From: Bryopsis sp. KO-2023
Taxonomy: Eukaryota; Chlorophyta; Ulvophyceae; Bryopsidales; Bryopsidaceae
Assembly: GCA_030272585.1 (NCBI GenBank)
Contig: BSYQ01000002.1
Span: 4,402,001-4,466,000 of the forward strand
Direction: 5' to 3'
Length of the DNA: 64,000 nucleotides
Below the pieces are notes generated by a model. It worked only from the letters and a program-made list of their open reading frames with translations. It did no database searches and was not told the origin of the DNA. Made by a program: the position numbers and the translations under genes. Positions 1 through 64,000 of this stretch are shown here, piece after piece (the stretch's first letter is position 1; each line of letters starts with the position of its first letter).

Positions 1-1761
1 TTCTGGAAGTTGGATTTGGCCGTGTGGAGTGGTTTTCGAAAACGTTTTGCGTCATTTAGGGTGTAAGCGCCAACAAGGAGGGTGCCCTCGGCACCTAATT
101 TTGCCCCCTCATTGCTAGAACACACCTGCCCAATAGCTTGGTGAACCACCTTCCACATCGCATCGTACTTCACTCCCGTGCAGACCAATCAACGCTTTCA
201 TTCGCTTCACAAATCCCTCGCTGGTTCACTTCAGCGTTCATGAGAAATGGCTTCTAACAACCGCTTTTCGAGTTCAAAACCATTCGATTGACAAGTTGCA
301 TCGAGCTTGTGTCAAGGTCAAGGAAATATATGTGTTGTTTTTAAGAGATTTAAGATTGAGGTCGGCAATGCACGTAGCCCCCTTTACTAAAAAGAGTGTG
401 TTCTCATATAATCGTCCAAGCTCAGTTTTCCGATCTGTTGCAGAGCCGTAAGATTCGATCCACTTCCCGATGTACTGAGGTGGAGGTCGGCATGTTTTTT
501 GTTTGCCTCATCAACGCGTGTTGACGTTGGTGACAGTACCCTAAAAGTATGGTCTAGAGCGAGGGGACGCCATTTCACAAAAACGTTCTATTCCATCCGT
601 CCTCACACTTCCGTCTTCCCTGAGCTAGAACCACATCAAAAGGTAACTCCATGAGTCCTAGGAAAAATTGTCCCTCCGTATTGTGCCATCCATAGAGATC
701 ATGCAAAAAACATACACGCTCATTGCGATAATCGCATCTGAACCATCATGTTCAAAGTTTGAACAATTCGTGGATATTCTTTTCTCTAAATGTGTAAGGT
801 TTTTTTAACATTGGCATAATTTTTGTTGCTCCTTTTATCACCCTTTTACACTCAACACTAACGATAAAGATTCCCACAAAAAAAATTTCACGCTTCATGT
901 CCCACGAGTCTTACACAATATCGAAAATGTTGCCCACACCACTAAAACTAATTTTGAACCCTTCAAGACCCCCATTCTCCACTATTGTATGTGCGAGCGT
1001 TACACCATGACATTGATCGAATCTTAGTTGTCATAACACAAGCCTTCATTGCCGAGATACCAAATCGTGAAACCTCTCTTCATCAATAGTTTACCTCTTA
1101 AACATCTGCAATCGTCTCAAAAACGTTAAGGACCTCTTGAAATATGTTGCCGTGAAATGTGATGCTTTTCGTATTTTCATAATCAACCTTTCAAGAATGT
1201 GCCGCTCGAAGCCAACTTGTAAAGAATCCTCGTTGCAGCCGTGATCTCGGACCATAATTCGTCAAGATGCAGTGAACTACCCAGCCCCTAGTTCGGGGCA
1301 TAATATTAATGCTCTGCCGGGCCCCAAGTTTTCTCTTCACTGTGGAATTCCCAACATCTTCTTTCTCCAATTTAGTTCTCTCTGCTCTTCTTTTATCAGC
1401 CCAATTTTTTAGGTGAGGAAGATCAAGTCCGAGGATTTTATGCCTCAAAGAGTGCATCAAGGACCACACAAAGGGTGTCCGAATGCAACCGATCTTCCTC
1501 ATATATCCTTATCTCGATTTTGCAGAGATCCTATTGGAAAAGCCGTAATATTTGTGGATTTAGGTAGAAGGCCATCGGGGGCAAAGAAAAACTTTCGAGT
1601 GTTTCTGCAACTTTAAGGTGGTGCTACTTGTTTCGCCTAAATGGTTTCAAGGAATGTCCTCCAAGGTTTCGCCAGTTTTCCCTCCAAAGACAACCGGAGA
1701 GAGCTCTATGCCATAGCTCGTTTGTGCAACATTCTTTTACCCACATGAAGTGCACTTAATT
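1..1761. other. AT-rich stretch, no gene recognised
   Basis: All six frames are broken into short pieces without recognisable domains. No tRNA-like boxes, long repeats or inverted ends were seen. It could hold decayed coding DNA, since short open pieces occur on both strands around 1191-1616, but nothing there resembles a known family. Confidence 0.5.
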
Positions 1762-2091
1762 TCAATACATTTTTTTTCTCGTCCTAGAAGCGTCGTATGA
1801 TATTAAGTAAATCACAAAGAGTTTGTCTAAACCTTTTGCTTTTTTTTTTAAACCGAAATTAATACTTATACCGGAACCAACCCAGGATTCGGTCGGTTCT
1901 AAGCGACCTAATATAAAATAGGCATACACTTCCCGGCGCACAGAGACAAACGTTAACGGCCTAAAACTTTTATGTACGCGTGCTTGAAAATGTTGTTCAT
2001 TCACTAGGACGCCGTTGACCCGGCTTTCCGCCACAATCAAGCCTCGGTCTCTTACTGTCAAATTAACATCCAACACCATCGTGCTTGACAA
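1762..2091 (-). CDS. hypothetical ORF, 109 aa
   Basis: This is an open frame of 109 codons starting at an ATG on the minus strand. It has a mixed hydrophobic and charged composition with a lysine-rich C-terminus. I do not recognise a family, and no signal peptide or membrane segment is evident. It stands alone in an otherwise gene-poor stretch. It may be a decayed exon or a chance ORF; the chance explanation is at least as likely. Confidence 0.2.
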   Translation of the reverse strand: MSSTMVLDVNLTVRDRGLIVAESRVNGVLVNEQHFQARVHKSFRPLTFVSVRREVYAYFILGRLEPTESWVGSGISINFGLKKKAKGLDKLFVIYLISYDASRTRKKMY

Positions 2092-4006
2092 ATTTAATTT
2101 ATTGCATCTTCTTTAATGTAGAGAAATGGAAAAGAAATTTGTTTTGTCATAATTCACACTTTTAGGGCTATTCAATGTGGAAGAAAGAACATATATTTTT
2201 CAGTTGATGAGGTGCTAGGGATATATCAAGAAATATCACTCAATGACACTTATCGAGCTTTTATTAAAAAAAACAAAAAACGATCTTCATATCCTTAATG
2301 AATGCGCATACCTATATAATCGCATAACGTCTAGGCGGAGATGACCTTACCCACAGCAACCACTATGGTTTTTCTATGGTCCTCTAGATATTTTAAAACA
2401 AGAGTTTTTATCGAATGTATCTATTCAGAAAGAAATGTCATGAGCCGGTCGCAACACGGGCTAAGTCCTCTTGTACATATATAATTCTTTCTATGTTGCC
2501 TATAACAATCAGCATCCACTTTGCGAGCTAAGTGGAAATACTTGAGCGAATGCCCCGGAACTGTAACGCCTAGCACCGCTCTTGTGATGGAGCCTTCTGT
2601 CAGGTGCCTTTCTTCGCTCAAGACTTAGTCCCAAAAAAAGCGGTATTTGCGGGGTAGATTGGAACTTAGCATCCTGTTCAAATCAATGTGTACAAGCTCG
2701 TGCATGAAGCAGAACATCGTGTGCTACAGGATTAAATGCCCCTCACCCCACAGTTAATAAAAGAAATATCCCAAGCTTCTTCATATCTTCCACACGATGC
2801 ACAATCAACCTATCCCATGCTGGCTACGAGAAATAATTGAAGACATAATGCCAGACGAATGGGTGCCTTGGGTACCTGCCTACAAGATAGAGGTATAGAT
2901 TCATCATACCCATCAACATGTCCAATCTTGGTTTTCTCTCATGTTCCAATGATACTTCGCCGAGGACGTAATGGGCGGCGAGGACCCCGCACACCATCAC
3001 ACAAGTCGTTTATTTCTTGGGGGTGTTAGCTTCCTCGAAGCTTCCATAATTGTTACTTCTTAATAACCTCCGGTCGAGGTCGGAAGAGGTATAGAGTTGG
3101 GGAGCAACATAAAGGACATCTTTAATCAAACACGGGGTTGCGGCTCAACCCCTTCAAACGACTCTTAACATGGGTAAATGCTAAAAAAAAGAAATTCAAT
3201 TTCTTCAACCACCTTAAAAACTAACATTGTTTCACATTGTAAAGAGCCCTACCACCCTCTCTATTCGATTTCTTTATTTTATATTTTATATCTCAAAAAT
3301 CACTTTATTTGAGTTTTAGCGTGCGCTAAAAAAGAAGAACAAGACCAGACTTTCAAATATTCGACAAACGTATTTGAAAAAAAAAAACGAGGTAGTTTTT
3401 ATGGTCTTACTTTGGACTTTGTTTCAATGCAACATCAACTCCCTATCAAAATCGGTGGTGCGAAAACGAATCCACCTATAAATATGAATATTTATACAAC
3501 TCACCCATGAACACGATCGCCTTGGAATAATTGCACTTTGTTCCATTGTATTCTACTTTCTTATGAGTAAAGATGTGCACTATGCTTGTGAAAAGATGGG
3601 AGCTTCGATCTTGATAATAATACTGTTATAATCCGTGTGCTAGTCGAGACATCTACCCTTGAAACCATATTGACACACTCTATTATATTTATTTTGAGTT
3701 TGTTGCGTCATGCGTTTCTCAAATTAAGATTGTCATGAAAGGGCCACCCCTTATGTTTCTCCGTCTCCTTGCTTGGTTGGGGGGCAGGCCACAACCATTT
3801 CGCTTTGTCTGAAGCTGGTGGCGGCGGTGTTATCTTCAAACATTGCAAAAGCCATCCTCGTTGAAGTGAAGTTGCATCCCTCGCACATTCTCTTGCTAGC
3901 TGGTATCGCTTCTGAACAACTCGTCGTTTTTAAACAATATTATTCTTGCTTTTGCCTTTTCTCTAGCTTTTGTCCTCGTGGAATGGAAGTGTTCAAAAAT
4001 TTAATT

Positions 4007-4010
<4 letters not shown>

Positions 4011-4053
<43 letters not shown>
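4011..4053. repeat. (TA)n microsatellite
   Basis: About 21 uninterrupted TA units. The Tyr-Ile runs in translations across it are artefacts of the repeat. Confidence 0.95.
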
Positions 4054-4054
<1 letters not shown>

Positions 4055-4210
4055 TGAATGAATAACCTTGTTATAAACAAAATGAGCAAGAATCATTGTG
4101 GCTATCTCTTTTTTGAGGGCAATCGATATGTTTGCGCTGCATGACATGCAGAAGCTCGCGTGTCCACGAGGAATTAAACGAGCCTGGGAAAAATAAAAAA
4201 ACCACATTAG

Positions 4211-4235
4211 AAAAAAAAAAAAAAAAAAAAAAAAA
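4211..4235. repeat. poly(A) tract, 25 nt
   Basis: An uninterrupted A25 run. It could be the 3' tail of a retroposed copy, but no recognisable retroposon body lies upstream. Confidence 0.9.
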
Positions 4236-5907
4236 CGACAGAGGTAGTAATTCAAGGACTTGCCTGAACTCTTTGGTCGCGGCAAATTATGCACTCCCGC
4301 GTGTTTGGCCCGTTTACAGGTAATTCCTGTAACGAAAACGAAACGCACGTACGACGCCTGCACGCAGAGCAACCAAAGCGTATAATATATATATTCATAG
4401 AAAAAATCACGTGCTCAACCAAAATTTAACAACCTTGCACGCTCAACTAGCTAATTCGGGCCAATACCCCTTGGTGCCGAGTCATTCCCAATAGACTATC
4501 ATGAGGAACACCTTTTTCTTGCAGGTCTGATGTTATGTCCACTCGTATTTGATGTCCCGACTTCGAGAAGTATTTCTCGATAGCTATCAATAATTGATGA
4601 TTGGAGTGTCTCCCTCCTGATCAATACAATCCTAGTGTTAGTGTTTTTACTTATGATTGTGGGAACAAACATGTGTAACGTTAGATGATTATTACCTTCA
4701 AAAAAAGCTAAACTTCACGATATCTAATTCAGTGCTTTTCTTATGGATACATTTCCAAAAGTCGTTTGTCAAAATCGAACAGTACATGAGCAAGTTTATG
4801 AGTCTTCACAATTGAGTCTACAAAGAAGTTATCTGATCAGTTTTCTTTCAAGTTTTTTTCCGGAAAGCTTCAACCACTTTTTCTTTTTGTTTATTCGTTG
4901 GAGCCTTTCGTCTTCTTTCGAGTGATTTTCGTTTTAAAAACCACCTAAAACGTTTTCATGTTTTTGAATATTTCTGGTTTTCTATCCACATCCACATATA
5001 TCTAAGATGATAAAGACTTGAAAAAAACCCTAAAAACATTCAAGGCGATACAAAACCGTACTATGACGATCAATACACTTGAGGTGCATTAGGTATTCTT
5101 AACATATAGAAAAGATTAAGACTTGCCTCTAAAAACTTTTTCTTGATCTCCGACGATCATGTTTTGGAATATGATGCAAGCCGAAATATTCAACATGATG
5201 ACCACCAGATTCCATAATCGACAAGGTTTTCGTGATATATTTTGCTAACCCCCAAAACACCTCTCTATATCTTTTTAGCGCCTCTAATCCTTTGAAGAAC
5301 TTTTTTTTTTTCGCTCATCAGATTTGATATTGTCTTCGTAAATATTGACCAAGGGGGGGTACATCCCATCTACGAGAAGGTAACTTATATTGAGCATATT
5401 GTCGTTAACAACGAAATTCCCGGATGGTACTGATTTTGTTAACAAATCTTCGATCATTGGCGATCCAACACGTTTCTTTCGTTGAATGATCCCGGTGGTC
5501 CGAAAAATATGAGCTATATCTATACGTCAGCCGTTGTTACAACCTCCAAGAATGATGGATCTTTTCTCCTTTTCGGTTCCGGTATTACACCGGCCTATCT
5601 TATCGGACAATTTTTCCACTTCCTATGAGTACAATCCGGGGAGGCAAACGTCCCCGGAGACCCGATTAGCTTCATTCACATCAATAACAAATTCAAACAC
5701 AAGACAAATACCTTGATTTTAAACCTTTTTTTATAGCCTTGCGTTACCCCCCCCCTAAAAAAAATGATGCCGCAACCTGTATACATAGTCGTTCCAAATT
5801 CGTTTCGAACACATAATCGAGATTAGGTGGGAAAATAAAGCACCGATTTGTGAAAAAAGATTCGCCACACAAAATCAACACAAAACTCTCCTATCATAAA
5901 ATTCATA

Positions 5908-6248
5908 AACCCCCCCCCCCGAATACAGTACCCCGGGGTACAATAATTATAACTTTGGAAAAAAAATTCAAGGGGGTACACTATTTGGGGGTGTTCTATT
6001 TTTAGAGATGTGGTTGGATCCTCCAGGGGGTATTTGGGAGGTAGGAAGGGGGCTAATGCTCCATCCATCACTATAAGAAGATTCTTAACATTGCATAAAA
6101 ACCAGGTTTGGGGTGGTAGGCTTGGGGGAGGGGTCACTTTTTGGGGGGTACACTATTCCGCGTTTGCTTCCAGGGGCGGCAGGGGGTACTATATTGGGGG
6201 GGGGGGGTACTCTATTTGGGGGGGGTACTGTATTCGGGGGGGGGGGGT
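5908..6248 (+). mobile_element. C-tract MITE, copy 1 (341 bp, TA target duplication)
   Basis: A 341-bp element with terminal inverted repeats made of AA plus a C-run followed by GAATACAGTACCCC, mirrored at the other end as GGGGTACTGTATTC plus a G-run. It is flanked by TA on both sides (5906-5907 and 6249-6250). An almost identical copy of the same length lies in the opposite orientation at 50602-50942. There is no transposase, so it is a non-autonomous miniature element. The TA duplication fits Tc1/mariner-type integration, but the C-run termini are unusual for that group. The interior has several further GTAC-centred inverted words. The glycine-rich open frames across it are artefacts of the G-runs. 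Confidence 0.8.
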
Positions 6249-6433
6249 TATTAGGCTATGCACTCATCAACGCGTGTTGCTATCTTTAAACAACTTCGGT
6301 AAACCGTGGTTCGGAGGAAGCAAAAAAAGTTCAATAAGTTCTAATTAGTGACGCGCATGAAGGAATTAGCGAGGCCCAAGCCAAGCAGTCATTGACTTAG
6401 CATAATCATTGACGTGGTCGAGGTCGTGGCCAG

Positions 6434-6646
6434 CAGTCATGGGCTGCACAGAACTGCACAGAATCTGCACAGATTTGGCACAGAATCTGCACAGAACTGC
6501 ACAGAAACTGCACAGATGTTGCACAGACCCTGTCTGTGCTGTGCTGTACAGGTCTGTGCACCTGTGCAGCACAGGTCTGACCCTGTGCACAGCACAGACA
6601 GTCTGTTCTGTCCTGTCCTGTGCACAGGGGTCTCAGCCCATGTCTG
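6434..6646. mobile_element. word-array element A (213 bp, 8-bp TSD)
   Basis: The left end reads CAGTCATGGGCTG and the right end, inverted, CAGACATGGGCTGAGACCCC. The perfect 8-bp duplication GTGGCCAG lies at 6426-6433 and 6647-6654. The whole interior is made of CTGTGC/GCACAG words in both orientations, giving a strongly self-complementary sequence with no stops in several frames. The CAG...CTG ends and 8-bp duplication are typical of hAT-like non-autonomous elements. It sits in the 3' part of a minus-strand coiled-coil reading frame, and the duplicated target is part of that frame. Element B at 9407 has the same ends and the same words. Confidence 0.8.
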
Positions 6647-6654
6647 GTGGCCAG

Positions 6655-7567
6655 CAGTGATTTCGACATTCGTCATTGTGATATCCTTCACTTTGTGCAT
6701 GTCCACCTTGTCCTTGATTCTCCCATCGCGGACTAACTGAGCTTGGGTTGCTGCTGTGTCTATCCGCGACGAAATCAGTCCGGTACCAAAATCGGCCATC
6801 GATTTAGGAAAATCCCGTAGAGTTGCCTTTAACCTTTCCACCTCCACTTTTGATGCCACGAGCTCCGACATGAGGATGCGTGCCTCGGTCGAATTACAGA
6901 ATTCGCCGTGGTGTTCCGCTTTTTCCAATGCTGCTTTGATGGAGGCTAACTCCTTGCGCGTCGCAACCAAGTCTTGATATCTTTTCTCGCCTTCCTTGAT
7001 CATCTTCTTATTTTCAGTAACATACCATGCCACGTCCGCTGTGGCTTTGTCCGCCGCCTTCTTGAACCGAAGTTCTGCAGCCTGAGCGGACTTGAGAGAC
7101 GTGGTGAGGCGGTCTATTTCTTGATCTTTTGCGGTGAGCTCTTTCTTGATGACTTTCAGCTTTGTGTCCGCGCCTCGAGCTCGCACCTGCGCATTACAGA
7201 GTTTTTGCTGCAGGGCACGATATTGGTTTTTCCAATCCGCCTCGAGTTTCTCCTTCTCCGCCTTTCTCTCCACCTCCTGTACCACACAGGCGCTACAAAA
7301 CTGTAACACGTCCGCCTCCCTGAGTTTAGCCGCCATCTCGCAGATTTCCTCCTCTTGCGCGTCCCTCTCCGTTACTCCCTCTTGTCACTTTTTGCTTAAA
7401 ACACCGTAGTCGGCGGACAAATCAGCGTGCATGTCAATCGCTTCGCTCCCAGCTTCTACGGCTTCCGTGAGTTCGATTTGCAACTTTTCCGCTGTTTCTT
7501 TCCATTCGTCCCTTTGTTGCCAAACGCAGTTCAAATGCTGCTCCGCTGAGTTCTTGGATCCCGACAT
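6655..7567 (-). pseudogene. coiled-coil protein coding region, interrupted
   Basis: The minus strand carries a long heptad-rich protein, dense in Glu, Lys, Ala and Leu, from a start near 7567. The main open part runs about 225 residues before it enters word-array element A. I see no catalytic domain, only extended coiled coil with a single short Cys pair near the N-terminal part. It could be a host structural protein or the Gag-like protein of a decayed non-autonomous retroelement; similar coiled-coil stretches occur near 13.0 kb, 47-48.6 kb and 57.5 kb. The frame is broken, with a small number of breaks plus the element A insertion at its 3' end. Confidence 0.55.
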
Positions 7568-8933
7568 TGCGTATAGCTTGGTGCCTTGGTGTTTTGAGAG
7601 GGTCGGTGAGCGTGTGCGCGTAAACGTTTTGGCAAAATAGGCTGGAGGGTTGCCGCTTGACGAGTTGAGCTTGTAGGTTTTTTTTTTTTGAGGATGTGTA
7701 TGTTATTTCCTTTTTTTATATTATTATTTATGTAATAATATTATTTTTTTTATTTATTTCTTTTATTTTATTAATTTTTATATTATTCACATCTTCTTTC
7801 CTTCTTTTTTTGAATTGCTACTTTCTAAGCCAACTCCCTTTCCTTCTGGACCTGAGTTTGGACATTACTTATTTGGGGTTGTGTCTCCCCATAAGACTCT
7901 ATTTCTTTCCTTTGGCCTGATTTATCAAAATTCCCTTTACCGGCCTGTACTCTTGTTCATTTATTTACTAGCTCGTTCGTTGACTCCTCCAATTCAATAA
8001 TTTCTTCATCCTCTGGTGTTATGCCCTCCTTGCCTGAGTGTGCCGCCTCCACTAGCCATGTGGGTGGCGTGGTGTAGTGGCCCACTACTAGTGGGTGGTC
8101 GATGTCACATCCCCCTGATGGGTGATGTGACGGGACAGGATGTCCGCCTAGCTTGCTAGGTTCCTCCACGTGGTTGATGGGACCCATGGGGTTGGGGGAT
8201 TAAAGGACTTCAAGGGGCTGTCCAGGGGGCTTCTTTTGGCGACAACAAGGTGTTAGGGGAGGTTCTAAACATCTGGGGTATAACCCTATTGCATCTGTCT
8301 CACCAAAGAGACTAATTTGATTATCACCGGCATCGACTTTTATGCATAATCCATCCTACAGCCCTCTTTTCAGGTCTTCCTTTCGACTTTTGTTCCCCAT
8401 ATCATGTTTCCCAGCATCAAACACCATGATGATATTTACCGCCACACAATTCCAAATATTCTTCCTCCCTCACTTCCAAAACTACTCTTCTTCCCTCTTT
8501 TTTAGCACCTGTCTTGTTTCCTCTAGCTTTCTCTTCCTCGCCTTACTTTTTCAAACCAATTAGAATATGTAAGCGCCACTCTTTCCCACGCAATCCTCAA
8601 GCTTCGGCACACTCTCATATCGAGGACAATTTTATATGTCAGTGCATTGGCCCACAAATAAGTTTTTCATGCTTAAATAGATACCACTGAACTGTTATCA
8701 TGTTGTGTGAAAAAGTAGTTACATTTATGTACGTATTAAAAAATGATTCATTCCATTTATATAATTCAAGGATCTACCAATGAATTTTTTCTGCAAGTTG
8801 ACTGAAAAAAATAAAATATCTATGTTCAAATAATAGAGTTCAACCTTCCGGGGAGAAGAAAAAAGGATATAGGATTGAATGAAGACAGAACATAGATAAG
8901 GCTCATGAAAAATGCCTTACAAAACATCAAAAG
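7568..8933. other. mostly non-coding, AT-rich
   Basis: 7680-7830 is T-rich low-complexity DNA. A 76-codon minus-strand frame at 7957-8187 ends in an acidic tail. It lies just upstream of the coiled-coil region on the same strand and could be an N-terminal exon of it, but no splice pairing was convincing. The rest shows nothing recognisable. Confidence 0.4.
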
Positions 8934-9398
8934 TTATACAACCTCAAAATAGATCATTCCAATTCGTAAATTATCTCCAACAAGATCCACATGAACACGA
9001 AGGTCCGAATTGCAAACCCAAAATTTCACTTCAATTCTTATCAGACAATCATCTCTCCCCGTTACAGTTGTTGTTGGTAGGCCCTCTTTCACAACGTTCG
9101 ATAAACTAGACAAATAAGAGTTCACTAGTTCACTGAAGATCATTCTAATTCGTGACTTGACTGTGACAGAATTGACATGAACACGAAGTTCGGAATTGCT
9201 CATATGCAAAGTTTACTTGTATCCTTAAAATATGCGGGTCTCTTGTTTGTGTGTGCACGGGGCACACTACGGTTTCACTAGTTTTGTAACAAACCAAATT
9301 TCCGTTTTCTCCCCCGAAAAAGATTGAAACTAACCGTTCCCCTACAAGCGATTCAATAATTCGAATGCTATTGAATAGGAAATATATCATCTCAGGCG
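8934..9398 (-). pseudogene. decayed ORF with an internal protein repeat
   Basis: On the minus strand two copies of a diverged segment can be read. One contains NSELRVHVNS followed by RIRMIFSELV (about 9125-9209), the other NSDLRVHVDL followed by LRIGMIYFEVV (about 8934-9020). The period is about 63 residues. A further related piece continues to about 9390, up to the edge of word-array element B, in a different frame. The family is unknown. Repetition at the protein level suggests a formerly real repeat protein rather than chance. Confidence 0.35.
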
Positions 9399-9685
9399 TT
9401 GCGTCCCAGTCATGGGCTGCACAGGACAGGGTTCTGTGCGGGTTCTGTGCTGTCCTGTGCGGCGAAAATCCACGGGACAGACCCACGTCTGTCCTGTGCT
9501 GTACAATGACTGTGTAACCCCGGACTTCGACCCCCTGTACAACCTGTGCGCACACGTGAGACTGTGTACAGCACAGACTGCGTACTGTGCTGCACAGACC
9601 ACGTGTACTGTGTGCTGCACAGACCAAGTACTGTGCAGCACAGTACTTGATCTGTGCAACACAGACCTTGATCTGACCAATCTTA

Positions 9686-10281
9686 CGCCTGTTTTAGACA
9701 GGTCGGTGTGACTTAATTAAGCGCACATAAGCGTGCTAATCGAGTATCAACCAACTGGGAAGATACTTAATTAATTAAAGAACTAAGTGATATTATTATA
9801 TCCATTATCAATGCATGAATGACGTGAGCCAAGCTCACCAGCCTCGAAATAGGGCTGTCGGTCGACAGTAGGATTCGAACTCGGGTTGGCTAAGTCCGAG
9901 TCCTACACACCAAACCAATGGCGGACCCCACCACAGGGACGCCCAAGTGGGGGCTGTTACCCTTAAGTACCTAGTTTTCGTAATTAAAAAAAATGGGTAC
10001 TTAAAGGTAACGGCCCCCACTTGAGCGTCCCTGTGGTGGGGTCCGCCATTGGTTTGGTGTGTAGGACTCGGACTTAGCCAACCCGAGTTCGAATCCTACT
10101 GTCGACCGACAGCCCTATTTCGAGGCTGGTGAGCTTGGCTCACGTCATTCATGCATTGATAATGGATATAATAATATCACTTAGTTCTATAATTAATTAA
10201 GTATCTTCCCAGTTGGTTGATACTCGATTAGCACGCTTATGTGCGCTTAATTAAATCACACCGACCTGTCTAAAACAGGCG
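9686..10281. repeat. 596-bp near-perfect palindrome
   Basis: Two arms of about 285 bp are almost exact reverse complements around an AT-rich spacer of about 23 nt centred near 9983. Each arm runs from CGCCTGTTTTAGACAGG through an AATTAA-rich part to a segment with a Pol III B-box-like motif. The arms differ at only a few positions, so the palindrome is either young or kept uniform by gene conversion. Such long palindromes are unstable in cloning and replication. Confidence 0.85.
10049..10096 (+). promoter_or_regulatory. tRNA-like Pol III box motifs in palindrome arm (mirrored at 9871-9918)
   Basis: GAGTTCGAATCC (10085-10096) fits the B-box consensus GGTTCGANTCC at most positions, and a TTGGTTTGGTG stretch about 35 nt upstream resembles an A box. 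The mirror copy in the other arm puts the same boxes on the minus strand. The T-stem bases do not pair as in a real tRNA, so this is at best a SINE-type promoter relic. Confidence 0.35.
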
Positions 10282-10612
10282 TACTAGGTGTAAGACCGTA
10301 GTCTGTGCAGCACAGACTGCGGACTGTGCAGTACAGTACTTCATCTGTGCTGCACAGTCCAGACAGACTCTGCACAGACGTGTGGTCCCGAGCGCCTGTG
10401 CGCACCTGTTTTGTCCTGTGCGCAGCACAGGCAATAATCGCCCTGTGCTGCACAGACAGGCGCACAGACCTGCACAGTCAGCGCAAAGACCCATGTCTGT
10501 CCTGTGCTGTACAAGTCTGTGCGCCTGTGCTGCACAGGTCGAACCCTGTGCACAGAACAGACAGTCTGTCCTGTCCTGTGCACAGGGGTCTCGGCCCATG
10601 TCTGTTGCGTGC

Positions 10613-12180
10613 ACGATGGTGCTAATGCGTACACCATTCCGTTTTCCGGACAACTTAATTGTTGGATTTATTTCGGTTTCCGCAAGTCGGGTGTAAAACC
10701 CGAAAGGTATCGTATTCAGATCGAATAAAATAACATCTCCTGCTGGCTCTCCGGGTTGATCTCCAACGCTTGACGCAATATCATCACTTTCACCTTGTCC
10801 ACCAACACTTTCACCAACTTGTGTCGCACAGCAGACTGACCACCAGCGATTGGTGTAGGCACAGCGCCTTGACCACCGGCACTTAAGCTCTACCTCCCAT
10901 TATACATGACGGAACTCCTCTAAACCTTCCACGGCCACATATAGGTGACCTTCGTCGACCGAATCCTCTTGGAGCTCCGAATGCGTTACGTACACCATCC
11001 CCAAGTGCCGAATCTTGTTCTGGAGGGAACTTGTCCTCCGATGGTTGCGAAAAATTATGTAGACCTCCAGAAACTCGATTTTCTGATGCTTCCGCCTCAT
11101 CGATTTGAAGTGGCATCGTTAATCTATTCACATATATTGATTATGAATACGTAGGAGGCTCTGATGTAGTGAACTTCCTAATGACGTTTCCCAGAAGGAG
11201 CTTTACCATCGCCGGGGGCAATCCATACCGCTTTGAGTATCGATGGTATACTGAGTCGAATGTTTCGCTAGCTTCAATAGCTTTCCTTATAAAATGCCAG
11301 TTCCCCACCACTCCAACCCTGTCGGCTCTCGCTTGATCTTGTTCGTATTCGGTATTGATTTGAACATAGAAGAAAGCCTCAGAAAGCATGCTCCTGGAAC
11401 AGTTCCCATAGCATTAGGAAACATGTCATTTTTCCATAAAGGCCAGAGCCTTTATTTACAATTCATGTTGCTTCCCACACGCCATAAAAAATTTGACGTC
11501 CCATTTGGAGTAGTCACAATCCTGATTTATTAATGCATTTTGCGTAATTCCGCCCTCGGTATTTTGGTAATCGCTCTCTGGTAGAAGGGGTCATTTCGCT
11601 CGTCATGTTCTTGATCATCTAGGTAAACAAAGTCGTACTCAACACCAATCTGTCCTTGCCTTTGTGAACGATGAGAAAAGGCCCAACTTTGAATCAAAAC
11701 TTCAATGCGAGCACGAAAAGACCTTTGAATAACAAAAAGCAATGAGCAACGCCCTATTAACCCCCGACTCGCGCACTTCTTTCAAAAATCCAAGCGTCTC
11801 TTTTCTCCTCCATGGACAAGTCTTTCGTCTTTTATGTTTTGGCTCCACCTCTGTTTTCGGTGGCGTCTTATTTTTACGCCTACATAAAATTTTAATCTGC
11901 AAAAAAAAAGAAAAAACTGTATCTTTTTGGATATTTTTCGCTTTGATTGTTCAATACTTCCAATAGTCCTCGTTTTGAGTGAATGCTATTTGTAGACTCT
12001 GAATCCTTATTTTGATGCTGTCGGCAAGCCAAGTTGTGGTTGTCACGGCAACCAAGGCTCTTACAACCTCGATATTTCTTATATTGTGCGCCGACGGGTC
12101 TCGTTAATTTGTGCTTCCAGGCGTCCCGATACCGGAGAAAATCGTGTAATCCTATTGAATGGCCTAACAATCTTGTCTAA
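10613..12180 (-). pseudogene. decayed minus-strand coding stretch, unknown product
   Basis: Several minus-strand pieces look protein-like. 11702-11902 has a basic segment followed by a Trp-containing, Myb-like pattern (CPWRRKETLGFL). 11530-11742 contains an acidic YLDDQEHDERND stretch. 11141-11389 encodes about 80 residues (SVYHRYSKRYGLPPAM). 10883-11131 has a Gly/Arg-rich end. They lie in different frames in a consistent order. A DNA-binding domain is possible but not proven. Confidence 0.3.
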
Positions 12181-12859
12181 GCTGCATTTTTAAAGTGTGC
12201 TTAAACCTGAAAGGTACTTTCGTAATCTCCAGGTAATTTTCTATTCGTTTAGATCTTGACGACCCCTACAGTCTAGCTGCTTTATATTTGAACTCTTTCC
12301 TCTCAAACAACCCAACCCACTTATATTGCATCACATTTTGATGTTTTTAAGAAAGATTCTTGGCTCCACTAATGGTTGGTGTCATGTACCTTAATGAAGT
12401 TAATGTTGCAGCGTGGTGTGGATACGCTGTAGCAACGATCTGTTGGTCGGGTCGCTACAGTTAATCTGATAAGTTCCGAATCTCTGATGTCCATGCAGTC
12501 CTCAGTTGTCTTCCGCCAATATATTCTTTCACTTCTTGAACAAGAGAAGGAGAATGCCGTAATGATCTATAGAATATAGGAAGAGCAAAAGTGCAAAGTC
12601 GGAACTGGGAGTAACTTTTCCTTGTTGCCAATTTCCTTTTTTTTTTTTTTTGGTTGCGCACTACTTACCGCTCTGTTGGTGAGATTCATCGATCACCCTT
12701 CCTTTTGACCAAGCAGTCAACATTGTTTCTTTTACGGTTGTAGATCGTCTTCCTAGTGGTCAGAGGGTCTTGTTTGCCTATGTCGTGGCTCACGATGACC
12801 CCGTTCAACCTCTTTCGCGTCCAAAGCATTTACTAGTTTAAGGAGGTTGTCAGACGATC

Positions 12860-13360
12860 AACAACGAATTGGGCGTTAGCGTTTTCAACAGTTGCATTAA
12901 ACCATTTGCACCTGATTAAGTTCCTCCTTTTCTTCCTCCAAGTCCATTTTAGCCACCATAAGCACCTTTTTTATCCCAATCAGCTCTTTTTTCGCAACCT
13001 CCAAATCCACCTCCATCATATCAAGTGCCTCCTTAGCATCCTTTAAGTCCACGCCCATCGCACACTCAGAAGATGGTCAATACATTTTTTCATTTCAATC
13101 AGTATTTGCAAAACTGGTTTTGAGTCTTTTTGGGGCCATTCTACCACGATATATGAATTGTCCACTTTACTCCCTTCTAGAACCAAACATAAGCCCCTTT
13201 GAGTATCGCGAGTTTTCCAAAAAAATCCTTTTTTACGTCTAAGCCTTTCCCATCTATAATAAACTTGCTTTCTTTTGGATAACCCAATCACCTCCATGCC
13301 TTTATTTTTCTTTTCCGATTTTGAACGCTGTAACCTAATAATAATATTCTCGGACGTCAA
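12860..13360 (-). pseudogene. decayed coiled-coil coding stretch
   Basis: 13043-13360 is a basic open frame of 105 codons. The following 200 bases on the same strand, in another frame, read as clear heptads (LKDAKEALDMMEVDLEVAKK and onward), i.e. a coiled coil. It resembles in style the coiled-coil region at 6655-7567. It is either a host coiled-coil gene or a Gag-like relic, and it is broken. Confidence 0.4.
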
Positions 13361-13839
13361 TCTTTCCCTGAGTTTCCTAAGAAAAAACTACTTTCTTTAG
13401 GGGTTTCCTCTTTATCCTCCACACCCTAGAAAGGGTCCCGGGGAACTTTTCCTCTGATGTTCGTGCAAAAAATAAAGATTCCTGCGTTGAAGCCAGATTC
13501 GTCCTCTCCTTTTCCATTCAGAGCGTACAACACAAAGAAATTTTCCTAACAGGGATTCTCGAGTGCAACATTTTGAAGATATTGGGTGAAATGGAGCATA
13601 CAACTAAAGCTCACCGGAAAACGAAGCATATAATCACCAGTGTAACTGTAACTGGTTCTGACCTCCATGTTTTGCCTCTTCGGCACTGGTCTGCCCTGGG
13701 TATTTACAAGAAATACACAGACCCCCAAAAAGTGGGTTTGGAACCCACCTTCAAAACCCACCTGTTTCGACGATGTTTCTCACGGCTTCCATGAAAATGT
13801 GGTTGTTCTTTCATGGATTCTTGCCTGCCATTGCTGTCT

Positions 13840-14160
13840 TCACCAAGGCATTCCACTTGGACTGAAAAGGTGAAATCTTCCCGTCGGCCTCTTAACTAAC
13901 TCGTCACGTTGCTTTTTAACAAAAGATCTAATGCATTTTTTCAAAAGACCCTCTTCAGTGATAAGAGATATTGTTGCTGAATCATTGAGGTTAAGCGTTA
14001 GGCCGAAATGCTTAGCCATACGTATAATATCCGGAAAAATAACATGTTTAAGCTTCGCGAACCTCTCATACCATATGACTGACTTAGAAAGCCAATCTTC
14101 TTTTTTCAACAACACTCCCAATCGAAACACTTCATCCGAATATGCTTTCGATTTGACCAC
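13840..14160 (-). CDS. hypothetical ORF, 106 aa
   Basis: An open frame of 106 codons on the minus strand with balanced amino-acid use and a basic C-terminal part (FVKKQRDELVKRPTG). It lies directly downstream of the LINE reverse transcriptase on the same strand and may be part of that element or of an older gene. No domain is recognised. Confidence 0.3.
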   Translation of the reverse strand: MVKSKAYSDEVFRLGVLLKKEDWLSKSVIWYERFAKLKHVIFPDIIRMAKHFGLTLNLNDSATISLITEEGLLKKCIRSFVKKQRDELVKRPTGRFHLFSPSGMPW

Positions 14161-14234
14161 GCCCGCATTCTTGTCGTTTCAAGTAAAGATGACTTGTACA
14201 TGACAATTGTTTAAACCCGTTAGACAAAGTTAGA

Positions 14235-15262
14235 CGTTTGTGGATTCTCCCACTTAATATTGCCAACTCGGATATGCTCCACCGCACTATTCCAGATGAG
14301 TACCGTAACAGGCTCGAGGCCCATCCATTGTGTGCTTCGATTAATTCTTACCCGAGAGATGAGACCCCCAGATCTGTTTCACTCTGGCGAGAACCATATC
14401 TTTGGCCATTTAATAGCAGCTTCACAAACCTCTGCTCTTTGAGGAAGTCCCAGGTACTTATAGGTTTCATCGGAGCCAAGGGTATTAAATCTCATCCCTG
14501 AATCTTCCTGGACTTTTCTATTCACCAAGTGCAACTCGGCACATTTGGAGAGCCCAACTGCGAACCCCAACTGGGAACCCCAACGTAGAGGCAACTTCAA
14601 CGGTGTGGTCGATCTGGACTGCAAGGTTGCTTTTGTCACACGAGTACAACTTGAGATCATCAACAAAAAGTTGATGTGTTATTTTTCCGAGAGGGCAGGG
14701 TGACCCTGTTAATCCCAACTCACAGCCTCCGCGGCTATTTCTCAGATGCACAGAGAGTGGCATAACACAATGCAAAACAAAAGAGGTGATAAAGAATCAC
14801 CTTGAAACACACCCCTCAGAAACCTGATTGGAGGAGTTTGAACAGATACTTTCCCTGGGAGACATTTCTTCGTTTGCCAGAGGGACATTGAGTTTTCCAG
14901 AAAGGTCCTGATGCCTTTGGGGACTTTCAGTAATAACAAGATCCAACGTAAGCGATCGTGCGATACTGAATCAAACGCTTTCTGGAAATCAATCCAAGCC
15001 AAACTTAGTCGCTGACGATGCCATAGTGCATCATTGACTATCACTTTGTGCAACACAAGGGCATCTTTTGTTTACCAATTCTTCGCATTACCCTGTTGCT
15101 CGACTAAATCGCTTAGTTGGGGTTCAAGATGTCCTTCCTATAATTGTCTAACCACTTCAGTGGTGGCCTTATAACCGGTATTGAGCAACGTTATCGGTCT
15201 TTGCGCCGGTGATTCTACTGGAACACCGGGCTTTTGTAATAGAATAGTGACAGCTCGCACCA
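14235..15262 (-). mobile_element. LINE (non-LTR) reverse transcriptase, broken copy
   Basis: The minus strand encodes reverse transcriptase in three overlapping frames. In order: AQRPITLLNTGYK near 15200, AWIDFQKAFDSVSHD (about 14990), GVFQGDSLSPLLF (about 14790), the catalytic FVDDLKLY (about 14660) and DETYKYLGLPQ near 14460. This signature (FQGDSLSP, DDLKLY, YKYLG) belongs to R2-like LINEs known from many marine eukaryotes. Switches of frame between 14775 and 14742 and again near 14660, plus stops upstream of 15056, show it is dead. Neither end of the element is visible. A related, longer copy lies on the plus strand at 50.2-52.9 kb. Confidence 0.85.
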
Positions 15263-16310
15263 CTAATTCAGCATGTTCTCAATGTTAATTGCCAAGGTCG
15301 TCAAAAGCCCAGGTAGATGGATGGAACGCGAAAAGATTTTTCTTTTAAATTCCGAACAGAAAATCTTGCTATGGTGTTTTTCTCCCCCCTGCTTGGTTTT
15401 GAATTGGTCGAAAAACATCGTTGTGTAGAACCTACTCCGCTGATAGAAAGTATACTTTTGGGGCTTCTTATATGTTTTGATCGTCGCTGAACGTAAAAAA
15501 AAATAAAAAATGAGATCAATGGTTTCATATTTCTTGAAGAATTTGAATGAAAAATAGAAGATCATCACACAACCATCTCTTTGTGAAATCTGGCACTGGA
15601 GTCGAACCAGTGGAACGTCCAACCCAAATAATCACCGAGCGATTCTTGAAAGCAAAAACTCGAAATTAAGTACTCAATTAATGCTTGGGCAGCCGCTGAT
15701 ATCGTCGGTTGGTGTTGTATTCAAAATCTCTTATCCAAGGCTGTTTCTCAACCGGGTCGAATGCGGGGATCCTCAGCCTCTATTGATTTCTGATGGTATT
15801 AAAAGACAGTACTATTGTTATGAGGAAACGTACCCCACTTTCGAATAAACTCCCACATTCGTTCACAACAAGAGCCCCTTGAAACCTCAAACATCGGATC
15901 GACAGTCACTAACGCTACATTAACCAAACACCACAAACGCAACCTTGCTCCATTCTCTTCCACACGCAAAAAAATACCTAACTCATTTCCTGCCACAAAA
16001 CGGTCGTTACCCAAGTATCGCCGTGTTCCGAATACCCCCTGATCGTCATTATCGAACCCAACTTTTGTTGCTCATTAACCCCGAAATCATTATGTCTCAT
16101 ATTCCCAACACTATTGGTATTGATTGCTCTTTCTACCCTCCCCCAAAAAAATGGCCCGAAAAACATAATTTCCGGTTCAGAAACGCGTAGGCTTCTTTCT
16201 CGCGGCCTACCACTTGGATACCTCTAAAGATTATCGATACTCCTCATTAAGGAGTCTTCAAACAAGAGGAGGAGGACATGTCATTCCAACCTAACAAGCT
16301 GAAACGTGAG
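15263..16310. other. no gene recognised
   Basis: Continuation of minus-strand open pieces upstream of the LINE (15263-15622) may be its 5' part, but no domain is visible. The rest shows only short frames. It ends at the 8-bp duplication ATTACGTG (16311-16318) that marks word-array element D. Confidence 0.4.
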
Positions 16311-16541
16311 ATTACGTGCAGACCTGGGCGCCGACCCGTTGGACCGGACCGGACCGGCAACCACTTTCTGGACCGGATTTGACCTTTCTTAGACAGGTCA
16401 AATCCGGTTTGGAAAGGTCAAATCCGGTCCAAGAAAGGTCAAATCCGGTCTAGTAAAGGCCACCTTTTCTAGACCGGATTTGACCTTTCTAGACCGGATT
16501 TGACCTTTCCAGACAGGTTGTCGCCTGTCTAGTACGGTCAT

Positions 16542-16573
16542 TGATAAGGGGGTCTAGGACCCCGAGACACAAG

Positions 16574-16610
<37 letters not shown>

Positions 16611-16714
16611 TCACTGGGAAGATTAATTTTTACAGGAGGGCCCCCTGCCCTATAAACCCTGTCGTACATCCCATTGTACTACACAATAACCCTAAACCCG
16701 AGTTACTACTATCA
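16542..16714 (-). repeat. 3' LTR of the gypsy element (173 bp)
   Basis: Matches the repeat at 24484-24656 along its length. It contains a (CA)n(GA)n microsatellite near 16572-16611, which is a fast-changing tract, so identity there supports a young insertion. Confidence 0.95.
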
Positions 16715-16735
16715 ATTTGTCCCCCCCCCCACGAG
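16715..16735 (-). other. polypurine tract of the gypsy element
   Basis: On the minus strand a G-run ending in GACAAAT lies directly against the 3' LTR, where the plus-strand primer tract is expected. Confidence 0.6.
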
Positions 16736-16998
16736 AGGGTGTCCACACCCGTCACAACCCTGGAAAGAAAGAAAGAAAAAGGTCGAACTAGAAGAAAAAG
16801 AAACCCCAAACAAACCCACAACAAAAACCCCAACTAAACGTCAAACTAAACCCCAAACAAACCGATGAAAAATCCCAAACCAAACCCATGCTCAACCCCA
16901 CAGAAAAACCCCGTTCTGTCTTGAGGCTTGGTCTCTGGCTTGGACGGTAGCTTGGTCTCCGGCTTGGTCTGCTTTTCGTTGTCACTCCAGAAGCCATC

Positions 16999-19900
16999 TC
17001 AGCCGCCAGCTGGTTGTTCAGCTGGTTCGGCAGCTGGATCATCGACTGGTTCTGCCACCAAGTCGATCGGAGGCTCGTCGTCCTCATCCACATCCAAAGG
17101 AGGGAAATCCTCATCCAAAGGTGGAGGAAGAGGTCCCAAAGACGAGGGCTCCGAGGATGGACTCCTGCTGGACACGGAAGGACTTTTTCCTTCGTCCTGT
17201 TCTGGGTCCTGTTCTCCTTTTGTTTCTGGTTCGGGTGTTCTCTCTTTTTCCTGCTTCTCATACTCCTCCGCCCACTTTTTCACCAACGGACCCAAGCGCT
17301 TCAGGGCAAGGCCTTTCGGAAAGCCCATGTCCCTTCGCAAGCACTGATAGCACTCGGTGAGAGTCTGGGTCGTGGGTGGAGCCTGAAGGAGTGGCTGGAA
17401 GTCTGGCTCCCGCATGTCCAAATGTAGGTCCTTCAGCTGAACCTGTGGCGGGTCGATTCGCTGTTCCTGCCACACCCCGTATAAGCGCACGAGGATAATC
17501 ATGAGGTTCCAGTGGGTTCGGCACACCGTGTGGTTCGTGCATGTGGTGATCACGTAGCTATCCGCCAGCGCCGGCGGCGAATAGCACCACAAGCAGATCG
17601 GTGGCTTTTCCCCACGCCTGTCCTTGAACCTCTTGGACATGTCGGCGAGCGCCTCCTCTTCCTCCGTTTGAGGATGGTATCCAGTGCTCATCCGGAGCTG
17701 GGTACCTAAAAGTCTGAAAAGGGAGGTCCAGAACAAACTTGTGAACCTTGGATCCCGATCCGAAACTATGATTTTAGGCAGCCCGTAGTGTTTGTATATG
17801 TTCTCCACGAACAGCTTTGCGTATTCTGGCGCCGTGATAGTTTTGTTACAGGGTACGAACCTCGCATACTTCGTCAATCGGTCTACAAAGACAGCGATTG
17901 CTGTGAAGCCATGGGAAGACGGTAGGTCGGTAACCAAGTCCGTCGTGATCTGTTCCCATTTCTGGTCTGGGATAGGCAACGGCTGCAAAAGACCTTTCTG
18001 TCTTTGCAAGTCCGATTTGTTTAGTTGACAAGTTGGGCACGTTTTCACGTATGCCTTTACGGCTAACCCAACGCCTTTCCACCAGTAACTGCGGGTAAGT
18101 ACTTCGGTCATGCGGTCTGCTCCAACATGACCGGCACTGGGAACGTCGTGATGCTCTTCCAGAATCCGTTTCTGGAAAGAAGCAGGGACCACAAGCAAAC
18201 TAGGACCTGGGTCTGTCTTGGTATAATACAAGAACCCGTCGTCCAGCTTGTATTGCGGAGAAACCCCTCGTTCCATCCTTGCAAAGATAGGCTTGAGTTG
18301 TTCATCACTTCTCAAAGCCTCTTTCCATGCCTCCTTCTCTGCCACTTCCCAAGTGGAGAGGTTATTGAGCTGGTCTGGCGGACCAGGAAGGCTCCGGGAT
18401 AACGCATCAGCCAAGACATTGGCTTTCCCCTGGATATAGACGATTTTTGGACCTATGGATTGGAAAAACCCTGAGTTTAACCACCGGGTTTGGGTCCGCG
18501 ACAACGTGCTCTGGTTCATGAAGTGGGTGATCGGTTTGTGGTCCGTCAACACCTTCACACCCCCATCGCATCCCTCAAGGTAGTGTCGCCACTGGGCTAA
18601 AGCATATGCTATTGCCCCCAGCTCCCGCTCATATGCGGAGTATCGCGTTTCAGCTGGTTTTAATCGTCTGGAAAGGTATGCAATTGGTTGCAAACCTTTC
18701 CCATGATCCTGGGTAAGAACCGCTCCATATGCAGTTCCAGATGCATCCGTTATTACGGTGTACTCCCTAGCCGGATCAGGAAGGAGTAAGATCGGTGCGC
18801 GGCTAATCCGATCCTTAAGTTCGTTGTAGGCATTGCGTTGGTTCAGCCCCCATTCCCAGACAGTATCCTTCTTGGTTAGATCTGTCAAGGGACTCGCAAT
18901 CCTAGCGAACTCAGGAATGAACTTACGATAGTAAGACACCATTCCCAGGAAACTTCGCACATCAGTGACCGAAGTTAACTCCTTCCATTGTTGAATAGCC
19001 TTAACCTTATCCTGCATCGGTTGAAGGCCTTTTTCCGACAAATGATACCCCAGGTAGTCCGTCTCTGCTACCCCTACTTCGCACTTACTAGCTTTTGCGT
19101 ACAACTTATGTTTCCGCAACCGTTCAAAGACCAGTTTTAGGTGCTCGACGTGCTCTTCCACCGAGTTGGAAAAGACCAGGATGTCGTCGATAAACACCAC
19201 TACAAATTCGTCAAGGAACTCCCCCAGCAAATCCTGAACCATGGTCTGGAACTGGGCTGGGCAGTTGGTCATTCCGAACGGACACACGAGAAATTCGAAA
19301 TGTCCGTATCTCGTCCGGAATGCCGTCTTGGGAGTATCCTTGGGTCGAACGGGAAACTGCCAGTAGCCTGAGCGGAGGTCGATCTTCGTATAGATCTTCG
19401 CTCTGGCGAGACGGTCCATTAACTCCTCAGGAAGAGGGAGTGGATACCTATTCTTTACCGTGAATTTGTTGATCCAACGGTAATCCACACACATTCTCAA
19501 CCCTCCGTCTTTCTTGGGAACAAAGAGTATGGGTGCGCCCCAGGGACTCTCGGAGGGTCGGATCTTCCTTTGTTCGAGGAGGTAATCCACCTGTGTCCTA
19601 ACTTCGTCCAGCTCGGCTGGAGAGAGTTTGTACAAGGGACGGTGGATTGGGGTCATTTGTTCGTCCTCCAGGTCCACCTTAAATTCGTGGCCTTTTCTGA
19701 CTGGAGGAACGCCGGGTGGTAAGTCTTTCGGGAACACATCCTTGAAACTTGTGAGGACAGCCTTGATCCTTGGGTCGAGACCCGAATGCATTACCTTTTC
19801 CACATCCGGCTGGAGATAAGCTGGTGTGGTTCCAGTAGCGTTCAAACGCTCTTCTGGAATTCCCGGATATGGATACTGCATGAGATGTGCCATATCTTCC

Positions 19901-20952
19901 GGGGTGGTTGGTCGCACAACCACAAGGTATGCCTGATCAACTTCTGGACTGTTCTTCACGAGCGAGAATAACTTCTTCGCTGAGACTGTATCAATAGCCG
20001 GTGCTAGGTGCTGTAAGTAATCTGATGGTCGTTCCTTCATAGGAACAGTTGTCCATCCAGCACCCACTGGAACTTTGAGCGTGCCTGTTGCAAAGTCCAG
20101 TTTGGGATTGGTCTGCATCAACCAAGGAAGCCCTAGTATCATGTTATACGAAAGGTTTGGGAAGACGTCTGCGGAAAGGGTTGTGGTATAAGTACCCATC
20201 CTGAGCTGCAAGTCTTCGCATCGCCGATCAAGTGAACATAGGGTTCCGTCCGCCAAAGTGACTCCCTTTTTGCACTCGGTTGTTTCGAGTTTCAGTCTCG
20301 TAACTAGTTTCTTGGTAATGTAGTTCTCCGTTGCACCACAATCAACATAGGCGGAGATCGGTACTCCTCCTAATCTGGCTCGGATCTCATATCCCATAAA
20401 TTTCAAATGGTTAGGACCTCCTAGTGGTAACATACGCTCAGAAGGTGAATACTGACCTTCATCCACTTTTTGTCCTCTACCTGTTCCCTGAACAGGGGCT
20501 GCTGACTCGTCAGTTGGTGGTGAACGAGTGGCAGGCTTATTTGATTCCCTTGCGGGTTCCCTTCCTTCCGGACTTCGTTTCGTTCCTTGAGGCGGGAACG
20601 ATACCGAATTCTCAGTTCCTTCAGGACTACCAAGGTCTCCATGAACAGAGTCGACAGGTTCCGAACTTGATTCTGAACTTGTCCTAGTAAGCGTGCTGCA
20701 CTTACTGGATCGAGTTTCCAACTTAGCACTCATAATCGATCCCTCTGCACCTTGGGTAGCATTCTTTTCTATTTCCCCTTGTGCTCTTTTATTCACTTCT
20801 GCATTTCGAGCTAACCTTTCTTTTCTAAGAAGTTTCTGGCGCTGCTTATATCTGTGACGGCGTGCCCTTCTGCGTTTCGCCGAACGAGTCTGGGCTCTGT
20901 TCATCCGGCTTTTTCGTTTAACCATTTCTTGAACTTTTCGCCCTCTGGACAC
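16999..20952 (-). CDS. pol: gypsy Pol polyprotein (1317 aa): protease, RT, RNase H, integrase
   Basis: A single open frame. The first 180 residues are basic then Ser/Pro-rich. The aspartic protease has its DCGA motif near residue 204, followed by ILGLPWL. Reverse transcriptase lies at about 450-650 with YPLPLPEELMDRL and the catalytic FIDDILVF near 605. RNase H starts near 735 (VITDASGTAYGAVLTQ). The integrase zinc finger HH...CPTC is at about 945-985 and the catalytic core follows. The C-terminal 200 residues form a Pro/Glu/Asp-rich tail. The domain order (integrase after RNase H) is Ty3/gypsy and excludes copia. It overlaps the end of Gag in the -1 frame. As a fossil its breaks are not itemised. 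Confidence 0.93.
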   Translation of the reverse strand: MSRGRKVQEMVKRKSRMNRAQTRSAKRRRARRHRYKQRQKLLRKERLARNAEVNKRAQGEIEKNATQGAEGSIMSAKLETRSSKCSTLTRTSSESSSEPVDSVHGDLGSPEGTENSVSFPPQGTKRSPEGREPARESNKPATRSPPTDESAAPVQGTGRGQKVDEGQYSPSERMLPLGGPNHLKFMGYEIRARLGGVPISAYVDCGATENYITKKLVTRLKLETTECKKGVTLADGTLCSLDRRCEDLQLRMGTYTTTLSADVFPNLSYNMILGLPWLMQTNPKLDFATGTLKVPVGAGWTTVPMKERPSDYLQHLAPAIDTVSAKKLFSLVKNSPEVDQAYLVVVRPTTPEDMAHLMQYPYPGIPEERLNATGTTPAYLQPDVEKVMHSGLDPRIKAVLTSFKDVFPKDLPPGVPPVRKGHEFKVDLEDEQMTPIHRPLYKLSPAELDEVRTQVDYLLEQRKIRPSESPWGAPILFVPKKDGGLRMCVDYRWINKFTVKNRYPLPLPEELMDRLARAKIYTKIDLRSGYWQFPVRPKDTPKTAFRTRYGHFEFLVCPFGMTNCPAQFQTMVQDLLGEFLDEFVVVFIDDILVFSNSVEEHVEHLKLVFERLRKHKLYAKASKCEVGVAETDYLGYHLSEKGLQPMQDKVKAIQQWKELTSVTDVRSFLGMVSYYRKFIPEFARIASPLTDLTKKDTVWEWGLNQRNAYNELKDRISRAPILLLPDPAREYTVITDASGTAYGAVLTQDHGKGLQPIAYLSRRLKPAETRYSAYERELGAIAYALAQWRHYLEGCDGGVKVLTDHKPITHFMNQSTLSRTQTRWLNSGFFQSIGPKIVYIQGKANVLADALSRSLPGPPDQLNNLSTWEVAEKEAWKEALRSDEQLKPIFARMERGVSPQYKLDDGFLYYTKTDPGPSLLVVPASFQKRILEEHHDVPSAGHVGADRMTEVLTRSYWWKGVGLAVKAYVKTCPTCQLNKSDLQRQKGLLQPLPIPDQKWEQITTDLVTDLPSSHGFTAIAVFVDRLTKYARFVPCNKTITAPEYAKLFVENIYKHYGLPKIIVSDRDPRFTSLFWTSLFRLLGTQLRMSTGYHPQTEEEEALADMSKRFKDRRGEKPPICLWCYSPPALADSYVITTCTNHTVCRTHWNLMIILVRLYGVWQEQRIDPPQVQLKDLHLDMREPDFQPLLQAPPTTQTLTECYQCLRRDMGFPKGLALKRLGPLVKKWAEEYEKQEKERTPEPETKGEQDPEQDEGKSPSVSSRSPSSEPSSLGPLPPPLDEDFPPLDVDEDDEPPIDLVAEPVDDPAAEPAEQPAGG

Positions 20953-23798
20953 TTACTTTGAATATGTCCAGTTTTTCCACACATATAGCATTTAGGATTT
21001 GCGCCTCCACCTCCACGTCCTTGATTCCTGCCACCACCTCGTCCGCGACCTCGGCCACCACCCCTTCCCCGACCTCGACCTTGGCCAATGTTTTGTGCCT
21101 GGTCTGGCTGGGGTTGCTGTTGGCCACCCATCTGGTTTGCCTTATCAGTCTGGGGTTGGTTTTGCTTTTTATTTTGGCCTCGGCCTTTACCTCCGCGCCA
21201 CCGTCCGCGGCCACGAAAGTTTCCTCCTCCGGATGAGGCAATAGCATCAAGACGAGCCGCCGTCTGGATCGCCAACTCAATGCCGTGCGGCACTTGAGCC
21301 ACAGTTTGTTGTTTGATATGGAACTTTAACCCGTCCACGAAGAAGAAGTATTGTTCTTCATCTGTCATGTTGGGAATCCTCAGCACTTGTTCTCGGAAAG
21401 CAACAATGTACTGATGCACTGACCCAGTCTGTTTCAGGTTCCGTAAGGAGCGCCTGGCTACATCAGACATTCTGGTGGGTTCAAATGCTTGGACCAGTTC
21501 CTCAACAAACTCAATCCAATTTGTGATTGGATGTCTTTTTCCTTCCCTTGTACGCAGATCCTGGACGTTTCGCCACTGAGCAGCAGCTCCGGTCAGGTTA
21601 CTGCGGAAGAGCCTGAACCATACGCTCTCATCGATGTCCAAAGTCTGGCAATAGACCGTCATTTCTAGTTGCCAATCTCTGATCCACCGCTGACCATCAC
21701 CTGAGAAGGCCTTTGGGAAAGGAATACGAACGGATGACGGAATCCGTCCGTGGCGATCTTGCGGAGCAGCAAAGCCTTGGTTAGGGTCTGGAGGACCCCC
21801 ACCTCCACCTCCGCCACCTCCACCTCCACCTGGGTGGTACGGCCATCCACCACCCCCACCTCCACCTGGTCCGGAAAGGAAAGATCCTCCTCCACTTCCA
21901 GGTGGTCCTCCTCCGCCTCCGCCTCCACCCCCAGGCCCACCTCCGGGTCCCCCTCCACCACCACCAGATCGATTTCCACCCTGTGGCTGGCTTGATGGAG
22001 TTGAGGGATAAGAACCCCACCCGTAATACGGGTTACTCGCGGAAGGTGCTCCGTATTGGTTTACGGATTGTCCCAAACTTGGTTGGGTGCCTGGTTGGTT
22101 TCCTGGTTGCATACCAGGTTGGGTGTTAAGAGCCGGGATTGGATAGAAGACAGACAGCGGAACTGTCGTCAGTGGTTGTGTTAACATGGATGTCGTTGGT
22201 GGTAACACACTCGTTACAGGGACACTAAGTATGGGTCTGGCTGTGCCAAGTTGACCCGCTTGGCCGAATGGTGCGCCCATTGCCATAGTTTGTGGCGGCG
22301 CAAGACTCCATGCTGTCCGTGTTCTTGGGGATGTAAATAAACCCCAGGAAGATGGAGAACCTCCACCCACGGAGTCTGCGACAGTTGTCGATGGGCTGCG
22401 ACCACCCAATCCTCCTAACGTGGTTAGACCAGTAAAAGTACTCAGATCCGGAACAGGTGGTACCGGAAATGGGATACTGGTAAGAGGAGTGGATGACACA
22501 AAAGGAACGCTTGTGGCTGCAGCTGTCGTGGCCGGCAAAGTGACCGTGCCAGTTCCTGCTCCCATCATACCCACTACAACTGGGTCCTGAGCCGGGACTC
22601 GAACTTTCTCCCGTTTTTTCCACGCACTCAGTGTTTCTTTGAACTTCGAATCAACATACTTGGAGAGGTTACTTTCCAAAGTCTGCTGTTTCTCTGTCGC
22701 GTCTGATAGAAATTTCTCCATCAGTTGCATCGACCTGTGTCCTCCTGCAGTGTCATCAGAACTCACACTGCCTCGTTCCGCTCTTCTTTGTTTGCGTTGT
22801 TCTTCGGCTTGGTGTAAGTCCCGCAACACTTTTAGGCTCTGGCTTACCAAGCCTGAGAGTGTGTCTAGCTGGCCTTGGTGGTCGACTTGCTCGCACCGAG
22901 ACTCATCAGTAGTCCGAGCTAGGTTATCCAGCGTTGTCTGCTGTAGGCGCATACCTTCAGCAACTTTTGTCAGAGAGGCTTGCAGAGACAGAATTTGTTT
23001 CTCCCTGAGCGCATTGGTCTGATCAACAGCTTCAGCTTGGGTACGGGCTGATTCCTGCAGTCGATCGAGTCGCTCTTGCAGAATAGCCTCGTTATCGTAT
23101 TTACCCAACAGATTTCTGTCGATCCGCTCTATGGACTTTATATTCTGTTCCAGCAATTTGTGCTGGTGGTCTAACAATTTCTGTTGTCTTTCGATAGACT
23201 CAGTATTTTGGTTGACCAGCTTCTGGGCCTCCTTCCTGACATAGAGCACGAACTGCTCATATTCCTCTTTCAGGTCGCCTTTTAAGGTCGACTCTGCACG
23301 CTGAACCTGCTCGTGAACTTGTCCTTCCAGGTTTTGTGCGACCTCTTGCACATTCGAGGAGACAGCGGCATACACATGCTCAGCTGTGTCCCTAAGTTGT
23401 CCCTCGTCCACACCATGAACGTGCACCTCCTGCTGGTGGACGTTTATGTGCTGATGTTCATGGTGAAGGATGTTGGTGACTTCTATTGTCGGGACGTCCT
23501 CCATATCCTCATCATACTCCTCGTCCCCGGACTCTTCCGACTCTTGTTCAGAGTCTAAGTCTGCGTCCGGTTCCTCAACCTGGTCGGGTACATGTCTGTC
23601 CCACTGCAAATCATGTATTTGCTGCGCTGGTGGGTGCACCACATCTGGATAAACCACGGGAATTAGTTGGTTATCCACCACCTCTTCCTCCTCAGGAGGT
23701 GGAATAGGTGGTAGCTGTGGCGGCGTCTGGCCGGACATGTTTTTGTTTGAATTTCCTGGAATTTTGACGTAATAGGAGTGTGTCCGGAAAGTTTCCAA
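20901..23798 (-). CDS. gag: gypsy Gag polyprotein (965 aa)
   Basis: An open frame upstream of Pol. Residues 1-60 are Pro-rich and 70-110 acidic. About 110-420 is long coiled coil (many Gln, Glu, Leu heptads). 480-670 is Pro/Ser/Gly-rich with long glycine runs. A retrotransposon Gag domain follows at about 690-830 (QRWIRDWQLEMTVYCQTL, AAAQWRN). Then comes an Arg-Gly-rich segment and a single CCHC zinc knuckle (CYMCGKTGHIQSKC) near the C-terminus. At 965 residues it is far longer than most gypsy Gags because of the N-terminal coiled coil and the glycine-rich linker. Confidence 0.92.
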   Translation of the reverse strand: METFRTHSYYVKIPGNSNKNMSGQTPPQLPPIPPPEEEEVVDNQLIPVVYPDVVHPPAQQIHDLQWDRHVPDQVEEPDADLDSEQESEESGDEEYDEDMEDVPTIEVTNILHHEHQHINVHQQEVHVHGVDEGQLRDTAEHVYAAVSSNVQEVAQNLEGQVHEQVQRAESTLKGDLKEEYEQFVLYVRKEAQKLVNQNTESIERQQKLLDHQHKLLEQNIKSIERIDRNLLGKYDNEAILQERLDRLQESARTQAEAVDQTNALREKQILSLQASLTKVAEGMRLQQTTLDNLARTTDESRCEQVDHQGQLDTLSGLVSQSLKVLRDLHQAEEQRKQRRAERGSVSSDDTAGGHRSMQLMEKFLSDATEKQQTLESNLSKYVDSKFKETLSAWKKREKVRVPAQDPVVVGMMGAGTGTVTLPATTAAATSVPFVSSTPLTSIPFPVPPVPDLSTFTGLTTLGGLGGRSPSTTVADSVGGGSPSSWGLFTSPRTRTAWSLAPPQTMAMGAPFGQAGQLGTARPILSVPVTSVLPPTTSMLTQPLTTVPLSVFYPIPALNTQPGMQPGNQPGTQPSLGQSVNQYGAPSASNPYYGWGSYPSTPSSQPQGGNRSGGGGGGPGGGPGGGGGGGGGPPGSGGGSFLSGPGGGGGGGWPYHPGGGGGGGGGGGGPPDPNQGFAAPQDRHGRIPSSVRIPFPKAFSGDGQRWIRDWQLEMTVYCQTLDIDESVWFRLFRSNLTGAAAQWRNVQDLRTREGKRHPITNWIEFVEELVQAFEPTRMSDVARRSLRNLKQTGSVHQYIVAFREQVLRIPNMTDEEQYFFFVDGLKFHIKQQTVAQVPHGIELAIQTAARLDAIASSGGGNFRGRGRWRGGKGRGQNKKQNQPQTDKANQMGGQQQPQPDQAQNIGQGRGRGRGGGRGRGRGGGRNQGRGGGGANPKCYMCGKTGHIQSKCPEGEKFKKWLNEKAG

Positions 23799-24461
23799 AC
23801 TTTCTGGTGACTTGGATGCGAACTTGTTTCAGTTCTGGTTGCACTCCTAGTCGCTATCTTTTCTTGAACCTTACTAGGTCAGAAATAGATAGGAGTTTTA
23901 CACTTGACAACGTCGGGTGTTAATTTCCCGTTCGCGTTCTGTCAGCCGACTAGGTTAGTACCTTGGCCGGTGATTCAGTCTACGACTAACTGTAGAACCA
24001 GTCGTGACTCAGGCGGTGCGGTAACCGATTGCGCGCTGGAAAGAGTGACAATGAGTCACCTGCCAGAACGACTGTTTTTCGTGTTACTGGCAGAAGCGTC
24101 AGTCGACGGAAGTTGGTCGTTCCGGACGACGTTCTTTCCTACGCCGGTTCGCCCTTTCGGTTGTTCGCCTGCGCGTTTCGGGTTTACGCCGATCGTTGCT
24201 CTCCTTGCACTGTTGTAGTGCTTTCGCCTTGTTTTCCTTTAGATCTACAGATCTGTAGGTTTCCAGAAATTCGTTCACTGGACTCCGATTCTTTTGCGAC
24301 TTCGCCTGACGTTTTCGAACGACGACGCAAGCACGTCGTTCGAAGGATAGCTCTCCTCGCGACCCCTGGAACACAGAGTTCCAGATCTGTGGGATTTAGT
24401 AATCCCTAAGGTCAGATCTTTGGGGGGGGGTTCGCGAGTTCTCCTGTGGGGTGCGCCTGGC

Positions 24462-24483
24462 CTCGACCAGCTCCGAAACCAAA
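24462..24483 (-). other. primer binding site of the gypsy element
   Basis: Just inside the 5' LTR the minus strand reads TTTGGTTTCGGAGCTGG. The TGG start matches the CCA end of a tRNA primer. The same TTGGTTTCGGAGCT stands at the same place in the second LTR element (46523), so both seem to use one tRNA. Confidence 0.7.
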
Positions 24484-24515
24484 TGATAAGGGGGTCTAGG
24501 ACCCCGAGACACAAG

Positions 24516-24552
<37 letters not shown>

Positions 24553-24656
24553 TCACTGGGAAGATTAATTTTTACAGGAGGGCCCCCTGCCCTATAAACC
24601 CTGTCGTACATCCCATTGTACTACACAATAACCCTAAACCCGAGTTACTACTATCA
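24484..24656 (-). repeat. 5' LTR of the gypsy element (173 bp)
   Basis: Partner of 16542-16714. It starts TGATAGTAG and ends CCTTATCA on the coding strand. The 5-bp duplication GTCAT follows at 24657-24661. Confidence 0.95.
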
Positions 24657-24788
24657 GTCATACTCGTGTGACCTGTTTTAGACCGATGTGACCCTGTTTT
24701 AGACCGGTGTGACGCCCAGTGTGACCTGTTTTAGACCGGCTCCAGGTCGGTCTGGACAGGTGGGCCGCCTGTCCAGACCGATCTGGCA

Positions 24789-24914
24789 CCTGTCTAGAAC
24801 AGGTCACACAATTAAGCACTTTTTAATGTGTTAATTAATTGAATCAGTTCTCAGTCGATTGATACACAATTAGCACGTTAAAAGTGCTTAATTGTGCGAC
24901 CTGTTCTAGACAGG
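24789..24914. repeat. hairpin core shared with element B
   Basis: CCTGTCTAGAACAGGTC plus an ACAATTAAGCACTTTT part is mirrored at 24879-24914. The segment between, read on the minus strand (ACGTGCTAATTGTGTATCAA), aligns with GCGTGCTAATCGAGTATCAA in the palindrome arms of element B near 9731. Confidence 0.65.
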
Positions 24915-25289
24915 CTCCAGATCGGTCTGGACAGGCAGCCCACCTGTCTAGACCGACCTGGAGCCGGTCTAAAACAGGAGAACAACCCTGTCAAGACAGG
25001 GTCGTTCCGGTTTTAGACAGGTCACATCGCCTGTCTAATAAAGGCGAAATCGTAGTGTGACCTGTCTAAAACCGGAAAATCTATCAGAAATCCGGTCCAG
25101 ATTTCTGCAGATCTCCGAGGTTGACTGGACCGGACAGGGACAGGCCAGGACCGGTCAAAGCCTGTCCGGTCTTGCAAGGACCGGCGTTTTTTCACGGGAC
25201 CGGACAGGTTGGCCGGTCCTTAGACAGGTTGGACCGGACCGGACCGGTTTTTCGCTGCCGGTCCGGTCGGGCCCAGGTCTGATTACGTG

Positions 25290-28136
25290 ATACGGGTGGC
25301 CCTAGTGGTGGTAGTGTCCCTAATCTCTTGTGAGCAGTTCACAGCTGCACTGAGACAAGTCACGGCCCCTGGCTTGAAGGAGCTATATACTCCAGGCCCA
25401 GGAGTCCAGGGTCCAACCATCTCCCATGGTCCCTGGTCTTGTGGGATTCCTTACCGTTTGTAAAAAACCTCCGGACCAAGGCGAGCCCCAAAGTTCAAAC
25501 GGTGGTAAGGCACCGCGAGAAAACCCGATAGGTTTAGGGTAGTTTAAAACCCTAAACTTACCTTAGGGGACCCCTCATGTAAGACGGCTGGAATAAGTTA
25601 TCAATGATTATCTCTATTTTAAGTCGAGGATATTAAATACCACCCCGTTGCACCTTGAATCTCTTGGATATTGTGATAAAGTCTCATATAGATCAAGACT
25701 TTCGAGTTAATAGCGTTAACCGAAAGCAAATGTGGGGCAATGAGTAATGGTGGTACAGTTGTTTTGGCAATAGCTCAAGTCGAGAATTCGGGAGTTGCAT
25801 TATAGGCAACTCATCATGAATGATCATGATGAGTGTGGAGAAGAGGATGGAGGGAAACTCCCGTCAAGTTGAAGCCCGCGCTAAAAAAGTCATCGGTCAT
25901 TGGCCAACACCATCTGGTCTCAGTTTCTTTGGCGGTGGTTGCCATCCCCATAAAGGTTGAGGGCTGCAGTTTGGCTGAAAATGGCTAAATCCACCAGGTT
26001 TTCCGATTTTGGTGACCCAGATTTCTACACACAGGGACATCTAGAAACAAAAGGAAAGAAAGAATGCACAGAAACTCATATTTGGTGTTTTGGTATCCAG
26101 GGAGATGCTTCTACTCTCCTCTTCATTGTTCTTTTCAATAGAGGCACGATATTCGTTGCTAATGTCAAGACAGAGAGCCGGATGACTTCGGAGCGTGCCG
26201 AAGCCATATATTTTGGGTTGTATTATGGTGACTTGGCTCATCAATACGACAGACCGGCAAGTTATCACTTCCACAAGAAAACTGACCATTTTAGTCTTGA
26301 TTCATTTGATAGTGCCACATCGAGTTTTTTTTCATGCTCCAAACGGGAATGTAACCATCTCTAGAAGTGGCCGCAAAAACATGGATCAAAGCGGGGACTT
26401 GCAAGTTCAGTCGCTTGCTTGAAAGAAGCCAAGCCGAAAGGTACAAGAATTCGAATGTCGAAAAGGTAAATGGCAGAGGTCTTGTCATTTGTCAAACACA
26501 AACGTCCCCAAAAGGGCTTCAAGGTCATGGACTCGGAAGTTTTATCTTTTAGCTCTTCGTAGACTTGCACCCCCAAGTAAAACACTAGGAGCTTAAAAGT
26601 GGATTTGGCAGTGAGAAAACTCCAAATAATTTCAGTTATTAGAAAGGGGTGGGAAGGATGACATGAACGAAGACGATACCACCACTGTCACAAAGATTAT
26701 TGATGATGTCTTCAAAGAAGACCAAACCAAGGAGGGATACACTCAAAAACCTATTAGATTTTGTTGTTTTTTTCTTTTTTAAAACAATGTCTACGCAAGG
26801 CGATGGAAGCACTTATTCTCTCTCTAAATATATATATAGATTTCGATCATTTAATAAATGACACAAAATATTAAAAATAAAATTCGCAATAATGCGTTGT
26901 TTTTCATCGTTAGTTCCAGGCCATTTGGTGTAACTCTTGCTGGTATGAGTTTATCCGCTCTTTAGCTTCTCTACCATCCTAATGATAATAATCGTCAACG
27001 CCATGATGAATTGAAGCACGAAGTAGCAAGATTGCGCGTCAGAATTGAGCAAGTGGGAGCAGCTCCTCCACTCCTTTTAGCGTTACAAGGGGATTTGCTA
27101 CATTGTTTGGGTGTTCTCATCAAGTCTTTTCTTTATTTGCACCGGATATTCGTTCGCGGATCGTAACGAGTCGTTACTAACGACGTCTTGGGCCATTGCA
27201 AATTTCATTGCTTGGATCGTGTTGTATCATAAATATAACCTTTTTTCGTACGCGTGTTGAATATTTTAGATATTTTACACGTGTTGATCATCGTAATATT
27301 CTAGCCTTACGTATACTTGAAAAATGCTCTGCAGGTCGCCGTTGATACCCATAATAGAGATCTTGATTGCCCTTACGTCGATCACAGAGACACCTAAGGG
27401 GATGGTCTTTAGGGCATTTTGGAGCTCCTTGCTCACCCGGGAGTTAGCGACTTAGGAAACCCTACCATAGAGCGAAAGCTTCTTTTTCACCTAAGCGACA
27501 ACAGCTAATCGAAAGATATTGGAACGTGAGCGTGTTGGGAGAAGTAATTACAATTGCCATCCACACAGGCAAGACTTTCGCGGAAAAGATCGTTGACTCT
27601 TTGTGTTACAATATGCTTAACAAATTAATCCATGCCACTTGTTGAATGCATGTAATTTAATAGCAAAGGCAACTTTCTCAACTCCCTAGCTCGAAACTCT
27701 CAAGATCCTATACTTTTCTCCCATTAGGTTTTCTATCTAGAGTTATCTATCTTTCAACAATCTATCGACGTTTCAATCATTTTTTCATATTTCAGAGGTA
27801 GGTGTTAGGCTTACAACTAACATGGTACGGATTGATTATTGCCTATTTCAGGTAGTGGGTGGCAGAGCTGCGAGGGCTAGCCCGGGATCGTTGGGGAGTT
27901 AGGTCTTTTCTTGTTTTTTTTGCCCTTGGGGGTCTGGGGCAAAGTCTGATAGCCTGTCAGTGAGTGATAGGGGTCAGGTTGAGGGCACGTTGGTCATCCA
28001 TGTCTTGACATAAAGAAATCGATTATTCTCTTTGCATTTTTTATCTGTAGGTTATCTGTAATCTGCGGTTACAGGGAGAATAGATTTCTAAACATCAATA
28101 TGGAGATTTTCATAGTTTGGAATGTTTAAGAAAGCC
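25290..28136. other. mostly empty, with one structured segment and one ORF
   Basis: 25379-25560 is rich in local inverted repeats (see findings). 25957-26364 is an open frame listed separately. 26365-28136 shows short frames only and an ATATAT tract at about 26827. Confidence 0.4.
25957..26364 (+). CDS. hypothetical ORF, 135 aa
   Basis: One of the longer isolated frames in this part. Protein-like composition with aromatic and charged residues (RAEAIYFGLYYGDLAHQYDR). It ends in a Cys-containing tail. No family is recognised. It lies in a gene-poor stretch with no partner exons visible; it may be a relic of a repeat-borne gene. Confidence 0.3.
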   Translation: MRAAVWLKMAKSTRFSDFGDPDFYTQGHLETKGKKECTETHIWCFGIQGDASTLLFIVLFNRGTIFVANVKTESRMTSERAEAIYFGLYYGDLAHQYDRPASYHFHKKTDHFSLDSFDSATSSFFSCSKRECNHL

Positions 28137-28144
28137 CCCGTTGG

Positions 28145-28659
28145 CATACTATGGATCTGATCGATCTTCCAAAACTAAGGTAATATTAGGTCACAGCAGT
28201 AATCCGACATCATAACTGCGTCCTAGAACCGATTTTAGCAATGATCGGTTTTTTTTTTTTTTTTTTTCATTTTTGGCTGATCGGTGATCGTGATCGTGAT
28301 CGGCCGATCAAATGTTGATCGTGCTCTTGATCGTCCGATCACATGTTGATCGTGATCGTGATCGGTTCGCCGATCACCGATCTGATCGGTTGTTCCGATC
28401 ACGATCCCGATCACGATCAAGCGCCGCGACCTGTCGGCACTTGATCGGCCGACGTTGATCGGTTTGATCGTGATCGGCCGATCAAAGTTGGCCGATTAAA
28501 TCGGTCAGCCGATCAGATTGGTGATCGGCCGATCTCCATCGATGATCGGCCAAACCGATTTGATCGGCGATCGATCTGATCGGAAAAACCCGATCACGAT
28601 TTAATCGGTCGGACCGATCAATCCACGACCGATTAGATCGTGATCGGATCCATAGTATG
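28145..28659. mobile_element. word-array element E (515 bp, GATC words, 8-bp TSD)
   Basis: Left end CATACTATGGATCTGATC; right end, inverted, CATACTATGGATCCGATC. The perfect duplication CCCGTTGG lies at 28137-28144 and 28660-28667. From 28245 the interior is a T-run of about 18 and then about 370 bases of GATCGG, CGATCA and GATCGTGATCGG words in both orientations. No coding capacity. It is inserted next to a LINE tail fragment. The ends resemble those of elements A-D only loosely (CA.A..ATGG), so it is a related but separate family. Confidence 0.8.
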
Positions 28660-28667
28660 CCCGTTGG

Positions 28668-28835
28668 GGAAATCCTCAGAACCATATCAGTGAGATCTCT
28701 GTGCCCGTCGTTGACTTTTGCGTGGATGGAGGATCCTGGGTTGACGGCCCAAGCTTCAGCTGCAAGGGTACGTTTTCGCCCTTCAGGATGAGCGTATCGC
28801 CACAAATTATGTGAAAGCGCACGTCCCAAGGCCAC
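28668..28835 (+). mobile_element. LINE 3' fragment
   Basis: Closely similar to 52468-52630 inside the plus-strand LINE, in the same orientation. It includes the segment encoding GYVFALQDERIATNYVKA, which in R2-like LINEs lies shortly before the C-terminal Cys/His motif. Neighbouring LINE parts are missing, so it is a truncated copy; element E abuts it on the left. Confidence 0.65.
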
Positions 28836-31370
28836 AAGAAAACCGAGATCAATAAGCTCAAAAACTCAGACATAAAGCGCTTACAAGTTTTTTGGAGACG
28901 ACAAATCGAGAGGTTGAGGGAGCTGGAAAAGAAATTTAAGAGTTAAGATGCCCGTCTTTGGGCAAAGTTCAAGATGATTGTACCCCTACGAGAGGACCGA
29001 AAAAAATGAAGATGACAAGCTGAAGTAAAAAGACAATGGCGCCACTTTGAATTGTTTTTCATGCTTCAAACGGGAACTATATCAGGACGTGTCATGTATC
29101 ACGGAAAGGATTAATGGAAGGTAGACCACCGAACGCAAGAAGACCTTATATGGCCCGTGCTTGTGTATTATCGTCGATGATACCTATATGAAGAAGATGA
29201 TAACGGGCTTTTTTAGAAAACAATTGCCCTAGATACAATTTCAAGTGATTTCGATATGAAAAAAAGGCTCTAGTTCCTTTTTCGTCATTATGACTATTTT
29301 GTTTTCGTTGTCCCGTTGCAAGCTCAAAAATTTGTGTGTTATGACCTCACAAGCATTGCTGTCTTTGGTTGGTAGGGCCGGCGTATGTTACAATAGCCAA
29401 GAGCATTTCCAATTAGGGTGGGGACTAGTTTTATATTATACCTCCTCGGTTAAGATTAATCAGAATAAAAAACGAGGTGTATTGCAAGTCATGATGTGAG
29501 CACGTGTACTAAAAGAGGAAGATTTGCGAATTGAAGAGAAGTTTATAGAATAGTAGATTTCATGAGCCTGCCGCAACTGATGATATTCATTAAACATAAT
29601 GCCAATAGTATCGTAGCGAATTACTTTGAGCGACAATGCTTTCCCCCTCCAAAATTGATATTGGGTGTTTTTTTAATACATCTCCTAGACTCCAGTTCGC
29701 GGTCACACTCTACAAGTTAGTGACGGCTCTATAAAAAGAGGTTGCTTTTTAGAAAGACAATAAGGGAAAGTTACACAAGTACATAAGGCAAGCGGCGTAC
29801 GCCACAATAGTCTCTCAAATAATAAACCTCTCTTTTGTCATTTGACACATCGTGGGAAATAATGCTCAAAACACGTGTCGTAGATGGCATATAAATAGGA
29901 GGAGAAGAAAAGGAAAGGAGAACGTACCACATGATTGAATCTTGTGCAGTTTTGAGATATTGACCAGAGTAGATTCATTGGCTTCTCATTCCATGGTGAA
30001 CAACAGGTTGCATATAAAATTGTTCTTGATGATAGAATGATGAGATTTAGAGCTGATTTGGCGAGTGTGCGGTTCATTGATTATCTCAAATATTGAGCAC
30101 ACTACAAACAAGCAATAAGAGTTATCACCTCCAACCAATTAAGAGAATTAAGTAGTTTGGTGAAGATACTTGAGGTGATCGATTTCATAACGTGGTTCTT
30201 AGGAAGGGTTGAAAAAAAAATTAAACACGATAACGTCTCATTTACATCGTCGCATGACTTGCTCCTCATGTTCCAAGAACTTGAAAACTTTAAGATAGGA
30301 ATGATTTTGCTACGCTTTCAGAAGCCAACTTGGTCACGGGAGTCTTATATTAAAGATTAGAGGGTATAGTGAATAAGGTATTTATCCGGAGTTGTCCCTA
30401 GTGCAGGGCAAACGAGTTGAGAGTCTTATTAACTTTGTCACGGAAACAAATGCACAGGTGCATGAAACCTTAGCATTATTCCAAAGGGACGCGAATTCAG
30501 GAGTCGAGAGGACTTTCCATGAATACAACGCCAGAACTTCTGAACGATAGGCAAACTCTGCAAGACAATAAACCTTTTGATTTCTGTAAGAACATCCACA
30601 GGAACAGTTATTGTTCCCTTGTGAAAGATTCTCGGGGAGCCGTGAGATTTGACGCGGACTCGTACATTAGTGGACGTTGACACATTGGACCGATGGGTGT
30701 TGACCGCGCAGATGATGGAAATCAAGAAACTCTGAATATTCAAGACTTTGATGCAGAAGGAATGCGGTGAAAGGAATTTTAACAAAGGTGTAGGAAGATA
30801 ATTTGACTATATCCCGCCACTGACATTTAAGGACGTTGTCCGAATGAAAACAAAAATTGTTTCGGTGGTGGATAATCAACACAAGCACGACAAGCGATCT
30901 TATGGGCTCTCATCTAGGACGAGCTGCTTCAAAATAGACCAACCACTCTGCTAAAATCCACTTAGACAATAATTAGCCCATTGGAGCACTTCCGTCCAAG
31001 CAATGGCAATAGGTTTCGAAGTAAGGCAAGCAAAAAAGTTTACGTTGCATATTTGTCAAATGCCCCTTCGCTTATACCCATGAATAACCTTCACTATATA
31101 TAGATATATAGGTTCTTTAGTTAGAATTTTCCCAACATTGATGTATCGAGACTTCCAAAAAAGTTGTAACCTTTCCAGGGTTTATTGGTGTTGGCATACT
31201 CCATACTATGTACCAATGCGACAACCACTTTGATGAGATAAGACGTAGTCGCATTCACCACAGACACTTGAAACCAATCTGTTGGATAGAAGGCGCCGTA
31301 TGGAATATAGCTGTTTTTGTGATGCTTGGCTGGAAATTTCGTTCCTCTTATGAGCGGATGACTCGTCGAG
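28836..31370. other. no gene recognised
   Basis: Only short frames on both strands, none resembling a known domain. No long repeats noticed. Confidence 0.45.
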
Positions 31371-31465
31371 GTTGGTGACAAAGAAAATAGACATTCAGCT
31401 AACGCTGAAATTGGCTAATGCGATGATCATCTCCGAAGTGACGACCAGGGGGCCGATCATGATTA

Positions 31466-31546
31466 CCAATGCAATGGAAATCTCGGAAGCAACCAATGCA
31501 ATGGAAATCTCGGAAGCAACCGGTGCAATGAGCATCTCCGAAGTGA
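31466..31546 (+). repeat. 27-bp tandem repeat, 3 units, in a short ORF
   Basis: Two exact 27-bp units followed by a diverged third. In the frame open from 31372 to 31575 each unit encodes NAMEISEAT or a close variant, and a further related piece precedes them. The 27-bp period keeps the frame. The product is unknown. Confidence 0.75.
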
Positions 31547-31575
31547 CGACCGAGGTTATTGCAAGCGACTTTTGA

Positions 31576-34500
31576 CATTCAACAGAATATTAAAAAGCTG
31601 CACGTGCTTGCAATCTGTCCGAGGGGGTGTTGCTGATTTCACCTATTGGAACCGGCGCCTACAATCTCAACATGTGGCAAAATACTTTGGACTTCTCAAC
31701 AGCTCGGGTCCTATTTTGAAGGCGCAACATGTCACACTCTACCTGACCATGTCCAAAAGGATTCGATGGCTTACCGAGAGGATTTGAGAATTGGATTTGC
31801 AGGGCCCCACTGCTACCTACTTCCTTTTACAGAGCCTCATCCTCCCCGCCATTGCCTATAACCGCTTGATTGTGGTGTCCCTTTGTCCTTATCTATTTAT
31901 CGCTTTATCATTATAATAAAACATATATATTTCACGATTTGTATCGCCATCGTTGCTTGATTAGCAACAGCACTATGTTTCAAGGTTCAAAAACGCCATC
32001 GCACACGGACAAGAGGCCGATATTATGTCCGTGACTACAGTGCAGTCCAATCACTACAGTTCTCGTCTCTCATAGTTGAGTTTTCTACAAGCACATTTCA
32101 TGCATGAAAGATTTCATTCCTCACTTATTTGTGGAAGAGCACCAACCTTCTTGGCGGGACTTGAAAGGTATCCATTCGTTGTGTTTCTATCGCTCAATGA
32201 AGCATGTGGCAAAGTATCAATATTATATAACATTTTACGGAAAACAAGTTTTATCCATTGCAAGCGAAGAAAAGAATAATTATTCCATTTCGATAGATTC
32301 TTGATGAATCTATGCTCATTGCAAGACATTGATCCAAGTGAGTCTTTGTGCGATCAACAGTAGTGCAAATTGTTACCACTTAACTTCCTTGGGGTAAGAA
32401 GGGAAGAGACATAGTCTAGCGACTCGGTCCTATATCAGACTCGATATAGGTATTTAAGACCTTGGGATTATACAAGAGTCTCTCTGACATTGTTAGGCTT
32501 TGACCAAAAGTGACCGAACCACACACACTCATGTCTTCAAAAACGACCCCCCACAGTACTTGATTGAACACAATCCAACGATTTGTGCAATTCTCACATA
32601 AGGGTAAAGGAATTGAGAATAAAAACCCTCGAAATAGAAGGGTAGACTCTTGCTAACAATGGACTATGTTTCCCGGGGCAAGAACGACCCCATGATATTC
32701 AAAACTTCCCCGGATAGCGTTGACTTCATTCAAGGCACTCAGATAAGGAGGTGTACGAACCAAGTCTCCTCAATGCTATTAAGAAAACTAGCTTAGTAAA
32801 ACATGTTGAAGATGTAAAGAAGCAACAAAATCTTGACCAATGTTAGATAAATAACAAAAGGTCCTCAAACGAGGTATAGTGACGTTGAACTTTATTGAAC
32901 ATCTTTAATATTAGATAATCACCAATTTAGATAAGGTGATGTCGACTCGATCGGATGTTTCTATTATATAACGAAAGGCATAAACTTCATGCTATCAAAA
33001 GGATTCATAATTATTTCACTGCAGCACTATGCTTGTGCTTGAGTGCTACTCCATAAGATAAGAAGAAAACATTACCCAAACTAGAGGTGGTAGCACTATT
33101 TATCAACCGTACTTTAGTCTCGTCGAGCGCCGTATCATATGCACATTCCCCAACCCACAAAGAAGTGGTTTATGATGGGCTTTTTTTTCTGAACTAACAA
33201 TATGAGATATGAGGGCTATTTTTAGATTAGTTTCGGAACAAGAGAAACAAAGCTAAATTGAGAATACCATGAAAGAATATTGCCGTGTTCCCTAGTCTTA
33301 AAGACGCAAAGCCAAAGGGCATGACGCATGCAAAGAGCTTACCTGGTGATTTATATCAAATATGATGATACTTTTGTAAGGAAGTGCCACGTCTCATTTC
33401 ATAACACCATGGAGTTGAATATAATCGTCATGCAAGACCTCGGATTGGTGGTGACTAACCAGAGAAAAGAAATGCTACCGAATTAAGGTTAGCACTAAAT
33501 CAAGATAGGAAAAATGCGGCGCTTTTTTTCTATCATTCTTCCGATAGTTTCTTAGTGCAACGATTGAATGATAAGGGTGGTTTCGATGGCAAAAAAGGGG
33601 TATTTTTAAGTAGGAAATTTGACATGGGTAATGTTTGACAGTAATGAGAGGTACTTAGTTGGGGACCTCTACTATATTATGTTTTAGTGCACACCTCGTG
33701 TTGTGGAAAAAAAAGTGTGATAAAAACCGTATGAAGGAAAGAAAGAGAAATGTTTCTCTTCAAGAAAGATAATTTCATAAACAATAAAAAAGCAAATATT
33801 GAATGTTTAAGAACATATCATCTTTGCCGTAGGCTCCTTTTACAAGCCCGGAATAAACGAAGAAAGAGCAAATTCAATTCACGAACAATTCACTTTTTTG
33901 ACAAATCAAGAAGGGGGAGGAAGGAAAAATATGCATCTTTTTTATCTACAAAGGAAAAAAGAATTCTGAGACTCTGAGGTTACAAAAAGAACCCACAGAA
34001 AATTGAAAAAAATAAATAGTTCCTGGTCTTTTTTTTCCTTTTTGAAGAGAGAAGGGGGGGGGGGTCCTTTCATTCCACCAGTTTGAGAATAAATATTGTT
34101 TCAATTGAAGCTTTGTAAAAAAAAAAAAAAAATTGTTTATTTGTAGTTTAGTTGATTTTCACTACCCAGGCCCAGAATTGAAAAAAGAAAAATTGTACTC
34201 TGATTATATTTGGTAAGAAAAGCACTGTTTCCCTTTTGCCTGAAAATGCATTTTTAGCCTGTTTGTTTTTCCCCTTCCCTTCCCTTCCCAAATGTTTCCC
34301 AAAGCTGAAAAAACTACTAAGAAATGAAAATTTTCGAAATAATTAAATTCTCCAGAAAGGAAAACAAGAAACCTGCAAAGTTGGGCAACTGTTTTTGTTT
34401 ATTATTTATTTCCACAGGGAAAAAAAAACTTTTTTCAAAAGAAAAAGTTGTAGGGTTTTTTTATGCTACTGCAGATGCTCTGGAAGATATGTACTATATT

Positions 34501-35484
34501 TCAGAATACCTTTTTTCGCTCGACCACCTGCGCAGCGGAAGGAAAAAAAGCGACAGCCCATTTTTCACGGAATCGTTTTTTTTCCCGACCTGGAAAACCT
34601 AAACAAGAAAAAACCAGGAAGTTTTGAAACGAAAAGAGCGAAAGAAAAAAAACGCGAACAGAAGGGGTCGAAACCCCTTTTTCCAACCGTCAGTCGTTTT
34701 GATCGCAGACCTTACCCCTCTTCCCCCTGAGTTCATCCTATTTTTCGCCTGGGTTTTTATCAAGTCGACCTCCCTGCTACCTCGCGCGGGCACGCAATAG
34801 GTGTTGAAAAAAAATTTGTTGAGGTTTCTTTTTTGTCCGCTTTCGCCAGCACAGTTTTCCTCCTTCCCCCCAGCCCGCGAGCGAAAACAAAATTCCAGAA
34901 ATGAGGGAAGTCCAAAAAAAGACATTGCTTTCCACGATTCGACCACCCCAGACGCGGTTACGTAAGGGATGGACCTTCGATCGTTCGTTATCGATCAAAT
35001 CGCACTCGTTCCACTCACCCACAGCTCACAGCCGCAGCAAGCCAGGCGATTTTCTACGCCACTCCATTCGAAACAAAACAAGCGATCGTAGAACCCACTT
35101 CGCCGACACAAGTCTACCAATTCTCTAACCGTCGGGTCGCCGTCGCTTGGAAAACCGGTGATCCGGTTACGGCGCAGTACTAAGACCGGTCACGCCCCCG
35201 AATCATCGCGACCTTCGCTGTGTGGGTGTGGTGTTGTTTCGGCAAACCACGGTGCAAAACAAGAAGCCAGACGAACATCGACACCCCCCCGCAGCAGCTT
35301 GAGATTACCGAAGCACCAGAGCATTTTGAGCTAGTGGTGATACGAGATCCCCTTGGGTTATGTCGGAATAGAAAAAGAAACACAGGAGCGACACGTGAAG
35401 CAACGAGTCAACTAACTTCGTGTTTGCTTTCTTGTTCTAAAGGTGGAAAACCAGGGTGAAATTCTTTTCGCCGAGCTCGGCGAT
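31576..35484. other. AT-rich, no gene recognised
   Basis: Short frames only. Homopolymer tracts at about 34050-34070 and 34118-34132. 34400-34950 is rich in A- and T-runs that create Lys/Phe-rich pseudo-frames. Confidence 0.45.
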
Positions 35485-35849
35485 ATTGTCGCCCGGACAG
35501 ACTTATTTCCATAGTCGAACTCATGAACAGCACCAGTTCATCCCATCCAAAACGATTGTTTTAAAAATAAAAAGCAAAACGTTTGAAAAGGTGAAAAACG
35601 TATGCAAAGACTCCCTTCAGCTCCACCCTTACTTCTCAAAACCCATCCAAACCCACGGCGCACAAGTCCTCAGGAAAGATGCATCCAAACGCACATCACA
35701 CACTGTTACGGTTCCCCTAGGGCTCCGACAAAGAAAAGCCAAGCAGGAAAAAACAAAACAAAGAACCGACCTGAAATGAGGCAGGGATAAATACACGCTG
35801 GGATTCTCTCTTTTCTTTCTCCTTTCTTTTTTTCTTTCAACTTCTCGAG
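35485..35849. repeat. inverted repeat, left arm (about 365 bp)
   Basis: Reverse complement of 37127-37487 with scattered differences and small gaps; I estimate 85-90 percent identity by eye. The arms flank the thioredoxin-like exons. Confidence 0.8.
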
Positions 35850-36611
35850 TTTCTGGTGGTGCCTCATCCCCTGCGACAAAAAAAGAAACAATCGTGGGGC
35901 GTCGACTCGAACTTTTCAAGGAAAACACAGCAATTAGAATCACAAACCGGCCGGCCGAACGTGCGAACGCTTAGGCTTAGAAATGTCTAGACCTGTGCGC
36001 CGACATCACTCAACTCGCAAGTCTTGGGCTTTCTCCAGCTCGCCCCTTCAGGTGCAAATGGCGTGAGCCAATACAACCAGGAAAACTCCACATAATAAGC
36101 ACAACGCCCGCTCCCTGAATGCTCGCGACACCCAGACCGTTGCTTGCTCCACTGAACGAAGTGTGATATCAGCGCACAAAGGCAAAAGAGGTCGCCCTTC
36201 CAATACCCGAGGTGGTGGTCGAGTTTTCTTTGAGGGGCAAAGAGAGAGGGTGGCGTGCTGAATACATCAAACGCAGTACCGATGCTGTTTGTGGTTAGAG
36301 CGCCAAGCGGGACGGAGCAATACAGGTCTTCGTCTCATTTAAACGGGGACGATCTTTTTTCTGCAGGCTTTTTAACTCAGAGACTATGGAGTACCGGAAC
36401 ATGGAAAGCCTTCAAAAAATATCGACGAGCGGGCTGATGACTGCTCGCCACCCTGCGCCACTACAGAGATGCACTCCAGTATTTTTTAACACCCCAAAGC
36501 GCTCAGCAGGCATCATTCGGGTGGGCTCGTCCAAGAGTGAGCACTTCTGTCCCCACCCCGACGCCCTTCGAAGAAGAAAAGAAGCCGAAGCGAGGTCTGT
36601 GTTGTTCCTTT

Positions 36612-36697
36612 TCGAAAACCATGAAAGGCTGCCGAGCTCTTGAGAGTTTTTTTTTTCTGTATCGAAAACCACGAAAGGCTGTGGAGCTCTTGAGAGG
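36612..36697 (+). repeat. 50-bp tandem duplication inside exon 1
   Basis: TCGAAAACCAYGAAAGGCTG and GAGCTCTTGAGAG recur at 36612 and 36662, separated by T-rich spacers. The second unit adds near-duplicate residues to the encoded N-terminus (MKGCRALES and RKAVELLRG). Confidence 0.8.
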
Positions 36698-37134
36698 TAT
36701 TTTTTCTAACACAAGCTATGATGCTGTCAACAGGCAGAAGCGGAGGACGAAGGAGCTTCGTGAGCTGGCGGCGGCTGTCACGTGCAGGTGAGGGAAAGCG
36801 GCTTGTACATTTTTGTCTGGTTAGCGTTTGCTCGAACAAAACAAAGCTTTCAGCTGCGATAAACTGCGTTTTGTGTGTTCGTCTCCTTGCTTCGTTCTTT
36901 CAGATCGGCGGCTAGAGCTGGAAAAAAGTTCATCGACGTTGACAGTGCGTCGGAACTCGAAAGGCGCTTGTCGAACGCATCCAGGGGCGACAAAACAACC
37001 CTGGTTCATTTCAAATCTCCCTCTTGCCAATCATGCCTTCGCATCTTTCCCAGACTCGTTCGAGTGGCTCGACAAAACCCCAACGTCACGTTTTTGGTGG
37101 TTGACGTCCGTGGTTCTGATGTGCGACTAGAGAA
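36621..37134 (+). CDS. thioredoxin-like protein, two exons, 3' end not found
   Basis: Exon 1 (36621-36787) ends at the donor GTGAGG and exon 2 (36904-37134) begins after the acceptor TTCTTTCAG; the 115-bp intron joins the frame exactly. Exon 2 encodes a thioredoxin fold start: helix (DSASELERRL), strand and active site FKSPSCQSCLRIFP with a CxxC, then NPNVTFLVVDV. The pattern PxCxxCxxxxPxxxxxAxxNPxVxFL resembles atypical ACHT-type plastid thioredoxins, whose site is CGGC. The usual WC of classical thioredoxins is replaced by SC. After about 40 residues past the CxxC it reaches a candidate donor (GTAAAG) at 37135, then the right inverted arm; the second half of the fold is not seen, so the gene is cut off or its last exon is undetected. 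The start codon is the first in-frame ATG; the frame is open upstream to 36441. Confidence 0.6.
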
Positions 37135-37487
37135 GTAAAGAAAAAAAAGAGGAAGAAAAGAGAGAATCCCAGAAGCGTGTATTTATCCCTGCCTCATTTC
37201 AGGTCGGTTTTTTGTTTTGTTTTTTCCCTGCTTGGCTTTTCTTTGTCGGAGCTCTAGGGCAACCGTAACAGTGTGTGATATGCATTTGGATGCATCTTTA
37301 CTGAAGACTTGTGCGCCGTGGGTTTGGATGGGTTTTGAGAAGTAAGGGTGGAGCTGAAGGGAGTCTTTGCATATGTTTACACTATTTTTGACGTGTGTTT
37401 TTTATTTTTAAAACATTCATTTTGGAGGGGATGAACTGGTGCTGCTCATGAGTTCGACTATTGAATTAAGTCTGTCCGGGCGACAAT
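37127..37487. repeat. inverted repeat, right arm (about 361 bp)
   Basis: Partner of 35485-35849. Its inner edge begins in the last codons of the thioredoxin exon. The spacer between the arms is about 1.28 kb. Confidence 0.8.
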
Positions 37488-39141
37488 TGCTGATGCATCG
37501 ATTGACTGCGGTGTCGAAGTATGACAGGGAAGCGTGAGGAACAGTTGATAAACTGTCCCTGTGGTTGCACTCGAAGAGTACGTCGATTACACTGGAAGAG
37601 GCGAATATATATATAGTGTGCTTGCCCATGACTCACTAAGAACTTCACAATATGCTGTGGCGTGCCATGCGAGTGTGACACTCCCCCCAACTAGTCCGAA
37701 CGATATAAGAAAACACTCGCATCTCCTGACTTCCTCTCAGGACCTGAAAGATTGCTTTCACGCACTTTGTGCTGTGTGGTGTCAACTGACAAAACTCCCT
37801 CGTGTAAAAAAATGCCCCGAATCACCCTTCCGTACGAATACTGTCATACACCTGTAAACGGTGCTACCCTAACAAATAACTCCAACGTAACCATCAAAAC
37901 ACGGAAAACATAAAAAAAAGAAACTCCTCATGCAACCATCCTGACCGCAGGAAAAGTGCCTTTGCCGCAAACGGTACTGCCGTCCCTCGGCCTCACTGCC
38001 TTCAACGTACTCCCATTTACGCAAAAATGCTCCATGGCTGCTGCATCCTTGTTGTCCTGAAAAATGACACTGTAGACTGACGTCTCCTAGTCCGGCCCTT
38101 CACCGTACTCTCGCTCGAAATGCTCCTCGGCCTCCCGCTGGGCACCAGCGGTACTGTCGTTCCTCGGTTTCCTTTCTGTTCTGTCGTCCTTGCTGCAACG
38201 CACAGCGTGTCACCTCAAGAAAAGGAGCGTTTTCATCCAGGAGATTCCCCCGTTCAATAACCCATAGTCGTTTTCGGCTCCGAAACCACCCGTCGCACGA
38301 ACGTAATCAAAGTCGCAAATACAGGAGAATCCACAGACTTGTCGAAAAGTCTTTACAAAACCAAAAGATACAAAGTCATAAAACGTTCCCTCCTTTATAC
38401 TCGCTTGGACTTCTCGTTTTCCTAACGAAACTCCGTTGCTGGAGCGCAACATAAAGTGTTCCCCAAGTGTTCCAACTCGTGTTAATTCCGCTCTACTGGC
38501 GCACCCTGCCGCCTGCCCAAACAGTCAATATTACTCTAAATCAGTGTAACCCCCATGCTGCGAGTTGACAGCGTCCAAATTCAATCGCACCCATTCAATC
38601 GACCCACACTGATTTGCCGAATTGCTTTGAAAAAAACTGATCAAAGAACCCACTTTTACAGAGCCCTCAAAGAAAAAGACCCACAATTCTGACGGCCCCC
38701 CAAACGAACTTCAATTCTCGCGGCCAGGTGATGGGACCCTGCTCCAGCCACAGACACACACGTTGACCTCTCTAAACGACCCACACCAAACGGCCACCTT
38801 CCCTGACCCAGAAGCTTGTCGACGTTCCGGGAGATCTATATGTTGTTCCATTGTCTGCCCTAAAAAGCCCGCCTCAAAACCCAAGAAATGACGAGCCCTC
38901 GATTGGCACCACGTAGTACAGAGTCGTTATGTATAGCCGCCGTTATGAGAAGGTCAAGAAATGATGGGAGGGTAGGAGATCGATCGCCAGGGTGGCGAGA
39001 ATTTACAGTCAGAGTGGTTTGGGGGTTTAGTATTTAGTATCCAGAGGTGGGGTATTCAGATATCTTTCTCTTCTTTTTGCAGTTTTTACTACGTAGGACT
39101 TTCTTTGAAAGCGTGAGTATACTAGGCAAGAGCTCCCGGCG
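37488..39141. other. no gene recognised
   Basis: Short frames only, and short CCTCGG-type recurring phrases at 37990-38170. No domain or clear repeat ends were seen. Confidence 0.45.
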
Positions 39142-39453
39142 ATGGCGAACTTACATGAGCAGCAAAAGGATCTGATCAATGCGTTGGTTGAGCGAGAGAC
39201 GGGTCTCGTCGTTCCTCAAGGTCCGATGGTTTCCTTTCCCGATTTTGCACATTTGCCGATGCCAAAGCTCGATGAAGGTGTGATAGGGGACAAAGCGTTG
39301 GGCGAAATGATTTAAAACGGATGCGGACGCCCGGTTTTGTCATTTGGACGAAAGTTTCGTCACGAAAATCCGTTTGGGAGAGGTACGAGCACCGCGAATT
39401 TCTGAACCGATCGAAACTCAACGTGGGTACAGTTGATCGACATTTCTCTCCTA
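39142..39453 (+). pseudogene. N-terminal part of a broken RG-rich protein gene
   Basis: Starts at an ATG with a strongly protein-like frame (MANLHEQQKDLINALVERE, FPDFAHLPMPKLDEG), followed by further protein-like sequence up to the duplication that marks element F. No domain is recognised. Together with 40110-40600 it suggests a single old gene, perhaps the Gag-like first protein of a retroelement, now broken in a few places and split by element F. Confidence 0.4.
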
Positions 39454-39461
39454 CCGGCATT

Positions 39462-40101
39462 ATGCCCGGCAGTACCGTACCGACCCTGCTAAAACTAGGT
39501 CAATACCGACATTTTACCTTAGGGTTTACCTTAGGGTTTAAATCATCTTAACTGACCTTAAACCCTAAGGTGATTTAAGGGATTACACTCATTTACACTC
39601 GGGTGTAATAACGCCCAAGTCGGTATAGTACCGACCCAGGTCGGTACCAGAGTTGTGCGCCGTTGCAACGGCGCACAGCTCTGCATCACACCACACTCAT
39701 TGAATAGCAGATTTCACTCACACTTTGGTAGTTACCAATCCTCGCACCCACATCCCATCATTGGAAAATGTATCAAAGTCGTGCCGTTGTCGTTGTCACA
39801 AAAACGACATCGGCACAACTCTGGTCGGTCCAATACCAACCACGGCAGGTTCTCAAGGTTCTCAACTTGGAACTTTGAATGCTCATAACTTCTCACATAG
39901 ACTTCCGATAGACCCCAAACGAGTTGCAATCGATAGGACATTTCTTTCTCTTGCGATTGAATACCTGAACAAAAACGCAATTTGAATAAGTATAAGAGAA
40001 GTTATGAGTGTTCTTCTAAATCGGTCGGTATTTATACCGACCCCTCTCGGTACGGTACGGTACGGTACGATACGGTACGGTGGGGTCAGTGCCCAGGTCT
40101 G
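39462..40101. mobile_element. word-array element F (about 640 bp)
   Basis: The right end, inverted, reads CAGACCTGGGCACTGACCCC, the same end as element D. The left end is diverged. The 8-bp duplication is CCGGCATT (39454-39461) against CCGGCATA (40102-40109), 7 of 8. Outer arrays use GGTCGGTACC and GGTACGGTACC words. Inside are a CCTTAGGGTTTA inverted pair (39520-39585), a perfect hairpin GTGCGCCGTTGCAACGGCGC near 39655, and a longer inverted pair GCTCATAACTTCTC with GAGAAGTTATGAG (39881 and 39996). No transposase. Confidence 0.65.
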
Positions 40102-40109
40102 CCGGCATA

Positions 40110-40600
40110 TGCGGATATGTTGCGATATCGAAGGTCGTTGGGAACGCCTACAACAGCTGAAAAAGAGTGTGTGTATATTGCGAATGCCACCTCGTACCGT
40201 ACGAGTCGTACGTCTATGATTTATCGGTTTCGCTCCACACTTGTTTTCGTGCCCTCAAGATTTTGACACGACATGGTCCCTGCGAGGGTTTTAAAACCGC
40301 AGTGGCGATGGCGATGGGCACCTATAGGGTATTAGCCGATAGGTTTGTCTGATTGACTGAGATGGTGAATTCCGGGGTGGCGACAGCTAACCAACTGGGG
40401 GCACAAGTGAATAGATTCGGGACAGGATCGACATTAGCCGATCCTGCAATACAAGCCGTGCTGGGAAACACGCCAGGACCTAGTTTTAGCGGAGCATAAG
40501 AGAGACCAAGCTAGGAGACAAAATGGTCGAGGTGGGGCGAGGGCACAGGCGATACGAGGACCAAGACGGCAAGGCGGGCGTTTTGGTGGTTATGGATGAC
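40110..40600 (+). pseudogene. C-terminal part of a broken RG-rich protein gene
   Basis: Protein-like pieces continue after element F (YADMLRYRRSLGTPTTAEK; MVNSGVATANQLGAQVNRFG) and end in an RGG-box (RRQNGRGGARAQAIRGPRRQ, then GGRFGGYG). RGG tails bind RNA and are found in host RNA-binding proteins and in the Gag-like proteins of some retroelements. The locus is broken. Confidence 0.4.
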
Positions 40601-40857
40601 AGCATGAGGAAAGTCCTGGTGGAGAACCAGAACCATATGTGGAAGATGTGGGAGGGATATCCTTCTCTGACAAAAGAGATAGCGTCGTTATTAGCTGCCG
40701 CCGCTCCTTGGCAACAAAAATCCTTAAGCCACTTCAACATCTTTCTCGTCCATGAAGCCGCATTCGCATTGTCTATACCCAGTCGTCGTCAAAGAAGGTA
40801 GAGGTGGTTGGAAAGACCACCTGGGAGCCTACTAAGCAACGAAGTTACCGTAATGTT

Positions 40858-40992
40858 CGGGGTAAACGTCTCCCCTTAGTAAACGCCTCCCCTTAGTAAA
40901 CGCCCCCCGCCGGGGTAAACGCCCCAGGGGCGCTTTACATTTGTCAAATGATGCAATATCGCCCCCCCTGTTTTGGTAAACGTCCCCCACAA
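40858..40992. repeat. cluster of GTAAACG motifs
   Basis: Five copies of GTAAACGYC with C/G-run spacers in about 130 bp, nearly all in one orientation. No terminal inverted repeats or target duplication could be assigned, so it is kept apart from the word-array elements. Confidence 0.5.
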
Positions 40993-41466
40993 AAAAAGCC
41001 TCATCAACGTTCATTCATTACACTTCTCATATGTTCTGGCTCTAGTGTTATGTGAGAGCACTTAGGAAACAGAACAACTCGTGAACAAGAGTCTTCTAAC
41101 AGCTCCCTGGATGGAAGGAAAAGGTTTTCTGAAGAGCACGGAAGAAGAAGCGACTTGTAGCGTGTTTTTTTATTATCATTTCTCAAATCGGTGTAAAGAT
41201 TTTGACTGGCATCTGTTGGGCGGATGATTTGTTGGGCTGTTGGGCATTCGCACGTAACTTTATTACAGCACCAAATATGCTTTGCTTTTGCGCATAACTG
41301 CAGCCCACTGTACTCTGGTGCACACTTTTCACAGTACGCTAACTAACGGTACGCTAACTGCAACCACGAAGAACGTCACCTCAATGATATTGCCCCTCAA
41401 AATAGCACAGGCTTAAAAACAATAGTCATGTCACTTCTGAAAAAAAGAAGAATGTAAGGACCTTGA

Positions 41467-41673
41467 TTGGTGCAAAAATTGAGAGGTGATTCTGTCATAG
41501 TTGAAGGCAGAGAGGAACACCTTGACAGCAACCTGGTACAGATGCTGGATTCTGCTCCCTCCATATTAGTAAATCCCCTCCTGGACAGACCAGGTGGAAG
41601 TAGGTTTAAACGTCTTTGGATTAAGATCGGCCGTCCAGAACCGATGTCAGGACAGGTCGTTTCACTGATCTGA
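41467..41673 (+). CDS. hypothetical ORF, 68 aa
   Basis: A short protein-like frame (VQKLRGDSVIVEGREEHLDS, ending RPEPMSGQVVSLI). No domain recognised. It could be an exon of the same lost gene as 41894-42057. Confidence 0.25.
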   Translation: MVQKLRGDSVIVEGREEHLDSNLVQMLDSAPSILVNPLLDRPGGSRFKRLWIKIGRPEPMSGQVVSLI

Positions 41674-41893
41674 CATGACACGATTTTGTTCCATCAATCT
41701 TCACGTCCGATCATATCCAAAGTTAGTTAGTCATTTCGTATTGTCTCGAATATATCGACGTCGCTCCCTGTTGGACTTTATCGCTCGTGCTCTTTCGCTA
41801 TCGAGGTTTTTTCTTGTGTTTCTGTTGTTATTGAGTGCTTATCGAGTGCCTATTCACTCCATTTTTGGTGTCGCAAAGTCCCTGCTCTGTCCT

Positions 41894-42057
41894 TGCCCAG
41901 TCCCTTTTTTCCGACCCGATGTTCGTGCACCTGAAAGTACGGCATTACGTGCGGATGATCCGCAACCGCCTTGATCTTTCGCTGGCCGAGGCCGTGATCA
42001 GGCCCGTGGATGCCGACCTGATAATTGATCACGTGATTCCGCTGACACACTTCTTCA
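41894..42057 (+). CDS. possible host exon, unknown product
   Basis: GC-rich coding-like segment encoding FVHLKVRHYVRMIRNRLDLS and onward through IDHVIPLTHFF, followed at 42058 by a GT. Codon use is more even than in the surrounding AT-rich DNA. I do not recognise the family. A partner exon is not obvious. Confidence 0.3.
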
Positions 42058-42107
42058 GGTTGAAATTGGTGAGCCTCCGCGCTACCAGCTTCTTTGATTT
42101 CAAATGA

Positions 42108-43912
42108 TAAGAATTTACCCAGGGTTTGTTTTCTTCCAAGAAACTGTATTTGAAAGCTACAACTGTTTTGGACTCCGCGGGTGGAACCGGCGAAAGGTAT
42201 CTACTCCAGGCATACAAATCGCCCCCAATAATAAATAAATTGAATTTGATTATAGACGCCGATGAGGTGCTCACACCCGCTTGTCCAAGAGAGGTTGGAC
42301 CGACTTGGGGGGGGATATGATCATCCATATGTGGCTCCAACTGGTGAGAAGTCGAACATCTCATTAGTATGCATCGAAGACACTTCTCGTTTACTTATTT
42401 GTTTCATTAAACGAAAAACAAAGTTCCCATTCATACGTTAGAATTTAAACCCTTCTGCTGTTGCTATTTGTTTTACGGGGTCGAGTGGTGTGGATAGGAG
42501 GGATGGTGTCGAAAACCACATACTCGTTTATGGACTCCTTGGATATGGTGTTAATGGGGGCTTTCGAGGCATGTTTCATGGTCATAAACGTGAACGCAAT
42601 GGTTCAGCGGATATTATTGCACCGAAGACCTATCGAAGGTTTGAAAACTCACCGAGGTGCACCCTGATCACAATACTATAATGACTTACTTGAATTAGAC
42701 TCGATACGGCTAAAGATTTAGAACGTCGCGTCATCAGTTAAGACAAAAGAAGAAACGCTGCTCGACTTGATTTGACGGGTATTAACAACCTAGCGTGTAC
42801 ACTAGGTAGTACCTTGATTGAATGTTAGATGGAAGCGTTGAAGCAATGTAATGAACCTTAATGAACCTTGAGAATATTAAAAAATGATATAGTTTCAGTA
42901 ATTTTCTTCAGCAACCTTGTATACGAGGATTTATATGAGAAGAAACCTGAGAGCTGTGTAAGTGGTAAGTATGGTAACATATTTAGATATTAGCTTGCAC
43001 CTTCAAAAAATCTTTTATGTTAACCCTCATCCCACAACACAGGTGGGATAAGAGAATATATTTTGTTGCGAACCTCTGTGTAAGCGATAGGTGTTGTACA
43101 GGGTAACAGAGGCGGAGAGGATAATGACTAGTTAATATAAGGACCTACGTATATCAACATCCCTCCTCGAAGAATCAGAAGGTTGTTTACAAGAGAGAGA
43201 ATGTGTCTCACACCCCTTCGGAATATGTAGGCTACGGGAAGTGGGCATATGGATGCGCTTCTCGATAATCAGAATGAGGACATTTAAGGGTCGTGTTACA
43301 GCCGTCTTGTGACTTCAGAGCTAGCACCACCCAACATATTAGGGGTGCTGCCCCCCGGGACTGGATTTGGAGAATATGTGCCTACAGACCTCTGGGGCGA
43401 GGATGATATGGACCAACAAGATGACTCCTCTGTGGAGTTGGTCAAGGAAAATAAAGCTGCACATGGACCGGAATCTCCCTCTGATTACTGTTTTGATCCC
43501 TAGGTACCTGAGATAAAAAAAGAGGAAGGTTTGTAAAGGCATGACCACCGCCTTGATTTGGGATTGGGTGGATCTGGTGGGTTTGCTGGATCTAACGGAC
43601 GTGGGCCACCCTTGGTAGTTGGTGTAGCATTATAGGGGTTGGGCAATGGGTGGATCCGGTGGTTGTGGACCCTCCCCTAGCCGTTTGGAAATGTTTGGCC
43701 TTCGTCGTGGCCCCCACCTCAACCTATACCTGGTTTCATTCAAACAACAATTCGGCGGTGAGACGTAGGATCATACTAGGTGAACCCGATGATCGATGCC
43801 ACTTTCCGAGAACACCCCACCATTTTATTGATGAGCATAGATGAAACTATGGGAAGAAATAGTTTCTTCCTTTTTTCGGTTCTTTTGCAAGGTATCGTGT
43901 CGATGCTGATGA
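42108..43912. other. scattered short coding-like pieces, no gene supported
   Basis: 42126-42320 and 42461-42681 read as protein-like in places, and 43309-43503 has an acidic segment followed by glycine-rich sequence near 43560. None could be assigned to a family or linked into a gene. Confidence 0.35.
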
Positions 43913-44363
43913 TTGAACAATCGTCTACGTCATTTTCGCCTTCCAATATCTTTACGGTTTGGTAACCGTCGATTCGCAATTAAATTGCTTTCAAGAAAGC
44001 AATATGCATGCATAAAATTTGAAAAATTGTTGCACAAAGAGAGAACAAATGCTTGTCGTCTCAAATGTTTTGTAGGAAGAACCATCATCGAGAAAAAGTT
44101 CTTTAGAAGAGCATCATGGGTAATTGTTAGACTTACAATTAATCGTATCATAAACATGATCATTCGGCAATGCTGGCCTTTACCTGTTTACTCTCTTTCT
44201 TATCTAGTTCTACGAGCTGTTAATGCAAGATCTGAGCTTGTTCAACCCTTTCCAACCATTAGAGAACCGTTTTTTTTTAACTCTTTTTCACGATTTAGCA
44301 AGCCGCGACTGTGTTGGAAAGAAGACCTAGAGAAACGAAAACGGCACTCCTGCGAAGCTGCAA

Positions 44364-44550
44364 TGAATACCACGAGTGAGTCGGAAGAAAGGCCAACGAA
44401 AAAGCTGAAAGCCTATCCCAAAGACCGGGAGATGGTATCCGGGCTGGACCAACCACCGAGGTCAGTGGAGGATGCGATTGAATTGTACGAGCATGGGGTG
44501 AAAGGAATTGTGTCGCTGAGGGATTTGCAGACAAACAGAAAATACAATAA
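44364..44550 (+). CDS. possible host exon, nuclear-type protein
   Basis: From an ATG at 44364 the frame encodes an acidic-basic N-terminus with an NLS-like PTKKLK, then EDAIELYEHGVKGIVSLRDL, and reaches a strong donor GTGAGT at 44551. Upstream the frame stays open to 43913 but is AT-rich and less convincing. No family recognised. Joining to the next candidate exon at 44961 does not keep the open frame, so either an exon is missing or they are separate. Confidence 0.4.
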
Positions 44551-44960
44551 GTGAGTTGAATTGTTACAACGAATTTTTCTTAGCACCGTTATGATATTAT
44601 TGTGCATTCCACCGTTCGTTCTAACCAATATCGTCTAGAACAGAATGCAAAGAAAATACAATGATATCTACCAAACGACATGAAAGCAATGCAAGGATCA
44701 AGCAAAATTAGTAATCTTTTCGAATAAAAAGTTGTGTATACAAGGTTGTGCATGGATTTCTGCGATGTAGGATCTCTGATACTCAAGGCCGTAAGAGGTT
44801 CTTTGAGCACTTGAAGATCCCTCTTTTGTGGCAACGATTGACGGAGACGATGTCTTCTGGTACAAATTTTTTGCAATATGATTGTTTACTTTTCGGTTCA
44901 CGAATCAATTTCATCATAGGGGAGTTAAATTGACAAGGTCGTGTTCTTATATCTATTCAG

Positions 44961-45296
44961 GAATACCCTGCACATCTCGAACATCATTTTGATTTTGAAG
45001 ATTGTCTGTCCTTGTGGCTAGATCGAGCGAAGGAAGTGATCGTCACAGTGTTGGAGAAAGGCATCATCATTAATCAAAAGGGGCTCTCAATCACGACTGT
45101 GGCACACGTGCACAGAAAGGCAACGACGCAAACGTTGGAGAAGATGTACAAAGAGTGTTGTGATACTGCTAGGGTGGTCATTGACCTAACCAACCGCGAC
45201 ATGTCTGATGATGACATTCCGATCCAAGAGTTTGTAGAGGTTGAAGTTAGGGGAAGGCACATTGTAAAGAATCTATTAATGATCTATTACAATTAA
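44961..45296 (+). CDS. possible host exon, unknown product
   Basis: Begins after an acceptor-like CTATTCAG and stays open for about 110 codons (YPAHLEHHFDFEDCLSLWLD; ITTVAHVHRKATTQTLEKMY). A possible donor GTAAAG lies near 45263. Composition is protein-like and well balanced. It may belong with the exon at 44364-44550. Confidence 0.4.
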   Translation, partial: EYPAHLEHHFDFEDCLSLWLDRAKEVIVTVLEKGIIINQKGLSITTVAHVHRKATTQTLEKMYKECCDTARVVIDLTNRDMSDDDIPIQEFVEVEVRGRHIVKNLLMIYYN

Positions 45297-45429
45297 CAAG
45301 ATCCGCGCAAATTTGTTCTATGTTGTGTGAATTTGGGGCCTCTATCGTCAAATCGAGTTGAAATAAAATCCCGTGCTTGTGAGATTAGGAAAACGGAATA
45401 ACGTTTTTCCTCAATAACGTTTTTAATCA

Positions 45430-45690
45430 ATCGGCCTACATTGAAGGAGTGTTTGTGTTTGAAAACCACATTTCCAACGAACCTAATGGACCTCACAAAA
45501 CTCATGCTAAAGGGAACGAATACAACATCGTGGAGCTACCTATTCAGAATGCAAGATGGAGAGCTTGGACTTCAAGAATGCCTCGGGCGTGAAAAAAGAA
45601 GGAAACGAAGGGATCGATGTTACTCTCCGACAAGACGCAGCGTTGATCGTGGCTTTGTCTTACGGGCGTTAATTCGGTGATACGGTGATT
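45430..45690 (+). pseudogene. coding remnant with a weak NYN-like pattern
   Basis: One frame reads EGVFVFENHISNEPNGPHK and later KEGNEGIDVTLRQDAALIVA, which loosely resembles the GIDVxLxxDAL segment of NYN-domain (PIN-fold) RNases. There is a stop between the two parts, and the rest of the domain is not visible. Confidence 0.2.
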
Positions 45691-45697
45691 CTGAGTA

Positions 45698-45946
45698 GAC
45701 TATTCCTTGAATATAACCGGGGTAGTCCACAACTGTGGACTCGGGTTCTTATAGTCTGCCGGGCTAGTCCCGCGGGCAGAATCGTGTTAACCGTATTCCA
45801 GGTCATCCGGACTTGGGTCCGTGCATGACCACACATATATGAAGGGGATCAGAATGGGGTCTTGACTGGAATCGGTCCACTGCTGGCACCATTCGAGGCT
45901 GGTAGACCGGAGTCCAGTCAGATTGATTATGCTACAGAGAATAGTC
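45698..45946 (+). ncRNA. hairpin-rich segment, candidate structured RNA
   Basis: An 8-bp closing pair GACTATTC (45698-45705) with GAATAGTC (45939-45946) encloses four separate hairpins: AGTCCACA/TGTGGACT (45724-45741), TCTGCC/GGCAGA (45755-45780) with an inner GGG/CCC, GGTCAT and GGAC with GTCC and ATGACC (45801-45830), and GACTGGA and CGGTC with GACCG and TCCAGTC (45864-45919). Each hairpin has its own sequence, unlike the word-array elements. No known RNA family is recognised. The strand is arbitrary. It could also be a mobile foldback element. Confidence 0.35.
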
Positions 45947-46299
45947 CATAACTATTCCACTGCTGGGACTACCGTAACCATTGATTCCGGTATCATTCGG
46001 AGACATATACCTCTGCGGTTGGAAAGTAATCTTTCGCCTACATAGCATCAGAATGTAGTCCAACACTGTGAACCTTATGCAAAGACGTGAAGCTCTCAAA
46101 TGTTTGAATAAAAAATACATGTAATGCCTTTGTCACAATGAGTTTGGACGTCGAAAAAAGAACTCATTTAATCCTTATTAGCTTCAACGTGGTTTGTCTT
46201 TTTCGTCACACGCTCGCCATTTTCTTGACTAATTTTTTTAACTCCTCATAATACGTGTCCAAAGATAGTGTAGGGAAAAGAGGCCTTACGTTGTAGCTT

Positions 46300-46334
46300 T
46301 TCAAAAATAATGAATGAAAGTGCGGGAATGTCTA
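46300..46334 (+). mobile_element. LINE, short 5' piece left of the LTR insertion
   Basis: Sequence left of the second LTR element reads on into 50218 once the insertion and its duplication GTCTA are discounted; the segment just beyond encodes the LINE pattern ILFPKSGKRFD. Older LINE sequence further left is not recognisable. Confidence 0.45.
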
Positions 46335-46522
46335 TGTAACAAACCCTCTTGGGGGTAGTCACGGACCGACACCTCGGGGAATCGAACCCCCGGTGACTCA
46401 CCATGAGTGAGGTGTCTAGGTATTTAGGAGACAAACACTTCTTGTAAACATTCTTGATTCTTGATTCTTGATTCCCTCACTCTCTCACGCTTTGGAACAC
46501 GAACGGTGGCACGTTCGTTACA
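46335..46522 (+). repeat. 5' LTR (188 bp) of the non-autonomous element
   Basis: Matches 50030-50217 base for base by eye. Contains three TTGATTC units (about 46461-46480) and a tRNA-like hairpin set on the minus strand at 46368-46416. Confidence 0.95.
46368..46416 (-). other. tRNA-like mini-fold inside the LTR (also at 50063-50111)
   Basis: On the minus strand GACACCTC and GAGGTGTC form an acceptor-like 8-bp stem. It encloses the hairpin ACTCA-TGG-TGAGT and a canonical T-arm GGGGGTTCGATTCCCC, whose GGTTCGATTCC is a perfect Pol III B box. There are no anticodon or D arms. Both LTRs carry it. Confidence 0.6.
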
Positions 46523-49500
46523 TTGGTTTCGGAGCTTGGGAACCTAGGAAACTAGGGCTCCTGGGATGGATGGTCGTGGGTTGGCGCGACGTTAAACAAG
46601 GCACACTTAGGAGGCGAAAAGAGTGACCTATAACGCAGGCACACAGGACGTTGGAAAAGTGCAAAGAGAGTCGTGAACGTTGGAAGGAAGACTGACGTTC
46701 GTTTCGAGGAAACCACAGCGAGAGCCTAGGAGGAAAGGTCGCACATTCCGATGACGATATGGTGATACAGGAGGAGTAACGAGCGCAGGCTAAACTCGAA
46801 CGTTATAAACGGGTCGAACGATGCGAGCTGCGACGAATCGATGTCACATCGACGATACGGTGGCGAAAGGCGTTGGAGGTTGTCAAGGGACGGAAACTTT
46901 GATGCAGGCATGAGTTCGAAGTCAAAACAAAAGAGGCAACTAGGTGGACCGCACTGCAGGCGAAAAAAAAAAAAAGGAAAAAGGTTTATTGCTGTCAACG
47001 TCAAGTTCGAGGAACTGGTAGCAGGGAGCAACTGTCGAACTGAGGAGAGAAAAGGCAATTAGAGATACTCCAGGGATGTTGGCGTCTCGAAAGAAGAGTG
47101 CGCGCAACTGCTGCGAAAATAAAAAGGCGAGTCTGGCGCATGAGCAACAGCTTTCTCTGGGTACAAAAGCAATATGATGGAAATGTTGGAGGCCGAAGTT
47201 GAAGCGAAAAAGCGTACAGACGCTTCGCGGGAAGAAGCAGATGAGACTAGGAAAAAAAGTTAGGATGGCTGTTCATGACCTTGAAAATATCGAAGTATAT
47301 TCGAAGGAGGATGCACTTGAGGAAATTGCAGGAGGTGGATAGGCGAGCAGACCGACTGACCATGGAGAAGACTGCGTACACTACAAGAACCAAGCAGCGT
47401 GCTGCCGATGTTGATGCTCAAAGACAAGAAGATCACGAGGCGACAGAAGGGAAGGTTGCCGCGAATCGCAGCCGCTTGGCGAAAAGAAGTGAACGGACTT
47501 GAATTCCGTTTCCAAAAAGGAAAAAAAAGACAGAACACCGAAAAATGGAGCAGCACTGGGAATTCGCAGGTGGCGGCTGAATTGGGTCGCGTACCACGCG
47601 ACAGACGTCCAATTGCCAGCGGAATATAATGTTTTTGCAAGACTTTGAGAGATGCCCTGCACCGCATGACGTTTTCCAAAGTGCGAACGAAATTTGGCAA
47701 GACTGTGAAAGGTATTGTGCTGAGTACAGCATAAGTCGGAAGAGAAAAGTGCGAGCACGTGAGGGACTGGAAAATACCGTACAGAACATTTTAACGAGAC
47801 CCTCGAGTTGGACGAAGAGTGAGAAGCTGAAAGAATGGAGTCTTTGAAGTCTATGGTGGAGCTTTGGGGCCTGGGGAAGCCAATTGAAATTGCTGCAGTT
47901 CGAAACCGTTTTGGTAGTCGACTGCTGCAGGTGCGTCGTGGGACGAAGAAGTCGAAAATGAAGTCGACAGTCGAAAACAGCTGCAAAAAAACAGGAACAG
48001 GAACTGCTGGAGAAAAGGAAAGCTTTGGAGGCTGAGTACCACATGAGATTGATGACAATGGGAAATTGGAACAAGTTGGAGAGGAGCTGACCATTCGAAC
48101 ACAGACACTTGGAGAGGAAATGGAGAGGTGTCGAATGCAAAGTGAATACACTGCAGCTTCAATAATTGAGGCCAAAGGAGAAGTGAAAGAGCAACTGCAA
48201 GAGGTTGTGAATTTGAAGTGTGACCTTGAGCGGTGAAGCAGACAAGTGCGGCGAATATGTGTATGGTGGAAGGCCAAGAAGCGAGGAATGTCAGTGCTGG
48301 ATGCGCACAACAGCGTTGAAGACTTGGATAAGTCGCATCAGGGTTCGATGATGCGTCTGAAGGCCAGGAGAAAGCGCAAATGGGTCGTCAGGTGTTGGAT
48401 AGTACTTGGCAGTGGCGAATTTTTCGACACGACCTGTGGCTTTGCGGCTGGAAGCAGCACCAGCAGATGGATAAGCAGTTGAAAGATGAGTCAGCTCAGC
48501 AGCAGCAGCAAGTAAAGACGAAAAAGGAGCAGTTCCACAAGGATGTGATGGTGGAGGAAAGGAATAATAAGAAGACAAAAAAAATCCAGCCCCTCAAGAG
48601 CAAGCTACGGAGGAGCTGAAACTGGAGATGGAGAAGGGTGTGCCAACTGAAGTGGACTCTAAGGAGGATGAAACCTCAGGTGCAACAAACCCTCACACAG
48701 ATTTGTATGGAATCAAATTAAAAAGACAAATTAATGGAATAAAACAAATATTATAGACACAACATTAGAGGAATAAATGGGTTTGGTTAAAAGAGGTTCA
48801 ATTTTCAGGATTATTTTCCTTTCGAATTATTCGCGAGGTCTCGAATTTTGTCCCCGTGGGACGGGGCTTGACTTGAAAAATTATTTTCAGAATCTACTCA
48901 TTCAGGTTATGGGGCCTTATTGGTGGAATTCAGAAATTGATTTTGATGCATTAGCTCTTTACAGTTTAGGATTCTTTGTCGGGATTTCTTTGGTGGAATA
49001 CTTGTGGCTCGATAGGGAGCATGGATAACATAAGGAAAGATAAAAAGGAATTTAAAAAAAAACAGACACGAAAAAGAAAAGAAAAGAATTCGATGAACGG
49101 TGAAAAGGATCATAGGAGGTGAAAGAGGCTTAAGGGAAAGCAAAAGGAAAGATACGAAGGACTTGTATGAAGGCCAAGGATCAAGGACGCGAGAATCGTA
49201 GAGATCAACGGGGCTACACACTACAAGGGTATTCAGTTATGAAATCATCACAAGGAAAGATGAAGGTGCAAGGATCAGAGCTCGAGGAGAGTGGAAGATC
49301 TTGCGAAAGCTTAACGAAGGAAGCTTCAATGGGTGCAACCAAGGATTGATCAGGAGGAAAAGGTTGCGGTGAGTTTGATGAAGAGAGATGAACCTTTCTG
49401 AGAACCGTACAGGAGGATTAAGAGAAGGAGGATTTGGTTAAAAACGCGTTAAGGAGATGATTGATAGAGGAGAACTTCAAGTCGCACTTGAAGAAAATGA

Positions 49501-50029
49501 TGATGAAATGATCCTTAAGGATAAGGACAAGGAAAGCACAACCGAGAGGTGAAGCATTTGGTATGCTTAGGATAGTCTGAGGATAGGGAAGTTGAGGCAT
49601 CGACTTTTCTTGAGGAATCGAATGATGTGCTAAAATAAAAATAAAAAATGGGGCTGATTTGGAAGCCAACAAACCACGGGTATTCGATAAAGTGGAAGGA
49701 GTTGAATAGATCAACTTAATGGAAATAGTGTAGTGATGTCCAAGGAAGCAAGGAAGAACGTTGAAGAGGACAAGGAGAAAAGTAAGAAATTTTATATTTC
49801 ACTTGGTGAAAGGATCGGTGACTTATCAAATTGGGAAGTCTGTTAGATCAATAGTCGGAATAGGTCTTTTCACTTGGACGAAAGTTTGATATTGCTTACC
49901 GGGGATTAGGGATGGAGAGGTTAGATGAAGGGGTGGTGTCCTCTACCTAATCACCCTACCAAATCAAACATGTTTTCAGTAAGAAGTGGTTCCGATTCTG
50001 AGGACAGAATCTTAGGATGGGGGGAGAAG

Positions 50030-50217
50030 TGTAACAAACCCTCTTGGGGGTAGTCACGGACCGACACCTCGGGGAATCGAACCCCCGGTGACTCACCATG
50101 AGTGAGGTGTCTAGGTATTTAGGAGACAAACACTTCTTGTAAACATTCTTGATTCTTGATTCTTGATTCCCTCACTCTCTCACGCTTTGGAACACGAACG
50201 GTGGCACGTTCGTTACA
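50030..50217 (+). repeat. 3' LTR (188 bp) of the non-autonomous element
   Basis: Partner of 46335-46522, preceded by the polypurine tract and followed by the duplication GTCTA. Confidence 0.95.
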
Positions 50218-50601
50218 GTCTAAATGATTAATTCAAGGACAAACTATCCTATTCCCCAAGTCAGGGAAACGTTTTGACTCACCGGAACACCTGCGACCCA
50301 TTACACTGCTGAATGCAATGTACAAGATTTTTGCAAGGGTCGTTGGTGGGAGGTTAAACCGGTGGGTTAACCGGTCACCCAATACCTAGTTGAACAACAT
50401 GACACGTCATACCTTGGTTGCCAAGGAGCCTTGTTGGTGGATTCTGTAATCTCTGCTGATTCCCTTCGCAATAGAAACACGTTGAGGTTGCCTTGGGTCG
50501 ATTGAACGAAAGCTTTCGACTCAGTGTCGCATTATGGTTTAGTGCGACCGATCCATAGAATGCGAATCCCCATGTTACTCAGAAATATTATAGAAAGACT
50601 A

Positions 50602-50942
50602 AACCCCCCCCCCCGAATACAGTACCCCCCCCAAATAGAGTACCCCCCCCCCCAATATAGTACCCCCCGCCGCCCCTGGAAGCAAACGCGGAATAGTGTA
50701 CCCCCCAAAAAGTGACCCCTCCCCCCGGGCCTACCACCCCAAACTTGGTTTTTATGCAATGTTAAGAATCTTCTTATAGTGATGGATGGAGCATTAGCCC
50801 CCTTCCTACCTCCCAAATACCCCCTGGAGGATCCAACCCCCTCTCTAAAAATAGAACACCCCCAAATAGTGTACCCCCTTGAATTTTTTTTCCAAAGTTA
50901 TAATTATTGTACCCCGGGGTACTGTATTCGGGGGGGGGGGGT
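50602..50942 (-). mobile_element. C-tract MITE, copy 2 (341 bp, TA target duplication)
   Basis: Same element as 5908-6248 in the opposite orientation, same length, only a few differences. Flanked by TA at 50600-50601 and 50943-50944. Inserted in the LINE between its KAFDSVS and FQGD blocks. Confidence 0.85.
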
Positions 50943-51114
50943 TAGTGTCCTCTTGGGTGACCAAATTCGAGTTGAGAGTGGGGAAGGGGAGGAGGACATC
51001 AAGGTCCATCACCCTTAAGCAAGGCATTTTCCAAGGAGATACACTAAGTCCACTACTACTCCGCCTTGCAATGGCCACCACAACTGTTATGTTGCGAAAA
51101 GAAGGGGGAGTGGG

Positions 51115-51580
51115 CAGAGATAGGACTTGGGCCAAAATTCTGGTCCGGCTACGGTCCGGTCCGGTTACGGTCGAGTTACGGTTCCGTATTACGGCCGTAA
51201 CTCCGTACCGTAACCGGAGTAATATGTTGTTTTTACGGTACGGAACAGGTACGGTATAGCTACGGTAGCCCCTAAATCATCGTGAAGTAGTGTGGTTCAG
51301 TGCTAAAGCGTTAGGCTGTAGTCTGTAAGGTCGTGGGTTCGAATCCCCCTGGGTTCCTTTGGGTTCTCGGGACCCTGCGGGGGTTACTATTTACGGTTTA
51401 CGGTTGGTACGGTGGTTACGGTCGGTACGGTCCGGTACCGGAGCAGTACGGAGTGGTACGGTGGTCCGGTTCCGAGCACGAAAACCACTCCGGTCCGGAC
51501 CGTAACTACCGTAACCGTAAGTGACCGGAGTGGGGTTACGGTACGGTTTACGGTACCGTAACCGGAAAGTCCTATCTCTG
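51115..51580. mobile_element. word-array element C (466 bp) with a tRNA-like promoter
   Basis: Perfect 14-bp inverted ends CAGAGATAGGACTT...AAGTCCTATCTCTG. The perfect duplication GGAGTGGG lies at 51107-51114 and 51581-51588. Interior words are GGTTACGG, CCGTAACC and GGTACGG in both orientations. Between them, 51260-51375 is a unique tRNA-like segment. No transposase. The element lies in the LINE between FQGDTLSP and DDLKLY. Confidence 0.85.
51293..51347 (+). promoter_or_regulatory. Pol III A and B boxes of a tRNA-derived segment
   Basis: TGGTTCAGTGC (51293-51303) fits the A box and GGGTTCGAATCCC (51335-51347) is a perfect B box, with 31 bases between. The acceptor strands do not pair and the anticodon stem has an extra base, so it is not a working tRNA gene but a SINE-like internal promoter. 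Confidence 0.6.
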
Positions 51581-52890
51581 GGAGTGGGGTCTTACAAGAA
51601 AGATATTGCCTCTCTATGCCTTTTATCGTCAAGTGTTTATTGATGATCTGAAGTTGTATGTTGAGAGGGAAGATTTTCTGAACGATATGATCCAAGTAAC
51701 GGGGAAAGCTGGACATTCAATGGGTCTTGACTTCAGCCCAAGAAAATGTTACGAGACAACCATTCGACGTGGAACTCGACAGGATGACTATACCAGGGTA
51801 ATGTTTCAAATCTTAAGAGACGAACATACAGGAAGATATCTTGGTATAGATCAGAATGCGAGGGTAGATCAAGCTGGACCCATCGAAGGTTGAGAAAAGA
51901 ATTTTTCTGGCGATTCAAAGGAATTTGAATTTCAGAGTGATCAAGTAGACATAAGCCCCGTGGATTGAACTTTTGGGCTATGGGTGTGTTGGAGTATTCC
52001 TTTGGAGCAATCAAATGGACTCTTACGGTGCTAGGAGAAATATAGTGACGCGTGCATGCAATGTTGATTAGGTACAATGAAAAAAGAAACTACCAGTATT
52101 CCAGCGCATGTACATGCTACGTAGGGATGGAGGAGGAGGAGTTTATTCTCTAGTGGATAGATACTGCCGTACCACCCTGAAAACATGTGCTAAGATTGTT
52201 CTTAGTCATGATATGATGATGAGGGCAGTCGACAAGCACGAGCGCATACCCTTGCGACCACAAGAATATAAGAGATGGAGAAGACTAAGAATGTCGTTCG
52301 CAAGGGCAGAATCTTTAACGCAAACAATGGGCATAGGGATTACATTCCCGCCAGAAGAAGGTATGCTGACAGACGGTGTCCCTATTGAAAATATTCAGCA
52401 ACTGGAAAAACTTGACTTTTTCAAGTATAACACCATAAGGATGCTATCCTAAACTAGCACGATATGGGGAAATTCCTCAGAACCATATCAAGAGGATCTC
52501 CGTGGCCGTCGTAGACTTTTGCGTGGATGAAGGCGCCAAAGTATAAAAGATGGCCCAAGCTGAAGGGTACGTTTTCGCCCTCCAGGATGAGCGTGTCGCC
52601 ACAACTTATGTGAAAGCGCTCGTTCAAACGCTTAAAAAAACCTAGAGTGAAGGGTATGGTCTTGCAATAGCGAAACAATACAACACATCTTGAGTGGATG
52701 GCATGGATATTGGTTTGCGTCGTATTTGCAAAGGCATGACGCTGTGCTCAAGGTTTTGTATGCATGGGTACAAGCAAGGGCAGGGTTGACAAAAATTGTC
52801 CGGGGAATTGGCCAAACGCGGAAATTTCCTGAAATGGCGATTAATGAAGACATAGAGATGCGGTGGTTCTTTGCTGTATATATGTGAATC

Positions 52891-53679
52891 GGAATAGACT
52901 AATAGATTATGGATCGTCATCAATTTTTAGAGTACGAAGAGATGAGGGGAGACCCAGAAGTATGGCGCGGTGAGAGCGATGCAACCTCTTCGATAGTATT
53001 ACAAAATCTGGTAGGGCCTTGATCACCCCTAGCCCGACATATTGGGTTCGTAGATATTCAAACGTATGAATCACTAGCGGATGTCCATATGGCAGAGATG
53101 GACTAGACCGGCACGGGAAACAAGAAGATTTTCATGCCCTTTAAAACAAACAATTGGAAGATGGTTGACCTAGGCTCAGAGTTCAACATCATTCCTTTCG
53201 CCTACACGGAGCGCAATGGCCCGGGATACAAAAGCTCGATTTCCCAAGGACGATATATCCCTTCGCTAATGACATGAAAAACGCTCTTGCTTGCATTGAA
53301 GTAAAGCTGACAACCAAAAAAAGGATTTAGAAAAAGGAAACTCATGGAAGAAGATGTAAAACCAAGCTTAGCGAGGAATTACGTTAGTGTTGAAATTATA
53401 ATTTGATGCTTCTGTGGCACAGTCACAAATCTTTCAGTGTATTGTAGGGGCTGGCGAGAACGGGGAAAGACATAACGAAAATTTTTGCCTCCTCCTTATT
53501 GCCCGATGCAGCAATGGAGAAAGGAACAAAAGATGCGAGTGGACAGATTTATCCATATTGGAAGAACAATAAAACAATCAAGATAGAATGTCACTTTCGA
53601 TGGTTTGCTATACCTAGGACAGCTTTTTTTTTTTTTGCGCATGAAATTCTTTAATTATTGGAGGCTTGTTGTTTTCCAG
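52891..53679. other. LINE tail or unknown, no gene supported
   Basis: A protein-like frame at 53130-53270 (WKMVDLGSEFNIIPFAYTER) may still be part of the LINE C-terminus or an unrelated exon. Otherwise short frames only. Confidence 0.35.
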
Positions 53680-53849
53680 GAGTTGACAGTGTCCATGCTT
53701 CGCACCGCTAATATAGGCGTTGCAAACGTTATCTCAAATATCACGGATATCGTGAAGGGAAAAAATCAAGTCCCATTGAATGACGACTATGGCTTGGCGA
53801 GAAATCTCCGTACACCCGGACATCATAAAGGGACAAAAAACGCTACAAG
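53680..53849 (+). CDS. possible host exon, unknown product
   Basis: Bounded by an acceptor-like TTGTTTTCCAG and a strong donor AAG/GTACGT. Open throughout (LTVSMLRTANIGVANVISNI; VPLNDDYGLARNLRTPGHHK). Composition is typical of a real protein. Neighbouring exons were not found, and the family is unknown. Confidence 0.4.
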
Positions 53850-56800
53850 GTACGTACGATATGGGTGACTCCTTGATTTAAGTGTGACTTTAGTACTTCC
53901 CTTTAAGAGATTCGACATCGTTGGAGGGAAGTTAACATCAAGAGAAGGTGGCGAACAAAGAACTTCCAGGAGGAGGAGCTACGTTGAATAAAACATCAAC
54001 GAGCTGGTTTTTTCCACATTCGACGGATTAGAGAAGGAAGTTGAATAAAATCAATTTGATTTGGCCGAGCGAAAACGCTGCCGTTTTCGAAAAAAAAAAG
54101 TCATAGCATATTAGGAGGAAAGTTCAGAGCGATTGGCGCCTTGAAAGCTCGATTCCAACGAGTGTGACGAGCATCAAAGCAAAAAAACGGTAAGCGCATA
54201 TTTGAGATATCAGCCCCAAAGTTGGCGACGCTAGGAAATAGTGAAGAAGTGTTTTAGTGACCACGAAACCTTTGTTTTTTAGACAAATACCACAAAATCA
54301 ACACACATAACATGTTGGAAAAAGTTGGATAACACAATTAACAATTCACTGAGACTAGGTCGTTGACAGCTCACCTATTTTCTACAGCCCTGATGTAGAA
54401 CAGCAACCCAGTCAGACCAAAAGTCGCACACAAAATCTCAGCCAATCCCACCAGCCCAGTGACCGCCTGCGCGGAATCATTGGAAGCTGCTTACATGGGT
54501 AAATCAACAAGAAAAATATAATCAGCTTGAGTGTCAAAAAGGTCCTTTCTTTCTTTCTTTTTTTTGATTTGAAAGATGTATCGCGACCAGGGTTGAATGA
54601 AATGGGGTATGTTAGGATCTCGTCGTATTGTGTATGAAGAAATTAAGGAAGTTCAGAGATGGCGTTTTTATCAAGAAAGAGACAGAAGGTACTAATAATT
54701 GAACAAAGCGTTTTCGGACCTTTCTATTTTGTGGATTGCGTGATATTGCTATCAAGATTGATTGTCAAGAAGACGAATTCTGGCGTACATTATCGGAAAG
54801 TGTGCGGTGGACTGTTGTGTATTGTCATCAGAAGATATTATCCTCACAGAAGCTAAAAAATGCAAAGCCAAAAAACTGCCGATATGATCCTACTCCTAAG
54901 GTAGTTTTAGGTGTTAGATGGAGTCCAACGTTGAGCTCCCGATGGAACTCATGTGCCCATATCTCGATGCTCTTTTTCGTTGATAAACTGAGAAACTAGT
55001 ATTTTCTTTCATTTTTTTTCAATTTACCGCTCACATACCAAGTGAAGTAGTGGGTGTCACATCCACCTTGTATTTGTGGTGAGAAAACAAGGAAAATAAA
55101 GATTAGTGCTTCATTTACCTCTCCAAAGATTCACTCGATGGGATTTGATAATTTGGAATGTCCTCTTTGGTTGGAGTTTACCTAAGCAGAAAATCCCCTG
55201 TTGTAAAATAAAGAGAATCTGAATAAAAATATTATATATTAGATAAGATATAATATATATAACATATATCATATGCGAATATGATCGATACTTGGTGGGA
55301 TAAAAGAGGGTGAACAAGAGGCGAACAGCAGAACTTATGAATGAGACGGCTAACTTCAAGACCTTTTCTGTTTCACTGAATAAGTGCATATACCCAAGCG
55401 TCAAACACAAGTGCTTTTGTTTTTGTCGAGCTTGGAACCTTACCATTAGGAGCCACGTTTTTACAGGCTCTTGGTACTCACATTCAAAGATGTGGTGACG
55501 AGGAATAAAACCAAGACCCCTACCCTCGGGAGGCATGTTTTCTGATGAACGAGCAATGTCGTGTGACGTCTAAGCGACGGATTCGTTATCGACGATGTGG
55601 ATTGGGATGTAGCTGATTTAGGATGATCATATCGAGCTGTATTGATAACCACAAACGAAGTACTTTTCGCAAAGGGAAGCAACTTGCTTGAGGTAAGGCA
55701 ACGAGAGTACTAGATTGGCGGGAACGGAAATAATTCCATTCGTAACATATGTTGACAATGTGGCGACAATACAAAAATATCTTGCCAATGTGTTTTTTTT
55801 AGTTCAAGGATGTAAGGACGACTTTGGGAGATATAACTTATCTTCGTGCCAAACCTGCTTAATACACTCGTTGATTTTTTATGCTGTTTTTAGATTGCAA
55901 ATTTCGAAGCGTTGGAAACATAAATGTAGGGGAGCAACAAATCACATCTAATTTGGTTCAAACGTAAGTTGATGGGTACAAGACAAAGCGACGTATGTTT
56001 TATATGAAAGATGTGCAGTTTTTCTTGTCTTCTAAAAACAACTGTGCATTCATCGCAAAGTCCATTGCTACATCGTGTAATATGGTCTGTGGCGTGGTTC
56101 GAACGAGGGTGGAGGTAGTTGGATCGCGGTTAACCCTTCTACACCCTTAAAACGTTGATAAGATAATTTCTTAGAATAAGAAAAAATAATAACAACAAGA
56201 CTATGTTAGAAGCGACGAGTCCCACCACGGAGCAGACCATATAATATACGAATGCGGGCAAAAAGATTGTAATGCTTGGAGTGACACGAGTGAGAGATGT
56301 TTCCAGCCTTGTTTGGAGGGCAATGCGTGTGGCCTTGCTAAGAAAAAGACGATGTTCGGAAGCTGTCTTTTCTTCGAAAAGTCTTAGTTGTGGATGCTAT
56401 TGCAGCCGCTCTGGCATAGGAGGGGGAAGACGTAGCAACGACGCATGAAACGACTGCCGGCGCCATAGTAGTCGTCGCAGGCGAAGACATCAAAACTGAG
56501 GAGGGTGAAAACGGAGGTGAAGAAGATCCGATTGACCCAGGAGAAGGTTGGAGGTGGGGAAATTGCCTCATTTGCCGAACAAGTGGGCTATAAAACTAGT
56601 GGGTGGGGGGTGCTTTCACATCGAGCTTGTCATATCGTAGCCCGCTGTTTTGTTAAGCTTCACCAAACACCGTTCTTCGGGCATACGCAAAAGCAGAACG
56701 GCACGCCTGCAGACTTGCTCAAATATGCTACGCGACAGATTTAGGCCTCGCATACGAAGCAAGGGGCTACCTTCTTATAATTCGATGTGTTATCGCACGA

Positions 56801-57429
56801 GCGAGAAAAGAGTGTGCTTATAAATATGATTTTAGAAGTGTCATGGAAAACATATTTTTGGTGACTCCGGAGCAAATTAGGACGAGATTGCACTTTGCGC
56901 ACGAAACCTGGAGTGATATTACACTACGCATCCTTAGATTCCGCTACTCTATATTATTTCTTAAACTATTTGCGAAACATTGGGTTTGTTTTAACGAAAT
57001 GTGACGAAGAGTTGACCGATCTCGAGTTTTTACAAGCACGACGTTCTTGTCCTCGTTTGCTGTTGTTTGATGAAAAAATAGGGAACGTTGGGACATGACA
57101 GGTAAGGGCGGAAAAGATTTGTATTTTTTTTTCCTGGTCGGTGCACCCTAGGGGACACTCCATGGCGATGACCTCCGAAATATAGGAGGATAAAAAGATC
57201 CTTCATGATTTTTTGAAATACGCTATTAAGAGCAAGATTAAAAGAGACGCACATACACGTCTCGTTAAAAATTACGATGGTGATATAAGGTCCAATGTCG
57301 ATTCTTATTTATATCACGGCGTTGTTTCTTTAAACCGCCGAAAATCCTTTCGCCTTTTTTTCTATTTCTTGTCGTTTTCTTCCGTTTCTGATGGTTTTAT
57401 TTTATTTTTTATTTTTTTTTCCGTAGGAG
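53850..57429. other. AT-rich, no gene recognised
   Basis: Short frames only, some protein-like (54659-54856, 55715-55951) but without domains. 56300-56600 has a GC-richer patch with an acidic open piece. Confidence 0.4.
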
Positions 57430-57890
57430 CAAAGTCCACGAAAGAGCCCGAAGGTAATAGAATAGGAAACGACGCACCCAAGGAAGTAGAGAAGCCGGAA
57501 GTGCTAGATTTGAGCTTGAAATCCAGCGGCTCAAGGCGGAGCTTCTAGATTAGAGAAAAAAATTAAAGGTGTCGATCATAAAGATTCTTACGGTCAACTC
57601 CGAAAAGCCCGTGGAGTATAGCACAACGATGAGGGTAGGAATAGCCGAAATGCAAGGGTTCCTTTGTTTGGTCGATCGGATCGAGGCCCACGGCGGAAAT
57701 AGGGCACGAAGTGAAGATTGGAATTATGTTCGGCAAAACGACGACGATTGGAAGTTTAGGCGATAAGTTAGAAAGCATTAGGGAGAAGGAACTTCAATTG
57801 GTGAGGGGTACCGAGTCCGAGGAGGTCGACGAGTCAGAAGCGTCAAACGAATCGTTTGGGATTCAGCGCCGAGTAAAAACATTTCTTTGA
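57430..57890 (+). pseudogene. decayed charged/coiled-coil coding stretch
   Basis: After an acceptor-like TTTTTTTTCCGTAG the plus strand encodes acidic-basic segments (GAKSTKEPEGNRIGNDAPKE), a heptad piece (ELEIQRLKAELLD) and an acidic end (GTESEEVDESEASNESFG), in different frames. The style matches the coiled-coil stretches at 6.7, 13 and 47 kb. Unknown family; broken. Confidence 0.35.
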
Positions 57891-60137
57891 AAATCTTCAT
57901 GTGTTTCTGACAAAGATCCTCTGTGGAATTTCCTCTGTTTCCTGTGACCTCTGAAGAGGCTCTAATTTCTGAAAGTTCTGAATGATTTTTAGAAGTTCTA
58001 AAGTTCTTAAAAGTGTTTCTAAAGGTTTTGAAGAAGTCCAGGAAGTCTAGAAGCGTTTTTAGGGGAGTTGTAGCTTCATTTCAAGGGGGAAGGTGATGTC
58101 CTTCCCTTAGGAGTTCTCTACTGAGAGGAGTCCAGCCCCCCTCCTCTGAGTGCTCGACAATTGATACTCGGCTTGACCAACATTTTTACAAGGAGATCCA
58201 ACCTTAATCTATTCACCACGGGTGATAAATACCCCTCCTTAGGAGCTTCAGGAGATGGTATTTCAAAGACAGTTGTCATGTGCAAAAGAAAGTTTGAGTA
58301 TTTCATCCAGGGATGATGCATGTGTTTTTCACCTTTAAGCATCAAAGAGTCTTTTTCACTTGATTTCTCTTTCATCTAACTAACCTCGTATTTTTGGAAA
58401 ATTGAGTGTGTATAAAAGTTTGATGTTTTTTGTCGAATAACTATTCATTTCTTTGTGATGGGCCTAATATAACACCAAGGGAGATGACTACTTCTCTAAG
58501 AATCTATTCACTCAAATGAAATCCCAAGGGCCTTTACGAATACGTTTAAGCATGAGCGTCGCAAAGCAAGATAAAAGAAGTGCTTTTTAGTATACAGAAA
58601 ATGGAGTATTGAAGCGAAGAGAATATAAATTCTATATTACGTATACACTTTCATCAAACCTATTACTGTCGATGATAATTACACCTTAATGCAAGCTCAA
58701 TAGTTGCCCCAACCTTTCTGCCACTTTTTAGATCGAAAACAATATTAGGTAGAACCTTTTCTCGGCCAGATTTTACGCTTAAGTTAACATCGTATATCCC
58801 AATATCAGAGCTGGTGCGGGGTTTTTATGAAAGCCGTTTAATCTCTCATTTAGTTTTAGGTCCAGCATTAGAATTATTGTTTGTTCCGATTTCAACAGAA
58901 TAATATAAGTATTATGTATGTATTTTTATCTATTCTAGCCCAAGTACAAGTGGATGAGGAATAGCGTTGTTGCGATGGAGACATTTGTGGCTTTGAGAAA
59001 GACGAGAGTTAAGGCTCCACTTTGTGTACAGATGAGTTTTCCAGCCATCCCAACAGGAGCCCTAGTCAAGGGAATCCTATTTGTTTTAACGACAGATAAT
59101 TGCATTGTTCGTAGGTTATTGAGTTGCTCGGAGAGCAGATGGACTCTCAACCCAACTCATTCATGCTTAAAGAACCTAGTAATTCCTAAAGCTCTTGAAT
59201 ACGGTTCACTCGGAACACACACATCCCACTTGTGATATCCCGATTTTCCAAGGTTGACTCTTTCCAAGAACGATTGTTTGAATGATCAATCAGATCCTTC
59301 TATAAATATAAACTCCAAGGAATAAAAGTTTTTTGTTTTTTTCTAGAGATCTATTCTGACTTCACGAGATACGTATTCACAAACTCGCACCTGTAACACT
59401 TTGTTGAATCACTGTATCGACGAGATTTTTGACGTTTTTGGGGCTAAGGACGATGCCCAAAGAATAAAAGGGGTGGTGTGGGCGGAGACCCATCGATATT
59501 AGGTCTTTGTCGTGTGTGTTTTGGCATTCTTTCTTTTTGGAAGTACCAGGGGTGATACTAGTCGTGATTTTGGCTCAAATTTTTAGTCCTAGTGATGGCA
59601 ATGGTGTCGATAGCAGTACTGAGCTCTGCTAATAACAAGGATCCTAGGCACGCTAGAGCTCGTAGCGTATGGGGGGCGGGACGAGGGAGTCCTTCCTTAC
59701 TCTTGTATAGGGATCGGCTTTGTCGACCCGTTAACCGAAGGATAATGCTTGCTCAATCTATTAAAAAGACCCAACACGAGATCGTATCTCCCTGAAGCGG
59801 TCAAGTCTCAATGATGCCTATCAAAGGACGATATTAGTCCGTTACGTTTAGTAAAAGGTGGTTAAGTGCAAGCATCATTTTCGTGGGTGGGAAAAAATTG
59901 GCTCTCACAGACACATGGCTTTTTGCCAGTTGCACTTAGTGAAAGGCCTGAGTGTTAGTAAGAACCAAGACAATGTTTAGTTCTGGGAGCAGGCCTAAGT
60001 GCTAGGCCTTGAAAAGGGGAGCTTTCAGCTAGTATTACAACTTCGTTTTTCTTTTTGAGAAACGATTCTGTACGCCGATTCTTTCTCACACGACAAATAC
60101 AGTGTCGTGTATTTGATAGTTTGACTCCCGCTTCGCG
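57891..60137. other. no gene recognised
   Basis: Short frames on both strands. 57900-58060 repeats TCTAAAGTTCTGAA-like phrases but without clear units. 58954-59235 is open on both strands and cannot be called. Confidence 0.4.
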
Positions 60138-60410
60138 GTGTTATTTTTCGTCGAACGCATGCAGCAACCCCCTGCTAGGCACGCACGTCAAGGGTGGCAA
60201 CAGGCTTTTGTCCAAGCTGCCACTACATTTGGTTTTTCAATCCCATCGCGGATCAGTGCATTTCGGATCGACCACCCCAACGGAATTCCGCATCTCCCGC
60301 GAAATCCTGTTCAGAAGCCGGAGGGTACCAGTTTTAGTTCGTGGTTTGATATCAAGCAAACGCCTCGGGGACGCGAACTGGTGAATCTGTTGGGTGAACA
60401 AGATTTTTGA
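60138..60410 (+). CDS. hypothetical ORF, 90 aa
   Basis: A well-balanced frame with GC-richer codons than its surroundings (ARQGWQQAFVQAATTFGFSI; KPEGTSFSSWFDIKQTPRGR) ending in ELVNLLGEQDF. It lies about 0.5 kb upstream of the DIRS-like fragment on the same strand and may belong to the same retroelement, or be a host exon. No family recognised. Confidence 0.4.
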   Translation: MLFFVERMQQPPARHARQGWQQAFVQAATTFGFSIPSRISAFRIDHPNGIPHLPRNPVQKPEGTSFSSWFDIKQTPRGRELVNLLGEQDF

Positions 60411-60859
60411 CAAGCAAAAGTATATTTTTTTGCTAAGAATGATGCATATATTACAAGACAAGGATCTTAGGAGTCATAACGGATCCTAGTCTCGAGCAAA
60501 ACAAAACGGCATATCTATATATTAAATGTTTGTTGGAGTTTTTTTTCAAGGTTCACTAGAGAAACAACTGAGGGGATGCTAAGTGCACGTTGTCGGTTAG
60601 GATTGCCCAAAAGGTCAACAGGAGAGAAGCTATTCTCGATGAAAAAAGATGGCGGAAAGAACTGGAAAGAACCAAAAAAACACTTGAGCAGCCAAGAGGT
60701 TGAAAAAATACATTTTCAAGTGTTTTAAACCATGCCAGTTACGTTTTCGGCCAGGTTGCTCAAAATACTATTTTGTATATTATAAAGGCATTCAAATAGA
60801 AACTACACGACCCCACCTAGAAATTATATATTGGAGTATTTGCATACACCACCCTCGTC

Positions 60860-61135
60860 CCCCGTGGCGGGGGGCCACGAAGTAGCCGCGATAGTCGTCA
60901 ACACTTTCTCGGTTCCTTGGAGTCGTTGGCGTCTTTATAATAACACTGTTCTCGATGCTCCCACAAGTGGTGCAACATCTGTTGAACTCCGGAGGCAAGA
61001 GCACGCTCATGATACCGTGGTGGCCAGCTGCCCTATGGTTCTTTGGTATGTTTCCATTCATTCAGGACACGTTTCACTTGCCATTACAAGACAAGACCTT
61101 CTTGCCCCGGGTTGAAAACAATGCGTCCGGAACGC
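60860..61135 (+). mobile_element. probable DIRS-like (tyrosine-recombinase) retroelement fragment
   Basis: The plus strand encodes VVNTFSVPWSRWRLYNNTVL and then TLMIPWWPAALWFFGMFP with LPLQDKTFLP. DIRS and Ngaro elements carry a block after reverse transcriptase of the form DAF...W...W..P, then TLVVPxWPxxxWWPxL and LFLP, which this follows. Only this block is recognised. It is an old, broken copy with several breaks. Confidence 0.45.
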
Positions 61136-61795
61136 GTACCTAGTGCACGAGCGATGGAAAAGAAATGCATGTGTCGTTGTATTCATCAACTTTCCGGTCC
61201 CACCAACAGACAATTCTATTGGAAACCCCCAGTCCATTACCAGACCGACTAGCTCCGACGTCCTTCCCCGGCCTTCACTTACAGACGTTTTCCAGGACCC
61301 GTAGCCCCTTGTTTTGCATGAATGAGCATGCGTGTTATTCTGAGCTATCAAAACGTTGTTTGTCTTATATATGAACGTGGGTCTTGGGCGAGGTAATGAT
61401 CACCTCAACCTTAAGAAGATGTGCGAACAATTGAGAATCTCACCTCTGAGAGACTGTGTCAAATTCCACTTGAAGTTTATTTCCTCGCATGTCGTTCTGC
61501 AGGGCTATAAGAATGAACGTAACTTGGCCTGCGAAGCGCTTTCACTCTTTGTTGCCCCGCTTGACCTTGTGGTCCTTCATTATGCTTATAAACTTGGATT
61601 GGAAGGACTATATTAAGATTATCCACCGAAATGAAAATTGTCGATTTTGTTGAATATTTCGGGAAACTGACGAAGCCCTGTCAAAAATATCGAACACAAC
61701 GCTTTCTTTTTTTCACGAATGATGAGTAGTGAACTAGGGGCACTTGGCTCCCGGAAGAGAGGCCTTTCTGGTATCTCGATTCGGGATTCCCGAAT

Positions 61796-62186
61796 ATGAT
61801 CCTGATTTCACCCCTGAGATGCTTTTTTTGGGGGGGAATTGTCTTGTACGAGGATGATGTTTTTCAAAGCACCTTGTCTCACCGAGAGCTGAGGATTGAC
61901 TATTCTCGTTTTAGCTTAAGGAATGTTACAAAGAAGAAAAACGTGCCCAGAGCCAACGATTGTGTGGCTCTACAAAGCATTTTTCATGGAGTCAGGGTTC
62001 CCCCAGCGGACAACGAAGAGGGAGATGAGGTTAGCGATCTCTTGCTTCTTCGCCTTCCAAACCATCAACCATTTAAAAGTAGAAAGAAGATTAAGGACAT
62101 TAACATTACTTGTTATCGAAGCTATAATTAAGCAACTTATCTTAGGTGGTTGGAAAAAACTTAGGCGATACTTGGGTCTCTTATAA
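61796..62186 (+). pseudogene. overlapping protein-like frames, unknown product
   Basis: Two overlapping plus-strand frames (61796-62131 and 61923-62186) both look protein-like. The second reads PEPTIVWLYKAFFMESGFPQ and ERRLRTLTLLVIEAIIKQLI. Probably one gene remnant with a shift, or one real and one shadow frame. No family recognised. Confidence 0.3.
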
Positions 62187-62536
62187 GATATGGTGTAAAA
62201 TCAAAGAGGGCTGTTTAAAACTCGACTCGTTTGCGATGTTATGAGAAAGCCAAGGGACGCCAAAGTTGAAATGGCAGGCGATAGAGTTGTACATACACAA
62301 GTCGTACATATACAAATATAGAACGGCTTGAAACATAGGGGGACCGAAAGGTTGAATATGATGATGTTCATGTATGTGTTTCTTTCCTTTATGATAACTG
62401 AATTTTAGGTTTTCCTTCTGGATTTGCAATTAAGTACGATCCATAAATGTATGTCCTCAAACTTTACAAAAGATAGTCGCGTTATTGAATTAAACCCAGG
62501 TGAATATCGACTTGGAAAAGGTGTTAACGTTCACCA

Positions 62537-62887
62537 TTGAGAGTTCTCATAAAAGAAAAAGGAAAGAAGCTGTTACAGTGCTCCAACGTCGCCACAGAAG
62601 CATTCGATCTACGGTTAGAACACTTGAGCGTATCGTATGCACATACTAGTCCATTGTTTTATATCCACAAAACAAATAGAACCCGAATACGACACATAGC
62701 AGAGTTTCGTCGCCGGAACGCGTACAAGAGTGCTTATCAAACTTCATCATCAGGTGTTAAACCAACGATACAAAAGCTTGTGTGCGGGTTGCGCAATCAG
62801 GCCGTCTCTTACATTAAAAGATCCAAGTCATCGGTGCTAAATTGCACGGGATGCAGTCCGCCGATCATGGGCCTTGGATTCTCTTGA
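62537..62887 (+). CDS. hypothetical basic ORF, 116 aa
   Basis: An ATG-less-certain basic frame rich in Arg and Lys (TNRTRIRHIAEFRRRNAYKS) with two Cys near the end (NCTGCSPP). No family recognised. Chance cannot be excluded. Confidence 0.25.
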   Translation: MRVLIKEKGKKLLQCSNVATEAFDLRLEHLSVSYAHTSPLFYIHKTNRTRIRHIAEFRRRNAYKSAYQTSSSGVKPTIQKLVCGLRNQAVSYIKRSKSSVLNCTGCSPPIMGLGFS

Positions 62888-62978
62888 TAACAAATTGATA
62901 CGTAAGCATATTAGATAAACGACGAGATGTCAATTTGGAACGGATTGATATACCTCTTATAAAAAGCGTGACAAAAGG

Positions 62979-63140
62979 GTGTACATAGACGTGGCAAGAC
63001 GCCTCGCGGAAAAATATCTAGATCGGCAGATACGAGAGGTGGCAGATGCACATGCCCCGGCATCGACTCTCGATGATATTTTTTCGAATATTCCCGATGA
63101 GGATGCTTCGAAGACATCATTGTCGACTCAAGATAGCTAG
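62979..63140 (+). pseudogene. short acidic C-terminal coding piece
   Basis: 53 codons read DVARRLAEKYLDRQIREVAD then DDIFSNIPDEDASKTSLS and stop; the same frame continues after the stop with similar acidic sequence. It looks like the end of a lost protein. Confidence 0.3.
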
Positions 63141-63321
63141 GGTGGTACTCAGGAGGCGGCCCACGATGGGACTCCGGATGTGGTTCCGGATGATACTCGT
63201 AATATATAACGTTGATTCTTCCCGTTTCATACTATACAAAATCTCTTTCCTTTTTGTTCATCCTATGTCCTCAATTCTTTCTAATAGACGGTTGTTACGA
63301 TGCACTCGCTTGAATTAATTG

Positions 63322-63759
63322 TTACTTATGAAAAAGAGCGACGGAATTATAGGCTTCCGAAAGCTTGCTCAGGAGATGGTGGCAAGTAAGAGGTCCAATG
63401 TGGAGACCTGGAAACGACGCAAGTAAAAAAAGTTTCTCCGAGACAGAAGAAATACGAAAAAAAAGTATGACAAAATCCACAAGGAGACAATAGATGGGAA
63501 AAGAAAGGTCACCTTTGAAGTGCCGAATATGCTTGAAAACGGTTTTCTTCACGAAAGGGTCGAACATGAGACTCCAATCCCATGTAAACCGGCATGCACC
63601 CCGGATTACCTGATCTAAACCCTCACAAAAGTCGAAAATGTTGAGCCTGAGGGCATCAACCCATGAACTATCGTCATCAAGGTGACGTGTATGACGAATG
63701 ATTTTATTTTCTATTGAAACTCGATAGAAGAAACCGCTCCCGACGTACAACCATCCCAA
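63322..63759 (-). CDS. hypothetical ORF, 145 aa
   Basis: One of the longer isolated frames in the right part. It is hydrophobic and aromatic, with a possible membrane segment at about residues 95-120 (YCLLVDFVILFFRIS). No family recognised and no partner nearby. Confidence 0.3.
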   Translation of the reverse strand: MGWLYVGSGFFYRVSIENKIIRHTRHLDDDSSWVDALRLNIFDFCEGLDQVIRGACRFTWDWSLMFDPFVKKTVFKHIRHFKGDLSFPIYCLLVDFVILFFRISSVSEKLFLLASFPGLHIGPLTCHHLLSKLSEAYNSVALFHK

Positions 63760-64000
63760 AACATTTAATGAAAGAGTGTCGGGAGCTTAAGTACGCCCAA
63801 AAATTGCGGGATTCTTTTTATTTTGCCATAAAAAGAGTACAAGAGTAAGAGTATATATTGTTGAAATATATTTTACGGAGAGAAGTTACCTGTCACAGCC
63901 GTCGGGTCTTCAATGAGACTGGCGGTACAAGTAGTTTTTTCTTAGATAAAAAATAAAGGTGATCAAGAAAATAAATCAAAGATTCACAACCATTTACGAA

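What the first reader, a model, noticed from the sequence alone, without database searches (positions are those of the whole stretch)
6426..51588. Six mobile elements built of locus-specific palindromic words share hAT-like ends
At six places (6434, 9407, 16319, 28145, 39462 and 51115) short inverted ends and an 8-bp duplication bracket DNA made almost entirely of one self-complementary word in both orientations. The words differ: CTGTGCACAG (A, B), GACCGG and CCTGTCTAGACAGG (D), GATCGGCCGATC (E), GGTCGGTACC (F), GGTACCGTAACC (C). Yet A, B, D and F share the end CAGACMTGGGCNNNGACCC. hAT transposases are known to bind subterminal repeats; here those repeats seem to have grown until they fill the element. 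A class with conserved tips and freely changing palindromic interiors is not something I know to be described.
Basis: partly seen in the sequence, partly recalled or inferred. Interest (0 to 1): 0.85.

Follow-up and report, generated by a model that had tools for sequence, protein, structure and literature searches.

The report
hAT transposons with family-specific DNA words
These are jumping genes of a known class in a green seaweed, each family marked at its ends by its own repeated DNA word that its moving enzyme probably recognises; unusually, the same word also fills introns of that enzyme's own gene.

Summary
Five of the six places are real hAT transposons: A 6434-6646, B 9407-10604, D 16319-25281 (enlarged by a nested Ty3/gypsy retrotransposon), E 28145-28659, C 51115-51580. 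F (39462-40101) has one intact end and stays doubtful. The host is Bryopsis sp. KO-2023. The genome holds 837 C tips and 385 E tips (controls 0) and 601 A/D tips (control 39). I read one full transposase-bearing element each for A, C, D and E, with exact 8-bp duplications. Their ends carry the family's word at 22-88 per kb, mostly near zero in other families. The short elements keep those ends; some add filler. Two nested insertions have a perfect empty site elsewhere. A and D share a tip because their transposases are sisters. New here: the family's own word also forms arrays inside introns of its transposase gene in A, C and D (26 of 28 C loci; one copy each for A and D). The words are most likely zinc-finger binding sites, as in Hermes and Ac; binding was not tested. 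A new variant of a known kind.

The parts
6434..6646 (+). Element A, 213 bp non-autonomous, CTGTGC/GCACAG words; tips CAGTCATGGGCTG (left) and CAGACATGGGCTGA (right)
   Evidence: 95% covered by local matches to the A autonomous element
6426..6433 (.). 8-bp target-site duplication GTGGCCAG (other copy 6647-6654)
9407..10604 (+). Element B, 1198 bp, A family: word-rich ends 9407-9690 and 10290-10604 around a ~600-bp inverted-repeat filler without A words; duplication 7 of 8
   Evidence: both ends match the A autonomous ends at 76% and 79%
16319..25281 (-). Element D with a nested retrotransposon; own DNA 16319-16541 and 24657-25281, GACCGG and CCTGTCTAGACAGG words; duplication ATTACGTG exact
   Evidence: its outer parts match the D autonomous ends in reverse orientation, 80% over 188 and 85% over 237 bases
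16542..24656 (-). Ty3/gypsy LTR retrotransposon nested in D (gag, protease, RT, RNase H, integrase zinc-binding domains); LTRs ~173 bp; duplication GTCAT
   Evidence: Pfam; LTRs printed, compared by eye; observed only
28145..28659 (-). Element E, 515 bp, GATCGG/CCGATC words; tips CATACTATGGATC; duplication CCCGTTGG exact
   Evidence: fully covered by local matches to the E autonomous element
39462..40101 (.). Element F, doubtful: one intact A/D-like tip at 40101, damaged left end, GTACCG/GGTCGG words
51115..51580 (+). Element C, 466 bp, TACGGT/TTACGG words; tips CAGAGATAGGACTT; duplication GGAGTGGG exact; lies in a reverse-transcriptase-like frame
   Evidence: both ends match the C autonomous element, 91% over 105 and 95% over 124 bases

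Best explanation
The window holds non-autonomous members of four hAT families (A with B; C; D; E) that amplified in Bryopsis sp. KO-2023. Shown: each family has a transposase-bearing element with the same tips, exact 8-bp duplications and long subterminal arrays (about 300-600 bp) of a family-specific half-word; the short copies keep those ends, with or without filler. Inferred: the transposase's N-terminal BED-like zinc finger binds the half-word, and pairs of half-words facing each other are bound cooperatively by two fingers, so that only ends carrying the right word are synapsed and cut at the tip. The tip, read by the catalytic part, changes slowly and is shared by the sister families A and D. 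The word changes faster and keeps co-resident families apart. Own-word arrays in introns of the A, C and D transposase genes are shown as sequence; that they let the transposase bind and tune its own gene is a guess.
For: 150 hAT dimerisation domains (150 of 185 candidates scored), many with equal scores and lengths. Of 28 loci of one hAT family, 25 have a C tip (up to 1 mismatch) within the 1.5 kb held on each side. Full elements with exact duplications: A C4:5651150-5658705 ATCCCAAG, C C5:208340-213329 GTCCTGGA and E C1:3379249-3386098 ACGACGAC, D C7:1845776-1852648 GTAGCAAG. Duplications in adjacent tip pairs: C 13 of 13, E 9 of 9 exact, A/D only 5 of 11; for A/D, 12 outer pairs that I could delimit: 10 exact, 1 at 7 of 8, 1 none. 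Of 27 exact duplications, 24 have a pyrimidine at position 2 and 23 a purine at position 7, like hAT nTnnnnAn (PMC10368747, passages). Empty site: joined flanks of a C and an E insertion match C7:1831659-1831967 at 100% over 309 of 309 bases. Word matrix. Hermes match E = 4.6e-8. BED-like CxxC..HxxxH in A, D and both E proteins. Hermes BED domains bind a quasi-palindromic pair of repeats cooperatively.
Against: No binding or transposition data. The zf-BED profile did not appear in the Pfam scan of the two whole E transposases (the A, C and D pieces scanned do not hold the N-terminus), so the fingers are found by motif only, and none was convincing in C. The structure model of the E transposase was poor (mean pLDDT 45) and was not used. 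C copies match their autonomous element over only 38-49% (12 copies) and ~1-kb E copies over 61-66% (7 copies); the unmatched part of C copies is itself word-rich, which deletion from the one copy read does not explain. Cover of A copies counts local matches in repetitive words and so flatters. A and D BED blocks are about as similar (50% of 38 aa) as the rest (40-65%), so faster change of the finger is not seen. L001, a D-type pair, has no duplication.
Confidence: 0.85

Rival explanations
1. A single new class of element whose arrays expand by themselves, moved by one shared transposase that reads only the common tip; words are tandem-repeat drift.
For: A, B, D and F share the 19-nt end. The C intron array varies from 22 to 33 words between copies, so arrays do expand and shrink. 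C copies have 30-56 words per kb in the part not shared with the C autonomous copy.
Against: Words are the same in the two ends, the short copies and the introns of one family and largely absent from the others. C and E have other tips. Each family has its own transposase between its own tips.
Confidence: 0.07
2. The words are hairpin or small-RNA sources, or DNA-structure elements (foldback), rather than protein binding sites.
For: Half-words in both orientations make hairpins possible; weak microRNA-precursor matches, all below gathering score, reflect that.
Against: In the C intron and in A's two introns nearly all words point one way (0:15, 1:7, 8:0), which gives no hairpin yet keeps the word (the D introns have both orientations). 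Word identity tracks the transposase family.
Confidence: 0.1
3. Assembly artefact or chance repeats.
For: Repeat-rich DNA can be misassembled; long reads were not available to me.
Against: Copies at many places with different flanks and exact duplications, a perfect empty site, control counts 0 for C and E tips.
Confidence: 0.01

Closest known systems
Maize Ac/Ds (hAT)
   Same: 8-bp duplications, short tips, ~200-bp ends with multiple copies of a hexamer (AAACGG) bound cooperatively by the transposase; heterogeneous Ds copies sharing tips and some repeats, many with filler (PMC3260210, passages)
   Different: Here arrays are longer and denser (22-88 half-words per kb), in both orientations at most ends, different in each of four co-resident families, and repeated in introns of the transposase gene (for Ac I did not check introns)
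Hermes (hAT) of the house fly
   Same: Sequence match to the transposase; subterminal repeats bound by BED fingers, cooperatively on a quasi-palindromic pair; nTnnnnAn 8-bp target (PMC10368747, passages)
Galileo (P superfamily) of Drosophila
   Same: Subfamilies share ~40-50 bp of tip but have their own long, internally repetitive ends with extra binding sites for the transposase's finger (PMC3688188, passages)
   Different: Another superfamily (THAP finger, P transposase)
En/Spm (CACTA) of maize
   Same: Subterminal arrays of a 12-bp motif in both orientations bound by an element protein (recalled, not read here)
   Different: CACTA tips, 3-bp duplications, other transposase (recalled)

Membership tests
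hAT superfamily | Transposase with hAT C-terminal dimerisation region (PF05699) | tested here: met
   A, C, D, E839 and E788 proteins or exon pieces all over the Pfam cut-off; 150 scored domains in the genome
hAT superfamily | 8-bp target-site duplication with nTnnnnAn preference | tested here: met
   C 13/13, E 9/9 exact; A/D 10 exact + 1 near of 12 delimited outer pairs, 5 of 11 by blind adjacent pairing; pyrimidine-2 24/27, purine-7 23/27, a relaxed form of the pattern
hAT superfamily | Short terminal inverted repeats, often beginning CAG or TAG (recalled) | tested here: met
   CAGACMTGGGC, CAGAGATAGGACTT, CATACTATGGATC; E begins CAT and the D left tip CAA, departures from the recalled rule
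hAT superfamily | RNase H-like catalytic core with DDE residues | tested here: inconclusive
   Two acidic motifs, VTDH and SVERMFS, align with Hermes VTDR and AASERTFS; which Hermes residues are catalytic is recalled; the model was too poor to use
hAT superfamily | N-terminal BED zinc finger | tested here: inconclusive
   CxxC..HxxxH motifs in A, D, E839, E788; PF02892 not reported for the two whole E proteins; none convincing in C
Ac/Ds-like two-component system | Non-autonomous copies share tips and subterminal repeats with an autonomous element | tested here: met
   Cover and word tables
Ac/Ds-like two-component system | Transposase binds the subterminal repeat and moves the short copies | not testable with these tools
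   Needs binding and excision assays
   C and E have different tips

The most novel reading that the evidence does not exclude
The word is a private address of each hAT family: a binding word that evolves together at both ends and in the introns of the family's own transposase gene, so that the transposase marks its ends, its short parasites and its own gene. The intron arrays then act as an autoregulatory sensor, or as seeds for the internal deletions that make the short copies.
Probability: 0.3. Interest if true: 0.7.

Novelty: new variant of a known kind. Interest (0 to 1): 0.52.

Why it matters
One small genome carries at least four hAT families with different, dense words and many natural variants, some copies identical or nearly so. 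That makes it possible to ask directly how a transposase's DNA-binding part and its binding sites change together and how families avoid moving each other's copies. Own-word arrays inside transposase introns, in the three intron-bearing families of the four read, are to my knowledge undescribed (the listings showed no paper on it; apart from passages of three papers I read none of them) and would give a simple test of transposon self-regulation.

Tried and rejected
tRNA-like sequence: motifs like GGTTCGAATCC in window C, in B's filler and in ~1-kb E copies suggested tRNA-derived filler; ARAGORN (bacterial code) found 0 genes in the window and in 6 loci and the tRNA family did not reach E <= 1 in L069, L045, L039, so I claim only a box-B-like motif.

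Structure prediction of the 839-aa transposase: mean pLDDT 45 with 4 sequences; no fold search was made.

Transposase search in the large protein set: 3 hits, 2 unnamed at 39-40% identity and 1 weak plant BED protein.

A partner for F: none of the autonomous elements compared matched it. L001, a D-type pair, has no duplication. One search pairs adjacent tips and counts copies with the same 20-bp flank once; for A/D it gave only 5 of 11 exact, because word repeats inside the element resemble the tip. One search took any pair within one mismatch of a duplication, a choice that favours duplications. Unpaired A/D tips (such as L002 and two in L006) were left out of the count of 12.

Empty site for the window's C insertion: C20:8784-8996 spans the joined flanks at 85% with length differences, so it is supportive only.

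Palindrome enrichment as the main signal: weak, replaced by both-orientation half-words.
Full report
What is there. The window is C2:4402001-4466000 of a 91-Mb genome in 28 contigs. An HSP90 stretch of that genome is 100% identical to a protein of Bryopsis sp. KO-2023, whose contig length, 6,109,207 bases, equals that of C8, so the host is this coenocytic green seaweed. D is larger than its own DNA: it runs to 25281 because a Ty3/gypsy retrotransposon with ~173-bp LTRs, identical by eye, and a GTCAT duplication sits in it.

How many. The A/D end with up to 2 mismatches occurs 601 times (reversed-pattern control 39), the E tip with up to 1 mismatch 385 times (control 0), the exact C tip 837 times (control 0), the F end with up to 1 mismatch 3 times. 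Among the first 100 C places printed, most stand in pairs that bracket elements of about 466 bp; in the first 100 E places, pairs of about 1025 bp are common. Among 12 held C copies the pairwise identity runs from 82 to 100%, median 84; among 8 E copies 82.5-100%, median 97.4; among 8 A copies 70-97%, median 90. Identical copies at different places point to recent movement.

Autonomous partners. A hAT dimerisation-domain search scored 150 of 185 candidates in this genome, all matching. For four families I read one complete element with exact duplications: A, C4:5651150-5658705, 7556 bp including a nested C and a nested E element; C, C5:208340-213329, 4990 bp; D, C7:1845776-1852648, 6873 bp; E, C1:3379249-3386098, 6850 bp, with an 839-aa open frame for the transposase. 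A second E-type transposase, 788 aa and 64% identical, has the same left tip and word (L068); its right end was not read. Of 28 loci of the C transposase 25 carry a C tip within the 1.5 kb held on each side (L036 and L037 overlap). The E transposase matches Hermes structures (E = 4.6e-8), and the five transposases or their C-terminal exons pass the Pfam cut-off for PF05699.

The words. Counting fixed half-words on both strands, each family is rich in its own word: A word 38-61 per kb in A ends and short copies, C word 61-88, E word 31-35, the two D words 22-29 each (window D and the right end; the D left end was counted). Other families' words stand at 0-3 per kb, apart from GACAGG in A (8-13) and GACCGG in C (3-8); the rest of the window has 0-0.8. 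Local matches to the autonomous element cover 89-100% of 7 of 8 A copies (B 47%, because of its filler), all of window E, 61-66% of 7 ~1-kb E copies and 38-49% of 12 C copies. The unmatched part has 0 A words in B, 3-6 E words per kb in E copies, but 30-56 C words per kb in C copies. So A, B, D and E look like deletion derivatives that kept the ends, some with filler, as Ds2 does in maize (PMC3260210, passages).

Insertion evidence. Joined flanks of the C and E elements nested in the A copy, with one copy of each duplication removed, match an uninterrupted A copy at C7:1831659-1831967 with 100% identity over all 309 bases; seven further copies match at 94-96% over query positions 3-309. The A element itself sits in a D-type gene whose uninterrupted form, with a single ATCCCAAG, is present in L040. 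Of 27 exact duplications, 24 have a pyrimidine at position 2 and 23 a purine at position 7, a relaxed form of the hAT pattern nTnnnnAn that the Hermes paper gives.

Tips and words change at different rates. E839 and E788 (64% identical) share tip and word. A and D (40-65% identical by block) share the tip but not the word. C and E (37-40% in the dimerisation domain) share neither; A and C, 47% there, share neither. With four families this is a pattern, not a law. Galileo of Drosophila shows a like pattern in the P superfamily (PMC3688188, passages).

Words in introns. The only clusters of own words (three or more within 60-bp gaps) inside the A, C and D elements away from the ends lie between coding blocks: two in A (1534-1675, 2261-2433), one in C (2515-2657), two in D (L067 1289-1532 and 3377-3632); E, whose transposase is one open frame, has none. 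Intron borders were judged by eye from GT..AG and neighbouring coding blocks, not from transcripts. In A and D one array lies before the finger-coding exon, so the same intron position seems to carry different words in sister families. In the C family 26 of 28 loci have the array, with 22-33 words; of the other two, L010 has E words there and L022 has none; own words in 1 kb of transposase DNA beside it are 0 in all 28; mono-nucleotide shuffles of the C stretch give 0.57 words against 27. Words in the C intron and in each A intron point nearly all one way, those in the D introns both ways, while the A, D and E ends have both orientations about equally; the C left end is mostly one-way, 16 to 2. 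For A and D this rests on one copy each.

Mechanism. In Hermes, BED fingers bind subterminal repeats, cooperatively on a quasi-palindromic pair; in Ac, the transposase binds AAACGG repeats cooperatively. The Hermes authors think auxiliary binding deep inside the ends unlikely for their element (section heading), which is a caution for long arrays. By analogy the half-words here are most likely finger sites, and facing half-words are sites for two fingers. BED-like CxxC..HxxxH stretches exist in A, D, E839 and E788, but the zf-BED profile did not score in the two whole E proteins and no convincing finger was seen in C. Binding, excision and any role of the intron arrays are inferred, not shown.

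Novelty. The elements are hAT transposons by the tests that gave an answer, so this is a new variant of a known kind. What I did not find in print (listings) are such long family-specific arrays and own-word arrays in transposase introns. The Bryopsis genome paper was not found in the library, so an earlier description of these repeats there cannot be ruled out.

Noticed in passing
window 16542-24656: Ty3/gypsy retrotransposon with about 173-bp LTRs, identical by eye, and GTCAT duplication, nested in element D; gag and pol frames long and open.
   Followed up: partly
L065 4067-5122 (-) and L068 4047-5498 (-): Both E-type elements read carry a second open frame on the opposite strand, 62% identical over 156 aa; the L065 one has no Pfam match: a possible accessory protein.
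   Followed up: partly
window 51295-51360, 9840-10120; L039 ~4290-4560: Box-B-like motif GGTTCGAATCC and tRNA-like stretches in the filler of C, B and ~1-kb E copies; not recognised as tRNA by ARAGORN or Rfam.
   Followed up: partly
window 5953-6348 (+) and 50532-50897 (-): Two very similar low-complexity frames in opposite orientation (LWKKNSRGYTIWGCSIFR...): another dispersed repeat.
   Followed up: no
L010-L037, ~2881-3053: The C intron array differs in length by steps of about 10 bp between copies of the same element, a sign of fast repeat turnover.
   Followed up: partly
window 51000-51900: Element C interrupts a reverse-transcriptase-like frame; similar DNA stands on C20, C22 and C2.
   Followed up: partly
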